A stretch of 64,000 nucleotides of DNA from Tetradesmus obliquus. Lineage: Eukaryota; Chlorophyta; Chlorophyceae; Sphaeropleales; Scenedesmaceae. The number at the start of each line of letters is the position of its first letter. Position 1 is the stretch's first letter. This document shows, one piece after another, positions 1 to 64,000 of the stretch. The stretch spans positions 9,074,501-9,138,500 of the forward strand of contig CP126191.1 in the NCBI GenBank assembly GCA_030272155.1, read 5' to 3'. The position numbers and the translations under genes were made by a program. A model generated the notes under the pieces. That model did not search any database and was not told the DNA's origin. It worked only from the letters and a program-made list of their open reading frames with translations.

Positions 1-1105
1 GCATTTTTGTTTGTTACATCTTGCCATAACCTGGTGGCATGCGCAACAAGGTTTCCCTGTCGAAACAGGGGCACAGCATGTGCTGCACTGGACTAGTGTT
101 TTGCGGCGCTCCTGCACGCAGGCGCAGCAGCTTCGCAGGACATGTGGCAGCAGCTATACATTACTTGTGCTTTCACAGTGTGTTGTTCCCGTCATGGCGT
201 GCTTGTATGTTGCCGGCAACAAGCTTGTGGTGTGCCCCCACCCATATGCCATCACATTTTCACATTCACTGAACATCACTGAACATCTGGCAGATGTTCT
301 GCATGCCCAAAATAACAGAGATGCTGGTCCCTTGACACATTCCTTTCCGCAAGCTGCAGTTGCTCACATAGTGATAACGTCAGCGTTCCAGATGTGTAGC
401 ACAGTTTCGTAATTGGCAGTCAACCTGCTGACTTTAGCATCTGTGTTGTACGTGCCTCACGGCGAATTCTCTTGGGGCGTGCCGTTGCCAGCTTGCTTCT
501 AGCTGCTAATCTGAGGTTCAGCAGCCATGGTGCTGATGCATGGTGGCCTTTCGGGGAACCACTTCTTACCATGTGAGTACGCATTATGTTGCATTGTGCT
601 TGTGCTTGTAATGAATGCAACCGGCAACTTTCTTTATATGCAGTTGCTCCAGCTGGCGCACTGCGGCGGCCGCTGCTGCACTGTTGCTGCCGGTGCAGCT
701 GCCGCCCTGTTACGCATCGGCATACATGGTGGGAAGGATTTGCTCCAGGATTATTATCTGCATATTAGGAGAGCGCAGCTAGCAACGCAAGCCACTGGCT
801 CACTGGTGCCAGCTGGTTCCGGAAATCAGATGCATGTCTGCCAGAACCCTACCGTAACCGCACGGAATATTACACGCCGAAAAACAGAAACCAGCTAACC
901 GACATAGCAGCGTCTTCAAGCTCACACTTGTTAGTATTTACAGCGCTGAAGGAGGCCTGCTCGCCGCGGTTGTTTGCACTGTCGACACAGCCCGCTGTGC
1001 TGTCCAGGGGTTTCATCTGGGTATCATTGCTGTTGACTCCGTAGTACTGTTTGAAACAGCGATCGGTACGAAATAGTTGCCACGCTACACTGTCAAGCTT
1101 CTATC
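1..1105. other. no recognised gene, left edge
   Basis: The open frames here are short, Cys/His-rich and match no family I know. The region presumably holds the promoter of the LRR gene that starts at 1106 and possibly the end of a gene cut by the window edge. I see no clear splice pattern. Confidence 0.4.
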
Positions 1106-3388
1106 ATGCTCGACAGCCCTGAGCAGCAGGCAGCAGGCACCAGCATCGGCTCAAGTCGCCCTTCTGGTTGCAGCAGAAGTGCACATCGGGACTGCCAGGT
1201 GCTTTCTGGTCACCTGATGTAGCGCTGAATGCTTAGACTGGCAGCGCGTGTGTCGGGCTAGCCCTGCAAAGGAAGAGGCCTCTTCAATGCTGCGCTGCTG
1301 CTGTCTTTCACAGCCACAGTAACAGGCGCCTGCGTCGTTGTGCAGCATGCTGTTTCGCATGGTGTTCATATCAAACCTGTCTTCTGCCCTGCAGGTGACG
1401 TCATTCCAGGCGTTGTGCACAGCCCTGCAGCACCCTGCAGTTACAGCAGACCCCCAGACAGTATGCTGCGTCCTGCAGACCTGCCGCAGCTGGCGCGCTG
1501 CAGTACAGCAGGCAGCAGCAGGCACCACAATCATCGACCTCCACAGCCTGCACAGCATCGCCAAGCTCTCGCAGTTTGCAGCCTGGATCCCGCGGCATGC
1601 AGGCATGCTGGCTGAGCTCTTCCTCACAGTGCCGCAGAGCGGCTGCGAGGGCCTCTCTGCAGAGAGCTACGCCACAGCAGCAGAACAGGTCCTGCTGCTG
1701 GCACTGCAGAACACCGCCGCTGCTGCTGGCGCACACGCAGTTTTTCCTGCAAGTCCTGCAAGCCCCCGGCCAGCAGTGCTGCAGCCGCTGCGCCTGCGCG
1801 TCTTCAGCACAGACTTCCTTTCAGGTCCTGGCCTGTTAGCTGCCCTTCCTGCAGCCACACTCACCAGCCTGGGGGTCAAGCACATGCAGGGCTACCCCTC
1901 CGCCAACAGCACAGCCATCTCGCACGCGCTTGCAGGACTCACTGCGCTGCGCCACCTCACCCTGGAGAACTACAACTGCGAGCACGGCAAGCTTGCAGGA
2001 AACTGCCTGCAAGGCGTTGCGAAGCTCGCCTGCCTGACCAGCCTGCGGCTGACGTGGGTGGCTGCGGACGCGGATCTGGCGCTGCTGCCGCAGACGCTGC
2101 AGGAGCTGCGGCTGGCTGCCTGCTGCGGTGCAGCGCCGCTCAAGCTGCAGCACCTCACAGGTGTGTGCGAGCACAGGGCCTGCTGGCTGCTGTTCGAGCT
2201 GGGTTTTTTCCAAGCAACCTGATAATAATCTTGTCATTAGCAGCAACCGCACCACCGCAGCTGAGCGTCACAGCTCATGTTGCTGCGGACGTGAGGTGCT
2301 CGGTGGCCTTGTGTGTGTTGGTTACTGTGTAGCTCTGCACCAGGCACTGCCTGGCAGGGCACAAGCAATGATGATGTCTATTTGTTAGGCATGGTTGTCA
2401 CTACCACACCTTGCTTCGTTCAAAGCAGGCTTGCGGCCAAGGTAACGCATGCTCGTGCGCAAGCAACAGCCACTGGCATGTGCCCTACCCTCGCTTCCAT
2501 ACTTGTGCCTGGCTGCAGTTCCGGCCTCTGCCCTGTGTGGTTAATAGCAGAATGCTTTGTCACCCCGCCTGTACTGCTGTATTGCTGCTGCAGGGGTTGA
2601 AGCGCTGCACTTAGACCTGCAAGGAACGCCTGCCCCAGGCTCCGCACTTCCAGCGCAGCTGCAGCAGCTCACACTGTACACGTGGGGTGACAACGTGGCA
2701 GCAGATACTTTTGGGAACAGCTCATATCTCCGCTATAAACAGCACAACCTGCAGCATCTTCAGCTGGACGCGCTGCAGCAGCTGAGGGCCCTGGTGGTTA
2801 CAAACGGCCTCTGCGAGCCGCAGCAGATGCACCGCGTGGCGTGCCTGCCAAAGCTAGAGGCTGTGGTGCTGCGCTACACAGATGCGAGCTTGGCGCAGCG
2901 GTGAGAGCTGTAATGCTGGCTGGTTGTTGCAGGGGTGAATTAGGCAGACGTACAGAGGTTTTGGTTGATTGGCTGATTCTATAGGCGGAAAGCATGCAGC
3001 CAGGCTGTGGTGCTGCGCTACACAGATGCCAGCTTGGCGCAGCGGTGAGAGCTGTGATGCTGGCTGGTTGTTGCAGGGGTGAAGTCAGGTGGACGTACGG
3101 AGGTTTGGTTGAACAGGCGACAAGCATGCAGCCAGGCTGCATGCAGGCTCTTGTTCCTGGCGGTTGTGCAGCGGCTTGTGCTATCGGTGTCAGCAAGTTG
3201 GACCGACTTGTGTTGACTGTCACTGTGGGCCTGGGGAGAGTCCGGCTGTGCATGATTAGCGATGCCAGTCACAAGCGCCAAAGGCTTCTTGCATGAAGGC
3301 GGGTGCGATTGCCGGCGCTGCTGCTGTCAACATTTCTAGACAGGGCGTGCAGTGCTTGAACTGTACAATGTGCTCACCATACGTGCTA

Positions 3389-3427
<39 letters not shown>

Positions 3428-4294
3428 GTTGTGCACCCCCGCAGGGCGGCACCTGCCTGGCCGCACCTGCAGCAGCTACGGGAGCTCACTATCGAAGGCG
3501 GCAGCTGCACACCCACCTTGGACGAGCTCGACACAAAAGAGTTCATGCAGCAAATCGGAGCAGCAACCACGCTGGTAGCCCTGCACATAGCGTCTTCCAT
3601 GGTAGATGGTGACGTGCACATCTGCAGGTACCTGACAGGTCTGCAGCAGCTGCAGGACCTGAACCTGACAAACGCTGAGGGGCCTAACACCAGAGAGGAT
3701 GCACTGCACCTCACAGCTCTCACAGGTGTGCCTTAAGAACAGTTTATGTTTGAACTTCAGACTGCTGTGTGCTGCAGCTCTGCTTGCCCGCAAGGACGTC
3801 GTAGACTACTTGAACAGCAATGCGTTTGGGAGGTGTCTTGATGTTCTGCGGTAATTTGCAGTCAATTTGCCACCAACATGGTGCTCAACTGTAATTGCGC
3901 CCTGCTGCCTGCCAATTACTGCCATGCTGCGTACACACCCGCAGGGCTTACTGCGCTGGTACTTGATGGGGCGCAGGGCGTTGACGACGTCGCTGCTGTT
4001 GCCATCGCCAGTTGGCTACGGCAGCTGCAGAACCTAGAGCTGCGCTCCTGCGGCCTGACCACTGCAGCAGCACTGCCGGCAATTGGCTCGCTGACGCAGC
4101 TGCAGTACCTGTGCCTTACAGGGTATGGTGCGACAGAGATCGAAGGCGGCGACATTATGCTGCTGACGAGGCTCACCAAGCTTGTGGATTGTGATGCAGT
4201 CGGCATACATGCAGACTTCAGTGACACCTTTGACCATGAAGCGGTGTCGGCCTTCTACCAAGCTCTGGCTGGTCTGGGCAGTGATACGCCTTGA
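1106..4294 (+). CDS. leucine-rich-repeat protein with F-box-like N-terminus (5 exons)
   Basis: Exons 1106-1198, 1395-2160, 2594-2900, 3445-3725 and 3945-4294 splice at GT-AG sites with consistent phase to 1797 bases (598 aa). Residues about 32-70 carry the pattern of a degenerate F-box (ending CRSWRAAV). The rest is a series of irregular leucine-rich repeats such as LTSLRLTW, LQNLELRSCGL and LQYLCLTGYG, typical of chlorophyte RNI/F-box-LRR proteins. Family knowledge suggests a substrate-recognition or protein-binding role; no partner can be named. Intron 3 contains a copy of the end of exon 3. The first exon was chosen because its ATG frame of 31 codons ends at a donor in phase with exon 2; it could be wrong. 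A non-F-box LRR protein is the alternative. Confidence 0.75.
2866..3086 (+). repeat. exon-edge echo, LRR exon 3 donor (2 copies)
   Basis: The last ~35 bases of exon 3 with the donor and ~70 bases of intron (edge at 2900) recur with the edge at 3044, spacing 144. The copied donor GTGAGAGCT is intact. It lies inside intron 3. Confidence 0.9.
3391..3426 (+). repeat. CTG triplet tract near a 3' splice site
   Basis: A pure CTG run in sense orientation lies just upstream of the acceptor at 3444, where a polypyrimidine tract is expected. Confidence 0.85.
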
Positions 4295-5134
4295 GTAGAT
4301 GGATAGCGCTATCCAGCTGCTCAGGCGTATCGCTAGCGCAGCCCTGTATGCGCTGGCTTGCTGGCATATTGCTAGCGCAGCCCTGTATGCGCTGGCGTGC
4401 TGGCATATTGCTAGCGCAGCCCTGTATGCACTGGCGTGCTGGCATCTGCCGTGCTTTGGCTGCAATGCTGGCAGCCTGGTTGATGTGATGGGTGCCTTGT
4501 GTGTATGTATGGGCCTCTGCCAGAGCAGTGCTCAATTGCAAGCAGCATTTCTCGACTGCATACTATCGGCCGTCAGCGTCTCGACTGGTAACATGATGAC
4601 TCATCGCATGAGTATTGACGTATACACCAAAGGGCGTGCCAGCTGGAAGCTCAGCTGTCAGTGACTCAGCAGCACTACAACAGGTCGCTCACTGGCAGTG
4701 CTTGTGTGTGAAAGGTGAGCAACGTTGCTCACTGTTAACAGCAGCAGCCAGGCACTGTGATGCCAGCTGGACTGCAGTGGCGATGCATCGATGCATCGGC
4801 CAGATGAAGCCCAAAAGTCAGTCATGTCTCTGTTACGGCAACCGTTGCAAACCTGCCAAGCAGCAGCTAGCTGTGTCACATGTTACAATCGCTGCGAGAT
4901 GGCACACAACACCAGCAGTTCTCACGCATTGCCCCATGTGTCAATGCAATCAAAGCCACTGCCAGCGTGTCACCGTCTGGCCTACCTGCCAGCAGTTGAA
5001 ATACAATGCCATTACTGTAATGATTTTCGTCTCTTCATCCCAAAATGCCTGCACTGGTGTCATCATGCGATCTGAGCGGCAGCGTGTTGATTGGCAGCAA
5101 AAGGGCGCCAACACATTGCAGGCACACAGCGTTC
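4295..5134. other. convergent 3' intergenic region
   Basis: Between the LRR and TUG stop codons there is only the minisatellite and two polyadenylation motifs: TGTAA at 5016-5020 for the plus-strand gene and TTACA (TGTAA on minus) at 4883-4887 for the minus-strand gene. The two transcripts would overlap. Confidence 0.6.
4327..4445 (+). repeat. 39-bp minisatellite, 3 copies
   Basis: Three head-to-tail units beginning GCTAGCGCAGCCCTGTATGC lie just after the LRR stop codon. The period is a multiple of three, so it reads as an open frame, but it sits outside the modelled protein. Confidence 0.9.
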
Positions 5135-7282
5135 TCACTTCTTGAACCACTTCGGCACCTTGCCGCCACCAGCTGCTGCACTGCCAGACGATTGCCTGGC
5201 TGCTGCTGCTGCCAGCCGCGCCGCACGCTGCGCTGCTGCAGCTGCCTCTGCGGCGCTGTTGCTGCTGCCTGCTGCACTCTCCTCCTCCTGCTGTGCATCT
5301 GCTGCTTGCTGCTGCTCTGGCACGGCCTCCTGCATCAGCGCTTGCACCTCCGGCCGCAGCCAGCCGCCACCTACAGCAACACACACCGCCAACAGCAGGT
5401 TTTTTTTCATGTTTCAGGGGGAGCGAAACCCTACTGGCTGGCCATACACAGCAACCAAGCGAACCTCATCAGCAGGGTTGACTAGCAGCAGGGTACCAAA
5501 ACGCATGTCGACAGCCCCGTGCAACAGTGTGACTGCTTCACATACACTTGCCAATGCCTGACTGCAACCCCTAGGTGCCAGCTGCGCGCGGCACAGCTCC
5601 CGCGCGCAGCACACCAGACAACAATCTGCTGTCTTCTTGCCAGCCAGCTCTACATATCACACCAGCCAGCCAAGAATAGGTCCAAACATGCCTTCATCTG
5701 CTTCACCAGCGGCCTTCGACCATGTACAATGTACTGTGCTACCATTACTGCTGCACCTGCTGCTGTTGCTCACCTGTTGGCGTGGCAGCCTGTGCCCTCT
5801 TCTCATCCAAGCCCACGTGGATGTGTGCAGCAGGCACCAGCTGCAGGCTATACAGGCTGGCTGCAGCGTCCTTCAGCAGCGTCTTGGGCGGGGTGGTGTA
5901 CAGGTACAGCCCGGGAGCCAGCTCAGGCGCAGCAAGCTTGTGCAGCAAGTCCTGTGGGGCAGCACACGTCATATGTCAAGCGACGTGTTGCTGTTGTTGA
6001 CATAGGATTGCATCAATTGCATGCAAGCAGGCTGATGAAGCATCCCAGAAATTCACAGGAAACATGTTATCGTGACGTTTGGGTGGTTCACTATTTGTTG
6101 TGGCTGGGGTGATGCTTGGCAGCAAGGTGGAAACAAGGTGCATTGCTGGGAGCTGCAGCTCCTGCAAGGCTGCACTAGTGCCTTATGGCCGACAAATACA
6201 AGGTCACGCCAGCTAATCATTGCTGACTGTCAGGAGCTTGCTATGGCTTCGGCGCTTGAAGCTGAGGCCGCCCCTTGTTGGGCCCAGCACCCAGCCAGCC
6301 ACAGGGCCAGGGCCAGCGCTCGGTCGACATGCTAGATCTGCTGCTGCTGCATCCCTGCCAGCCTGCTGCTGCAGCTGCCCTGACTCACCTGCACCCGGCT
6401 GAGTGCGTCTGTTGCCTTGAAGTCTGACTGCAGCAGAGTGCCATCAGGCAGGTGCAGCCGCACCCTGCAGGGGCAAGCAGAACACAGCACGTCAGCGGCA
6501 AACATTCCTTGTCAGCGCTTTTGTCCATGGGCCAAGACCTGCTGCATGCTCCGCGCTGTTGCCGGCCAGCTGAGCAGTTGCAGCGCTCAGAAGCAGCGGC
6601 ATGTCGGCTGTAAAGCGTGTCAGCGCATCGTAGCAGCAGCTGGTCGGCTTCCGATACGATGGCTGAAATGCACAGCAGTTGTCAGAGGCCCAACACACTG
6701 CCGCTCACCTGACGGGCCCCATGGAGGCGGCGCGTGCAGCGCTTTCAGCCTCGCGTGCGGTTCGAGTTTTGAACACAGACTCTGCCTGCGCAGGGCACCA
6801 GCAGCAGCAAGGGTTAGCGGAACCAGGGGACACGCAATGTGGTGGTCAGGGGTCGACAGGAGGCTGCCAGAAGTAACGGCCGTGTGAGAGCGCAGACCCA
6901 GCCAAGCCTGCCACGCTGCAGCATGCTGGGCGATGCAATGGCGTCGTGCTGCTTGATGCATGCGTACCTTGCGCTTGGCTGCTGCCTGCGCCTGCATGCG
7001 CTGCAGGTCTTCTGCTGTCAGCTCGAAGAACTCATCAGGGGGGTCCACCTCCATAGGGCTGCAGGCAGCAGCGCAAGCAGCAGCGAAAGCAGCACACATA
7101 CACTGAGTTGGTTTGCAGCGCAGAGCGTGCTGCAGGCTGGCGCCAGGCATGCATGCATGCGATATGCACTCATCACAGGGTGCAATTGGATGCCGAATAC
7201 TGTTTTGTGCTGTGTCTGCTGAATTCCGTCATGTTGCGGCTGTAATGCTGACCAGCACAGCCCTGCTGATTGTGCATAAACA

Positions 7283-7318
<36 letters not shown>

Positions 7319-7449
7319 AGCAGCTGCAGCACACCCTGCCACCTGGGTGCCTTGGCTGCTGCTGCCTCTAGCGCCCGGTGATGGAACACAAACACAGGCG
7401 CTGTCACTCCCAAGGCTGCCAGCGCTGGGTTAACACTGCTGCCTGGCTG

Positions 7450-7481
<32 letters not shown>

Positions 7482-7641
7482 AGCTGGTGGCTGTAGCTTC
7501 TGGTGATGCTGCAGCAGCAGGTGCTTGTGAGCTGGCAGGTCGTCCTGGCTCTGCTGCTGGTGCATCTGGTGCTGCTGCTGCTGCTGCTGCTGCTGCCGGG
7601 GTTACAGTTGCATCTGGTGCAACAAAGGACACCTGGCGAGG

Positions 7642-7677
<36 letters not shown>

Positions 7678-8438
7678 AGGTACAGCTGGCTGTTCTAGAG
7701 GCACTGCTGTTGCTGCTGCAGGTGGTGCTACTGCTGCCGGCGCTGCTGCTGCAGGTGGTGGTGGTGCTACTGCTGCCGGCGCTGCTGCTGCTGCTGCTGC
7801 AAATGGTGGTGGTGCTGCTGTTGCTGCTGCTGCTGCTGCTGAGCTGGCGGATGCCGCTGCTGGAGCTGGGGCCGCAGGTGTGCTGGGCGCATCCTCTGCA
7901 AGAGATGACAGTTGCAGGTAACAATGCGTCAGTCAGAAGTACAGCGTACCAGAGCTGTAGACTGTTGGCTAATGCTGTGTTGGAAGCTGACCTGCATTTG
8001 GGAGGCCGCTGCTTGCATGCATACGCTGTGCATGGATATGTGCGGCAGCCCCACAGGCGCGCCACACCACACAGCATGCAGGCTTCAGTCACTAAAAACA
8101 CAAGCATGCAGAGCCGGTCAGCTGCCTGCTGTAATACTGCCATAATCTGTCACTGAGCAAATGCATTTAAGCTTACTTTTGATGATCTCCAGCTTGCTGC
8201 CTGCCGGCACATTCAGCAGCCTGAAAGGTGTGCGCAGGTCCACAGCCTTCTTACTGAGCTGCAGCTCGCACTGCTCCGGCTGCAGCGCCGGCTTGAACTT
8301 GCTGCTGGCAGCTTGCAGGACATTTGTCAGCGCCTGCATGGCTGTCACTTTGACTACGTGCTTCTGCTCTGTGCGGCGAAACAGACCACATGCAGCAGCA
8401 GTGAGGCGGATTGTGTGTGTATAAGAGCTAGCTGGCAT
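5135..8438 (-). CDS. TUG/ASPSCR1-like UBX-domain protein
   Basis: Exons, in transcript order, are (first part unresolved) 8177-8368, 7343-7895, 6968-7058, 6709-6785, 6389-6464, 5774-5951 and 5135-5370. They encode an N-terminal ubiquitin-like domain (TUG-UBL1, HVVKVTAMQALTNVLQ to VPAGSKLEII), an Ala/Pro-rich linker, the family hallmark PPDEFFELTAEDL, and a UBX domain (RLHLPDGTLLQSDF; YLYTTPPKTLLKD; HIHVGLDEKR). The C-terminus is KVPKWFKK, close to that of animal TUG. In animals the family binds the AAA-ATPase p97/CDC48 and disassembles or tethers it. A role as a CDC48 adaptor in this alga is inference from family. The ATG at 8438 continues in frame into the UBL domain, but the usual first beta-strand is missing, so a short upstream exon is likely. 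The linker length is set by CTG repeats. Confidence 0.93.
7285..7320. repeat. CTG/CAG tract in TUG intron
   Basis: A triplet run (CTG on plus) lies just past the donor of the large linker exon. It reads as poly-Gln if intron-retained. It is CAG in the sense of the gene and lies at an intron start, so it is an exception to the CTG-before-acceptor pattern. Confidence 0.7.
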
Positions 8439-9028
8439 GGTCGTTGGAAAAAGCAACTCGTGATGCAACTGGTAGCCCAATGAGCGTGGATATGGACAGG
8501 CAGCAGGTGGACAAGGGCTAGATCAACTGCAGGGTGACCTTGACAGGCACAGCAGCAGCAGCAGCAGCCCAGCCAAGCCAGCTTGCTCCACATTTCACGC
8601 ACCTGGAGGCCCGAACCACGAAAGAGTTATTGAAGTCATTGTATAGGGCTGGTGAGCTGCTCTTGAGGAATGTACAGCAGCGTCTCGTGAAGAGCAGTAC
8701 TCAACTGTATCACTGCTCTGCCACTGCACGTTTCGAAACCGGATTAAACGCAAACGACATCATCTTCCAGAATATTTTGCACGCGCTTGACGTCGACCTG
8801 GCGTTGGGGCTTTGGGCGGAAGACCTGGTTCAAGTGCATGATGTGAAGCGGCCTTGTCTGCACCTGCATACGCCTGCACACGTTTACAAGCTAGTCTGAT
8901 TAGCGTAGAAACCTGATCAAACGTCGGATCATCGTCCAGCCCTTTGTGAGGGCACTGTGGAGTCGGTTGCAACTTGCTCGGCCTTGAAGACCTCCGGATA
9001 GGAGCTGTTCGCACACAGCAGCGTGCAC
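8439..9028. promoter_or_regulatory. divergent promoter region TUG / RPN2
   Basis: About 590 bases separate the two divergent translation starts, and the region may also include the first TUG exon. No TATA-like box stands out. Confidence 0.4.
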
Positions 9029-12000
9029 ATGGCAGCTGCAGCTGTGATGCCGTCGTCCGCAGCGGGCCTGCTGACCCTGCTGGACGATGAGAACGATGAG
9101 CTGAAGCACTACGCTCTGGTGCACCTGAACAAGGTGGTGCACGAGTTCTGGTTCCAGATTGCCTCTTACATCGGCTCTGTGGAGGCCCTGTACGAGGACG
9201 ATGAGTTCAAGGATAGGGAGCTGGCTGCCTTGATTGCCTCCAAGGTGCGGCAGCAGCTGTACAACAGCAGCAGGACGCTGCATACTGGAGTCTGGCCTGC
9301 AGCAGTTATGCATGCTCATGATCTGCGCTGCACGTGATGTTTGGCAGGTGTTTTACCATCTGGGGGAGCTGGACTCTGCCCTGACATATGCCCTTGGTGC
9401 TGGCACCCACTTTAATGTGGATGAGCAGTCGGAGTATGTGCAGACACTCATCGGTAAGCAGCAGCAGGAGCTTGCAGGAACAGGGATCATCCTGATCAGC
9501 TGGCATCAGCTGCACGTCGATGCAGCTTGACTATCACACTTGCAGGGGCTGTCTCTGCAGCATGGTCGGGGTGTCAGCAGCTGCTGCACTCGCTTGGTGG
9601 GGCATGCTATATGCGCATTTACCAGCAGCTGGTGCGGCCTGGCAGCTGCTGCTAGACATGCTTTGGAGTAGCGGACAGCAGCTTCCGCAGAGCGTTGGCG
9701 TGGTCATCAGCAAATGCCTACAGCGGCAGCCATGGCTGCTGACCACCTTGTGTGAAACATCGTACGGTGTGCTCACTGTCCCTGGCTGGCTGCCCAGCTT
9801 CAGCTGCAGTCTGTTAACATCACTGTGCGCCAGCCTCCAGCGCCCGCGCGTCCATACCAGCACTTGCATGGCTTGCTTTAAAAACAAGACACACACACAC
9901 TCCGTGTGCTTTGCACCTTGTCAACATGCTGGGTGTGTTGTGCCTTGCTGCTGCAGCGCGCTGCCTGGACCAGTACTTTGAGCTGCGGGTGAGGCAGGTG
10001 GAGGGCAAGGAGGCAGTGGACATCGATCCGCGCCTGGTGGCAGTGGTGGAGCGCATGCTGGACAGGTGCGTCATATTGTGTTATTTCATATGTTACTTGA
10101 TGTTATAACCCTAACTTGTTGTCTTTTTGGTGCTTTGGTGAAGTCTCAGCCTCACAGCAGTAGCTGTATCAGCATAGGTTTATGGAGCAAGACTGGCTAG
10201 TAGTGGCAGCTGCTGAAGCTTTGGTAGATGGGCTGCGTGTGTTGGTGGCGTGCACGGCAAGCAGGTCTGCAGCAGCAGCACAAGGGCCTGCTGGGACCAG
10301 GCAGTGATGTGTATGTACGGCGTAGCAGCAGCTGCTGATTCTGCAGCGCATACGTGGAAGTGGCAAAAGCCATGCGTCGTAAGGAGGCTCAAAGCCTGGC
10401 GGTCCTCCTGCTGCCTTGCGTGTATCTATGGCCTCACTGCTGGTGTGGGGTTCTCCCTGCACCTTGAGCGCCGCAGCACCAACAGCATGTTGCAAACGGT
10501 TTTGCAATAATCCTTTTGCAAATGGGCTGGTAGTACAGCAGGGGCCCCCGCGGTGGGCAAGCTCAAATGCTGTCTGTTGAGTGGCTTGCTCCAGGGAAAG
10601 TACCCTCCTGCTGTCACCACTGCCCAGGACATCGTGCACTTGACACGTCGTGCAGCAGCTGCCAGTGAAACATACAAAGTGGAGCATGTCAGGCCCTAGA
10701 AGCTGCATGCTGTTCGCCCAGCCAACCTGGGCTGACATAGCAGGCCACTAGCCTCCTTTTCATCCTCTGTTTTCTCCCCCACTCGCACTTGATGTTGCGC
10801 TACTGCCTGCCTGCCGGCTTGTGCTGCCGCCTGTCCAAAAACATACACTTCTATGCTGGATACAACAACAGATGCTGCGCGCACGGCCAGTTTGAGCAGG
10901 CTGTGGGTGTGGCGCTGGAGGGGCGCCGCCTGGACCGGCTGCAGGCGCTGGTGGCTGCTGCACCTGACCAGCCCGCGCTGCTGGGCTACGCGCTGCGTGT
11001 GTGCCAGCGGCTGGTGGTGAACAAGGACTTCAGGCAGCAGGTGTGTGTGTAGGGCTTGCTGTTTGGCACAGGCAGCTGGTGGCTGTGGCTGTGTTTGCCA
11101 GCGATTGGTGGTCAACAAGAACTTCAGGCAGCAGGTGGCTGTGCATGTGTGTATTTTGTTGTGTCTTTTTGGCAGAAGCAGCAGGTGGCTGTGGCTGCAT
11201 CGCTGTTGTTGCCAGCGGCTGGTGGTCAACAAGGACTTCAGGCAGCAGGTGGGTGTGCATGTGTGTGTTGTGTTGTGTCTTTTTGGCCTAAGCAGCAGGT
11301 GGCCGTGGCTGCATGGCTATTATTGCCAGCGTTTGGTGGTCAAACAGGACTTCAGGCAGCAGGTGGGGCCTGCACACGCAGTTACATATGCTGATTGGCA
11401 CGAGCAACAGGTGCTTGTGGGTGCGCGGCTGTGTTTGCCAATGGCTGGTCAACGACTTCAGGCAGCAGGTGATTGTGTGTGTGTGAGTTCCGTTGCTGGG
11501 GACTGCACGAATTCGTAGCGTTTTGCATGCTCTCGGCGCCTCACCATGCACACTCCTTAAGATCCACTGACACCGTGCGGCGGCCCTGGATGCTCCTGCA
11601 GGTGCTTCGGCTGCTGATCCGGCTGTATGAGGCTGGCAGCAGAGGCTGCATGCACCAGTGCTTGTTGCGTGCTTGCGCCTCGGCTTTGTACCTTGTGTAC
11701 AGCACCCATCCTTGTTGCTGACTCCCTGCTGCGGCGGCCCTGGATGCGCCTGCAGGTGCTGCGGCTGCTGATCCGGCTGTATGAGGAGTGTGAGCAGCCG
11801 GACTACGTCGTCATCTGCCAGTGCTTGATGTTCCTGGATGATGCACCTGAGGTGGCAAAGATCCTCAACAAGCTGCTCAGCAGCGGCAGGGAGGTGAGGC
11901 GGCAGCATAGCAGCAGCAGCAGCAGCAGCGGCAGCATGTGTTTGGGGATGGACGCTGGAATCACAGCCATACCAGCGCTGCTGCTTGCCTTTATAAATTA

Positions 12001-15000
12001 GACGCAGCTCTGTAAGCACCGGCACAGCAGCCTTGTGAGTGGCAGCAGCACACAATCACTGACTGTCTGCCGGCTTCTGGCTGTTGCTGCTGCTGCTGTT
12101 GTGCCCATGATGTGTATGCTGCAGGATGATGTGCTGCTGGCCTACCAGATCGCTTTTGACCTGGTGGACAATGAGCTGCAGTCCTTCATCATCAAGGTGG
12201 GAGCAGCGGAATGATTGCATCAAGATGCGAAAGATGCACGCAAGGAGCAGGAAGGCTGCAGCCATGCCTTCAACGTGGTACCGACTGCATGGAGATCTGC
12301 TGTTTTGTGCATAATGGCAACGCGTAGCGTCCTGGAAGTGAGCTACGCAGCATCCTGCTCCTTGTCGCACCGGTATGCCCCTTTTCGACACACATATGTC
12401 GTGCGCTGCCTGTTCCTCGCAGGTCCAGGAGCAGCTGCCCAAGCTGCCAGAGCCGCCAGCAGCAGAGCCAGCAGCAGCAGCAGCGCCAGCGGCAGCAGCC
12501 GACGGCGCCGCTGACGCTGCCGACGCAATGGACACAGACGCCGCTGCACCTGCGGCGGCGGCAGCAGACGCCAACGGCGGCCCCGCACCAGCAGCAGCAG
12601 CAGCAGCAGCAGTGCCTGAGATGGCTCCTGAGATGGTAGAAAAGCTGAGCAAGCTGCGGGACATCCTGAACGGCAAGACGCCCATTGGGCTCAACCTGGA
12701 GTTCCTGTACCACAACAACAAGGCTGACCTGCAGGTGCGCAGAACAAACAGCAGGTGCTATGCTGCCTCGCGCTGCTGCTGTGTTATGTAGGACTGTGGT
12801 TGGTTGGCGTTTGGGCCTTGTTGCCTGTTTTCTGTACTGCAACAAGGCTGACCTGCAGGTGCGCCGCGCCTGTGCTGCTGCCTTGCACTGCTGCTTGCTC
12901 CTATGCGCAATCCTATTTCAGTCAGCATGGTTTGTCTTGCTGCCTGTTCCTGTACCACAACAAGGCTGACCTGCAGGTGCGCCGCGCCTGTGATGCTTCC
13001 TCGCAGTGCTGCCTCGATCTGCTGTCTTCTGTAGGGATCTGATTGGTGGCACGCTCGCATCCCTGATTCTCTCCTTCCCTGCCTTGCTCACTCCCGCGCC
13101 TGGCCTCCTGCCGCAGATCCTGAAGAACATCAAGGGCGCAATACCAATCTGTCAAGCTGCTTATTAGCTCGCTCTCTTATTCCTCTATCAAGCTGCTTTA
13201 TAAGCTCGCTCTCTTACTCATCTGTCCTGCTACTCCTCGAACTGCTGCCTTTCACCCTGCCGCAGATCCTGAAGAACATCAAGGGCGCAATACCATTTGT
13301 CAAGCTGCTTGTAAGCTCGCTCTCTGTTTCCTCTGTCCTGCTACTCCCTGAACTGCTGCCTTTCACCCTGCCGCAGATCCTGAAGAACATCAAGGGCGCA
13401 ATACCATCTGTCAACCTTCTTATCAAGCTCTCTCTCTCTCTGTTTCCTCTGTCCTGCTGCTCCCTGAACTGCTGCCTTTCACCCTGCCGCAGATCCTGAA
13501 GAACATCAAGGGCGCAATACCATGTGTCAACCCTCTTATCAAGCTCTCTCTCTCTCTCTCTGTTTCTTCTGTCCTGCTGCTCCCTGAACTGCTGCCTTTC
13601 ACCCTGCCGCAGATCCTGAAGAACATCAAGGGCGCTGTCGACGCGCGGGTCAGCGTCGCGCACAGCGCCACCATCCTGGCGAATGCGCTCATGCACACGG
13701 GCACCTCCATCGACACTTTCCTGCGCGAGAATTTGGAGTGGCTGAGCCGCGCCACCAACTGGGCCAAGTTCAGCGCCACTGCAGGCCTGGGCGTCATCCA
13801 CAGGGGGCAGCTGCAGCAGGGTGAGTAGGGGCAGGCTGCTGGTGGCTGCACGGCGGCTGCTAAACATACGCAAATGTGGTGTTTACCGGCTGCCGGGGTG
13901 TGCTGTGTGGTGGTTGCCTGCTGTCCTTCTTGCATAAATGTCTTTCAGCGGCGCGTTTGGGCTGCTGCGGCCCTGCCACCAACTGGGCTGAGTTCAGCGC
14001 CACTGCAGGCCTGGGGCTCAGCCACAGGGGGGCAGCTGCAGCAGGGCGAGTTGTGTCTGTGACAAAATGAGTTGGCGTTGCTGTTGCGAGGCGGCTCTGG
14101 CCAGGCGGCAGCGCAAGTGTGTGTTGGCCAGCTGCTGATTGGTGCCCGCTGTTCAGGAGTCGCCTGCTGTCCTTTGTGCCTGCCTTGTAACACTCACCCA
14201 CATCTGTGCTGCTGCCACACCATGTAACACTCTGCACTAACAACAGGCAAGGCGCTGATGGGGCCCTTCCTGCCCGACGATGGCCACCCCGGCGGTACCT
14301 TGTCACACCAACCGTGCGTTCTTGTGCTATGCTGCCTGATGCCGCTGCACCATGCATCATGCATCACACACTCGCACACATAACACACTTGCCTGATGTT
14401 GGCGCACCACGCCACACACCGCACAACCAACAGGCAAGGCGCTCATGGCGCCGTACCTGCCGCGTGACGGCCACACCGGCAGCTTATGTTGCTTGCTGCG
14501 CTTCGCCCACCTGGGCATTGTGCATCTGCACGAACAAATGAGCCGGGCTGTTCAGCATGCCCGCGAACCCCACACAAATCATGCATCCCTCTCTTCTGCT
14601 GCCTCGTGTTGCTTACACATCGCACAACCAACAGGCAAGGCGCTCATGGCGCCGAACCTGCCGCTTTGACACAGGCAAAAGAGGTGTTGTGCGGCAGCTG
14701 TGGTGTGTTGAGGCCAGGCTGCAGCGCAGCTGTGTGTTGCGGGCTGCTGGTTGTGTATGCTCTTGAGGCGTCGTCTGCTGTCGTTGCTGCGTGCCGTGCC
14801 CCACTCACACACACCTGTGCTGCTGCCGCATCACGCCGCACACCGCACAACCAACAGGCAAGGCGCTCATGGCGCCGTGTTTGCCGCTTGACGGCCACAC
14901 CAGCTCCCCCTACAGCGAGGGCGGCGCGCTGTTATGCGCTGGGCCTCATCACTGCCATGGCGCCCTACACACGAAACCGTTTTTCTTAGCCTGTCTGTTG

Positions 15001-18000
15001 TCGAATCACATCACCAACACAGCCTGTCTGCTTGCCCTGCCATGCTGCTGCTGCTGCTGTTGCCGCTCCACACACACCACGCCACACACCGCACAACCAA
15101 CAGGCAAGGCGCTGATGGCGCCGTACCTCCCCCGTGACGGCCACACCGGCAGCCCCTACAGCGAGGGCGGCGCGCTGTACGCGCTGGGCCTCATCACAGC
15201 CAACCACGGCGCAGGCACCCAGCCCTTCCTCACAGAGAGCCTGCGCGCCAGCGGCAACCCCATCATCCAGCACGGCGCGTGCCTGGGCCTGGGTGAGTGT
15301 GTAGCTTTTGGGTTGCTGGTTTGCTGGTTTGCTGGTAGAGCACTGTTCACGTAGATTGTGTTTACAGCCTGCGCGCCAACGGCAACCCCATCGTACAGCA
15401 CGGTGCGTGGGCCTGGATGAGTGTGCAGCTTTTTGGTTCTGCTGGAGCAGCATTTTTCATTTCAAGTAGATGTGTTTGAGCTGGGACATGGCAGCGGCAG
15501 CCCCATATCCAGCACGGCGCGTGCCTGGGCCTGCCTGAGTGCAGGAGGTCGCTTGTGCTGAGATGGGACAGCACTTTTGATGTAGCTGCAGCTGCATCGC
15601 TTGTGCTGAGATGGGACAACCCTTCGATGCAGCTGCAGCTGCAGCATGCAATGTCAGGCCCTGCCAACAGCTTGTCGTTTGTTGTCCAGCGGTCGCTGCG
15701 TGGTATCCCTCGGCTGTCTTGTGCCGCTCCCTCACTGTGCCGCTGCCTGTTGCCCTGCTGTGTCTTGCTGCGCGCCATTGCATCCCGCTGCTTCAGGCCT
15801 TGCCGCGCTGGGCACCAATGACGAGGAGGTCTTTGAGGACCTCAAGAACGTGCTGTACACGGACGATGCAGTGGCAGGCGAGGCCGCCGGCATCGCCATG
15901 GGCCTGCTGTGCTGCGGCAGCGGCAGCGACAAGGCGCAAGAGATGCTGGCTTATGCGCACGACACGCAGCACGAGAAGATCATCCGGGGGCTGGCCATGG
16001 GCTTGGCCCTCATCAGCTACGGGATTGAGGAGGCAGCAGATACACTGGTGGAACAGATGGCGCGAGAGCAGGACCCGATCCTGCGCTACGGGGCCATGTA
16101 CGTGATCGGGCTCGCGTACCGCGGCACCGGCAATAATGCGGCGGTGCAGAAGCTGCTGCACTACGCGGTCAGCGATGTTGCGGACGACGTGCGGCGCGCG
16201 GCGGTGCTGTGCCTCGGGTTTGTGCTGATGGGTGCGCCGGAGCAGTGCCCCAAGATTGTGGCGCTGCTGGCTGAGAGCTTCAACCCGCACGTGCGCTACG
16301 GTGCAGCCATGGCTGTGGGGCTGGCTTGCGCAGGTGGGCATTAGGAGAGCGGCTGGTGGCAGTGGCAGTGGCAGTGGCAGCCGGCGCATTTATTGTTTAA
16401 TGCTTTGACAGCGATCGTTGTGTAGAGCGGTTGGTTGATTTTCCCGTCGCCAGCTTCACCTTCGTGGTGGTTGCTCCCTCGCCTTCACCTGAGCATCGCC
16501 TTCACCTGAGAATGTGTGCTTGCCAAGCATGCTGCAACCAAAGGCACACCTGTATGTTGTCTCATGTCCCCGTGTTGTCTCATGTCCCCGTGCTGTGTCA
16601 CAGGCATGTGATTATCATTGGTGCGGCGCCGTCCATAACTGATGGCACACACGTGTTTGCTGTGTCGTGTACGCCCACGTGCTGCAGGCACGGGCCTGCG
16701 CGAGGCTGTGTCGCTGCTTGAGCAAGTATATCCTGCCACGTCTTGCAGCACACAAACATAAACCCGCATGCTTTGTCACTGTTGTGCCCTGCAGGCACGG
16801 GCCTGCACGAGGCTGTGCTGCTGAGCATTCATGTCTTGCCACGTCTTGCAGCCACACATGCTCACACCTGCATTCTTTGTCACTTTTGTGCTGCTGCTGC
16901 TGCTGCTGCTGCAGGCACGGGCCTGCGCGAGGCTGTGTCGCTGCTGGAGGCCATGCTGGGCGACGGCACCGACTTTGTGCGGCAGGGCGCGTGCATCGCG
17001 CTGGCGCTGGTGCTGGCGCAGCAGCCAGAGGCGGTGGTGGAGCCCTTCAGGAAGCGGGTGCGTGGGCTGCACAACGCCACATCCGCAGCAGGGATGTGTT
17101 TTGTCGTTTATCAGGTCTGTCATTTATCAGGGGTGGTGCGCTTGTGACTGCCTGTGCATGATGGTGGAGCCCTTCAGGAAGCGGGTGCGTGTGCTGCAGC
17201 AGGGACCAGCAGGGATGTGTGTTAGTCGGTGTTGTTTAGGGGTGGTGTGCTTGTGGCTGCTGCCTGTGAATGTGTGCATGCTGGTGGAGCGCTTCAGAAA
17301 GTGGATACGTGTGCTGCACGATGCCACATGCTGCCCGCCGCAGCTGGCCAAGTTCATCACAGACAAGCATATACTTGTTCATGGCTGCACCTGTTTTTTC
17401 CCGACAAAACATCCTGCAGCATGTGTGATGTAGCGTGATGCCTGCTTATGTGGTTTGATTAACTATTCCACCTCCCCGTGTTGCTGTGCTTCATTGCAGC
17501 TGACCAAGTTCATCACGGACAAGCACGAGGAGGTCATGTCTCACGCTGTGCCATAAAACAACACTCTTGTTCGGTTGTGATCTCTTTCTCTGCTGCAGCT
17601 GACCAAGTCCATCACGGACAAGCACGAGGAGGTCATGGCGCGCATGGGCTCCATCATGGCGGCAGGCATCCTGGACGCGGGCGGCCGCAACGCCAGCGTG
17701 GCGCTGCGCAGCGGCAGCGGCTACTTCAGGCGCACCAGCGTGGTGGGCCTGGCGGTGTTCACGGGCTACTGGTACTGGTACCCGCTCAGGTGTGTTTTGA
17801 ATATTGTTATTTTCCGGAAATGCAGCGCGTGCAATGGGTTTTTTTTACGCACCAGCGTGGTGCGGCTCGCAGTGTTCACAGGCTACTGGTACGGGTACCC
17901 GCTCAGGTGGGTTTTGACTATGGTTTAGCTTGTAAAACACACAGCGTGAATCGTGTTGTTTGACACAACGCTGTGGCGGGCTCGTGGTGTTCACGGGCTA

Positions 18001-20194
18001 CTGGTACTGGTACCCGCTCACGTGGGTTAGTTTCACTTGGATTTGGTTTGTTGAGGAATCTGGGCTGCCTGCATGCGTGGAGCCGCTGCTTGTTGTTGAC
18101 AGAGGACGTTCAATCAAGTGCATGCAAGCAGGCTAGTGGTACCACCTCGTCAGGTACTCGTGCACAGGCGTTGTGTGCAATGACCTGTGGCACGTGACTG
18201 CGCCGTGTTGTGATGTGTAGCGCGTACAAGCTGGGACTGGGTAGACGCCTGTGCACTCAGTCGGCCTGCGCTGTTGCCTCTGCCACGCATAGCAAACGCG
18301 TAGCTTGTGCCCTGCTGCACTGCTTGCCGTGTGCATCCCCCGCGCTGCTGGCACACCTCACCCTTGACGGCCTCACTGCTGCCGCTGCTGCTTTTGCTGC
18401 TGCTGCTGTTGCTGCTGCTGCCGCTGCTGCTGCCGCTGCTGCTGCTGCTGCTACCGCTGCTGCTGCTGCAGCTACTTCCTGAGCCTGAGCCTGGCGCCCA
18501 CCGCAGTCATTGGCCTGGACAGCCAGCTGCGCGCGCCCAAGCTGGAGCTGGTGTGCAATGCGCGGCCTAGCCTGTTTGCGTACCCGCCGCCTGTCACCAC
18601 GGAGACCAGCAAGGAGGTGCGCAGCTGTGCTGGCATTAGGCGCTGTCATATGTTGTGCTGACTGTTCAAAGCGAAGGTCATTGTGTGTTTGCGTGCCCGC
18701 CTCAGTGTTGTCGGTGCTTTTGTCACCTTTGAACTGCTGTTGCCGCTGCCACTGCTGCTGCCGCTGCCACTGCTGCTGCTGCTGCTGCTGCTGCAGGTGG
18801 CCAAGGTGGAGAAGGCGGTGCTGTCCACTACTGCCAAGGCGCGCGAGCGGCAGAAGAAGAAGGACGCGGAGAAGCAGAAGGAGGAGGCAGCGGGCAAGGC
18901 AGCAGGTGCGCTGGGGCGCTGTTGGATGGGAGCATGTCGATACTATGGTGGCACATGCTTTAGTACCATTTATCGGTGGTGCGCACACCATGCAGAGAGC
19001 ATATTGATATGCATAGGAGCAGCACTTGCAGCGCGCCACCTTGTACACTGCAGGACTCGGGGAGTTCGTGTGCGGTGTGTGTCTGCATCGTTGCAGGCAA
19101 TTGTGGCATTGCCGCTGTCCCTGCTGCCGTGCTGAATCACACGTGTGTGCGATGCGCGCTGCTGCGCTGCTGCAGGCATGGACGTGGATGAGCCAGCCAA
19201 GCCACCAGCAGCAGCAGCAGACGCCACAGCAGCAGCAGCAACAGCGGCCGGCGACAGCAGCAGCGGCCCCAAGGAGGGCGATGCTGCTGCTGCTGCTGGT
19301 GGTGCTGCTGGTGACGACAAGGCTGCTGATGCTGCTGGCAAGGAGAAGGAGAAGGAGCCTGCCAGCTTCACAGTGACTGCGCCGTGCAGGGTGGTGCCGC
19401 ACCAAGTGAAGCACATGGCGCTGCCTGCAGGTGGGTTCATTATCATGCTGGCTGGCTTTTGATGTGCATTGGAAGGACAGCTGTTGGTGTGACTTGACCC
19501 GCACTGTGTTGACTCCAGCGCCATAGACATTTAGCTATTGATGTGTTCAGCCGCTGTGCGCTGGTGTTGAGGGTGACAGCGGGTGCGCATTGGCTCACCT
19601 TCCGCACCTTCATACATGTTTCTGACCAGTTCAATGCATCCCCTGGCTCTCTTGCTGCTGCTGCTGCTTCTGCTGCTTCTGCTGCTGCTGCTGCTGCTGC
19701 CGCTGCTCATTTCTCGCAGGCTCTCGCTGGGTGCCCGTCAAGCGCGGCGCGCCGCTCTCCGGCATCCTCGTGCTGCGCGACCTCACCCCGGGCGAGCCAG
19801 TGGAGTACGCCAGCAGCGGCACCACAGGCGGGCCCGCGGCACCGGGCGCTGCTGCTGCTGCTGCAGGCGCAGGCGCAGCAGGCCAGCAGCCGCAGCAGCA
19901 GGAGCCGGAGGCAGCGCCGCCGGCGCCCTTTGGTGAGTGCGGTGTGGCGCGGTGCTATCAATAAACGGTGCTATCAATAAAGACTAAGCGGTGCTATCAA
20001 TAAAGACTAAGCCTGTTGATGTTTGGAAGTGATGGGCGCTTGGGTACTTTGAACCTGGGCAGTACGCCGTTTGTGCAGCACAGTGTCAGCACAACGTCAG
20101 CACATTGACGTCAGGCGTGCAGTTTGTGTGTACACTGCACACTGCTTCACTGGCTTCCTTTTTGTCTGTGTGCCGTGCAGAGTTTGCCCCCTGA
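9029..20194 (+). CDS. RPN2: 26S proteasome regulatory subunit RPN2 (PSMD1), 17 exons
   Basis: Exons: 9029-9244, 9348-9453, 9957-10065, 10872-11040, 11756-11893, 12125-12196, 12423-12734, 13613-13820, 15104-15292, 15797-16333, 16915-17057, 17599-17789, 18472-18616, 18797-18905, 19176-19430, 19720-19932 and 20181-20194. They total 3126 bases, 1041 aa; plant and animal orthologues are about 950-1000 aa. RPN2 is the large scaffold of the 19S base and carries the proteasome/cyclosome repeats that hold RPN13 and contact the ATPase ring. Recognisable blocks are the N-terminal helical region ([16 protein letters not shown]), the PC repeats of exons 8-12 ([71 protein letters not shown]), the Lys/Glu-rich acidic stretch of exons 14-15, and the C-terminal PFEFAP. 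Poly-Ala/Gln insertions in exons 7, 15 and 16 explain the extra length. Eleven arrays of exon-edge copies fill its introns. Confidence 0.97.
10998..11475 (+). repeat. exon-edge echo, RPN2 exon 4 donor (5 copies)
   Basis: The end of exon 4 (CAGCGGCTGGTGGTGAACAA to GGCAGCAG|GT, edge 11040) recurs with edges at 11134, 11248, 11362 and 11468. Spacing is 94, 114, 114 and 106. All copies keep GGCAGCAG|GT; coding bases are progressively altered. Confidence 0.95.
11580..11790 (+). repeat. exon-edge echo, RPN2 exon 5 acceptor (2 copies)
   Basis: The acceptor plus first 35 coding bases of exon 5 (edge 11756) are preceded by a copy with edge 11602, spacing 154. The copy still reads [10 protein letters not shown]. 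Confidence 0.93.
12700..12995 (+). repeat. exon-edge echo, RPN2 exon 7 donor (3 copies)
   Basis: AACAAGGCTGACCTGCAG|GTGCGC (edge 12734) recurs at edges 12858 and 12976, spacing 124 and 118. The copies extend into CCGCGCCTGTG of the intron. Confidence 0.95.
13100..13645 (+). repeat. exon-edge echo, RPN2 exon 8 acceptor (5 copies)
   Basis: CTGCCGCAG|ATCCTGAAGAAC plus following bases occurs with edges at 13117, 13266, 13377, 13493 and the used 13613. Spacing is 149, 111, 116 and 120. Four upstream copies are followed by GCAATACCA instead of the coding GCTGTCGAC, then pyrimidine-rich TCTCTC runs. Confidence 0.95.
13745..14050 (+). repeat. exon-edge echo, RPN2 exon 8 donor (2 copies)
   Basis: About 70 coding bases ending at the donor (edge 13820) recur at 13967-14045. 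The copied donor has changed from GTGAGT to GCGAGT. Confidence 0.92.
14240..15160 (+). repeat. exon-edge echo, RPN2 exon 9 acceptor (5 copies)
   Basis: ACAACCAACAG|GCAAGGCGCT and ~45 coding bases occur with edges at 14247, 14434, 14635, 14858 and the used 15104. Spacing rises steadily: 187, 201, 223, 246. The copy at 14858 even extends to the next ~70 coding bases. Confidence 0.95.
15241..15545 (+). repeat. exon-edge echo, RPN2 exon 9 donor (3 copies)
   Basis: The end of exon 9 (edge 15292) recurs at about 15368-15420 and 15491-15540. The donor is eroded in both copies. Confidence 0.9.
16675..16960 (+). repeat. exon-edge echo, RPN2 exon 11 acceptor (3 copies)
   Basis: TGCAG|GCACGGGCCTGC with following GAGGCTGTG occurs at edges 16688, 16795 and the used 16915, spacing 107 and 120. 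Confidence 0.95.
17030..17320 (+). repeat. exon-edge echo, RPN2 exon 11 donor (3 copies)
   Basis: GTGGAGCCCTTCAGGAAGCGG|GTGCGT (edge 17057) recurs at edges 17184 and 17304, spacing 127 and 120. The last copy has lost the GT (GTGGATACGT). Confidence 0.94.
17335..17645 (+). repeat. exon-edge echo, RPN2 exon 12 acceptor (3 copies)
   Basis: GCAG|CTGACCAAG and ~30 coding bases occur at edges 17344, 17500 and the used 17599. Both upstream copies read KFITDK where the used exon reads KSITDK. Confidence 0.94.
17720..18025 (+). repeat. exon-edge echo, RPN2 exon 12 donor (3 copies)
   Basis: The last ~60 coding bases (ending GGTACCCGCTCAG|GTG, edge 17789) recur at edges 17906 and 18020, spacing 117 and 114. 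The last copy has CTCA|CGTGGG. Confidence 0.94.
18377..18470 (+). repeat. CTG/CCGCTG tract ahead of RPN2 exon 13
   Basis: An imperfect CTG array in sense orientation runs directly into the acceptor CTGCTGCAG|CTAC at 18471. Confidence 0.85.
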
Positions 20195-21014
20195 GGGGCC
20201 CGAGCGGATATGAGGGGCAGCGGTGTATCCAGGAGGGCAGCAAAGCCAGCAATTTTGCTGCTGAAGCTGACAGCTACCAGCAGCTGCGACAAGGGAAGCG
20301 TGCTGGTGCTGCTGCTGTACGCTGGAATGGCTGGAGCTGGGAAGGATGTTCGCAAGCAGAATGTAAACCCTAGTTAGGCTTGCCTTGCAGACCATATTGA
20401 TGAGGCACTGGCCAGCAGGCACAAATGACCGGTTTGGCTGTTGCGGCTTTGCCTGGTGTGCATGCACGTTGTATCCTTTTTATACTGGTGTGCTGGTGTG
20501 TCGGACGCTGCACAAAGTGTATTTCCATGCGTTGCGGGCAGCACGTGTCACTTGTCATATGTGAAGGGTAATGGGGAGCAACTGCCTGCACTGACAAGTG
20601 CAGCATCGCGCTGCCGGCCTCGCAGCATGATGCCAATGGTTTGGTAGCTCGCGCTTTTTAGCAGCCTGCACTGAGAGGTTGCTGACATGCCACCAACGAA
20701 CACGTCGATATCACACTGAGCACCTTACATCATCGTAAGCAGCTTCAGCCGCCTACTGTCTGCAACGCAGCCACCGCCAAATGACCTCTGGCCAGATCTA
20801 AGGACATGTACGTACATGTACATGGACAGTATACTGTCCAACTCGAGCTGAGCTCGCCAGAGTTTCTGGCCAAGCCTACGCAGCATGCTATCGGTGCAGC
20901 TTACGTCCTCTGCTTATGAAGAGAAATAAACTCCATTACTGCAGCGATGCGCGCAGACCACTTTGCTCGCCAGCTTACAAGCAAGTTGCAATTTCTTTGT
21001 CGACAGCAGCCTCG
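20195..21014. other. convergent 3' intergenic region RPN2 / FAS1
   Basis: The region holds the two 3' UTRs, with TGTAA at 20362 and TTACA at 20975-20979 for the minus-strand gene. Two short repeats of CGGTGCTATCAATAAA lie just upstream at 19951-20006, inside the last RPN2 intron. A palindromic TGTACGTACATGTACATG lies near 20808. No gene is seen. Confidence 0.5.
20362..20366 (+). terminator. polyadenylation motif TGTAA for RPN2
   Basis: TGTAA, the chlorophyte poly(A) signal, lies 168 bases after the RPN2 stop codon. Confidence 0.65.
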
Positions 21015-22149
21015 TCACCACTTCTCCTCCTGCTCCTTATTCATCCTGTGCACCTTGGCGCGGATGTCTGTCTCAGCCTTGTTCATGGGCAGGATCACGC
21101 GCTCAATGTCACTCCAGGCAGACAGCCGCCGGCCAGACCGCAAGCCTGCGGCTGCGCTGCTGCTGCTGCTGACGCCAGCCTTTGGCGCTGCTGCCGCAGC
21201 TGCTGGTCCTGCAGGCTTGCTGTTGCGTGCTGCTGCTGCTGCTGGTGGTGTAGGTGTGGGTGTTGCGGCGGTGCCGGGGAGAGGTTTGCTAGATGCTGCT
21301 CCTGCCTGTGGCGGCGGCTGCAGCACTGACGTGATGCCATGGGCAATGGCCTGCATGCAAACACAAGTAATAAGTAAAGCAGCAGAGGCAGCCAGCACTC
21401 ACTACAGCACTCACTACATACAGCAGCAAAGTAAGCCAGCACTAAGCAAGCAGGCTGGCTTGGACGACGACGCGTTATAAGGCTCAGTGCACTTGCCCAG
21501 CTGTGCATTATAGCAAGCTGCAAGACATGGGCGTACGGCACCCAACACAGCTCTGACAGAGTGGCTGCAGCCGCTTCACTATTAGTGCAGAGTCAAAAGC
21601 ACGCAGTCTGTTGCAATGCGCAGCCATGCCATGCTCGGCCCCTGCTGCAACACACAACACTGCAGTATGGGCTAGCATTATTCAGCCCATGGCCGTCTAC
21701 AGGTGCACCACAAAACCTAAATGAATGACACTTGCATAGTGAGGCTGTGCGTGCAGCTGCAAGCAGGCATTGGAGTAGCGGCTCGCTGGGCTAGTGTCTG
21801 AGGCAGGTTTCAGTTCTGAGATGTACTGTAGTGTAGTGTATTGCATTGCATCTCGGGCATCATCCGCACCTGTCCGACGTATATGTCTGTGACCACCACA
21901 GGCACCTTCTGGCGGCCAGCATCCGCCAGCACAAATGCCTCCTGCGTGCCGTTGCCGGCTCTGCACGGGCACAGCACCCACAAGCATACAGCAGATGAGA
22001 ATCAGCTCCCTGAACCTGCCGTCCACAATGCATGATTCCAGTTTCTGCCAAACATGCAGTGATCGCAAATCCTGCAGTCTGCAAAAGTTTTGCCGGTGGA
22101 TGGCGCACGACGATGCAGCTTGAACATCATCATGAAGTCAAGTGCGGCG

Positions 22150-22183
<34 letters not shown>

Positions 22184-24987
22184 AACGGCCAAGCCCACAA
22201 ACACGCAGCGCCGCCCACCACGCTTTCAACACTCACGGCTGGTAGACTACCTTCAGCTGCCTCCCTTGCAGCAGCGTGGCTTGCGCCATGCCACTTTTAA
22301 AGCCTCCAGGGATGGGATGCAGCCCAGGCACCACATGATAGCGGATCCTGTCGACCAGTGCGGCGCGTGCTGCGCTGCTGCCGTGGCTGGAGGTATCGGT
22401 GAGAGCTGACAGCTGGATGCCAGCCGAGGCAAACGCCTTGTTGCCTGCAGACAGCAGCAGCAATACATCACTGTGTAACGCGTGCTGCGCTGTTGCTGGG
22501 GCTGGAGGTATCGGTGACAGCTCAAAGCTGGATGCCAGCAGAGGCGAACGCCTTGTTGCCTGCAGATAGCAGCAGCAAAACATTACTGTGTATCGCGTGC
22601 TGCGCTGCTGCTGGGGCTGGAGGTATTGGTGAGAGCTGACAGCTGGATGCCGGCGGATGCGAATGCTTTGTTGCCTGCAGACAGCGGCAGCAGCTGTTGA
22701 GTGAACCGTCCATTGTGCAATGCTCTTGGCCGTTGGGCCAGGCCAAGCTGGGTGGCTTGGGCTCGCAAGCTGTCATCAAACATGCTTGCCATGGATAACT
22801 GAATCAATTATATCAAACTCCTACCCACACATGCTGTGGTACCCAGCTTGCTCACCAGCCACAAACACCGTGCTTGCAATACACTACTCTGCAACACATC
22901 TCAGGCCTGAAACCTGCCCCAGGCACGCACCAGGCACGAACACCGTGCTTGCAGTACACTAGGTGCACAGTTGTGCATTTGCCATGCCTAAAACTGTCAT
23001 TTTACACTACAATACATCTCAGTCCTGAAACCTGCCTCAGGCACGCACCAGGCACAAACACCGTGCTTGCAGTACACTAGGTGCGCAGTTGTGCATTTGC
23101 CATGCCTAAAACTGTCATTTTACACTACAATACATCTCAGTCCTGAAACCTGCCTCAGGCACGCACCAGGCACAAACACCGTGCTTGCAAAGTCATTTGT
23201 GGCCAGCGAGTGCAGCACGCCTGCCTTGAACAGCGCTGAGCACATGTCGCTTGCAGGGGGCCGGTGGTTGCACAGCCGGGCAAAGCTGGTGTAGTAGCGG
23301 CCTGCAGGCACAGTCGGCAAGCAAAACAGCATTGAGTACAAGATCAGACACCTTTGCAGGAAAGCGGGGTTGCAGATCAGCCAGATGCGGCCTGCAGGTG
23401 TGTTGGCGGCAATTCAGCAGCATACACCTTGCTTTGATTCAGCTTAGCAGGTGCAGATGCAGCTGTTGTTGACAAGTTGGTGTTTGCAGCTTCGCGTTCA
23501 AATCGTAGCGACTGCATTGCCACCGTGGTGTCAGCAACAATGCGTATTGACTGAGTAGCTATGCGGCACTTGATTTTAGCCGACCTGCACCATCAGCGGC
23601 AATGAATGCGGCTGGCAGGAGCAAGCAAAGTGACTTGCAGGTAACATGCACTATCCTTGCCAGAGCCCTACACATGCACCAGTGCTACTAGCTGTACCAA
23701 CCTGCAAAACATGGACTTTGCACCAGCAGCTCCAGAGGTTGCTCACCTGAGAACAGCACCCTGTCCAAAAAAACGACTGTCCAAAAATCCTGCAGCTGCA
23801 ACACCTTCAGCGCCGCCTTGCCACATCACCACACAGGCAACACAAGCTTCACCAAGCTGCAACACCTGCACATACCGACAGCCGCACCTGCAAAGGGCCC
23901 TCACCTGAGAACAGCACCCTGTCCAAAATGACAACCGTTTTGTTCTCCTGCAGCTTGAGCACCTTCAGCGCATGAGCGGCATCTCCCTGGCCATCCGCCA
24001 CCACCACGCCTCCAGCCGTCACTTTGACTTTGAGCCTGCCGAACAGCCCCTGGGCCTCAGTAGGCACCTCTGCAAAGCGGTCTTTTGCCAGCTGCTGCTG
24101 CGCATCTGGAGGCAGCGCTAGCACCAAGTGCATTGCCAGCAGGTCCCGGGCGAGGCCTGGGCGCTGCTGCAGGTCAGAGATACCCTGTTCGAACCCCATG
24201 CTGGCCATAAAGGCTGTGAGGGCGGCGTTGGTGGGGCTGCAAAGCATACACAATACACAAGGGCGCTTCAAGCAGGAGAGGGCTGTCGAGCTGCGAGGTG
24301 TTGGTCCTTGCATGGCAGCGGCAGCGGCTGCGGCTGCTGTCATGCAATCCCTGGGACTGGCTGCTGCTGCAGTTTCATCTGTACATGCAACTGGATGGCC
24401 CAGGGCGCTATAGCGCAGCTAGCCGGCTGCATCTGGTTACCTGCTGCCAGCTCCCGCATAAAGCATGCATGTTTGCAGGTCCTGCTGACTGCAGCTTGCA
24501 TCAGTCTGCTTCTCACGTGCTTTACTCGTAGTACACATAAATCCCTTGCACGCACAGACATCGTCACGGTATCTGCCCTGCGAGCCAGTGTGCCCACTCA
24601 CGCAAAAGCCAGGTATCTGGCAGCTGGGTTACATACTGCTCTCTTCCTTAATTGACCCTTGCACACCATCATTCTCACTGTACACTCCCGTCAAGCCACT
24701 GTGCCCACTCACGCAAAAGCCAGGTATCTTGCGGCTGGGTTGCACAGCTCTTTGCTCACACCAACAATGTCCAGCACCTGCTTCCACAGAGTGAGCTTCT
24801 GCTGGGCCCAAAAAGCATCGCTGCATGAAGTGACAATACCGTTCGGCCATCCTGATGGAATGGCACCCCTGCTGCTGCCTGCTACATTTGCTGCTGAAGC
24901 CAGCAGGGCCTGTCTAGCTGCCAGGCACACAGCCACTGCAGCAACAGACGAGGTTACAAACACATTGGCTGCTTGAGGGCGGAGCAT
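21015..24987 (-). CDS. two-domain fasciclin (FAS1) protein, 6 exons
   Basis: Exons in transcript order are 24713-24987, 23905-24236, 23167-23301, 22237-22444, 21870-21960 and 21015-21350, giving 1377 bases (458 aa). The N-terminus (about 35 residues, Ala/Val-rich) looks like a signal or targeting peptide. FAS1 domain 1 spans about residues 47-200 and contains the H1-type motif YLAFAPTNAALTAF and the end block KLQENKTVVILDRVLFSG. Domain 2, about 203-357, has FASTVFVPGNKAFASAG, the YHVVPG motif and ITSVLQPP. An Ala/Pro/Ser-rich tail ends in a charged helix (DIERVILPMNKAETDIRA). FAS1 proteins act in adhesion or at the cell surface; a precise role cannot be read. Every exon junction preserves phase. 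Four of its five introns carry exon-edge copies or the tRNA-like repeat. Plastid targeting is an alternative to secretion. Confidence 0.92.
21773..21851 (+). mobile_element. tRNA-like dispersed repeat, copy in FAS1 intron 5
   Basis: GCGGCTCGCTGGGCTAGTG followed by a degenerate GGTTTCAG block and a TGTAGTGTAGTGTATTG tail matches 31891-31988. It is antisense to the FAS1 gene. Confidence 0.6.
22237..22690 (-). repeat. exon-edge echo, FAS1 exon 4 acceptor (3 copies)
   Basis: The acceptor and ~45 coding bases (CTGCAG|GCAACAAGGCGTT, edge 22444) recur with edges at 22559 and 22674, spacing 115 and 115. Each copy retains TTGCCTGCAG on plus. Confidence 0.95.
22855..23200 (-). repeat. exon-edge echo, FAS1 exon 3 donor (4 copies)
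   Basis: The end of exon 3 with its donor (edge 23167) recurs at edges 23049, 22931 and about 22856, spacing 118, 118 and 75. The unit contains the tRNA-like repeat segment (GAGGCAGGTTTCAGGACTGA on minus), so a dispersed repeat has been carried along in the duplication. Confidence 0.93.
23740..23960 (-). repeat. exon-edge echo, FAS1 exon 2 donor (2 copies)
   Basis: CTGAGAACAGCACCCTGTCC (plus) at edge 23905 recurs at edge 23747, spacing 158, with the donor CTCAC kept. Confidence 0.93.
24555..24740 (-). repeat. exon-edge echo, FAS1 exon 1 donor (2 copies)
   Basis: CACTCAC|GCAAAAGCCAGGTATCT (plus) at edge 24713 recurs at edge 24602, spacing 111. The donor is GTGAGTG in both. Confidence 0.93.
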
Positions 24988-25974
24988 GTGCGTGATGTGC
25001 TGCGGCCACTGCAAGCAGCAGCGCTGGTCTATGGACTGTCATTGCGGATGGTGCATGCGGCATTCAGCTGCAGGGATGACAAGCATCTTGCTATAGCTGA
25101 CTTGCACGCCTGCAGAGCTTCTGCGGCAAAGAGTGTGGTAAAGGGGACTCTTTCATGTGTTGAGCTGCGTGCGCATTGCTGCATGTGCTAACCAACTCGA
25201 GTCATGCTGCTGCTGCTGCTACTGCTGCTGCTGCTGCTGCTCTTGCTGCTGCTGATGCTGCAGGTTGTTTCACTCTTTGCCTCGCACTGCGAGGCACTGC
25301 TGGCAGCAGGTACCTGCTTACCAAGGTAAAGCAACCGTATTGTTTGCCAGTTGCGCATGCTGAGTCTTGAGCAGGTTGTGATGATATGAGACGAGCTCCA
25401 AGATTCGCAAGCCAGCACTTGCTGTTCAACTGGGTTTTCAGGTCTGTGCCTAGCTCTGTTATGCACTAAAAAGTATCAAGCGTTGTTGCTACTTCGAGAC
25501 AGCGCAGGACATCACCGCTACGAAAAGCTACTGTGCACACGGACGGAAGGGTAGTAGCAATCGCTGCAAACAGCCGACTGTCCTTCTAGGTTTTATTAAA
25601 AGCACTGATCTCCACAGTGCTGGTACTTGCGGGCTAAACTTGTCACCTCAACGCACCGGGCCGGTCGCACGGAAGTGACTGGACTCAAGAGGCCGCAGCA
25701 CAGACATCAGCTGCAGCAGCACCAGCAGCAGCAACAGCAGCAATGGCAGTAGCATCTGCCATACAAACAAGCGTTAAGCCGGAACACGAAGCTGGTGAGG
25801 CATGGGTGTAACTCGAGGTTTGGCGGGTGACACGAGGTCTGGATGGTTGCGGGAGTGGCGTCTGTAAAGTCCCATCCAATGTAGATATGTAGCAAAACAA
25901 CATCCCCACAAGCGGTCGTGGGCGACGTGCACTGCATCAGCATAGATCAAGCGCAAGTAATTCCCACGGACCGC
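24988..25974. promoter_or_regulatory. divergent promoter region FAS1 / coiled-coil gene
   Basis: About 990 bases lie between two divergent starts. The region contains a CTG tract at 25206-25262 and no recognised gene. Confidence 0.45.
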
Positions 25975-27601
25975 ATGCCTTCTGAAGGAGGGCTGGGCCG
26001 GGGCCGTCTCCCTATGAAGAAGAAATTCGCGTACAAAGGAACGTTCGACAAGGTTCAAAGACAGCTGGAGCATTCTCGGGCTCAGCTGCAGGTACGAGAA
26101 CAGACACAGGCAGAGCCCGCACCCCATGGCGTGCAGATACCCACTGCAGCGCTCGCCATGACAGTGAACCTCATGAGAAAACCCGCTGCTATTGATGCGG
26201 CCAGCACAGCGGCTGCAGCACTGCAACAGCCATGGTCCACTGCTGCTGAACTACCTTGCTACTGCTGCTGCTGCCATTGCTGCTGCTGCTGCACAGGTGG
26301 CTCTTGAGGAGCGCAAACTAATCCTGGAACGCGAGAACGTCCTGTGTGATCTGATCTCCAGCCAAGCATGTGTCGGGGAGCAGCTGCAGAAGCACTGGTC
26401 ATGGCTGTATGGCCCAGCGCCTGAAGAGCAGGAGCAGCCAGATGCAGAACCGCCTGCAGCAGCAGCAGCAGCAGCAGCAGCAGCTGCGCAGGACCCGGTG
26501 CTGCACCAGCACCAGTACAGCCAGCACACCTGTATGCGGATGGTGGAGGCTACCACGCCGCAGCTGCTGCAGCAAGTGCTCGCCATGACCACGCAGGACT
26601 GGTGAGCTCGTACAGTGTCAATCGACAAGCCCGTACACATAGTGCTGCATAGTGCCAGGTAGTGCATGTTAGTGCTGGTAGTGCATGTGCAACTCTTTAC
26701 ACCCCTGCAGGGCCAACACGGGCTGCAATGTGTCAACTGCAACTCTTGATACCCCTGCAGGGTCAACACGGGCTGCAATGTGTCAACTGCAACTCTTGAT
26801 ACCCCTGCAGGCTCGACATGGGCCGCTGCCACTTCAGTGCAACAATTAATCCTCATGCTGCCACCCCTGCAGGGCCAACACGGGCAGTGATGAATGTATG
26901 CCGCATGAGCACACCGATGTAACCCCTCTATCTATCTGTCAACTGCAACTCTTTATACCCCTGCAGGATCAACACCAGCCGCTGCCACTTCAGGGAGCTT
27001 GCGGTGCTTCTGGAGTTTGTCAACAGGCATCCACAGGTGTACAGGGATGACCCTTCTGCTGTCGAGGCTGCAGCAGAGCTGGCAGAGTTCCTGTCTGCGC
27101 AGACAGATGCAGCAGCAGCAGGCCAGCCACTTTCTGACACGGCAGCAGCAGCAGCAAGTGCAGCAATGCACCAAGGGGCAGCAGCAACTCAGCCGCAGCT
27201 GCCGCTGCTTTCAGGCACAGCTTCTTAGGCGGCTGCAGCAGCAGCGCTGTCTTCTGACACTGACTGGAGCTTGCCTTGGGAGCGGGATCCATTCAGGCTG
27301 CTTGTCAAGGCAGTGTGCAAGCAAGGCCCGAGGTTCCAGTCCGCGCTGATGCACCACTCCATGGCGCTTTTTATGGCAGGTGCGAGGCTGTTACTAACGC
27401 ACGTGCACGTGTAACACCTGCCCTTAACATGCTGCCGGCATGGCACGCTTGGTATGCTTGCTTGCTTGTTGCTGCTGGTGATGCTGCTGCTGCTGCCGCT
27501 GCATGGTGCATGAACTTGGAGACAATGCTTGCTTGCTGCTGCTGCTGCTGCTGCCGCCGCTGCATGCTGCAAGAACTTGGAGACGATGCTTGCTTCCTTG
27601 T

Positions 27602-27634
<33 letters not shown>

Positions 27635-27645
27635 CCTGCTGCCGC

Positions 27646-27709
<64 letters not shown>

Positions 27710-29950
27710 AGGCTGCATGAACCTGGAGACGATGCAGGTGGAGGCTCCTGAGTCGGCCTTCTGGCGTCGTGCCGTGGACAGGCTGCACCTCAGCCCCTCA
27801 CAGGTGCTGCACTTCAGGGTGGCTAACCACGAGTACAGGAGGCTCACCAGGTGCGTGCATGGTGTGATGATGTCCCTTGGTTGGTTGGCTTAGTATGTTT
27901 TGTGATCCGGTGGTGGAGCAGCAGCAGTGGCAGGCTTGTCTCAGCTGTGTTTGAATGGTTTGCAGGCGGCTCACCAGGTGCGTGCACGGTGTGATGCTGG
28001 GTATTGGTTTGTTTGTTTGGTATCTTGTGGTTGGTTGGTGGGCAGCAACAGTGGCAGGCTCGTCCCAGCTGTGCTTGCATTTATTGGTGGGTGTGTTGGC
28101 CCCTCACAGGTGCTGCACGTCAGGGTAGCTTTTCATGGGTACAGACGGCTCACCAGGTGCGTGCATGGTGTGATGATGTCCTTTGTCGTTTGTGCAGTCG
28201 GTTGTTGGTGCTGCACTTCAGGTTGGCTTCCCATGAGTACATGAGGCTCACCAGGTGCAGGCATGGTGCCAGGCCCTTGGTTGGTCTGTTTGGTATTTGG
28301 CACGGGTGATGTCATGTGCTGCTGCTGCTGCTGCCTGCAGGGCTGCCTCGGCAGCAGGCCTAGACCTGGTGCAGCACACCAAGGAGTTCAGCCTGTCCGC
28401 CGCTGCCGCAAAATTCGCCAAGGCGAGTGAGCCTGCAGCAGCAGCTGCTGCAACCAGCAGCGGGGACAAGCGCAGCAGCTGCTCAGCCGCAGCCATCAGC
28501 GGCAGCAGCAGCAGCAGCAGCAACAGGGACCAGCAATGCAGCAGCAAGCACAAGCGCCAACAATGCAGCAGCGGCGACAACAGCGCATGGCAACAGTGGC
28601 GGCGCCTCTGCAGGCTGTGCATTGGGCAGCGCACCCGGTGCCGCAAGCAGCGCAGGCGCTGACGCTGCTGGGCTTGGCAGCAGCCTGCAGCAGCTGGATG
28701 CGAAGCTGCGGCGGCACTTGAACTCCTTCTTCACCAATGCGTACCTGGTGAGCTGGCAGCGGCTGCTGGGCGTGCAGCAATGAGTTACACGTTGCAAGTT
28801 CTTCGGCATCCCCGGCTTATTCTGGCGTGCGTAATCTAAGGAACGGGGTTAGCGAGCCCAGACTCACGTCACTGTAATGCCGTGGCAAACCGCAACGCTC
28901 TAACCCTCTGTGTACGTGTTGCATCTTGCATTGCATGTGCAGGTCAACACCTGTTGCGCGAACGTGCTGTAGCATGCCACCACCAACTTCATACAGTCTC
29001 AACGCTCTAAACCCTCTGTGTACGTCTTGCATCTTGCACTGCATGTGCAGGTCAACGCCTTCCGTGCAAACGTGCTGAAACATGCCACCACCAACTTCAT
29101 ACAGTCTGAACTGCTGAGCCTCTGTGTACGTCTGAAAACTGAACCCTCTGTGTACGTCTGAAAACTAAACCCTCTGTGTACGTCTTGCATCTTGCTGAGC
29201 ATGTGCAGGTCAACACCTTCTGCGCAAACGTGCTGACGCCGTACCAGCACGCCATCATGTGGAGCGCGTCCTACCCTTACTTCCCAGTGCTGGGTGCAAT
29301 GGCGGAAGGTGAGAGCCGGTCAAACTAGTGTCCTCAGCTGCGTGCGCCATTACTGTGTGCTCATATTGCCACCTACAGAATCAGCAGTCCAGTGGCTCGC
29401 TAGCTTCACTGGTTACAGTTGATGTGCGGTTGTCAAAACGCTGCAACGAGCTACACTGCTATAGCATGTGCGGTTGTTAATCAACAATTTTGCAACGTTG
29501 CTACACCTGAAGGTGCGGTGCACGCCCAGGCACCGCAGCACTGCGTGCGGCATCAACGAGCACTGCTACTGCAAGCATGCAAACACAGATACTACTGCTG
29601 CGCCGCACCTTCCCTGGCAAAAACAGGTGAGGATTTCCTGCTCTACACCCAACACTGTTGTTCACTCGCGCAACGGCAAGCCGACTATAGTAGCTACGGT
29701 TCCATCACTGCCACTGCACCACAACATGTGCCCCATGTGCTGCGCATGCGCATGCGCTGTGTCTTGTGGCTGCATTGCAGCGCTGGAGGCGCTGCCGCCC
29801 AGCGATTGCGCGCCCCTGCCGCCCCACGTGCAAGCGCGCATCAGCGCCAACATACAGCAGCACACGGCATGCCGCAGCGCAGTGATCGCACAGCAGCGCA
29901 AGGACTTGTGCTGGTGGGAGGAGGACCGGGCTGAGGAGCCGGCACAGTAG
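25975..29950 (+). CDS. unrecognised coiled-coil protein, bZIP-like architecture (9 exons)
   Basis: Exons 25975-26091, 26297-26601, 26967-27157, 27239-27379, 27712-27850, 28341-28426, 28527-28747, 29209-29308 and 29781-29950 give 1470 bases (489 aa). Residues about 20-65 form a heptad-rich helix (FDKVQRQLEHSRAQLQ joined to ALEERKLILERENVLCDLIS). A region LHLSPSQVLHFRVANHEYRR and a C-terminal ANVLTPYQHAIMWSASYPYF follow, separated by Ala/Ser/Gln-rich linkers. The layout resembles chlorophyte bZIP-type regulators, but I see no basic DNA-contact region, so a transcription role is only a guess. The 81-base intron 27158-27238 removes an in-frame TAG and the 100-base intron 28427-28526 restores the frame; both are inferred from phase alone. 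The gene is rich in exon-edge copies, including its stop-codon end. Confidence 0.68.
26700..27000 (+). repeat. exon-edge echo, coiled-coil gene exon 3 acceptor (5 copies)
   Basis: ACCCCTGCAG|GG-CAACACGGGC occurs at edges 26711, 26761, 26811, 26873 and the used 26967. Spacing is 50, 50, 62 and 94. The copy at 26811 extends through CGCTGCCACTTCAG like the real exon. Confidence 0.92.
27500..27735 (+). repeat. exon-edge echo, coiled-coil gene exon 5 acceptor (3 copies)
   Basis: TGCATGAACTTGGAGACAATG-like sequence occurs near 27508, 27569 and in the used exon at 27712, with CTG tracts between the copies. Confidence 0.88.
27600..27711 (+). repeat. CTG tract running into an acceptor
   Basis: About 110 bases of CTG-dominated sequence in sense orientation end at CTGCTGCAG|GCTGC. 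Confidence 0.9.
27785..28265 (+). repeat. exon-edge echo, coiled-coil gene exon 5 donor (4 copies)
   Basis: GGCTCACCAG|GTGCGTGCA (edge 27850) recurs at edges 27977, 28157 and 28254. The third and fourth copies also carry GTGCTGCACGTCAGGGT-type sequence of the exon. Spacing is 127, 180 and 97. Confidence 0.94.
28915..29240 (+). repeat. exon-edge echo, coiled-coil gene exon 8 acceptor (3 copies)
   Basis: GCATGTGCAG|GTCAACACC plus GCGAACGTGCTG occurs at edges 28943, 29051 and the used 29209, spacing 108 and 158. Confidence 0.94.
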
Positions 29951-30145
29951 CAGTGCTGCTGCTGCTCGCCACGAGGCCACCCACCCACACACCCTCTCCA
30001 GCCTCGACCTGTGCTGGTTTGGGAGGAGAACCCTGCTGCTGAGGAGTCGGCACAGTAGCTGCTGTAGCATTGCATATGCTATAGCAGTGCCACTGCTACT
30101 GGCCACGAGGCCACACACGCACACCCTCTCCAGCCTCGACTTACC
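29895..30145 (+). repeat. duplicated stop-codon end of the coiled-coil gene
   Basis: The final ~50 coding bases with the TAG (29948-29950) and ~60 bases of 3' UTR recur, with the copied TAG at 30056-30058, spacing 108. No splice site is involved here. Confidence 0.93.
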
Positions 30146-30559
30146 CAGGAGCTGCAGAGCGGCCTGGGTAGCCACTCACTCACGCACCGGCAGCACATAT
30201 CACTTTGTGTGGGCCATCCCGGAGGCTGGCTGGGCAAGGGTGGCTGCTGGTATGCTGGTATCTGCCATCCCAGCCTGTGGCTCTCAATTGTTTAGGTGGT
30301 TGCACTGATGGTGTGGCGCGCATTCCTTGTGGGTGCTTGAAAGTGAACAGGGACAGCGGCCGGGGCTTGCACCTATTGTTCAATTGCAAGTTTGAGTACA
30401 TCAACGAAGGAATGATAAGAATAGTACTTGTATGCTACAACAACCATGCTGTGATTATGGTGCTACTTTTGTTGTGCCAATTAGCGTCAAGCGTCAAGGG
30501 GGCGCATTCCATGCATCTACAAATTCGGGTGTGTTTTCATCCCATTGCTGTGTGGGTGT

Positions 30560-32610
30560 CAGGCGGCCCCTAGCGCACATTTTTGATTCTAAATGGTAAA
30601 TGTCTTCCAATCCAGCCTTTTCATATCATCATACCATGCTGTGACCGTGTGCGCGGAACATCGGGCTATTCAGCTAGGAGGAGGTGCAATTTTAGGGTTT
30701 TAGCCCGGCTACTGCACTGCATCGCCGCAGGTGTCAGGCAGCCCCTAGCGCACATTTTTGATTCTAAATGGCAAATGTCTTCCAATCCAGCCTTTTCATA
30801 TCATCATACCATGCTGTGGCCAAGTGCGTGGAACCATCGGGCTATTCAGCTAGGAGGAGATGCAATTCCAGGGTTTTAGCCTGGCTACTGCACTCCATCG
30901 CGGAATGTGTCATGCGGCCCCTAGTGCACATTTTTGATTTTTAACGGCACATGTCTTGCAATCCAGCCTTTTCATATCATCATACCATGCTGTAGCCAAG
31001 TGCGCGGACCCATCCGGCTTGTGAGCTAGGAGGAGATGCAATTCCAGGGTTTTAGCCTGGCTACTGCACTCCATCGCGGAATGTGTCATGCGGCCCCTAG
31101 CGCTCATTTTTGATTCTTAACGGCACATGTCTTGCAATCCAGCCTTTTCATATCATCATACCATGCTGTGGCCAAGTGCGCGGAACCATCCGGCTTGTGA
31201 GCTAGGAGGAGATGCAATTTTGTGGTTGTAGCCCGGCTGTTGCACTGCATCGCCGCAGGTGACAGGCAGCCCCTAGTGCACATTTTTGATTCTTAATGGC
31301 AAATGTCTTGCAATCCATTCTTTTCATATCATCATACCATGCTGTGGCCCAGTGCGCGGAACCATCAGGCTATTTAGCTAGGAGGAGATGCAATTTTAGG
31401 GTTTTAGCCCGGCTACTGCACTGCATCGCCGCAGGTGTCAGGCAGCCCCTAGCGCACATTTTTGATTCTAAATGGCAAATGTCTTATAATCCAGCCTTTT
31501 CATATCATCATACCATGCTGTGGCCAAGTGCGTGGAACCATCGGAATATTCAGCTAGGAGGAGATGCAATTTTAGTGTTTTAGTCCGGCTACTGCACTGC
31601 ATCACCGCAGGTGTCAGGCGGCCCCTAGTGCACGTTTTTTGATTCTTAATGGCAGATGTCTTGCAATCCAGCCGTTTCATATCATCATGCAATGCTGTGG
31701 ACCAGTCACTGGTCACACACTGAGTGTGTGGAACCATCGGGCTTGTGAGCTAGGAGGAGATGCAAAAAGCTTGCGACTATGGCCCGTGGCTGGGGATAAA
31801 AGGCAACTGGAATTGACGGACTTGCGCGGGTGGTTTTGATCGCCCAAACAACGAAGCAAAGACTGGGTACATTTACTACAATTCCCCATGAGCGGACTAG
31901 CGGCTCGCTGGGCTAGTGCCTGGGGTCGGGTTCAGTCCCGAAAGTGTATTGTATTGTAGTGTATTGTATTGTATTGTACTGTATTGCAGTTTCGGGGATT
32001 TAGCCCGGCTGTTGCACTACATTGCAACAGGTGACATGCGGCCCCTAGTGCACATTTTTGATTCTTAACGGCAAATGTCTTCCAATCCAGCCTTGTCATG
32101 TTATCCTGCCATGTTGTGGCCAAGTGCGCGGAACCATCGGGCTATTCAGCTAGGAGGACATGCAGTTTTGGTGTTTCAGCCCGGCTACTGCACTGCATTG
32201 CAACAGGTGACATGCGGCCCCTAGTGCACGTTTTTTTATTCTTGACGGCAAATTTCTTGCAATCCAGCCTTTTCATATCATCATGCCATGTTGTGGCCAA
32301 GTGCGCGGAACCATTGGGCTATTCAGCTAGGAAGAGATGCAATTTTGTGGTTGTAGCCCGGCTGTTGCACTGCACCGCCACAGGTGTCAGGCGGCCCCTA
32401 GTGCACATTTTTGATTCTTAATGGCAAATGTCTTGCAATCCAGCCTTTTCATATCATCATACCATGTTGTGGCCAAGTGCGAAGAACCATCGGGCTTTTC
32501 AGCTAGGAGGAGATGCAGCTTTGGGGTTTTAGTCCGGCTACTGCACTGCATTGCAACAGGTGACAGGCGGCCCCAAGCGCACATTGGTCAAATTCACTGG
32601 TGTTGGCTCA
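30560..32610. repeat. 176-bp satellite, ten near-complete monomers
   Basis: Monomers are marked by GCACATTTTTGATTC-like sequence at 30575, 30750, 30926, 31102, 31278, 31454, 31630, 32050, 32226 and 32403, with a partial copy at 32577. The period is 175-177. One monomer is interrupted between 31764 and 31988. No conserved open frame runs through the units. The array lies between two convergent genes. Confidence 0.96.
31765..31988 (+). mobile_element. 224-bp SINE-like insertion in a satellite monomer
   Basis: Comparison with neighbouring monomers shows clean insertion boundaries, flanked by TGCA on both sides (31761-31764 and 31985-31988), a possible short target duplication. Near its end lie TAGCGGCTCGCTGGG (31898-31912, A-box-like) and GGTTCAGTCC (31929-31938, B-box-like). 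The latter sits in a TCGGG/CCCGA hairpin like a tRNA T-arm. A TATTG-rich tail follows. The tRNA-like part is at the 3' side, which is unusual for a SINE, so the class is open. Confidence 0.65.
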
Positions 32611-32900
32611 CAAAGCCTGCCACCCTGCCTGGTGCCTAGTGGGTTGTAAACTGCACTCAAGACCCATCAGCTGCCACAATACAGAGCCCCATACCGAGTC
32701 TACGGCTTATCTTTAGTTGCAAGCCTCCCGCAGCTGTTGGTGCAGCTGCTTTTTCTTGGTCTGTTGCAGCGCAGAACTGCCCTGATGCATCCTGCTGCAA
32801 AGTTGCTGCTGTGCCCGCCTTGATTATAAAGATGATACAGCCTTTCAGCGCCAGAGCCAGCTTTAGCCATGCTTACATGTTGTAGAGAGAAAACTCTCCC

Positions 32901-32905
32901 TTACA
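32901..32905 (-). terminator. polyadenylation motif for AMP deaminase
   Basis: TTACA on plus is TGTAA on minus, 345 bases past the stop codon at 33250. A plus-strand TGTAA at 32645-32649 may serve the convergent coiled-coil gene, which would place the satellite in its 3' UTR. Confidence 0.5.
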
Positions 32906-33124
32906 ATTTTGTGGGTACCCACCACCCTACAGACGCCAGGTGGGTTTTATCCCCTTAAAAGATCAGTGGAACCGGTGCAACTACCCAGCTCAGAAGTCTG
33001 CTGCTGCCACAGCCACAGCAGCAGCACCATAACACTCGATCAACAGCATCAGCCAGCACACAGCCACTCCATCACTGTTGCTGCTGTTGCAGCAACAGCG
33101 ACAACAGCAGCACACTCCTGCGGC

Positions 33125-33300
33125 CAGCATTCCTTGCAGCGCGCGCTGCAGCCTCACTAGCGCGCCAGCGCCTGCTGCTATTGCCACGCTGCCGCTGCCA
33201 CGCTCCTGCTTTGCGTCCTACACAATTGTTTGCACCTCTCGCTGCAGCCTCACTCGCGTGCCAGCGCCTGCTGCTTCTTTGCTGCGTAGCTGCTGGCGCC
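33125..33300 (-). repeat. duplicated stop-codon end of AMP deaminase
   Basis: CGCTGCAGCCTCACT-GCG-GCCAGCGCCTG (plus) around the stop at 33250 recurs with the copied stop at 33154, spacing 96, in the 3' UTR. Confidence 0.9.
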
Positions 33301-33345
33301 TCCAGCCAGCAGGCGCACCTCGTCCTGGTAGGTGTCGTACCTGAC

Positions 33346-33384
<39 letters not shown>

Positions 33385-36300
33385 CAGGCGTGTCGCAGGC
33401 ATACAGTGTCACACAGCATTGCATTTGCTATGACAAGCTGCATAACCACATCACCGGTTTGGGCTTTGACGCAGCACTGACTATGCACAACATGTAAAGC
33501 AGCAGAGTGCATGCTATATCAACATGTTTGTTCGTCTACCTAAGCCCGCGGCCGCACCTGAAGCGCATGCGCAGGTTGGGCACGTTGGTCTTGTGTATGT
33601 CGTTGCCCTCAGGCCCGGCCCGCCAGTACTCTGCCGCCACCCAGTGCTTCTTGCACGCGTGAGGGAAGCCGCTGTGCAGCACGCCGTTGCGCGCCACCTC
33701 GCACAGGTCGGTTGATGACAGCTTCCACACCTGCACACAAGTTAGGGTTGAAGAGGCAAGAAGGCTTTGAGTTTCAGGGTGCGAAACGTTGCGAAGTGTC
33801 ATTGACTGCTGTGCAGCACACCGTTGCGCGCCACCTCGCACAGGTCGGTCGACGACAGCTTCCACACCTGCACACAATTTGGGGTTTGAAAGGCAGGAAG
33901 GTTTTAGGTTTCAGGGTGCGAAACGTTGCGAAGTGTCATTGACTGCTGTGCAGCATGCCGTTGCGCGCCACCTCGCACAGGTCGGTCGACGACAGCTTCC
34001 ACACCTGCACACAATTTGGGGTTAAAAAGGCAGGAAGGTTTTAGGTTTCAGGGTGCGAAACGTTGCGAAGTGTCGTTGACTGCTGTGCAGCATGCCGTTG
34101 CGCGCCACCTCGCACAGGTCGGTCGAGGACAGCTTCCACACCTGCACACAAGTTGGGGTATAAATGGCAAGAGGGTTTTAGGTTTCAGGGTGCAAAATGG
34201 TGCCATGTGTCGTTGACTGTCGTGCAGCACACCATTGCGCACGCCACTTCGCACAGATCGGTCGACGACAGCTTCCACACCTGCACACAGGTTGATGTTT
34301 GAAAGGCAAGGCAGTTTTGGGTTTCAGGGTGCAAAACGTAGCAATGACTGCTGTGCACCAGTGAGACTGCTGTGCAGCATGCCGTTGCGCGCCACCTCAC
34401 ACAGGTCGGTTGACGACAACTTCCACACCTGCGCACAAGTTGGGGTTTAGAGAGGCAAAGCAGTTTTAGGTTGAAGGGCTGAAGGCGTGCGGGAAGCCGC
34501 TGTGCAGCACCCTGTTGCCACAACTGCGCACAACTTGGAGTGTAAAAAGCAAGGGTTGACAGGTTTTCACTTTAGAAACGTGATAATCTACGAGATGATT
34601 GCTGTGCAGCACGCCATTACGCGCCACCGCACAGAGGTCGGCCCAGGACAGCTTCCACACCTTGCGCGCAGCGGTTTTGGGAGTACTTGGAAAAAAAGAT
34701 CCTGCCAAGCCCTAAACATTATAAACCCTACATCACCCTGCAAAAACACATCACCTGTGCCGCCACGCTGTACTCCTCCACCAGCGGCTCCTTGGTGAGG
34801 TGGATCTGCAGCATGTCATCCGTGGGCAGGCCCCAAACCTTAAACCCCACCACTGATCCTGCAGGCTGAACCCCAAGCCCTAAACCCTACCTGTGCCGCC
34901 ACGCTGTACTCCTCCACCAGCGGCTCCTTGGTGAGGTGAATCTGCAGGGGGTCGTTCGTGGCCAGGCCCCAATCCCTAAACCCCACCACAGATCCTGCAG
35001 GCTAAACCCCAAGCCCTAAACCCTACCTGTGCCGCCACGCTGTACTCCTCCACCAGCGGCTCTTTGGTGAGGTGGATCTGCAGGGGGTCGTTCGTGGCCA
35101 GGCCCCAATCCCTAAACCCCACCACAGATCCTGCAGGCTACACCCCAAGCCCTTAACCCTACCTGTGCCGCCACGCTGTACTCCTCCACCAGCGGCTCTT
35201 TGGTGAGGTGGATCTGCAGCGGGTCGTTCGTGGCCAGGCCCCAATCCCTAAACCCCACCACAGATCCTGCAGGCTACACCCCAAGCCCTTAACCCTACCT
35301 GTGCCGCCACGCTGTACTCCTCCACCAGCGGCTCTTTGGTGAGGTGGATCTGCAGCGGGTCGTCTGTTGAGAGGCTGACGCTGAGGCCGCGCGCGAAGAA
35401 GGCCGGGAAGGGGTTCTTGTGGTAGTCCAGGAACAGGCTGTTGTTGGACAGCGGGCTGCAGGTGAATGCGGGGGGGGGGGGGGGGGGTGGGGGGGGGGGC
35501 AGAGACAAGCTGAATGGGTCAGCATTGTGCAGCTTAGTAGTCCAGGGACAGGCTGTTGTTGGACAGCGGGCTGCAGGCGTTGGCAGAGAATAGTGCAAAT
35601 TGCATGTGAGCGTGGTGTGTGTATGTGTGGAGCAGAGACATGAATGATTGGGTCGGCAGTGTGCAGATTTCTGTTGGTGCTGGCTTGGAGGCAACAATGT
35701 GTGTGGCGCGCCGCACTAGGTGAACAGCAGCTTGGCATGCGTCACACGCCCCTACCGCAGGCACAAAGAGCAAGGGTCACTATGCCACGGCAACAGTGCA
35801 TGCACAGCTCAATCTGCGCCATGTAAAACACGTACTGCATGCTGGCCTTGTCACAAATAACAGAAGACACCTAAGCCACAAAACTCCCAAAGCCGCACCT
35901 CATGCACAGCCCTATCTGCGTCATGTAGAAGAGGTACTGCATGTTGGCCTTGCCACCAACAGAAGATACCTAAACCGCAAAACCACAACCCGCACCTCAT
36001 GCACAGCCCTATCTGCGCCATGCAGAACAGGTACTGCATGCTGCCTTGCCACCAACAACAGAAGATAGTTATCACAAATCACAGAAAACACTTTACCGCA
36101 AAACCACAAAACCGCACCTCATGCACAGCCCTATCTGCGCCATGTAGAAGAGGTACTGCAGGCAGGGGCTCTTGCGCAGGTTGATGCCGTGCGCGATGTT
36201 CTCGCACAGCATCAGCGCTGACACCAGGTGGTCGATGTCCCCCGCCTCGCCCGCGTGCGGCCTGCAGCGCGTGCAGCACAGCAGAAAAACCGCAACAACG

Positions 36301-38981
36301 CATGGGCCGAATGTAAGCAGAGAGCGCGCAGACACCAGGTGGTCGATGTCGCCCGCCTCGCCCGCGTGCGGCCTGCGCAGCAGGTTGACATTGCCACGAG
36401 CAGAAAAGTATGATTTTTGTCTGGCTGTGTAAAGCACCGCAATAATGCGTTGCAAGGTGCGATGTCCGTGTGCGGTCTGCGCAGCCGCGCACAGCAGGGA
36501 AGCCGCAGCAGCGCACGGGCCAGATGCGAGCAGAACAAAGATTCAGCTGCTGGCGGTGAGGCATGCGTGCATGGCACACAGACGTATCCAGGCCTGTGTG
36601 AACCGCAAGCAGGCGACCCACCAAAGTAGCGCTGCAAATGTATATTCTCAGCCGCGGCGGCGTGCGTCATGGACATCATCGACCACGGCACAAAAGGAGC
36701 AGCAAACAGCCCCACACCCCTACACACACACCTACAGCTGACAATATTGAGCTAGCTGGCAAAACACGCTGTACAGTGCACGCACATGCTGCCGGTCGGG
36801 GGTCGGCCAACAACAGCTGTACAGCAGCAGCAGCAGCAGCAGCAGCGCCGCGCACCTGAAGCTGAAGGTGTTGAGCCCCCTGCTCTCGCGCAGCTTGTTG
36901 AGCGTGTACAGGTTGGCGTAGATGTGGTACGCGTAGTAGGAGAAGGCCGCGTTGTGCTTGCTGGACCAGTCCTGCGGGGACATGCACAGCACGGCACAGG
37001 CAGGCAGCACACCGGCAGGCAGTGAGGTTCTGAAACATTGGATGCATGTGCAGATGTGCAGGCAGCTGCAGTGTCACTCTGAGCAACGGTTGTGCTTGCT
37101 GGACCAGTCCTGCGGGGACATGTACAGCACGGCACAGGCAGGCAGCACACCGGCAGGCAGTGAGGTTCTGAAACATTGGATGCATGTGCAGATGTGCAGG
37201 CAGCTGCAGTGTCACTCTGAGCAACGGTTGTGCTTGCTGGACCAGTCCTGCGGGGACATGTACAGCACGGCACAGGCAGGCAGCACACCGGCAGGCAGTG
37301 AGGTTCTGAAACATTGGATGCATGTGCAGATGTGCAGGCAGCTGCAGTGTCACTCTGAGCAACGATTGTGCTTGCTGGACCAGTCCTGCGGGGACAGCAC
37401 GGCAAAGGCAGGCCGCCCAAGGGCAGGCATTGAGGTTCTGAAACATTGGATGCATGTGCAGAAGTGCAGGCAGCTGCACTGCCGCACTGAGCAACCGTTG
37501 TGCTTGCTGGACCAGCCTAGCGGGCCCGACACACATCAAGCGCACACTCCAAATAACCATTTGTACGCATGTGCGCATAGGCGGCACATGCAGCGTCAAT
37601 GCCGAGGTACAAATGCCTTGCGGCAGCAGCAATGTGTTTTACTAATGGTTAAATCGCTGGAAAAGCTGCGGCTGCGACGGCTGGCACACTGTCATTAGCT
37701 TTGCTTGTCGCTGCCAGCCCGTGCCCACACAGAGGGCAGATCAAGGTGAGATCAGCAGATCCAGATGAGATCAGCAGATCTAGGTCCGATGAGCAGATCT
37801 GCAGACCTGCAGGGACACATGCATTTCAAGCTGCACAGTACAACGCAAACGACTGCTTCAGAAAGCCACAGGCTCAGCATTTGAACCATATCAAAACACA
37901 AACATCAGCCGCCTCCCACCTGCGGCAGCGGGCTGTGCTTGGTGGGGCGCCGCTCCGGCTTGGACTCATCGTCCACCATGTCAAAGCCCACCACCTGACA
38001 GCAGCAGCAGCAGCGGCAGCAGCAGCAACACAAAGGAGCATGTGCAGGGTTGGCTGCGGGTGACGACAGCACGTACTTGATAATGCAAGTGATAACACCA
38101 GCACCAGTGCAAGCAAGAACCCTTTGCATGCTGCAGCAATGCTACTAACAGTGCTCTCGGCAGCAGCAGGCCGTACAGTGCAGCACCAGCAGCGGCAGCT
38201 TCAGCCACAAAGTACGCAGGCTGTGCCATGTTGGCATGTGCTGTGACATCCGACTAAGCGTTTGCACACAACATAAACTTGCCAGTGCAACAACTTGCAT
38301 GCGCACCCACCTGTGACAGGAAGCAGTGCAGCTGCGGGTGGCTGGCCGGGTCCACCGTGGCCTCAAACAGCGGCAGGAAGATGTTCTCCAGCATCTGCGG
38401 GGTGCATTGAGACAACAACAGCTGAAAGGCAAGCAAAGAGAGTCCCGTTGGCCTCAAACAGCGGCAGGAAGAAGTGCTCCAGCATCTGCGGGTATTTACA
38501 ACAGCAGCAGGGTTGCCATATGAAGGAAAGATGGTCGAACAGCGGCAGGAAGGTGTGCTCTAGCATCTGCAGGTGGTTCACGGACCGGGCGATGTTGTTA
38601 TTGAAGGTCGTTGCAAGGTCGTTGCAAGGCACTGCGACTGCAAAGTCACGCCGCAACTCAGCACATGCGCATGTGCACACCCACACATCTCTTGCGAGCA
38701 TTGTGAGGCCTTGAGCTGCAGCTGCAAGGCAGCCGCATGTGGCACCGCCATCTTGTCCCCTCACAACACGCAGCATTCAGCAGCAACAGGTTGACAGTCA
38801 AATGAGCACCAGCACCACTGTTCCCAAAATAGCCCTGCCGCACCTGCGCGTAGTTCTCAATGATGCCCTGGTCCCTGTACACGTTGTACAGCCGCGGGAT
38901 CTGCACCAGCCACACCACGTTGTTGCTGGCCAGGTTGTTGGCCACCACCCACGCCGCAAGGATGTCCCACTCCACCTGAGC

Positions 38982-39024
<43 letters not shown>

Positions 39025-42000
39025 GCAGCAGCAGCAGTTAGCTCATGCTGGTTGGTGTGAACTACGTCGCCAGATGGGGATGCGCATCTCTGCAGAAATA
39101 TGCCACGCTTGCTGCTGCTACCGAACCTGCCTCGCTCTGATTTAATACAACCCTGCCCCTGCTTGCGGCCGTAGTTGGAGATGCGCATGTCTTGACAAGC
39201 GCATCTCCGCACAAACAACACCCCCCCCCCCCCCCCCCTCGATACAACAACTTCGCACCTGCTTGCAGCCATAGTTGAAGATGTGCATCTCCCATCATGT
39301 GCATATCTGCACAAACATCTCTCCCTCTATATAACAACATCACACCTGCTTGCGGCCGTAGTTGCATGTCTTGACATGCACATCTCCGCACAAACACCCC
39401 CCCCCCCTCGATACAACAACTTCGCACCTGCTTGCAGCCATAGTTGAAGATGTGCATCTCCCATCATGTGCATATCTGCACAAACATCTCTCCCTCTATA
39501 TAACAACATCACACCTGCTTGCGGCCGTAGTTGCGGCCGTAGTTGCATGTCTTGACATGCACATCTCCGCACAAACAACCCCCCCCCCACCCTCGATACA
39601 ACAACTTCGCACCTGCTTGCAGCCATAGTTGAAGATGTGCATCTCCCATCATGTGCATATCTGCACAAACATCTCTCCCTCTACATAACAACATCACACC
39701 TGCTTGCGGCCGTAGTTGCGGCCGTAGTTGCATGTCCCAACATGTGCATCTCCGCACAAACATCCCTCCTTCTATACAACAATCCCGCACCTGCTTGCGG
39801 CCATAGATGGAGATGTGCATCTCCACACATGTGCATCGCCACACACACAAGCAATGCTTAGCACTGGCCATCAAACCCTATAACAACCCCCCACCTGCTT
39901 GCGGATGTAGATGGAGATGCGCATCTACACACACACATGCCACGCTGCATGCTGCTGCTAAACCAGCCTCGCTTCTCTATCGGGCAACCCCGCTACACTC
40001 CGCACCTGCTTGCGGCCGTAGATGGAGATGCGCATCTCCGCGTGCTGGTACTTGCTGGCCTCCAGGTCGGTGAAAACCTCGCGCGTCAGCTCCGCCAGGA
40101 AGCGGCCCCGGATCAGGTTGTCCTGCACGTGGGGCACCACCACAAGCGCAGAGTGAGATATATGATTAGAGGGGTTCCACGGTGTGTTCATGCGGCATAC
40201 GCCACCACAGACACCTGGTGCAGAGTGATATGGGGGGAGCGCATAGTTTGCATGTTGGTGAACACCTCGCGCGTCAGCTCAGCCAGGAAGCGGCCCCGGA
40301 TCAGGTTGTCCTGCAAGGCGCAATAGGTTGCAAGTGCAGTGTCAGCAGAGTGAGGGGTGAGCGCTTAGGTTGCAAGGTTACAAGCGCATGGTAAGGAGGG
40401 GTCGGCAGCAGCAGCAAGCGGCCCCGGATGAGGTTATCCTGCGAGGCGGGCGATTGCAGGCGCATGGTAAGGCGTGACCACGTTGGTTGCGAGATCACAA
40501 GTGCATGGTAAGGAGGGGTCAGCAGCAGCAGCAGCAGCAGCGGTTGCAGCAGAGCCACAGGAAATGCAAGCACCACGCACACAATGCACATCGACACTTG
40601 AGGACACGAACAGTGTGCCTGCACGCTAGGACAGCTGCGCACACTCAGGGCGCATGCACGAGATCACTGCCCCGCCCCAGATGCTCAGGCACAAAGAAAG
40701 TCCGTGCGAATGCGCACAGCCGGCACAGCTGATCCTTGTATCCATACCTAACACACCAAAACCCTGCCGCCGCACCTGCTATATCCATACCTAACACACC
40801 AAACCCTGCCCCTCCTCACCTGCTTGATGAAGATCTCGCGCAGCCAGCACAACCGGCACAGCTGATCCGTACATTCAACACCGTAAAGCCCCACACACCC
40901 GTCAAAACCCTGCCGCCGCACCTGCTTGATGAAGATCTCGCGCAGCCTGCTCTGCCCAAAGGGGTTGTACTTGAGGTTGAACTTGTCGAAGCGGTGGAAG
41001 GTGTTCTTGTCGGCGTGCATGTCCAGCGTGTCCACGTTGAGGTCGTAGCCCGTCATGCGCAGGCTCTCAAACACCTCCTTCAGGGTGAGCCACTTGCCGT
41101 CCCTGCGCGGTGAGGAACAGTGCAGCAGTGCGCAGCAGCAGCAATGACGCAATGCAGGCAGACAATTTGCGTGAAACTCAGCACCAGCTAACACATTTAG
41201 TCGCACGCGGTCATGCGCAGGCTCTCAAACACCTCCTTGAGCGTCAGCCACTTGCCGTCCCTGCAACGGGGGGGGGGGGGGGGGGGGGGGGTGATGACAG
41301 TGCAGCAGTGATGCGGCAATGCCCAGGCAGGCGGCTTGTGTGAGCGGCGGCAGCGCAGCATGTTGAGGCTCCCAAAACTCCTTCAAAGTGAGCCACTTGC
41401 CGTCCCCGAGCCGTGATGATAGTACAGCAGCGACGCAGATCGACAGTACGTGTGAGAGCAGCGTCAGCAGAAAACACTGGCTCTTTGATCAGCTCTGTAG
41501 CCCCCAGCCGCTAGCCACTGGCCGTCCGCGCGCTGCCGACTGCCAGCGTTCTAGGCTTGCTCTGTGTTTACCACGTGTTGCGATGTTGCCCACATCAGCT
41601 GACATCAGCTGTCACGTGCGGCACTGGACTGAGGCAGAGATCCCAACCGCCCGTGCAACCGCCCTGTCCCTGGCAGCTGCCGCCCGTCCCACCCAAGCCA
41701 TACCATTCCCCCAGCCGTCCCGTCTGAAGATGACCAGCTCGTCCGGCTGCTTGCGCAGCTTGCTCCAGCTGATATACCCTATTGCAAGCCCCCTTGCATC
41801 TGTCCCACATCGCCTGTCCCATCTCAGCCATCCCCTGTCCCACTCATGCAAGTGTCCCCTGTCCCACTGTCCCCCCAGCTGTCCCCAATTACTGTCCCGT
41901 CACCTGAAGATGACCAGCTCGTCCGGCTCCTTGCGCAGCTTGCTCTTGATGAAGCGCAGCAGGTGCTTCTGGTGCATGCAGGCGCTGTGGTGGATGTGCG

Positions 42001-45000
42001 TGTCAACCTTGCGCACGTTGTAGAAGTCGCGGTGCGGCGCAGACTTCTGAGCCAGGAACTCCTTGTCCGCGTTGAGCATCACGTGCAGGTTGAACTTCTG
42101 CTCCAGCAGCATAAGCCTGGCCGGGTGCGGTTTGGTGGGCGGGCAGCAGTTGGAGAGGCGCGCCGGCAGCAGGCACAGCACGGCGAGAAAAGTGGACACG
42201 TTTGGTGAGACACAGAAAGGAAGACCAAGGAAGTACTGTTGGTGCAGCCAGCAGGTAAATTTTGCGATTAGCAGCACGATTGAGAGATCAGACATGGTGG
42301 CAGCCCACATGGCTGAGCTGGGATGAGGCAGTGCTGGCGGCTCTCTAAGCCACCCATCAGCAAGCATGCTGCATGCACCGTCTGTGGGTTGCTCCTGTGC
42401 TGCTGCACCTGCTACAGGCACAGCACTACCATCCACTGGAAGCCCTGGACGACAAACAGCACTGCACATATTACACCCCTGCAAGCTACGCATCACCGCC
42501 ACACACATCAGGCACTGCATATGCTGCACAGCAAGATTTATGCACCCCACCGCCACACACACCACCGCACACCGCCACCCACCGCCAACCACACACACCT
42601 GTGGTGGCAGAAGCTCTTGACGGGCCCCAAGCTCGCGTAGCGCAGCACCCTGTGCATGTCCGTGAAGAAGTCTGCTGCACTGCCCGGCAGCGGAAACAGC
42701 TCAGTGGCCATGCCGCCAGCCTGCATGCTGCCTGCGTCGCTCCACACGCGCACCACGCCATCTACCATTGTGTAGGCGTGGCTGCTGCGCGGCAGCGGCC
42801 GGTAGCAGAAGGGCTGCGGGTCCACCTCGCCCGGCACGGCTGCTTCCGGCTCTTGCTGTTGTCGTTTTTGTTGCGTTGTGATGGAGAGTGTGTGATGCGG
42901 AGGTCGCAGGAGCACCGCATGTGGCAGAGAGGCAGCAGGCAGCAGGCCAGGGTGTGAGTGAGGAGGTGTTTGGCAGGCAGCCTTGAGACACAGCTGCACA
43001 AAAACTGCAAAAGCCCTTGAAAGCCTACGCGCGGTAGCGGGCGGTAGCAGAAGGGCTGCGGGTCCACCTCGCCCGGCACGGCTGCCTCCGGCTCGTGCTG
43101 TTGTTGTAGTTGTTGCGTCGTGATGGAGAGTGTGTGATGTTGCGCATAGGCACAGGTCGCAGGAGCAGCAGCAGCAGATGCAGGAGCAGGATGTGAGGGG
43201 GGAGGTCCACGAGGGACAGCCATGCCACACAACTCGCACACAGAGCCTGTATCCCACGCACACGGCAAACCCAAACTTGGTCAACCCCGGTCGACCATGG
43301 TAAACCATGGTCAAACAACGCTCACCCGCCGCTGCTCTGGGCTGGCAGCGGGCGTGAAGAGCCACTTGCGCCGCAGCTCCAGGCACTCCACCAGCATCGC
43401 GCACACCTCCTCACGCACACTGCCCATCCACACTCAGTCAAACTCGGTCAAACTTGGTCAAACATAGTCAACCGCTCACCCGCCGCTGCTCTTATTTGGC
43501 AGCGGGCGTGAAGAGCCACTTGCGCCGCAGCTCCGGGCACTCCACCAGCATTGTGCACACCTCCTCACGCACGCTGCCCATCCAAGCCCGGTCAAACCTG
43601 GTGAAAGATGGTTACACCTCGTCAAACTCACTCAACCGCTCACCCGCCGCTGCTCTGGGTTGGCTGCGGGCGTGAAGAGCCACTTGCGGCGCAGCTCCAA
43701 GCACTCCACCAGCATCGCGCACACCTCCTCGCTTTCCTCTGTGAGCAGGTTCTCTGGCGTGATCACACGGCAGTAGTCGTCATACAGCGTGGCGGCCTGC
43801 TCAATGGCCTGCAGGCAAGAAAAATATGCAGGGAAGCAAGACAAGGGGCAGCCAACCCTTACATCTGGTCCAAGCGTTACGGTTGATCACGCGGCAGTAG
43901 CCATCATACAGCGTGGCAGCCTGCTCAACGGCCTGCAGGCACGAGAAATATGCAGGGAAGCAAAACAAGGGGCAGCTACTACTGATCATGCGGCAGTCGT
44001 TGTCATACAGCGTGGCGGCCTGCTCAATGGCCTGCGCTTCACCCACTGGCATGTGCCGTATGTGCGTAGGCTATGCAACACAACTTGATCCTCAGCTGCG
44101 CTGCACCTAACGGCGAGCTTGCACAGCTGAGCTGCTCACCTTTCCTGTGTCTGCCAGCTTATCCGCAGAGTTCGGCATCTGCACCTTGTGCTGCGGCAGC
44201 GGCGACGGCGGCACCATGCCATTCTGCAGCACAAGCTGCGCATGCGCAGCAGCAGCAGCAGCAGCAGAGGGGCTGCGCAGCAAGCTAGGGTCAACGGGGG
44301 TGGCTGCTGCTGGCATGGGTGCTGGGGTCGGCAGCTGCTGGTAGGCGTTGCTGCTGCTGCTGCCGGCTAAGAGGCGCTCCGCTGAGGGGGTGGGCAGCAG
44401 CCTAGGGTTAACAGGCGGTAGCACTGGCAGCGGCTGCTGCAGCTGCAAGACCAGGGCAGGAGCAAGGCAGAGTGCAGTGCAGAGGATTGGTTGAGTGCCC
44501 AGTACACCACCATGCGAATGGCGGTTCTGAGACCCCTGCATAAAGCTGCGGGCAGGAGTGTGTGTGTGAGTGCTTTCGCGCAGCTCCAAGCATGATTTGC
44601 TGCCTGAGGATACACGCATACACAGGCAACCCCTGCTTTGGCTGCAGTTGCCTTCAGCATGTAGTCAAATGCATGTCAGTGAAAGGCAACCACTGCTTCA
44701 TGCGCCAGATTACGCCACAAAGCCTCAACACAAAGCCGCATCTGCCTATCCAAAAAACGCCAACTCACCTTGGACTGCTCTGTTCCACCCTGCTGCGCCA
44801 CACCTGCTGGCGCCTGCAGGCCAGCCACTTGACTTTCCTGCCGTGCAAAGCTGCGCTGCGCTGCGCTGCTGCTGCTGCCGCCGCCGGTGCCGTTTGCGCC
44901 TGCCGCTGCTGCTGTGTTGCTGAAGGTGCGCCAGTGCTCTGGCAGGGTGCTGCTGCTGGGGCCGTCCACGTATGACTCGTCGTGGTCTACATCCTCCTGC

Positions 45001-46231
45001 GTTAAATCAACATAACATTATATAACATAACATGTGACAAGTGGCACACCACGGGCGTGTTAGTGGCACACTGCATGCGCAGCAGCGCCGGCTGGTGGAC
45101 ACAAGCGCCATGTCCAGCAAGAAACCACTACGCTCTACGCTAGGAAGAACTACAATAACGCCTGCCTATTTGCTGGCCCTGCGTTGCGCACTTCCGCGGC
45201 GCATAAGCTGCTGCTGGCGTTTTGGCCTGTGCCATCGTCACTGCGCACGCCAAAAATAACTTTTACAGCAGCCGCACTATTGCTGAGCTGGCAGCAGCAG
45301 TGCCTCACCCGAGCCAGCCACTCCACCCGCGGTGAGTGCACCCCAGCATCTGCTGCTGCATCCTGCAGGACAGCCGGCAACAAAGTATAACAGTGAACAC
45401 ACACAGTTGCAAGCAGTGACTGTTACGTTGAAGCAGCACCTCTGCCTGCAACACGCTCACAACGGCAGGTGTTTGATTCACGACGGTTCTCAAGCCCAGC
45501 TCTGTTATGCCACAGCAGCTTCTGCGCGACGTATGTCAAAATCTCAGCAGCTGCCAGACCGATCGCTGTCCAAGCACTCTGAGGTTTGCTTTCACTGCTG
45601 CTGCTGATGCTACTGCTGCTGCTGCTGCTGCTGGCATTCCATGTGAGATGAGCATGATGATGATGCTGATCAAACAGCATCATGTCAGGTCTAGCAATGA
45701 AGCACAACACAAAGAGGAAGCAAAGCGAGCAGCAGCGCACCTGCTGCCGCCTCACGTCTTGCTGGTGCTGCACTGTCTGCACCCTCACAGGCCTGCCTCG
45801 CCTGCCAGGGCTGTGAGGCCTGCAGCAGCACATACCAACAGAAGTGATGATTGATGCATAGAAACGCATCTACAAGCCGTTACAGCACATGGCAAGCTGC
45901 TTGCTGCTTCATATTTTGTTGGGGTGTGCTTTCAAGCACCCAAGTGCCACTTGCGCAGCCGCAGCATGATGCGATGCAGCCAAAACAGCAGTAAAAAGCA
46001 AACATACAGCAGTGATAGGATCGTGATTTCACACCTGCCTCTCTGCTGCTTTGCAGCAGCTTGTAATTGCTGCTGTTGCAGCTGCTGTAGCTGCTGCTGC
46101 TGCAAGGCCAGCTCCTGCTGCCTCAGGTAGTAGGACGTGGCTGCATACGCGGCACCTGCTGCAGCAGCTGATCCCAGAGCGATCCCGCCAGCGAAGATAA
46201 CCCAGCTGCTGCGGCTGCTGTCGCTAGCCAT
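33250..46231 (-). CDS. AMPD: AMP deaminase with N-terminal membrane anchor, 18 exons
   Basis: Exons in transcript order: 46035-46231, 45741-45819, 45309-45362, 44769-44996, 44140-44442, 43644-43808, 42599-42855, 41904-42116, 40922-41102, 40006-40122, 38844-38975, 38311-38394, 37920-37994, 36856-36971, 36118-36261, 35299-35455, 33558-33730 and 33250-33340. Total 2766 bases, 921 aa. It hydrolyses AMP to IMP plus ammonia in purine salvage and energy balance. Zinc-site and catalytic blocks are present: [66 protein letters not shown] and the signature [11 protein letters not shown]. Residues about 7-30 form a hydrophobic segment ([20 protein letters not shown]) followed by a Gln-rich coiled stretch, as in plant AMP deaminases that are membrane-anchored. 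Residues 110-290 are low-complexity. Most introns contain copies of exon edges. Catalytic residues look intact. Confidence 0.97.
33348..33383 (-). repeat. CTG tract (sense) ahead of AMPD exon 18
   Basis: (CAG)12 on plus, which is CTG in the gene sense, lies directly upstream of the acceptor at 33341. Confidence 0.9.
33690..34670 (-). repeat. exon-edge echo, AMPD exon 17 acceptor (7 copies)
   Basis: GGTCGACGACAGCTTCCACAC|CTGCACAC (plus) occurs at the used edge 33730 and at 33867, 34004, 34141, 34280, 34428 and 34660. The first four spacings are 137, 137, 137 and 139. Copies include CACCTCGCACAGGTCGG and are ~90% alike. Confidence 0.96.
34750..35345 (-). repeat. exon-edge echo, AMPD exon 16 donor (5 copies, exact 136 period)
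   Basis: CTGTGCCGCCACGCTGTACT (plus) begins at the used edge 35299 and at 35163, 35027, 34891 and 34755, every spacing exactly 136. The intron part of each unit holds CCCTAAACCC- and CCCTAAACCCTAC-like telomeric heptamers. Confidence 0.97.
35410..35580 (-). repeat. exon-edge echo, AMPD exon 16 acceptor (2 copies)
   Basis: GTTGTTGGACAGCGGGCTGC (plus) at edge 35455 recurs at edge 35570, spacing 115. Confidence 0.95.
35469..35500. repeat. poly-G tract
   Basis: About 30 G with one T interruption in the AMPD intron, between the two copies of the exon 16 acceptor. Assembly length here is unreliable. Confidence 0.85.
35795..36150 (-). repeat. exon-edge echo, AMPD exon 15 donor (4 copies)
   Basis: CTCATGCACAGCCCTATCTG (plus) at the used edge 36118 recurs at 35996, 35899 and about 35797, spacing 122, 97 and 102. 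The intron part includes CAACAGAAGATAC. Confidence 0.94.
36205..36490 (-). repeat. exon-edge echo, AMPD exon 15 acceptor (3 copies)
   Basis: ACACCAGGTGGTCGATGTC to GTGCGGC (plus), edge 36261, recurs at edge 36372 (spacing 111) and weakly at 36476. Confidence 0.92.
36940..37530 (-). repeat. exon-edge echo, AMPD exon 14 acceptor (5 copies)
   Basis: TGTGCTTGCTGGACCAGTC|CTGCGGGGACA (plus) at the used edge 36971 recurs at 37109, 37247, 37385 and about 37515, spacing 138, 138, 138 and ~130. The units are almost identical over their whole length, suggesting recent expansion. Confidence 0.96.
37985..38035 (-). repeat. CTG-type tract (sense) ahead of AMPD exon 13
   Basis: CAGCAGCAGCAGCGGCAGCAG (plus) lies directly upstream, in gene sense, of the acceptor at 37995. 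Confidence 0.8.
38355..38585 (-). repeat. exon-edge echo, AMPD exon 12 acceptor (3 copies)
   Basis: AAACAGCGGCAGGAAGATGT to AGCAT|CTGCGG (plus), edge 38394, recurs at edges 38485 and 38566, spacing 91 and 81. Confidence 0.94.
38979..39030 (-). repeat. CTG tract (sense) ahead of AMPD exon 11
   Basis: A run of about 15 CAG on plus abuts the acceptor at 38976. Confidence 0.9.
39130..40045 (-). repeat. exon-edge echo, AMPD exon 10 donor (10 copies)
   Basis: CAC|CTGCTTGCGGCCGTAG and GATGCGCATCTCC (plus) occur at the used edge 40006 and at 39895, 39791, 39700, 39613, 39515, 39427, 39346, 39259 and about 39158. Spacing is 81-111. Two alternating subtypes (CTTGCGGCCGTAG and CTTGCAGCCATAG) show higher-order duplication of unit pairs. 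Confidence 0.95.
39218..39239. repeat. poly-C tract inside echo array
   Basis: About 20 C. Counterparts in later units of the same array, near 39398 and 39582, are about 9 C, so the length varies between copies. Confidence 0.85.
40055..40445 (-). repeat. exon-edge echo, AMPD exon 10 acceptor (3 copies)
   Basis: GGTGAAAACCTCGCGCGTCA to ATCAGGTTGTC|CTGC (plus), edge 40122, recurs at edges 40310 and 40438, spacing 188 and 128. Confidence 0.94.
40755..40955 (-). repeat. exon-edge echo, AMPD exon 9 donor (2-3 copies)
   Basis: CACCTGCTTGATGAAGATCT (plus) at the used edge 40922 recurs at 40820, spacing 102, and partially at 40776. Confidence 0.92.
41055..41415 (-). repeat. exon-edge echo, AMPD exon 9 acceptor (3 copies)
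   Basis: GTCATGCGCAGGCTCTCAAA to CTTGCCGTCC (plus), edge 41102, recurs at edges 41260 and 41405, spacing 158 and 145. The intervening poly-G (41268-41291) follows the second edge. Confidence 0.94.
41715..41950 (-). repeat. exon-edge echo, AMPD exon 8 donor (2 copies)
   Basis: CTGAAGATGACCAGCTCGTC (plus) at the used edge 41904 recurs at 41724, spacing 180; the copied donor reads CGT|CTG on plus, so the GT is altered. Confidence 0.93.
42785..43150 (-). repeat. exon-edge echo, AMPD exon 7 acceptor (2 copies)
   Basis: About 80 coding bases and 50 intron bases (GGTAGCAGAAGGGCTGCGGG to GATGGAGAGTGTGTGATG, plus), edge 42855, recur at edge about 43096, spacing 241. Confidence 0.94.
43315..43735 (-). 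repeat. exon-edge echo, AMPD exon 6 donor (3 copies)
   Basis: CTCAC|CCGCCGCTGCTC and ~100 coding bases (plus) begin at the used edge 43644 and at 43480 and 43326, spacing 164 and 154. The intron part contains GGTCAAAC repeats. Confidence 0.95.
43745..44040 (-). repeat. exon-edge echo, AMPD exon 6 acceptor (3 copies)
   Basis: CATACAGCGTGGCGGCCTGC to CAATGGC|CTGC (plus), edge 43808, recurs at edges 43932 and 44031, spacing 124 and 99. Confidence 0.95.
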
Positions 46232-47012
46232 GTGCTGCAGCTGTGAAGCAAGAAGGCCAAGCAAGGCCTGTGCGGCCTAGGCAGGCTCGACTGCTCTGAA
46301 ATGGAGCTTGAATATTGGCTATCAATGGTTTGCACACAATAGTAGAGGCAGAACCAGCACTCTCGGTCAGGAATATGCAGTGCGCCCGTTTTGTGTGAGC
46401 AGCACAAGAGTGAGCAACGACGCCTTCGTGAAAACCAATGTGATCGAACGTACCGCACTCAGTCAGATTCGTTCAACAGTATGGTCGGGCTATGACTTGA
46501 GGAGGCGTTGTTGTGCCGTGCAAAAACCCTACCTTCCCCACAACCCATGTTGGTCGGATCGTTGCCACGTGGATCTCACAAAAGTGGCATGACTTGTTTT
46601 TCAACAGCTGACGGAATGCTTGCGGCACGTGCGCCTGTGTAGAGGTATGGGCCCTAGGCAAACAGTCACATCAATCACACCAGCCTGAGGCATGCGCATG
46701 TGCACCGTGTCTCATGACCTTCTTACAGCTTGGCCCTGTACTCACAATGTTGAGTACCATCAGGATGACTTTGAGAATGCTTATTTAAATATCGAACTAG
46801 GGTAAGGAAGGCATGTGCGACACCACATCACAGTGAATCCACATAGGCAGCATGACAGCATCATGATGTACTGCCCAACCACACCATAACAGTGCATGCC
46901 GTGGACAAAGTCAGCCACCTGCACCACATAACACAGCAGCGCTGCCCTGGGTCGCAAGTTGGTGCGCCACAATGCCCCCTTTCGGTCATCCCTGGCAAAC
47001 TTGCCACATGCC

Positions 47013-47050
<38 letters not shown>

Positions 47051-49041
47051 CACAGCGCCAGATGCCACCATGGCGCTGGCCAGCGCTGGGCGGCTGCTGC
47101 GCTTAACCTAAATCCAGCAAGCAAACACACCTGGCAAAGATCCACATCCTGATCCACTCTGCAGGTGAGCCAGCGGTATGCACAGCAACAGCAGCAGCTG
47201 CAACACGCTGCATTCCTGTCACAAGCAGGGCCATCAGACCAGACCACTGCAAAGTATCAGACTATCTTACACGGTTCCACTATTTGCAAATAGTCAATGG
47301 ACGTCCTCAACTTGGATGCTGGATATCTGATAAGGGAGGTGCAAGGCAACGAGCTCAGAGTTGGAATGCAGAAGCCTGTCGTGCACACCGCGCCTGCCAT
47401 TGCGGAAACAGCCCAAACAAACGACAGCTGCCGCTATCTTCTGTGCGCAACGTTTCAACCAATCAGTCCTGAAATGACACACAGCACGTGGCAGCTGCAG
47501 GGCAATAAATCAACTGATGCTGGAACCATTCAAGGATGCGGATGGTTCAAGAATGCGAGCTGCAGGAGCACAACAGACTGCAAATCTATCGATTGTATTC
47601 GACCAAGAGGCGACGGAAGCAAATTGTGGGCTGCAGGAGACTGTGCACACACACACAGTGAGAATGACCACACACTGACACACAATCATGCTTTGAGCAG
47701 CACTGCAGCTGAGCCCAAGTGGCAAGCCAAAGCGCAGGAAGCCTGATTGAACAGGCAGCTTCCCCTCTTCGCTGATTGCATCTTAGCAGAGCTGACTCTG
47801 CAGAATGCCTGTCAAGCACATCAAGAGCCACAACCCGCTCCTACGCCTGCGCAGGAAGCTGCTGATACAACTGCGCCGTCAAACGCTGTGTTGGTTTCCT
47901 GCAAGAATTGGCATCAACAAGCAACCTTTCTTCGACCAGTGACCATCTAGACAATCAGAGGTGTTTTCAACAACACAGACACACATGCAGTGGCACAAGC
48001 CACAGGATGGGCGGCCCTGGCCCAAACGCTAGACCTCCAGCAAGTTGACACAATCAAAGAGTCGAGGGACAGCAACGCTCACACACAAAGCAGCATCGCA
48101 CACGAACACCCGCCAGCTGGTGTCAATGCACCACAGGTTGCGGGTGCAGACATTGGTTTTGGACTGGTGCAGACGCCTGACTGGAGACGACAGGGTTCGT
48201 TGTTGCAGCAATCCTGCTGCAGACGCAAGGGTCGACACTTCTGAGCTGAACAACAGAAGAATATGCTGGACTACAGAAGACTCAGCTGCAGAATGGAGAC
48301 ATATACACCCATACCTGTCCCCTGTTCACTGAGAAGAATGTTTGGGCGATGCCCAGGATTGAGCTTTGCCACAGACAGCAGCCTTTGACCATCAAAGCTC
48401 TTGCGCCATCTGTGCACATGCACACATTGCGGCAGGGCCTTCCGCCATGCCTGACGCTGGCTGGGGCGTGTCATGCACACCCGCCCACTTCGTCCGACTA
48501 CTTTCATGTTCTTTATATGCTACAAACTCTGCAAACTCCATGTCAAAACCCTCTGAGCAGGCAACAAATAGCCTGCATCTCAATTGACCAAATGGACCAG
48601 CCCAACTGCTGCGCCTGCAGTGCTCTAGTCTAGTCCCCATTCCTGCCACGTCTGTAGCACACATACCAGCACACATGCGGCTGCAGCACACACGCCAACA
48701 TGCAACTTTGAGTTATGCAGTGTGGGATCGCTCCTGCTGCACACTGTACAATGCGACATGTCAACTGCAACACAGTCATTCCCCTCAGGAACACAAGCAG
48801 TCATAGTGCTGCAGCACATACGCACACTCAGCAGACACGTGTCACTTTTGACCTTTCTCCAACACGGCATGGACAGCGCACCCACCACACTCCCAGACAC
48901 ATTCAACAGCCGCTCAGGTCATGTCCCCTCAGCTGCACAGTTGTGTTTGTCGGTTGCGTGTGAGCCTTACGGTCATGCAGCCGACACACATACACAGCCA
49001 GTCGACGCAGACAGTCAAGCTAGCCCCTCCTGAACTCCAAA
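46232..49041. other. 2.8 kb without recognised gene, between AMPD start and ORP stop
   Basis: The stretch holds the AMPD promoter and the ORP 3' UTR. A 149-codon open frame at 47297-47746 (+) has no family features and no splice signals. A CAG tract lies at 47012-47048. TTACA motifs at 46726 and 47265 are possible minus-strand poly(A) signals, far from the ORP stop. Confidence 0.4.
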
Positions 49042-50660
49042 TCAGCTGCTCTGCGCACAGTCGAGGTGCGCAAAGGCTGGCCGCACCTTGGCATCCCGCC
49101 GCTGCTGCTGCTCCATCTGCTCCTTCAGCTGCTGCGCAGCTTTCACGTCACCTGCACGCAGCGCTACCAAGTCCAACCTGTGCTGGCTGTCTGACGGCAG
49201 CACCAACTGCTGCTGCTGCTGCTGCGCCAGGGGTAGCCAGCACTCTCGAGCGTCTTCAGACAGCGTCCACAACCGCTGCCCGTCGAAGTCCAAGTGAGAC
49301 AGCCAGCAGCCGGTGCCCACTGACAGCAGCTGCACCCGCTGCTGCTGCTGCTGCTGCTGCTGGCAGTGTGCCCTGTGTGGTTGGTATTGCTGTTGTGTCT
49401 CATGCTGCATGCTGCTGCTGCTGCTGCTGCTGCTGCCAGCTGCAGCAGATTCACAGCAGCTGATGCCAGCCTGCTGCATGCCTCCTGCAGCCTGCCCAGC
49501 AGGAGCAGCAGCAGGAGCAGGTTCTGCCTGAACCCAGCTGCTGCTGCTGCCGCTACCATTGCTGCTGGCCACGTTGCTGTTGCTTCTACAAGCTCCGCTG
49601 CTGCTGTTGCTTGTAGAGTGGCCAGCAGTGCTGCTGACACTGTCATCAAGCTGAGGTGCCGTTGCTGCTGCTGGTGCTTGTGCAAGGGTGCCGCAGCCAG
49701 CGTGCACAGCTTTCCTATTTGCCGCACATGCATCAGCACAGCTGTCAGCACCACCAAACCTAAAGCAGGCGCCAGCACCAACAGCAATCTTGAAATGCCG
49801 CTTGTGACCACCCTTGCTGCCGCAGCTGCTACCCACACCGCTGCTGCTGCTGGTGATTGTGAGGCTCTTGCTTGTCTTGCTGCTGCTTCTTATGCTGCTG
49901 CCAATGCTGTGGAGCTGCTTCAGTGGCTGCAAGCTGCTGCGCACACTCAGCAGGGACCGCAAAGGGCTCTTGCTGCTGCTGCTGCCGCCGCCAACTCCTT
50001 TGTTGCTGCTACTGTTGAATTGCGGCGTGCTAGAAGCCCTGCCTCCAAGCTGCGGCGCAACTGCAGCAGCTCCACTGCTGCTGCAGCTGCTGGTGCTGCT
50101 GCTGCTGCCTGCCGCGGCGTCCTGGCCCTGCAACATCTTACTGCTGTCACCCAACTGGCATGACAGCGACACTTCTGCCATCACAGCACCCGACTCAGCT
50201 GCCGCTGCTGCTGCACTGGCTGCTGTATCACTGCCCCTAGCTGCAGCAGGTGCTTGCAGTGACTTACCAGCAGCAGCACAACCTCTGCTGCCACCGCTGC
50301 CGCCGCTGCCACCACCACCGCCGCTGCTGTTGCTGCGTTGCATTCCAGCTTCCCTCTCACCCTCGGCCGCTGCCATGCCAGCTGCGCAATCTGCTGCCGC
50401 AAGCGCCGCCCTGCGTGCAGCTGCCTGCACCCAGCCTGGCACCTCGATCACAGCCGCTGCAGCAGCAGCAGGCCCCTGAATGCACACTGAAAAGCTGTCG
50501 GCCCGCGCCAGCAGCCTGCTTGTGGCGCCTGGCACAGGCCCAAAGATGACTGTGGCAGTGAGGTTGTGCCTGCTGTCTGTAAGTGTGGCTTTGCCTTTGA
50601 TGAGTCCGTGGGGCTGGCCAGACAGCAGGCCGCAGATGCGGTAATAAGGGTAGGATATCT

Positions 50661-50707
<47 letters not shown>

Positions 50708-53700
50708 CAGCAGCGTCAAGTAGCAGTGTCAGGTGGCAGGTTTGGGTGCACAGATTGCAGCATTCGCTGGTTGTGCAATTCATGACATGCATCATATGCG
50801 CCTTGTACATTTTGAAAGATAATGCTCATACCATGTTGAGAAATGGTTCTCGTACCATCTAAGACAGTGCCAGGACCCGCACGTGACTACTACTGGATAA
50901 GGTACATAAGGCCACGTCAGGGCAGCTGCAGCAGTGCAGTGAGGCATCGAAACCCATCTCCTCACCCACCTCCATCACTGCACAAGGCAGCCACAGCAGT
51001 GCAGCACCACATCACACCCCTCTGCTCCAGTGGGCCGCGGGGCCGATGACGTTATTGCTATGGCTGGATAGGTAACTTGACAATGATGACACCCATAACC
51101 TCACCCACCTCAATCACTGCACAGCGCAGAGACAGCAGTGCAGCACCGTATCACACCCATCTCCTCACCCACCCCAATCACTGCACAGGGCAGCCGCAGC
51201 AGTGCAGCACTGCATCACACCCTTCTGCTTTAGCGGGGCGCGGCGCCGATGGCCTTATAACTGTGGCTGGATTTTTAACTTGCTAATGATGACACCCATC
51301 TCCCCACCCACCTCAATTACTGCGCCATCGCTTGCGAAAGTGATGCGCCGGTAGCCGCGCGCGTTGGTCTTCAGGCCGCCTGCGCTGAAGCTCACCTCAG
51401 GCTGAGACAGCCCCTGGAAGCTGAACAGGCCTGAGGGGCCCTGCAGGTGGAAGGCAGTCACTGGAGGGTGGTGGCTGACCTGCTCCACGAATATGCTGCT
51501 GCCGGACGCCGTGCAGGCCTGCGCGAAGGGCAGCAATGCATTGCAGATCAACAGCGTCGTCAAAAATTGACCAGGCTGCAGTCTGTGGCGGGTCTGCACA
51601 ACCAGGGCCTGCCTTGCAGCATGGCATACGCGTGCTGCAATGTGCAAGCTGCTCCACCACGCTTGGCTAGTCAGCAACAGCCACAACATAATAATGCAGC
51701 CACATGCGCCAGCCTAGCCAAGCCCAGGTAGGCTCAGACCCGACACTGCCGCACCTGCCACGTCTCCCCGAAGATGCTGCACCAGCCTTGTCCAACAAAC
51801 AACACCCAGCAGAAATACAGCGCAGCCACGTCCGTGCTCATGTGCTAAATCTGTGACATACAGAAAATCCCACCTGCCACGTCTCGCCCAGCAGCGGGCC
51901 AAAGGGCTTGATTACACATGCAATTTGGTGCTGGGGCAGGGGGGGGGGGCACGCAAGAAAGTGTAGGACATCATCATGAAAAACCTTGACGGGCCCAAGA
52001 CACCCCCCCACCCCCCCACCCCACTGCAGAAATGTGCGCTGTCAGGCCCCAGAAGTACATATATATTATGTTATAGCTGTTAAATCATTTCTGGACCCTA
52101 AAAGCCGTGCTTTGGCGTGGTTGCAACATCACACGAACGATCTGAAGTTTCTGCTGTACTGCCACTGCCGTCACCCCCGGCGCGTCTCGGCGTCTGTCTG
52201 CCACCTTGTTATCCTCTAGTGTTTATGGCCGGGATACTAAAACGTGTGCAAACAACAGTACATGACCTAAGCTTTCATATGAGCCCACTCTCGCCTTCAT
52301 CGGGCTACTGGCAAAAAAAGTTCGGACCCCCAAGACAAGAAAGTTAGTGGGCCCCCAGACACCCCCCCCCCCCTCCCCAAAACCACCTCAGAACCCGTGT
52401 GAAAATTTGCAGTAGTTAATTTATATAGTATACTATAGTATTAGATGTTCTAAAGTTGCCAGCCAAAAAGGGATGATGATGCTGTCAGTGGAGAAAGTGC
52501 CACCCCTTGGCTGGGGGTTGAAAAACTGACGCCGCCAGTTTTGATCAGGCCACAGCTGCGTGCATAACCCCACCTGCCATGTCTCGCCCAGCAGCGGGTT
52601 GAAGGGCTTGCGCCAGCTGGCAAAAACAACCAGCGTTTGACACCAGACAGCAGGCGCGCGGCAATGCTATACAGCTAAGCCGCCGGCCAAGCCAGGATCA
52701 TATGAAGGGCGCTTCAACCAGCCTTTGACAACAGGCAACAGGCAACAGACAACAATACAGCGCAGCCGCCAGCCGCCAAACTAGGCTGATACATAGATCA
52801 TCCAGGAGGTCTGTGCCAGCGCACCGCCGCACCTGCCACGTCTCGCCCAGCAGCGGGTTGAAGGGCTTGCGCCAGCTGGCAAACACAACCAGCCGTTGAC
52901 ACCAGACAGCAGCCCCGCAGCATTTTTATGCAGCTGGCGAAGCCCCCGGCCACGCCAGGACCATGTGAAGGGCTCTCCAACCAGCCTTTGACAACAAGCA
53001 ACAGGCAACAGACAACAATACAGCGCAGCGCAGCCGCCAGCAGCAAAGCTAGGCTGATACATAGATCATCCAGAAGGTCTATGTCAGCGCACCGCCGCAC
53101 CTGCCATGTCTCGCCCAGCAGCGGGTTGAAGGGCTTGCGCCAGCTGGCAAACACGTGCTGCAGCCCCGCCACAAACCACGCCACGCACAGCTGCAGCCGC
53201 GCCAGCGGGCTCGCTGCTGCTGCTGCCGCCTCCAGGTGTCGCGGGTGCACCCATGGGTCGGCCAGCTTCTGTAGGTAGCTGCGCGGCTCAAACATAACCA
53301 CCTGGCAGCAGCGGCAGCAGCAGAGGCACAGCAGGAACATTGACAGATGCTGGAGCAGTAGGGGCTTGCTTGGTGTTGCTGTACAGGTCACTTGAGGGGC
53401 GAGCAAATTGTTTGAAACACAATCAGTAGTGCTTGAAGCCTTGTGTGGCCTGCCCTGCAGGAGGCTGAGGCGCAGCTGCAATAAGTCCTAACGCAGGCGC
53501 TGAGCTGCATTGCTGCGCGGTATGCTGCAGCATGCGACAAGCTGCGCCTGCATGTGGTTTAAGGCCCCGCAGGCCGCAGCGCTGCTTGCAGGAGTGCTGG
53601 TGGTGCTTCATCTCTCACCGGCAGCGTGATGTTGATCAGGTTGAGGTTGCCAGACAGCAGCTTGCGGCCCAGCTGCTTGCCGATATCAATGATGATCCTG

Positions 53701-54169
53701 CGCGCATGCAATGATGCAAGCAGGGTAGATGCAGGCAGTACTTGCAGTTGAGCAAACATGCCAGCATGGCAGCATATTGTTGACTGGCCTCCCTGAGGTT
53801 GGACAGGCTGCACAGGCCTGTGGGCACCTGTAGGCCTGAGCACACTGGGCACAGTTGCTAGCGCGTACAAAGGGAAAATATTTATGTCAAGCAGCCCCTC
53901 ACAACCTTCCTGTGCTCGTAACTCATTCCTGCAGGCTATGATGGGGGTGCTACTACTGCCACTGCTGCGATGCTGTGCCGAGTGGCGCACCTTCTCTGGC
54001 TGCTGATGAGCTCCGTATCATTGCAGGTCTGACCACCATCTTGCTCCAAAGCGTCCTCATGCAGCCATGCTTCATCACAATCCAGGAACAAGTCGTCCTC
54101 GTGTCGGTACGTGCTGCGGTGTGAAGCACCTGCAGGTGCTGGGCTGATGAAAGCCTTTGTGAGCAGCAT
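49042..54169 (-). CDS. oxysterol-binding protein-related protein (ORP), 5 exons
   Basis: Exons in transcript order are 53991-54169, 53619-53697, 53101-53301, 51312-51518 and 49042-50658, giving 2283 bases (760 aa). The ORD lipid-binding fold is shown by GRKLLSGNLNLINITLP, ASWRKPFNPLLGETW, the family signature EQVSHHPPVTAFH, YYRICGLLSGQPHGLIKGKA and the C-terminal block with LDLVALRAGDVKAAQQLKEQ and EQQQRRDAKVRPAF. ORPs exchange sterols or phosphoinositides between membranes. No PH domain or FFAT motif precedes the ORD, so this is a short-type ORP. Exon 5 carries a low-complexity Ser/Ala/Gln/Gly insertion of roughly 350 residues between the FGPVPGATSRLLARADSF region and the C-terminal strand FDGQRLWTLSEDA. 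The start ATG at 54169 is the first in phase; an upstream exon is possible. Confidence 0.93.
50660..50706 (-). repeat. (CAG)15 on plus, CTG tract ahead of ORP exon 5
   Basis: A pure triplet run in sense CTG orientation abuts the acceptor at 50659 and seems to replace the pyrimidine tract. Confidence 0.95.
50945..51330 (-). repeat. exon-edge echo, ORP exon 4 donor (4 copies)
   Basis: CACCCAC|CTCAATTACTGC (plus) at the used edge 51312 recurs at 51174, 51109 and 50970, spacing 138, 65 and 139. Units share GCAGTGCAGCACC and the (G)CCGATG-TTAT block. Confidence 0.93.
51735..53160 (-). repeat. exon-edge echo, ORP exon 3 donor (5 copies)
   Basis: CAC|CTGCCATGTCTCGCCCAGCA (plus) begins at the used edge 53101 and at 52833, 52574, 51874 and 51755. 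Spacing is 268, 259, 700 and 119. The 268 and 259 units match over nearly their full length, including CAACAGGCAACAGACAACAATACAGCG-type sequence. Confidence 0.94.
51930..52560. other. C-rich insertion splitting the ORP exon 3 array
   Basis: The segment has two related blocks, GGGCCCAAGACACCCCCCC near 51990 and GGGCCCCCAGACACCCCCCC near 52350. It is AT-richer than its surroundings elsewhere (TATATATTATGTTATAG; AATTTATATAGTATACTATAG). It breaks the regular spacing of echoes, so it is probably a later insertion of unknown type. Confidence 0.5.
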
Positions 54170-54925
54170 TCATCAACTAATTTAGCTCTCAGAGCTGTGT
54201 GGTGGTCGTCGGCCAACTGGAACCTCGGGATCCACCGACGAGCTTAAAAGCTTCGTGCGCCAGCTTGCAGTGCACTGAAAGCAAGAAACGAAAATCACAT
54301 CACAAATTCAGTGGCCGGCTCAACACCGTTCATCGTTTGCTGGGCCGACACTGTCGGAAGTAGCGGGTTCACACCCTGGGGCTTGGTGTTGTCACTAACA
54401 AAATTATTTGGTACGTCGCCAGGTGTCTAGTGCTTTCTCATCTACGAGATGCAGTGTCAGGCACTGTCTCTGACCAGAGGCAGGCAGCCGCTACCACACC
54501 TCAACAGCACAAGGCAAGCAGCACTGGCGAACTCTGTGTCATTGTGCCTATGAGATAGGCACAAGCCCCGCCCAGAAACCATCACCAGCGAAGTGCGTGT
54601 TACACACTTTGAGCAGCCAGCGGCTGGTTGCATGGGGCTTGCACGATCACAAGCCCCTACTCAGCTCGCCGCTGCTGAAACTGCAGCAGCAAACAACTGT
54701 CAACAACCACTTGCCGCCACGGGACGCTGCCTGCTGTGCAGCGCTGCGCCGCAGCGCCACAGACCAGCAGCAGCCCCCGGTCCCAATTCAAATCCACCTT
54801 TGCGCACACTGCTGCTGCTGTTGCTGCCTCAGCATCCGAGCGCTGTCGTTTCTCTTCTCACAAACTGCAGCGCCGCCCAGCGCGCAGCATGCCTCACAGC
54901 CCCCGGGCACTGCCATTCCAGCTGC
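54170..54925. other. ORP upstream region and eS27 3' UTR
   Basis: TTACA at 54600-54604 (TGTAA on minus) is 322 bases past the eS27 stop and fits as its poly(A) signal. The rest should contain the ORP promoter. No further gene is seen. Confidence 0.5.
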
Positions 54926-55538
54926 TTAGTCGCCCTTCCTGCGGAAAGAGCAGCCTGCAGGACACAGCCACACCATGCGCAGCACAGGTCACGTCAGCAA
55001 GCATCAGGCTTCGGCTGTTGCCAAGCTCAGCCCGGTCACCAAGCAAGAAAGCAAAGCGAAATACCGCAACACAACTGTCATATTACAACTGGACGCCGAT
55101 GAGGGAATGGTGCACATCTCCATACATCCACACATACAGCAAGTGTGTGTCAAGCCTGCTTGCATGCCCCCACAAGTGTTGTCTCTGTTCACACACTGCA
55201 GCACAGCAGCCATGCTTGCCGAGCCCCCCACAGCTGGCTCAGTCAACCACTGCGCCAGTAAGCCATGCACAGGCATCAGTGCAGGCGCGCAAGTGGGTGG
55301 TAGGCTGGTGCAGCTGCTGCGAGATGTGCATGCCTGCCACTCTTCACATGCAGCCGCTACTGCTGCAGCTAGCAACACTCTGCAGTCAGCAATGCTGCTG
55401 CTGCAGCAGCATCCCCGCGAGAACGTGATGTGTTGCACACCCCCTCCCAGCACACTCACCCTCGGTCAGGCGCGCCCGGCCACCGGTGGGTGTGCACAGG
55501 ACTGTTGAGCAGCTGCCGCACAGCACCACAGACTGCAT

Positions 55539-55571
<33 letters not shown>

Positions 55572-57279
55572 GCAGCACCAGGCATAACATCAGTCCCTGA
55601 TCACCGCCTGAGCACACGTATGACCTCCGGCAACGTTGCTGTGCAACAACTGATGCTGCGCAATGCTGCCAGCTGCTGCCTCGCACACAGCACTGCTCAC
55701 ACCGCTTGGACATTCCAACATTGGTGTCGCAACATTGCAAACATTGTCGCCACAACAGCAAGGGCTGCTGTGCAGCAGTCAGCTGCGCCTATACAGAGGC
55801 ATAGGCACGGCTGCCACTCCTGCCCTGCCCTCAAAAGGCTGCTGCAGGAGCAGCACTATGCTGCAGGAGCAGCAATAGGCTGCCATGGCAGCACCGGCTG
55901 CTGATATGCTACGGTAAAACGCTGGGGAACGCTGTTGAATATAAAAGGCTGCACCCACCTGACTATGACTGAACACGGTGGTGCTGCAGAATGGAAGCAA
56001 CAGCAGAACAGCGCAGGGCAAAAGAGGAGTCAGCGACAGCAAAGCATACTGCATGCACTTGTAAGCGCTCTGTCCACAGCACGCATGGCTGTATGGGCGC
56101 AAGCTACACGCTTGCAAAGCACTGTGTGCTGTTGCAGATTACAGCAGAGCCGGCCCTGTCCTGCCATGCATGCTGCTGCTGCAGCTGCAACAAAGAAGCC
56201 ACCGCCAGCACCACTGCCACTCGCACACTGAGGCACACCAATCACTTGCTATCCCAAATTGAACCCATCATCAATCTTGCATGATGCTGCTGCGCGGCTG
56301 CTGTGTCTGCTGCTGTGTTCCTGCTGCTGCTGCTGCTGGCCGCCGCCGCTCACATGCTGAAGCATCCGGTGCACTTCACGTCCATGAAGAAGCTGTTGGG
56401 GCTCTGCACCAGCCTCTTGAGCTTGTGCTTGGTCCTCTCCAGCTCAGCTGGAGGGTTGAGCAGATCTATGTCTGAGTGGAGCGGCTGCAGGAAACAATAA
56501 AACAGGCGGCAAAGGGCGAGCAGCAGCGGCAGCAGCCAGCATGGGTGAGTCCAGCTGCAGTGCTAGAGAGATTCCATCGGATCTGCCATGCGCTGGACGC
56601 TAGCAGCTGCGTGATGGCCCGTTGGTGGTGCTAGTCCATGGCAGCTGCTGCTGATTGCTGCTGCCCTGCGGTTTTCGCTGCAAACTGCATGCCGATGACA
56701 GCCGCACACAACCCCAGCTGTGCTGCGGCCACAGTGCCGGCTGCTGCAGCTGCAGCCTGAGCAGCCTGGCTAGCTGCACACAAGCCAGGGCCCAGGCCGT
56801 GCTGCTGCCAGGCGCATGGCAACTGACTGGCTGCTGCTACAGCTGTGCATGCCGCTTGCCATGCGGGCACACGCTGAGCATCGTTCTGGCTCCCGGATAA
56901 GCGCAGTTCTGCCGTATGTAGCTGCCTTCCTGTGCTGATGGGCCCCGAGCTGGTGCTGGCTGTGCTTTTGGCACTGCTGCTGCCACATGTTCTGCTGCCT
57001 TTGTCGGTCCCTGATCCATCTGCTAGCAAGTTCCAAACACAATCGTTTGCTGAACCATTATGTTGCACCCAGGCAGCAGCGCGTGCTGCCTTCGGCGCCC
57101 TCTCAGCCTCGCTGCCTTCCAGCAATCAGCAACACGCAAGGGCTGCTTATGCTGTCCCTGACCCTGCTGCACAGTCCAAGCTGCTGTACATGATCAATAT
57201 AACATCACAGCAGCATGGCAAGAGGCCAGGCACAGCAGCAGACACCGCCACCATGGCAGCGGCCAACCAAGCTCACCAT
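54926..57279 (-). CDS. RPS27: 40S ribosomal protein eS27, 5 exons, ATG-only first exon
   Basis: Exons in transcript order are 57277-57279 (the ATG alone, followed by donor GTGAGC), 56354-56484, 55959-55983, 55460-55532 and 54926-54954. They total 261 bases, 86 aa, the standard family length. It is a zinc-binding protein of the small ribosomal subunit. Diagnostic blocks are [68 protein letters not shown] and CSFRRKGD. The four zinc-ligand cysteines (CTGC and CGSC) are present. An ATG-only exon is a known arrangement in ribosomal protein genes, and the phase (3+131+25+73+29) is exact. The choice of this ATG rather than another ATG-GT nearby is the least certain part. Confidence 0.95.
55535..55575 (-). 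repeat. CTG tract (sense) ahead of eS27 exon 4
   Basis: CAGCAGCAGCAGCAGCAGCAG (plus) lies just upstream, in gene sense, of the acceptor at 55533. Confidence 0.85.
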
Positions 57280-60200
57280 GTTGCTTGAAGTGGGCAGGCT
57301 CCAAGCAGACACACTGTAGGAGAAAGGGCCGAACACCTCGCTCTGCGAAGCATATCACACAGCGCTGCCCACCATGTTGCTAAACCCGAGCCACAGTGGT
57401 GCGAAAGCCACATGGTGGCTACAAGGCTGCTAATTGAACGCACATGTTTGTGCTAATGGTTTTTTTAGCTGTGATCCGATTACACCTCTGTGACTGTTTG
57501 CTGCTCGCCGTCTCAAGTAGTGTACTGCTGCCCTCGACCCAGCCAGCAAGAAGACAGTAAAATTCAAATCTTGCCGGTTGCTGTCTGTCACATCACAGCA
57601 CACAGCTTTGCTCTTTTGCAGGTTTTCCTGAATCGTGACAACAGCGTCAGTCACTGGACAGGCCCATGCATGATGTGCCAGCCTGGAAGGCTTGCCCAAG
57701 TGACAGCCGGGCTGTCATAGGAGCTGGTAATGCAGGGTCAAGCCAACAGCACTAGCGCGTCCTTGAGAAGCTCAAGATACGCGATGGCCGCCTGATTTGC
57801 AGATCAGCGCCAAGCAACAGCCAATTGGTCATCCATTACTCATCTGGCGTTGATGGCTTGATGGGTAACATGATGATGATCCATTACTCATCCTACTAGG
57901 GGGGACATCCATCAACTGGCAGGTGCAGCTTTGCCTGCAGCACCTGCCTGCAGCACCTGCAGTGCAGCTGCTAAGCTGTAGCTACAGTGACTGGCGCCGA
58001 CTGAGGCTGCCACTGTTTATTTCTGTGGCAAGAGCAGCGCTGCTTGCTGGAGGCTGCAACGCATCTGAGTGTACCCCTCACACCCAGGATGGAGCCACAA
58101 CTTGTGCGCAGCACATGCAGGCCAGTCCAAGGCGGACGTTGTCTAGTCAGGTCGATGTTTCACCACTTACTGATCTCACACACGCGATTGAGATCCTGCC
58201 GTGCACCCTATCCAGGTCTCAGCCGCGCCTGCCATGGTGCCGCATCCTGTTATCTCACCACAGTTGAGGTGCGGCAGGGATAGCAGGTTGGCTGCTCGGC
58301 TGTTCTGCCAACGCTGGCCAACATGTTCATGCCTGGGACCACTGCAAGGCTTGGAAGCAGCTTGGAGCAGTGCCCCTAGCGCAGTCTGCTCCGGTGCCCA
58401 GTGGGATGCGGGGCTGGTGGTGAGCTGGAGAGGGCGCGATGTGCTATAAACGGTCTGTATTATGACAGTTTTAGGCATGGTAACTGCACAACTGCGTACC
58501 TGCAAGCAATGCTGGACCAGAAGCCCCCCCCCCCCCCCCCCTGCCCGAAGGCTCCTGGTCTGTACGTACTGCATGCCTGTGTGGCTGCCTGGGGCCATGC
58601 CGGTACAGCATCATGTTACACAGATGCATCATGTCACACACACTTGCATGGCTAGCCTGCTTGCGTGCATTTAATTGCAGAAGATGTCGACACACGGGCT
58701 GTTCTGCACTGCACTCCGGCGGCAGTGGTGTGCCATCATGGCTGCTGGTGCGCAAGCCGTGTTGAGCCTGCTGCGGTTCTGCCTGCCAAGCCGCTCGGCA
58801 GTGTTGCTTGAGCAAAGCCGCAGTTCCCCAGCGACAAAGTTATGGAAGCTGCTGCTACTGCTGCTGCTGGTGAGTCGCTTGCTGGGTTGGGTCTGCTGGG
58901 CCGTGTGCAACTGCAGCAGCGCACCAACTGCGCAGCGCAGCACCACCAGCAACAGCAGCACAGCTGGAATGCTGCCAGCCATACAGCACAGCAGCTGCCA
59001 CCAATGCAGCACAGCAGCAGCTGAGCAGATGGCTTCATCAGAAGCAGCAGCAGCAGCAGCAGCAATGCTGCCGTGTACGCACTGCTGATGCCGTCGTCAA
59101 CTCTGCTGCAGCAGCTGCTGCCGCCACACTGCTGCGTTTCCTGCCGTCGCAGCGCCAATCAGCCGTCAAGTAGCAGTGGTTGCTGGCTGTGTCTGCGGTG
59201 CAAAGGGGGCAGGCTGGCGCTGGGCTCAGCCCAGCAGCTGCGAAGCAACAGTTGGTAGGGATCCCACCTACAGCTGGCTGGCGGCGGATGCATCAACGCA
59301 GAGATGCGCAGCCACAGTTCTTACTTCATTCAGCAGGAAGCGGCAGTGGTCCTGGGGGTAGATGCAAATGTGCATTCTTTAAAAGGAGCGATTGCATGTG
59401 CTGCACGAATAAAAGAGCGATTGCTTGTACTTGACGATTGGCGCATGGCGCCTCTGCGCCGTTGACCGTCACTGGCACTCGGGGACGGCTGCAGCATGTC
59501 AGTGGCGTCAATGCTGCGCTGATTGACCGCGCGTATGGTGGGTGTGGCGATACCTAGATATGAGGTGTTGACTGCAACTCTTTACACTGTGGTGTTGACT
59601 ACGCTGGTACCGGTCGCCAGCCCAGAACCGTGCTGGCAGCAGTCACAATGGAGTTCTGCAGCGTGGCAAGTGGAGGACGTTTGTAGTTGCTGCTTTTGTG
59701 GTTCTTCCTGTGTAAATCATGGTGTTTGCCGTCGAGCCCAGCAGCTCATGCAATGGCGGGCGGTGCTGCTGCTCACAGTCTTGTCAACACTGTCATGATG
59801 ACCCTGCAGCGTTACGGTGCAAAAAAAAGTACTCTTGACTTGACCCTTACAGACCGGCAAACCCTTCAAAACAAAATGTGTAAATAATCCAATTGAACTA
59901 TGTTGACAGTTCTGCATTCTGCTCGATCACGTGCGTCTTGGCCCACAGCAGGTGAATATTACCCCAGAATTACCCTCACTCACAGCAACTGATCAATGCA
60001 CCAAATTATTGTTTTAGTTGTTGAAAGAATCACGCGGCAAGCTCAAGCGATGCTATGCGCTCAGGCCCCTAAGCGAGGCGCTTTCACCTCAGGCGGGTGA
60101 CAAGCCGAATAGCAGTTAAGCAAGACGTCAAGTGCTGGAGAAGCAGCGTTCACACACCACTCATAAGGCGCTTCTGATTGGGATGTTGGTCGAATGCTGT

Positions 60201-60667
60201 CGCGAATGTACCAGCCGGTGCCCGCACGATAACACTCCCGTACGCCACTGCTATCAGCTGGGCATGGTACAAACGTAGCGAACAAGTGGCCTACATATAA
60301 ATGTCAAGCTTTCAACTACGAATCTAAATCAATTTGATCTGTTAGCAGTGGCACAGTGTGCTGCAAGAAAAGTGCTAAAAACACGTTGCCCTGAAGTGCC
60401 CCGACTCGACTGATACATCTGGCAGGTGAGGCCCTGCTGTGCAGTTGGGATGCAAGCAAACCAAAGGAGCAGCACTGGCAGCTGTGCCTTACTGTGCCTG
60501 CCACATACAGCAGGTTGCTATGCCAGCATGGCTGCCTGCTTGCAAGCTGTGTTGATTTGTTGCAAAATGCAGATGCTACGTTCGTACCATACCCAGCTGT
60601 ATGCCCGCGCACAACCACCGATGACAGTGGTGTTGGCAGTCAACCACTGTACACGCACTTCTTTAGA
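57280..60667. other. 3.4 kb without recognised gene
   Basis: The stretch lies between the divergent eS27 and coiled-coil gene starts. A 138-codon plus frame at 58675-59088 has a Leu-rich hydrophobic stretch ([20 protein letters not shown]) followed by Ser/Ala repeats; it matches nothing and is probably a CTG-repeat artefact. A poly-C tract lies at 58527-58542. A second ATG-GT context (AGCAACATGGTG on minus) sits at about 57370-57380, resembling the eS27 start exon. Confidence 0.4.
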
Positions 60668-61515
60668 ATGAACAAAAGAATTGTCTACGCATTGGAGCGC
60701 AAAGCTCTGGCTATGCAAGATCGCCTGACTGAGCTTCAGGCAGTGCACAGTGCAGCGGCACTGCATCATTCCATTCTGATAGGCCTATGTGATACGCTGA
60801 GCATGGTGCGCGACATGCAGCAGCAATACGATGGTGACAACGACCAAGATGTGTACAGCCCCTTACTCGCTAGCCTAGCAGACAGCAGCGAATGGCCATT
60901 GCTGGCGCAGCTACGCACCCTGCAGTACGGCCTCGTCCCGGACCCCACACAGCAGCAAAGCAGCACGCCAGGAGGCCTCCCCACACTCGCTCCTGCAAGC
61001 AACTGCCTGGCGCTGCTGCAGCAAGTCGTGGCGCAGCCGCTGCACCCGCGTGCAGCCGTCATAACGTCCGAGGAGCTACGGCAGAGCTACAGCGCGTCAG
61101 TGCGCGACAGCGCCATGCTGCTTAACCTGCTGCACCGCCCAGCGGCAACGCAGCAGCACCTGACAGAGCCGCCGCTGCAGCAGCTGACACGGCTGTGGGA
61201 GCGGCACATCCAGCTGGTCGTGTCGCTGGGGCTGCTGCAGCGCGGCGACTTGATGTTCAAGTGGGTGGCTTGCGCTGGCTGCTGCTGCTGCTGCTGCTGC
61301 TGGTAATGCTACAACAACTGCAGCTGCCATGGAAACATGTGTTGTGACTGAGGATGACGGCCTACCAGTGCACGCAGCGGCTTGAGTTGGCTTCAATTCG
61401 AGCATGCGCAGCAAGCCTGCTCAGGGCTACCAAAGCATTGTGGCGTCAGGCACAGGCAGTGATGCTACCTGGTGCCACGCACAGGTGTCACCTCAACCCC
61501 CAGTGCTCAAGTTGC

Positions 61516-61548
<33 letters not shown>

Positions 61549-63290
61549 TGGCCTTCGTGCAGGTTTACGCTGATGAACCACATTACTGGGGAGTTGCAGG
61601 CACAGGTTGATCAAGCCTTGCTGTCATGGGTGAGCGCCCCACCATGCATGTGCAGCGTTGTTAGCCGAAGTAAAGCCAGCTCCACATACACACGCTGCAG
61701 CATGACATGCCAGAGGTGGCAGCACACTTGTGCCAATCAACTGCAACAAAATTCAGCACGTCTGTACTTGACAAACTGCCACGTAACCCCGGACGGCTGA
61801 GGTGCTGCATCACAAAACCTTGCAGTGCCGCACCGTGCCAGCACATACTGCTCATCGGCTGGCATGTTGTTGTTTTTGGCATGCCTGCAGGCGCTGCAGC
61901 AGCTGGGACTCACGCAGCAGCAGCGGCAGCGCATTGCTGGCGGCTGCAAGGTGTTCCGGCAGCTGCTGACACCCATCCTGCAGGAGCGGCAGCAGCTGCA
62001 GAGCCAGCAGCAGCAGCAGTCAGAGCAGGAGCAGGAGCAGGAGGATACAGCCGTTTATGCCGCTGCGTGCCAGTATGATCCAAGCGTTGTTAGGCAAGCT
62101 GGGCAACCTGCTGCTGCTACTGCTGCTGCACCATACAACCCCTGGGCAGCAATGTGGGAGCAGTACACAGCAGCTGGGGCGGCAGCACCCTCTGCCGCTT
62201 TTACAGCAGCAGGTGCAGCAGCTGATGAAGGCAGCGGCCTGCTCTCAGCAGGATGCTTTTACAGCAACGTCTCTGCTGAGGCTGCTGCTGCTGCTGCTGG
62301 CAGCTTAACCAGCAGCAACTGCTGTGACCCGCTGTGCAGCTGGCAGACTGAGGAGTCGGTGCTCAGCAAGATAGAGGAGGAGCAGCAGCGGGTGGCGCGG
62401 CTCAGGCTGCTCATGCAAAAGGTAACAGCACGCTTTACATGTCTTGTCAGCCTGCACTAGATCCTGCACCCGCGATGCAAACACCATGATGCCTCCATCT
62501 GCCATCAGATGAAAAGCAGAAACTGGTGTGGCTGGTGCCACTTTGTGCGTCAGAAACATTATGTATTCAACCTTCCAGACATCCCAGCGCCAGCTGGCAT
62601 GCTGCCTCACTGCTGCTGCTGTCGCCGCCGTGTGCAGGAGTACTTTCTGACCGCTGCAGCTGGCTGCTACGTCACTGGGTGCCTCACAGTGGTGGGTTAC
62701 TGCATTATCATGAGCTGCAGTAAACGACATTGCAGTGAAGCACATTGCAACATAATGCGTACTCACATGGCTAGATGGTGCATGACATGACACAGCAAGT
62801 CTGGCCTGGCTTGTGTGGCAGCGCTGTAGCTCACTTTCAATTTGAAAGTTTCAAAGCAGTCTGCTGGCAGCTCAGCGCTATGCGACCATCCCAGTTGAGG
62901 CAGATGTTTGAGTTTGGGGCAGCGGCTGGCGCTAGTGCCGCAACAGCAAAGGCCACCACGCCAGCGCCGCCGCCCTGCCTGTAGTGACATGCTGCGGCAG
63001 TGCACTGCACGGCTGATGCGTGCTTGCGCTATTGCATGCATGCATGCTGCAGGCTGATGTAAGACTGGCCTCACCAACTGCGTTGCATTGACTTTTGACA
63101 CTTTGCGTCTCTTCTGTGTTTGACTGCCTTGGTCTGCCACCTGCAGGAGCAGCTGGGCCGGCTTGCAGCGCTCAGCTGGCCCTACCCACCCCACATGGCC
63201 ACATGTGGTAGGATGATCGAGCAGCAGCTGCAGCAGCAGCAGCCCTGGAAGCACGCGCAGCAGCAGGACTGGCCCACTGAAGACATATGA
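60668..63290 (+). CDS. unrecognised coiled-coil protein, second copy of the bZIP-like architecture
   Basis: Well-supported exons are 60668-61260, 61563-61629, 61891-62421 and 63147-63290; further exons start at 62638 and lie around 62840-62980 with unresolved junctions. The N-terminus is a coiled coil (ALERKALAMQDRLTELQAVH). A middle block LQQLGLTQQQRQRIAGGCKV is followed by FRQLLTPILQERQQLQS, a Gln/Ala-rich linker and a helix EESVLSKIEEEQQRVARLRL. The last exon has ALSWPYPPHM and ends QQQDWPTEDI. The sequence of blocks parallels the gene at 26-30 kb. No DNA-binding basic region is seen, so function is unknown. A start upstream of the ATG at 60668 is possible, since TTCTTTAG just before it looks like an acceptor. 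Confidence 0.6.
61513..61552 (+). repeat. CTG tract ahead of exon 2 acceptor
   Basis: CTG/CTT triplets in sense orientation end shortly before the acceptor at 61562. Confidence 0.85.
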
Positions 63291-64000
63291 TCGCTTGCAA
63301 CAGTAGCCTACTGAGTGGCATGTGGTCTACGCTCCTATTGGAGGGTTCAACCCTAGTAGGGGCTGCTGGTGCCACTGGTTGCACTGGCAGTACTGCAAGT
63401 TATGCACCGCACGGGGTGTAAGAAGGACATAGCCGCTGTGCAAAGCTTTTGGCAGTGGCACTGCCACTGCCCCTGGCAGCGGGCGTCGCACAACCAACAT
63501 TGATGCACACTCCTGCTGCTGCTGGTCTGTATGTGGTGCTGGCACCCAATGAAGCTGCTGTGCGCGGTTCTGTGGATAGAGCACTCCTCCGGGTAATGCT
63601 GCACATGTGCACAATTTTGGTCATGCTTGGTGTCTGCGTTGGAGATTGTACAGCTGCAGGAGCACGCACACTGGCAGCTCAGTGCAGCCTCTGTAAGGGG
63701 CTTTAGCGAGTAGCCATTGGATAGTTCAATGCAACCATTGCAGGCTGCCCTGACTATACAGTTGTTGATCATTGTTGATATTAGAAATCTGGTGTTTTCT
63801 TTCTTCTGTCTTTGCAGAGCTGCGCAAGGCTTTGCGTCTGTTTGTTGATTTGTGCTTTACTTGATCATCTGATGACACGGTCTCAGCAACACAACGCCAG
63901 CATCAAGCAGCAGCGCACATGAACTGCGGAGGTTATAAAATGACGAATTCTAGACAAAGCCAGGATACCGAAGTACGCTGGTCATGCACAGCTGCGCACC
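63291..64000. other. right edge, no recognised gene
   Basis: The region holds the 3' UTR of the preceding gene, then sequence in which I see no exon pattern. Confidence 0.4.
63417..63421 (+). terminator. polyadenylation motif TGTAA
   Basis: It lies 127 bases after the stop at 63290. A second TGTAA is near 63692. Confidence 0.55.

Follow-up and report, generated by a model that had tools for sequence, protein, structure and literature searches.

Ladders of exon-edge copies span roughly half of all intron bases in three Tetradesmus obliquus genes

The window analysed here is a 64,000-nt stretch of the Tetradesmus obliquus genome (contig CP126191.1, positions 9,074,501 to 9,138,500) carrying, among other genes, RPN2, an AMP deaminase gene, the gene of P0241 (OEZ86_012094) and an oxysterol-binding-protein-like gene. 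The exons of the first three were placed by spliced alignment of related proteins and, with their 35 introns, form the verified set; those of the remaining genes are ab initio predictions. Local arrays were identified by a blastn self-comparison of the window at lags of 25–1000, with overlapping repeats merged. This gave 42 merged arrays covering 24.4% of the bases, compared with 0 in the dinucleotide-shuffled window. TRF periods in the arrays include values such as 97–268, and the units of more than 10 bp lie head to tail, as in minisatellites. The segment at 30555–32585 is an intergenic satellite in which no copy (echo) of an exon is visible.

In the verified genes, we called a ladder where the intron next to a 30-nt exon edge held one or more copies of that edge at an identity of at least 70%. 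Ladders were present at 29 of the 68 splice-site edges tested (donor 13/34, acceptor 16/34), so that the boundary copies reported from the sequence alone, at donor and acceptor edges and on both strands, are borne out. Twenty of the 35 introns carry a ladder and nine carry one at both ends (Table 1). The 71 copies in total are spaced 61–306 nt apart (median 127), and the first copy of each ladder includes 18–87 nt of exon (median 37) and 50–248 nt of intron (median 97). As had also been noted, the splice dinucleotide is often retained (61/71 copies). These results confirm that tandem copying of exon edges into introns is real. Assemblies are known to be error-prone at tandem repeats, but false duplication would yield identical copies, whereas most copies here differ by a few to 30%, have their own indels and represent several ages within one ladder; we therefore regard an assembly artefact as exceedingly improbable.

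Table 1. Ladders and arrays at exon edges in the window (positions within the window)
Feature	Span	Strand	Content
RPN2 intron 11041-11755	10990..11786	+	donor ladder (4 copies, offsets 94-428); acceptor copy (lag 154)
RPN2 intron 12735-13612	12701..13635	+	donor ladder (2); acceptor ladder (4, unit ~116)
RPN2 intron 13821-15103	13751..15202	+	donor copy (1); acceptor ladder (4)
RPN2 intron 15293-15796	15238..15541	+	donor copies, lags 128, 243
RPN2 intron 16334-16914	16680..16949	+	acceptor ladder (2)
RPN2 intron 17058-17598	17035..17637	+	donor ladder (2); acceptor ladder (2)
RPN2 intron 17790-18471	17731..18028	+	donor ladder (2), exon part ≤59 nt
P0241 gene (OEZ86_012094) intron 26602-26966	26688..26993	+	acceptor copies
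P0241 gene (OEZ86_012094) intron 27380-27711	27454..27735	+	acceptor ladder
P0241 gene (OEZ86_012094) intron 27851-28340	27793..28296	+	donor ladder
P0241 gene (OEZ86_012094) intron 28748-29208	28893..29236	+	acceptor ladder
AMP deaminase intron 33731-35298	33657..35375	-	acceptor ladder (6, unit 137); donor ladder (4, unit 136)
AMP deaminase intron 35456-36117	35422..36166	-	acceptor copy; donor ladder (3)
AMP deaminase intron 36262-36855	36215..36534	-	acceptor copy, exon part 47 nt
AMP deaminase intron 36972-37919	36951..37524	-	acceptor ladder (4, unit 138)
AMP deaminase intron 38395-38843	38358..38574	-	acceptor ladder (2)
AMP deaminase intron 38976-40005	39072..40041	-	donor ladder (9 copies)
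AMP deaminase intron 40123-40921	40063..40950	-	acceptor ladder (2); donor copy
AMP deaminase intron 41103-41903	41052..41945	-	acceptor ladder (2); donor copy
AMP deaminase intron 42856-43643	42787..43730	-	acceptor copy; donor ladder (2)
Two arrays at ab initio exon edges (exons 22237-22444, 23167-23301)	22364..23189	-	predicted exons only
Oxysterol-binding-protein-like gene, arrays at predicted exon edges	50918..53154	-	exons ab initio only

Counting each ladder from its exon edge out to the farthest copy, ladder spans make up 9,685 of the 19,150 intron bases (51%) in the three verified genes, and 9,159 intron bases lie in aligned repeats. Introns longer than 500 nt carry a ladder in 15 of 17 cases. 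With the ladder spans subtracted, the 20 affected introns have a median length of 218 nt compared to 231 nt for the ladder-free introns (p = 0.27). Exon-boundary copies are thus the main source of intron length in the verified genes, and the dominance first claimed for them holds for this set. The claim had been framed for a single genomic region, and that confinement was not upheld: the pattern recurs on other chromosomes, with local arrays in 16 of 20 arbitrary 10-kb loci outside the window, where they cover 0–31% of bases (mean 9.6%, below the density in the window). Exons in these loci were predicted ab initio; the gene finder called many echoes exons, and 66 predictions were removed as echoes. 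The same procedure recovered 62 of 76 true boundaries in the verified genes and 62 of the 92 boundaries it predicted there were right, so the locus counts are approximate. Carrying both splice sites and coding sequence, echoes mislead gene finders, and annotations of genomes of this kind may hold phantom exons.

Spacers between neighbouring units are still homologous in 45 of 71 cases (z > 3; z ≤ 2 in 22), indicating that whole units were duplicated and speaking against the insertion of short exon-edge blocks instead. The mismatch between the real exon and its echo was 0.077, compared to 0.124 (exon-derived) and 0.149 (intron-derived) between intronic copies, a roughly twofold difference, in line with only one side of the pair of exon and first echo being free to change. 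By codon position, real/echo mismatches were 0.078, 0.057 and 0.122, as expected for freely drifting echoes of exons that change at silent sites only; the echo/echo values were 0.092, 0.081 and 0.126, with a mild third-position excess remaining. The copies look like tandem duplications drifting free of constraint. Decay with distance from the exon, as described in the first-pass annotation, did not go beyond a trend: in 14 of 20 ladders similarity was higher in the first pair of spacers than in the final one (reverse in five, tie in one; p = 0.058).

The retained dinucleotides and the many echoes called as exons could also mean that echoes are functional and maintained by selection, whether as mini-exons used alternatively, as decoy splice sites or as sites for stepwise splicing, which we consider very unlikely. 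Selection as splice sites was suggested by ungapped profiles, in which the exon edge and splice motif are kept and the spacer is lost. However, the copies in these profiles had been selected on the exon side and the alignments allowed no gaps, and GT/AG is retained there no better than the adjacent exon bases. Gapped alignment of wholly intronic repeat pairs nearly erases the mismatch difference (0.145 exon-derived, 0.169 intron-derived), which speaks against splice-site selection. Such pairs have 0.7 gap openings per 100 columns in exon-derived parts and 2.1 in intron-derived parts, a difference that counts against the exon-anchored explanation given below and that we tentatively put down to composition. 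In the three verified genes the codon-position mismatches give no sign that echoes are translated: they are not limited to third positions and, apart from the mild excess between echoes, do not show the coding constraint expected of alternative exons. The first-copy offsets fall 13/7/9 modulo 3, and the echoes are absent both from the annotated proteins and from proteins whose names mark them as transcript-derived.

All 29 merged arrays in the verified genes touch an exon by at least 12 nt. A possible, if somewhat unlikely, reading is that duplications arise uniformly over genes and exonic ones are purged, with the edge preference due to geometry (short introns, units of ~125 nt) and easier detection. 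Three sets of simulations that placed duplications uniformly, using unit sizes as observed and a comparable way of detecting copies, gave edge shares of 0.66–0.75, 0.64 and 0.62–0.69 for merged arrays, so that the greater part of the pattern can be explained without a special mechanism. Against this, 29 of 29 under uniform placement has P ~2e-6 at a share of 0.64 and 3e-5 at 0.70, and the excess of edge-touching arrays held in density-matched simulations. Judged by single primary repeat pairs, counted at lags of 40 and above in verified genes and loci alike, the excess is weaker than by merged arrays and modest over uniform placement (27 of 36 in the verified genes vs 0.48–0.59 simulated). The other nine pairs are wholly intronic and count as inner rungs, a reading that rests on transitive marking; with generous transitive marking, exon-derived bases occur in 107 of 109 repeat pairs. 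A weaker control by random shift expected 15.1 edge pairs in the verified genes, against the 27 seen, and 19.1 in the loci, against 31 of 44; among locus pairs with an identity of at least 90%, 9 of 15 lay at edges vs 6.7 expected, closer to what uniform duplication predicts.

The arrays in the loci bear on uniform duplication in both directions. Forty-four touch a predicted exon and two are intron-only, which argues against it, although these exons are ab initio. Intergenic arrays number 3 (lag 60–350, 40.7 kb) compared to ~5–10 expected (5 by script scaling, ~10 after hand correction for intron number), a shortage that is not significant and is compatible with it. Whole-unit TRF arrays, counted from units of 60 upwards, were found in the window at edges (10), in genes without a long-exon edge (6) and outside (2), and in the loci at 6, 6 and 3, respectively; the six non-edge arrays of the window sit inside arrays counted among the 29.

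The best explanation, to which we would give about even chances, is that the ladders are anchored at exons and grow by tandem duplication, with expansion kept and contraction purged. A duplicated unit of ~60–300 bp would comprise the exon edge, the splice site and the adjoining intron; with the outermost splice site and exon intact, the extra copy would be spliced out and the mRNA left unchanged. More duplications would add rungs. The copies drift unconstrained, as the decay pattern shows, while purifying selection holds the real exon, so that homology there erodes at about half speed, as in the mismatches measured above. Unequal exchange that expands the array would probably leave the exon intact, whereas contraction would swap a mutated echo for the exon and be purged. 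With the exon under selection, expansions tolerated and contractions purged, edge ladders would persist and grow, intron-only and intergenic arrays would come and go, and introns would lengthen directionally. The youngest rung is predicted to lie beside the exon, a gradient seen only as the trend in spacer similarity, which tells against the explanation.

In simulations, homology-driven exchange combined with purging of exon-changing events raised the edge share from 0.64 to 0.68–0.80, and at window-like settings from 0.62–0.69 to 0.67–0.80. One setting simulated without purging gave 0.60, and a small run showed no effect of purging (6/8 with, 7/9 without). The merged-array share seen in the verified genes is not reached by the simulated ratchet (P = 0.0015 even at 0.80), and the simulations account for the edge pattern only partly. 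That the observed share exceeds both simulated models would suit a mutational process aimed at exon edges, for instance transcription- or splicing-linked breaks or template switches, an alternative we hold to be distinctly unlikely. The fairly narrow unit size, as given by the median spacing, and the clustering of the unit's exon share at small values (median 0.29, KS p ~1e-5) are also consistent with such a process. The small share may, however, reflect viability, as a unit needs a branch point and pyrimidine tract, or stem from the ungapped measure of the exon part.

Differences in intron length are usually ascribed to transposons and drift. In the verified genes, about half of the intron sequence consists of ladders seeded by exon edges, and we tentatively propose that coding exons may be self-feeding sources of intron DNA. 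With only the outermost copy guarded by selection, introns would lengthen rung by rung, outward from the exon, in a one-way ratchet through which intron length in this lineage would come mainly from conserved exons and not from transposons. If the asymmetry is real, with expansion permitted and contraction removed by selection, it would give introns a selective reason to grow that applies generally. Two 17-scaffold genomes of T. obliquus, GCA_030272155.1 and GCA_030272055.1, are listed in PMC12571836, which makes the pace at which rungs are gained and lost directly measurable.

Like intronic minisatellites and VNTRs, the ladders are tandem arrays of imperfect copies with units above 10 bp; unlike them, every array of the verified set has part of a coding exon under selection at one of its ends. 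Introner elements form dispersed families; in algae they contribute sequence to introns and bring splice sites with them. By contrast, the units at 34753–35025 and 13221–13460 (2 of 29 ladders) matched their own array only in a genome search that skipped very common words, and a dispersed mobile element or introner is rejected for both units searched. Gao and Lynch reportedly described in 2009 internal gene duplications with intron creation, short ones being common in genes; beside duplications of that type, our measurements concern copies that recur serially as ladders, how these decay and how much of the intron length they make up.

Intron gain of the Rogers/Hellsten type requires a duplicate that joins the donor and acceptor edges at an offset equal to the intron length. 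Among the repeats listed at lags up to 1000, which covers 32 of the 35 introns, none connects an intron's donor edge with its own acceptor edge, and intron gain of this type is not supported. The tandem duplication across exon boundaries proposed initially is supported, and its link to intron gain is not. PMC4974935 gives ATP2A1, a fission-yeast gene and potato RdRp as cases of intron gain by tandem duplication, the fission-yeast intron extending over a 24-bp exonic segment that is present four times. As in those cases, splice signals are tandemly duplicated here, and the extra copy would be spliced out with the mRNA preserved. The cases described there turn duplicated exon sequence into a new intron, whereas here single edges are recopied into the intron, serially, with the spacing and at the number of edges given above. 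One window gene shares a 139-nt exon with a paralog. Judged by eye, the intron after that exon measures 490 nt in the window gene, where it has a donor ladder, and 269 nt in the paralog, where it has no array, suggesting that the intron need not be new. In Chlamydomonas and Volvox, introns abound in tandem repeats, which become more frequent towards the ends of the intron (PMC3887541); that survey, in the part available, covers units of 1–50 bp only and concerns repeat motifs, not exon-edge copies. Across the paralogs, with positions matched by eye, introns occur both with and without ladders, and short-unit intronic arrays are found, which count against the exon-anchored explanation: one has a 25-bp unit within a GA intron and one a 16-bp unit that starts at a GC donor.

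Blastn comparison of the window with itself gave 42 merged arrays covering 24.4% of its length, and the same comparison on a dinucleotide shuffle gave none, so that the local repetition described in the first-pass annotation is real. TRF returned 99 rows, some with periods of 97–268. Rfam gave no hit in the window at its gathering threshold, and no tRNA genes were detected there. The window, G000:C1:9074501-9138500, lies in a genome that measures 104.66 Mb in 17 contigs, and the excerpt of PMC12571836 consulted gives T. obliquus GCA_030272155.1 as 104.7 Mb in 17 scaffolds. Among 20 arbitrary 10-kb loci drawn from the 17 contigs at round coordinates, 16 were positive for local arrays, with coverage of 0–31% (mean 9.6%).

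Exons were fixed by spliced protein alignment, with the aligner restricted to GT..AG introns, in RPN2 (mapped with P0121 of T. obliquus OEZ85, 98% identical), AMP deaminase (mapped with P0001, 99%, and P0002, 97%, both transcript-derived by name, and also matched to PDB 2a3l) and the gene of protein P0241 (OEZ86_012094), which together gave 35 introns. Repeated segments called exons by an ab initio gene finder written for this analysis are absent from the matching proteins. Gene prediction and the acceptor model were skewed by CTG/CAG triplet runs, which are plentiful in the window (e.g. 7436–7841, 18376–18473 and 27602–27709).

The claim that exon boundaries are echoed in tandem was confirmed, and such echoes recur widely across the sampled genome loci. 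In the three verified genes, copies occur at 29 of 68 exon edges (13 donor, 16 acceptor) and number 71; these ladders, serial copies of the exon edge, splice site and adjoining intron, lie in 20 of the 35 introns, nine of which carry them at both ends. The first unit takes 18–87 nt (median 37) from the exon and 50–248 nt (median 97) from the intron, copy spacing has a median of 127 (range 61–306), and the offset of the first copy modulo 3 is distributed 13/7/9. In 45 of 71 cases adjacent spacers still share homology (z>3), and therefore the whole unit was duplicated. An array at window 29903–30140 (lags 103 and 134) begins about 45 nt before the mapped end of the P0241-gene coding region (29947) and extends downstream, an echo at the coding-region end and not at an intron edge. 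Ladder density is uneven along the chromosome and among paralogs, and window 44036–50917 and 53155–61883, adjoining the densest ladders, are array-free in the blastn self-comparison.

Ladder introns have a median length of 672 nt versus 231 for those without, and once ladder spans are subtracted their median is 218 (p = 0.27 versus ladder-free). Ladder spans account for 9,685 of 19,150 intron bases (aligned-repeat bases, an alternative measure, give 9,159), and a ladder is found in 15 of the 17 introns longer than 500 nt; the exceptions are RPN2 introns of 503 and 806 nt (window 9454–10871). Our best reading, to which we give about an even chance, is that these are unconstrained tandem duplication ladders anchored at exons, which lengthen introns.

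Each of the 29 merged arrays in the verified genes overlaps an exon by 12 nt or more. Under transitive marking, exon-derived bases occur in all but 2 of 109 repeat pairs; of these two, one is 829 bases long and the other lies next to a C-run. The excess is weaker for single primary pairs, of which 27 of 36 lie at edges, where random shift predicts 15.1, and the other nine are wholly intronic. In the sampled loci, whose exon predictions are approximate and may include echoes, 44 arrays of lag 60–350 touch a predicted exon, two are intron-only, one is in a flank and three are intergenic in 40.7 kb; edge pairs number 31 of 44 versus 19.1 by random shift, or 9 of 15 versus 6.7 at identity of at least 90. 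Arrays found there by TRF only comprise six at edges, six in genes without a long-exon edge and three outside. The edge excess is thus well supported for merged arrays in the three genes and moderately supported for the finer counts and elsewhere.

Duplication placed uniformly, simulated with the observed unit sizes, with substitutions and indels and with similar detection, gave edge shares (fractions of arrays touching an exon) of 0.69, 0.75 and 0.66, with 0.64 in a separate run (99 edge, 55 intron-only) and 0.62–0.69 with introns up to window-like length. Adding homology-driven expansion and contraction, with any exon change purged, gave 0.68–0.80 in one set and 0.67–0.80 in another, and exchange without purging gave 0.60 at one setting. 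Small runs ranged from 0.64 to 11/11, and at one setting showed no effect of purging (6/8 with, 7/9 without). The probability of 29/29 is 2e-6 at a share of 0.64 and 0.0015 at 0.80; for single pairs the simulated share was 0.48–0.59 under uniform duplication and 0.58–0.74 with exchange. As a hypothesis, of which the simulations back only part, a ratchet may operate, in which the exon would pin one copy, contractions would be purged and expansions tolerated.

Real exon and echo mismatch in 7.7% of columns, and intronic copies mismatch one another in 12.4% of exon-derived and 14.9% of intron-derived columns (14.5% and 16.9% in 34 wholly intronic pairs). This roughly twofold ratio is the expectation if one partner is selected and the other drifts. 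In a separate comparison by codon position, real exon and echo mismatch at 0.078/0.057/0.122. Gap openings per 100 columns are 2.1–2.4 in intron-derived versus 0.7–0.9 in exon-derived sequence. In 14 of 20 ladders the first spacer pair is more similar than the last; five show the reverse and one is tied (p = 0.058). The splice dinucleotide is still present in 61 of 71 copies; in ungapped profiles GT/AG is retained no better than neighbouring exon bases, and the splice-motif conservation these profiles suggested was rejected as largely due to copy choice and indels.

The portion of PMC4974935 consulted describes a few cases of intron gain by tandem duplication, including a fission-yeast intron spanning four copies of a 24-bp segment, and that of PMC3887541 reports tandem repeats, of 1–50 bp units only, as commoner near intron–exon junctions in Chlamydomonas and Volvox. 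The word 'intron' is absent from the main text of PMC12571836. A limited literature search found no prior account of exon-edge ladders, which is weak evidence of novelty.

Features outside the verified introns, with ladders in sampled loci read directly
Feature	Location	Description
176-bp tandem satellite	window 30555-32585	intergenic, between P0241 gene and AMP deaminase; 6.5 + 3.4 copies
Beta-ketoacyl synthase gene	L005	donor ladder and acceptor echo, same intron
ABC transporter gene	L012	acceptor ladder
Prolyl oligopeptidase gene	L014	acceptor ladder
P0241-family locus	G000:C3:6903942-6910786	
P0241-family locus	G000:C3:6895155-6898460	
P0241-family locus (gene GC)	G000:C1:1352815-1357425	
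P0241-family locus	G000:C3:2888633-2892535	

The 176-bp satellite involves no exon edge, judged on predicted exons. At least five loci make up the family of the P0241 gene, and a protein search with 7,992 candidates scored gave six proteins, each from Tetradesmus obliquus. Four paralogs, partly covered and with a poor model for one (GB), showed a single weak donor echo (lag 115) in 23 introns, and ladder density is therefore strongly gene-dependent. They also hold an intronic 25-bp minisatellite and a 16-bp repeat starting at a donor. The latter, in intron 3057–3543 of GC, starts at the donor site, and a GTGAGG-like donor recurs in it many times; it is a short-unit counterpart of the exon-edge echo.
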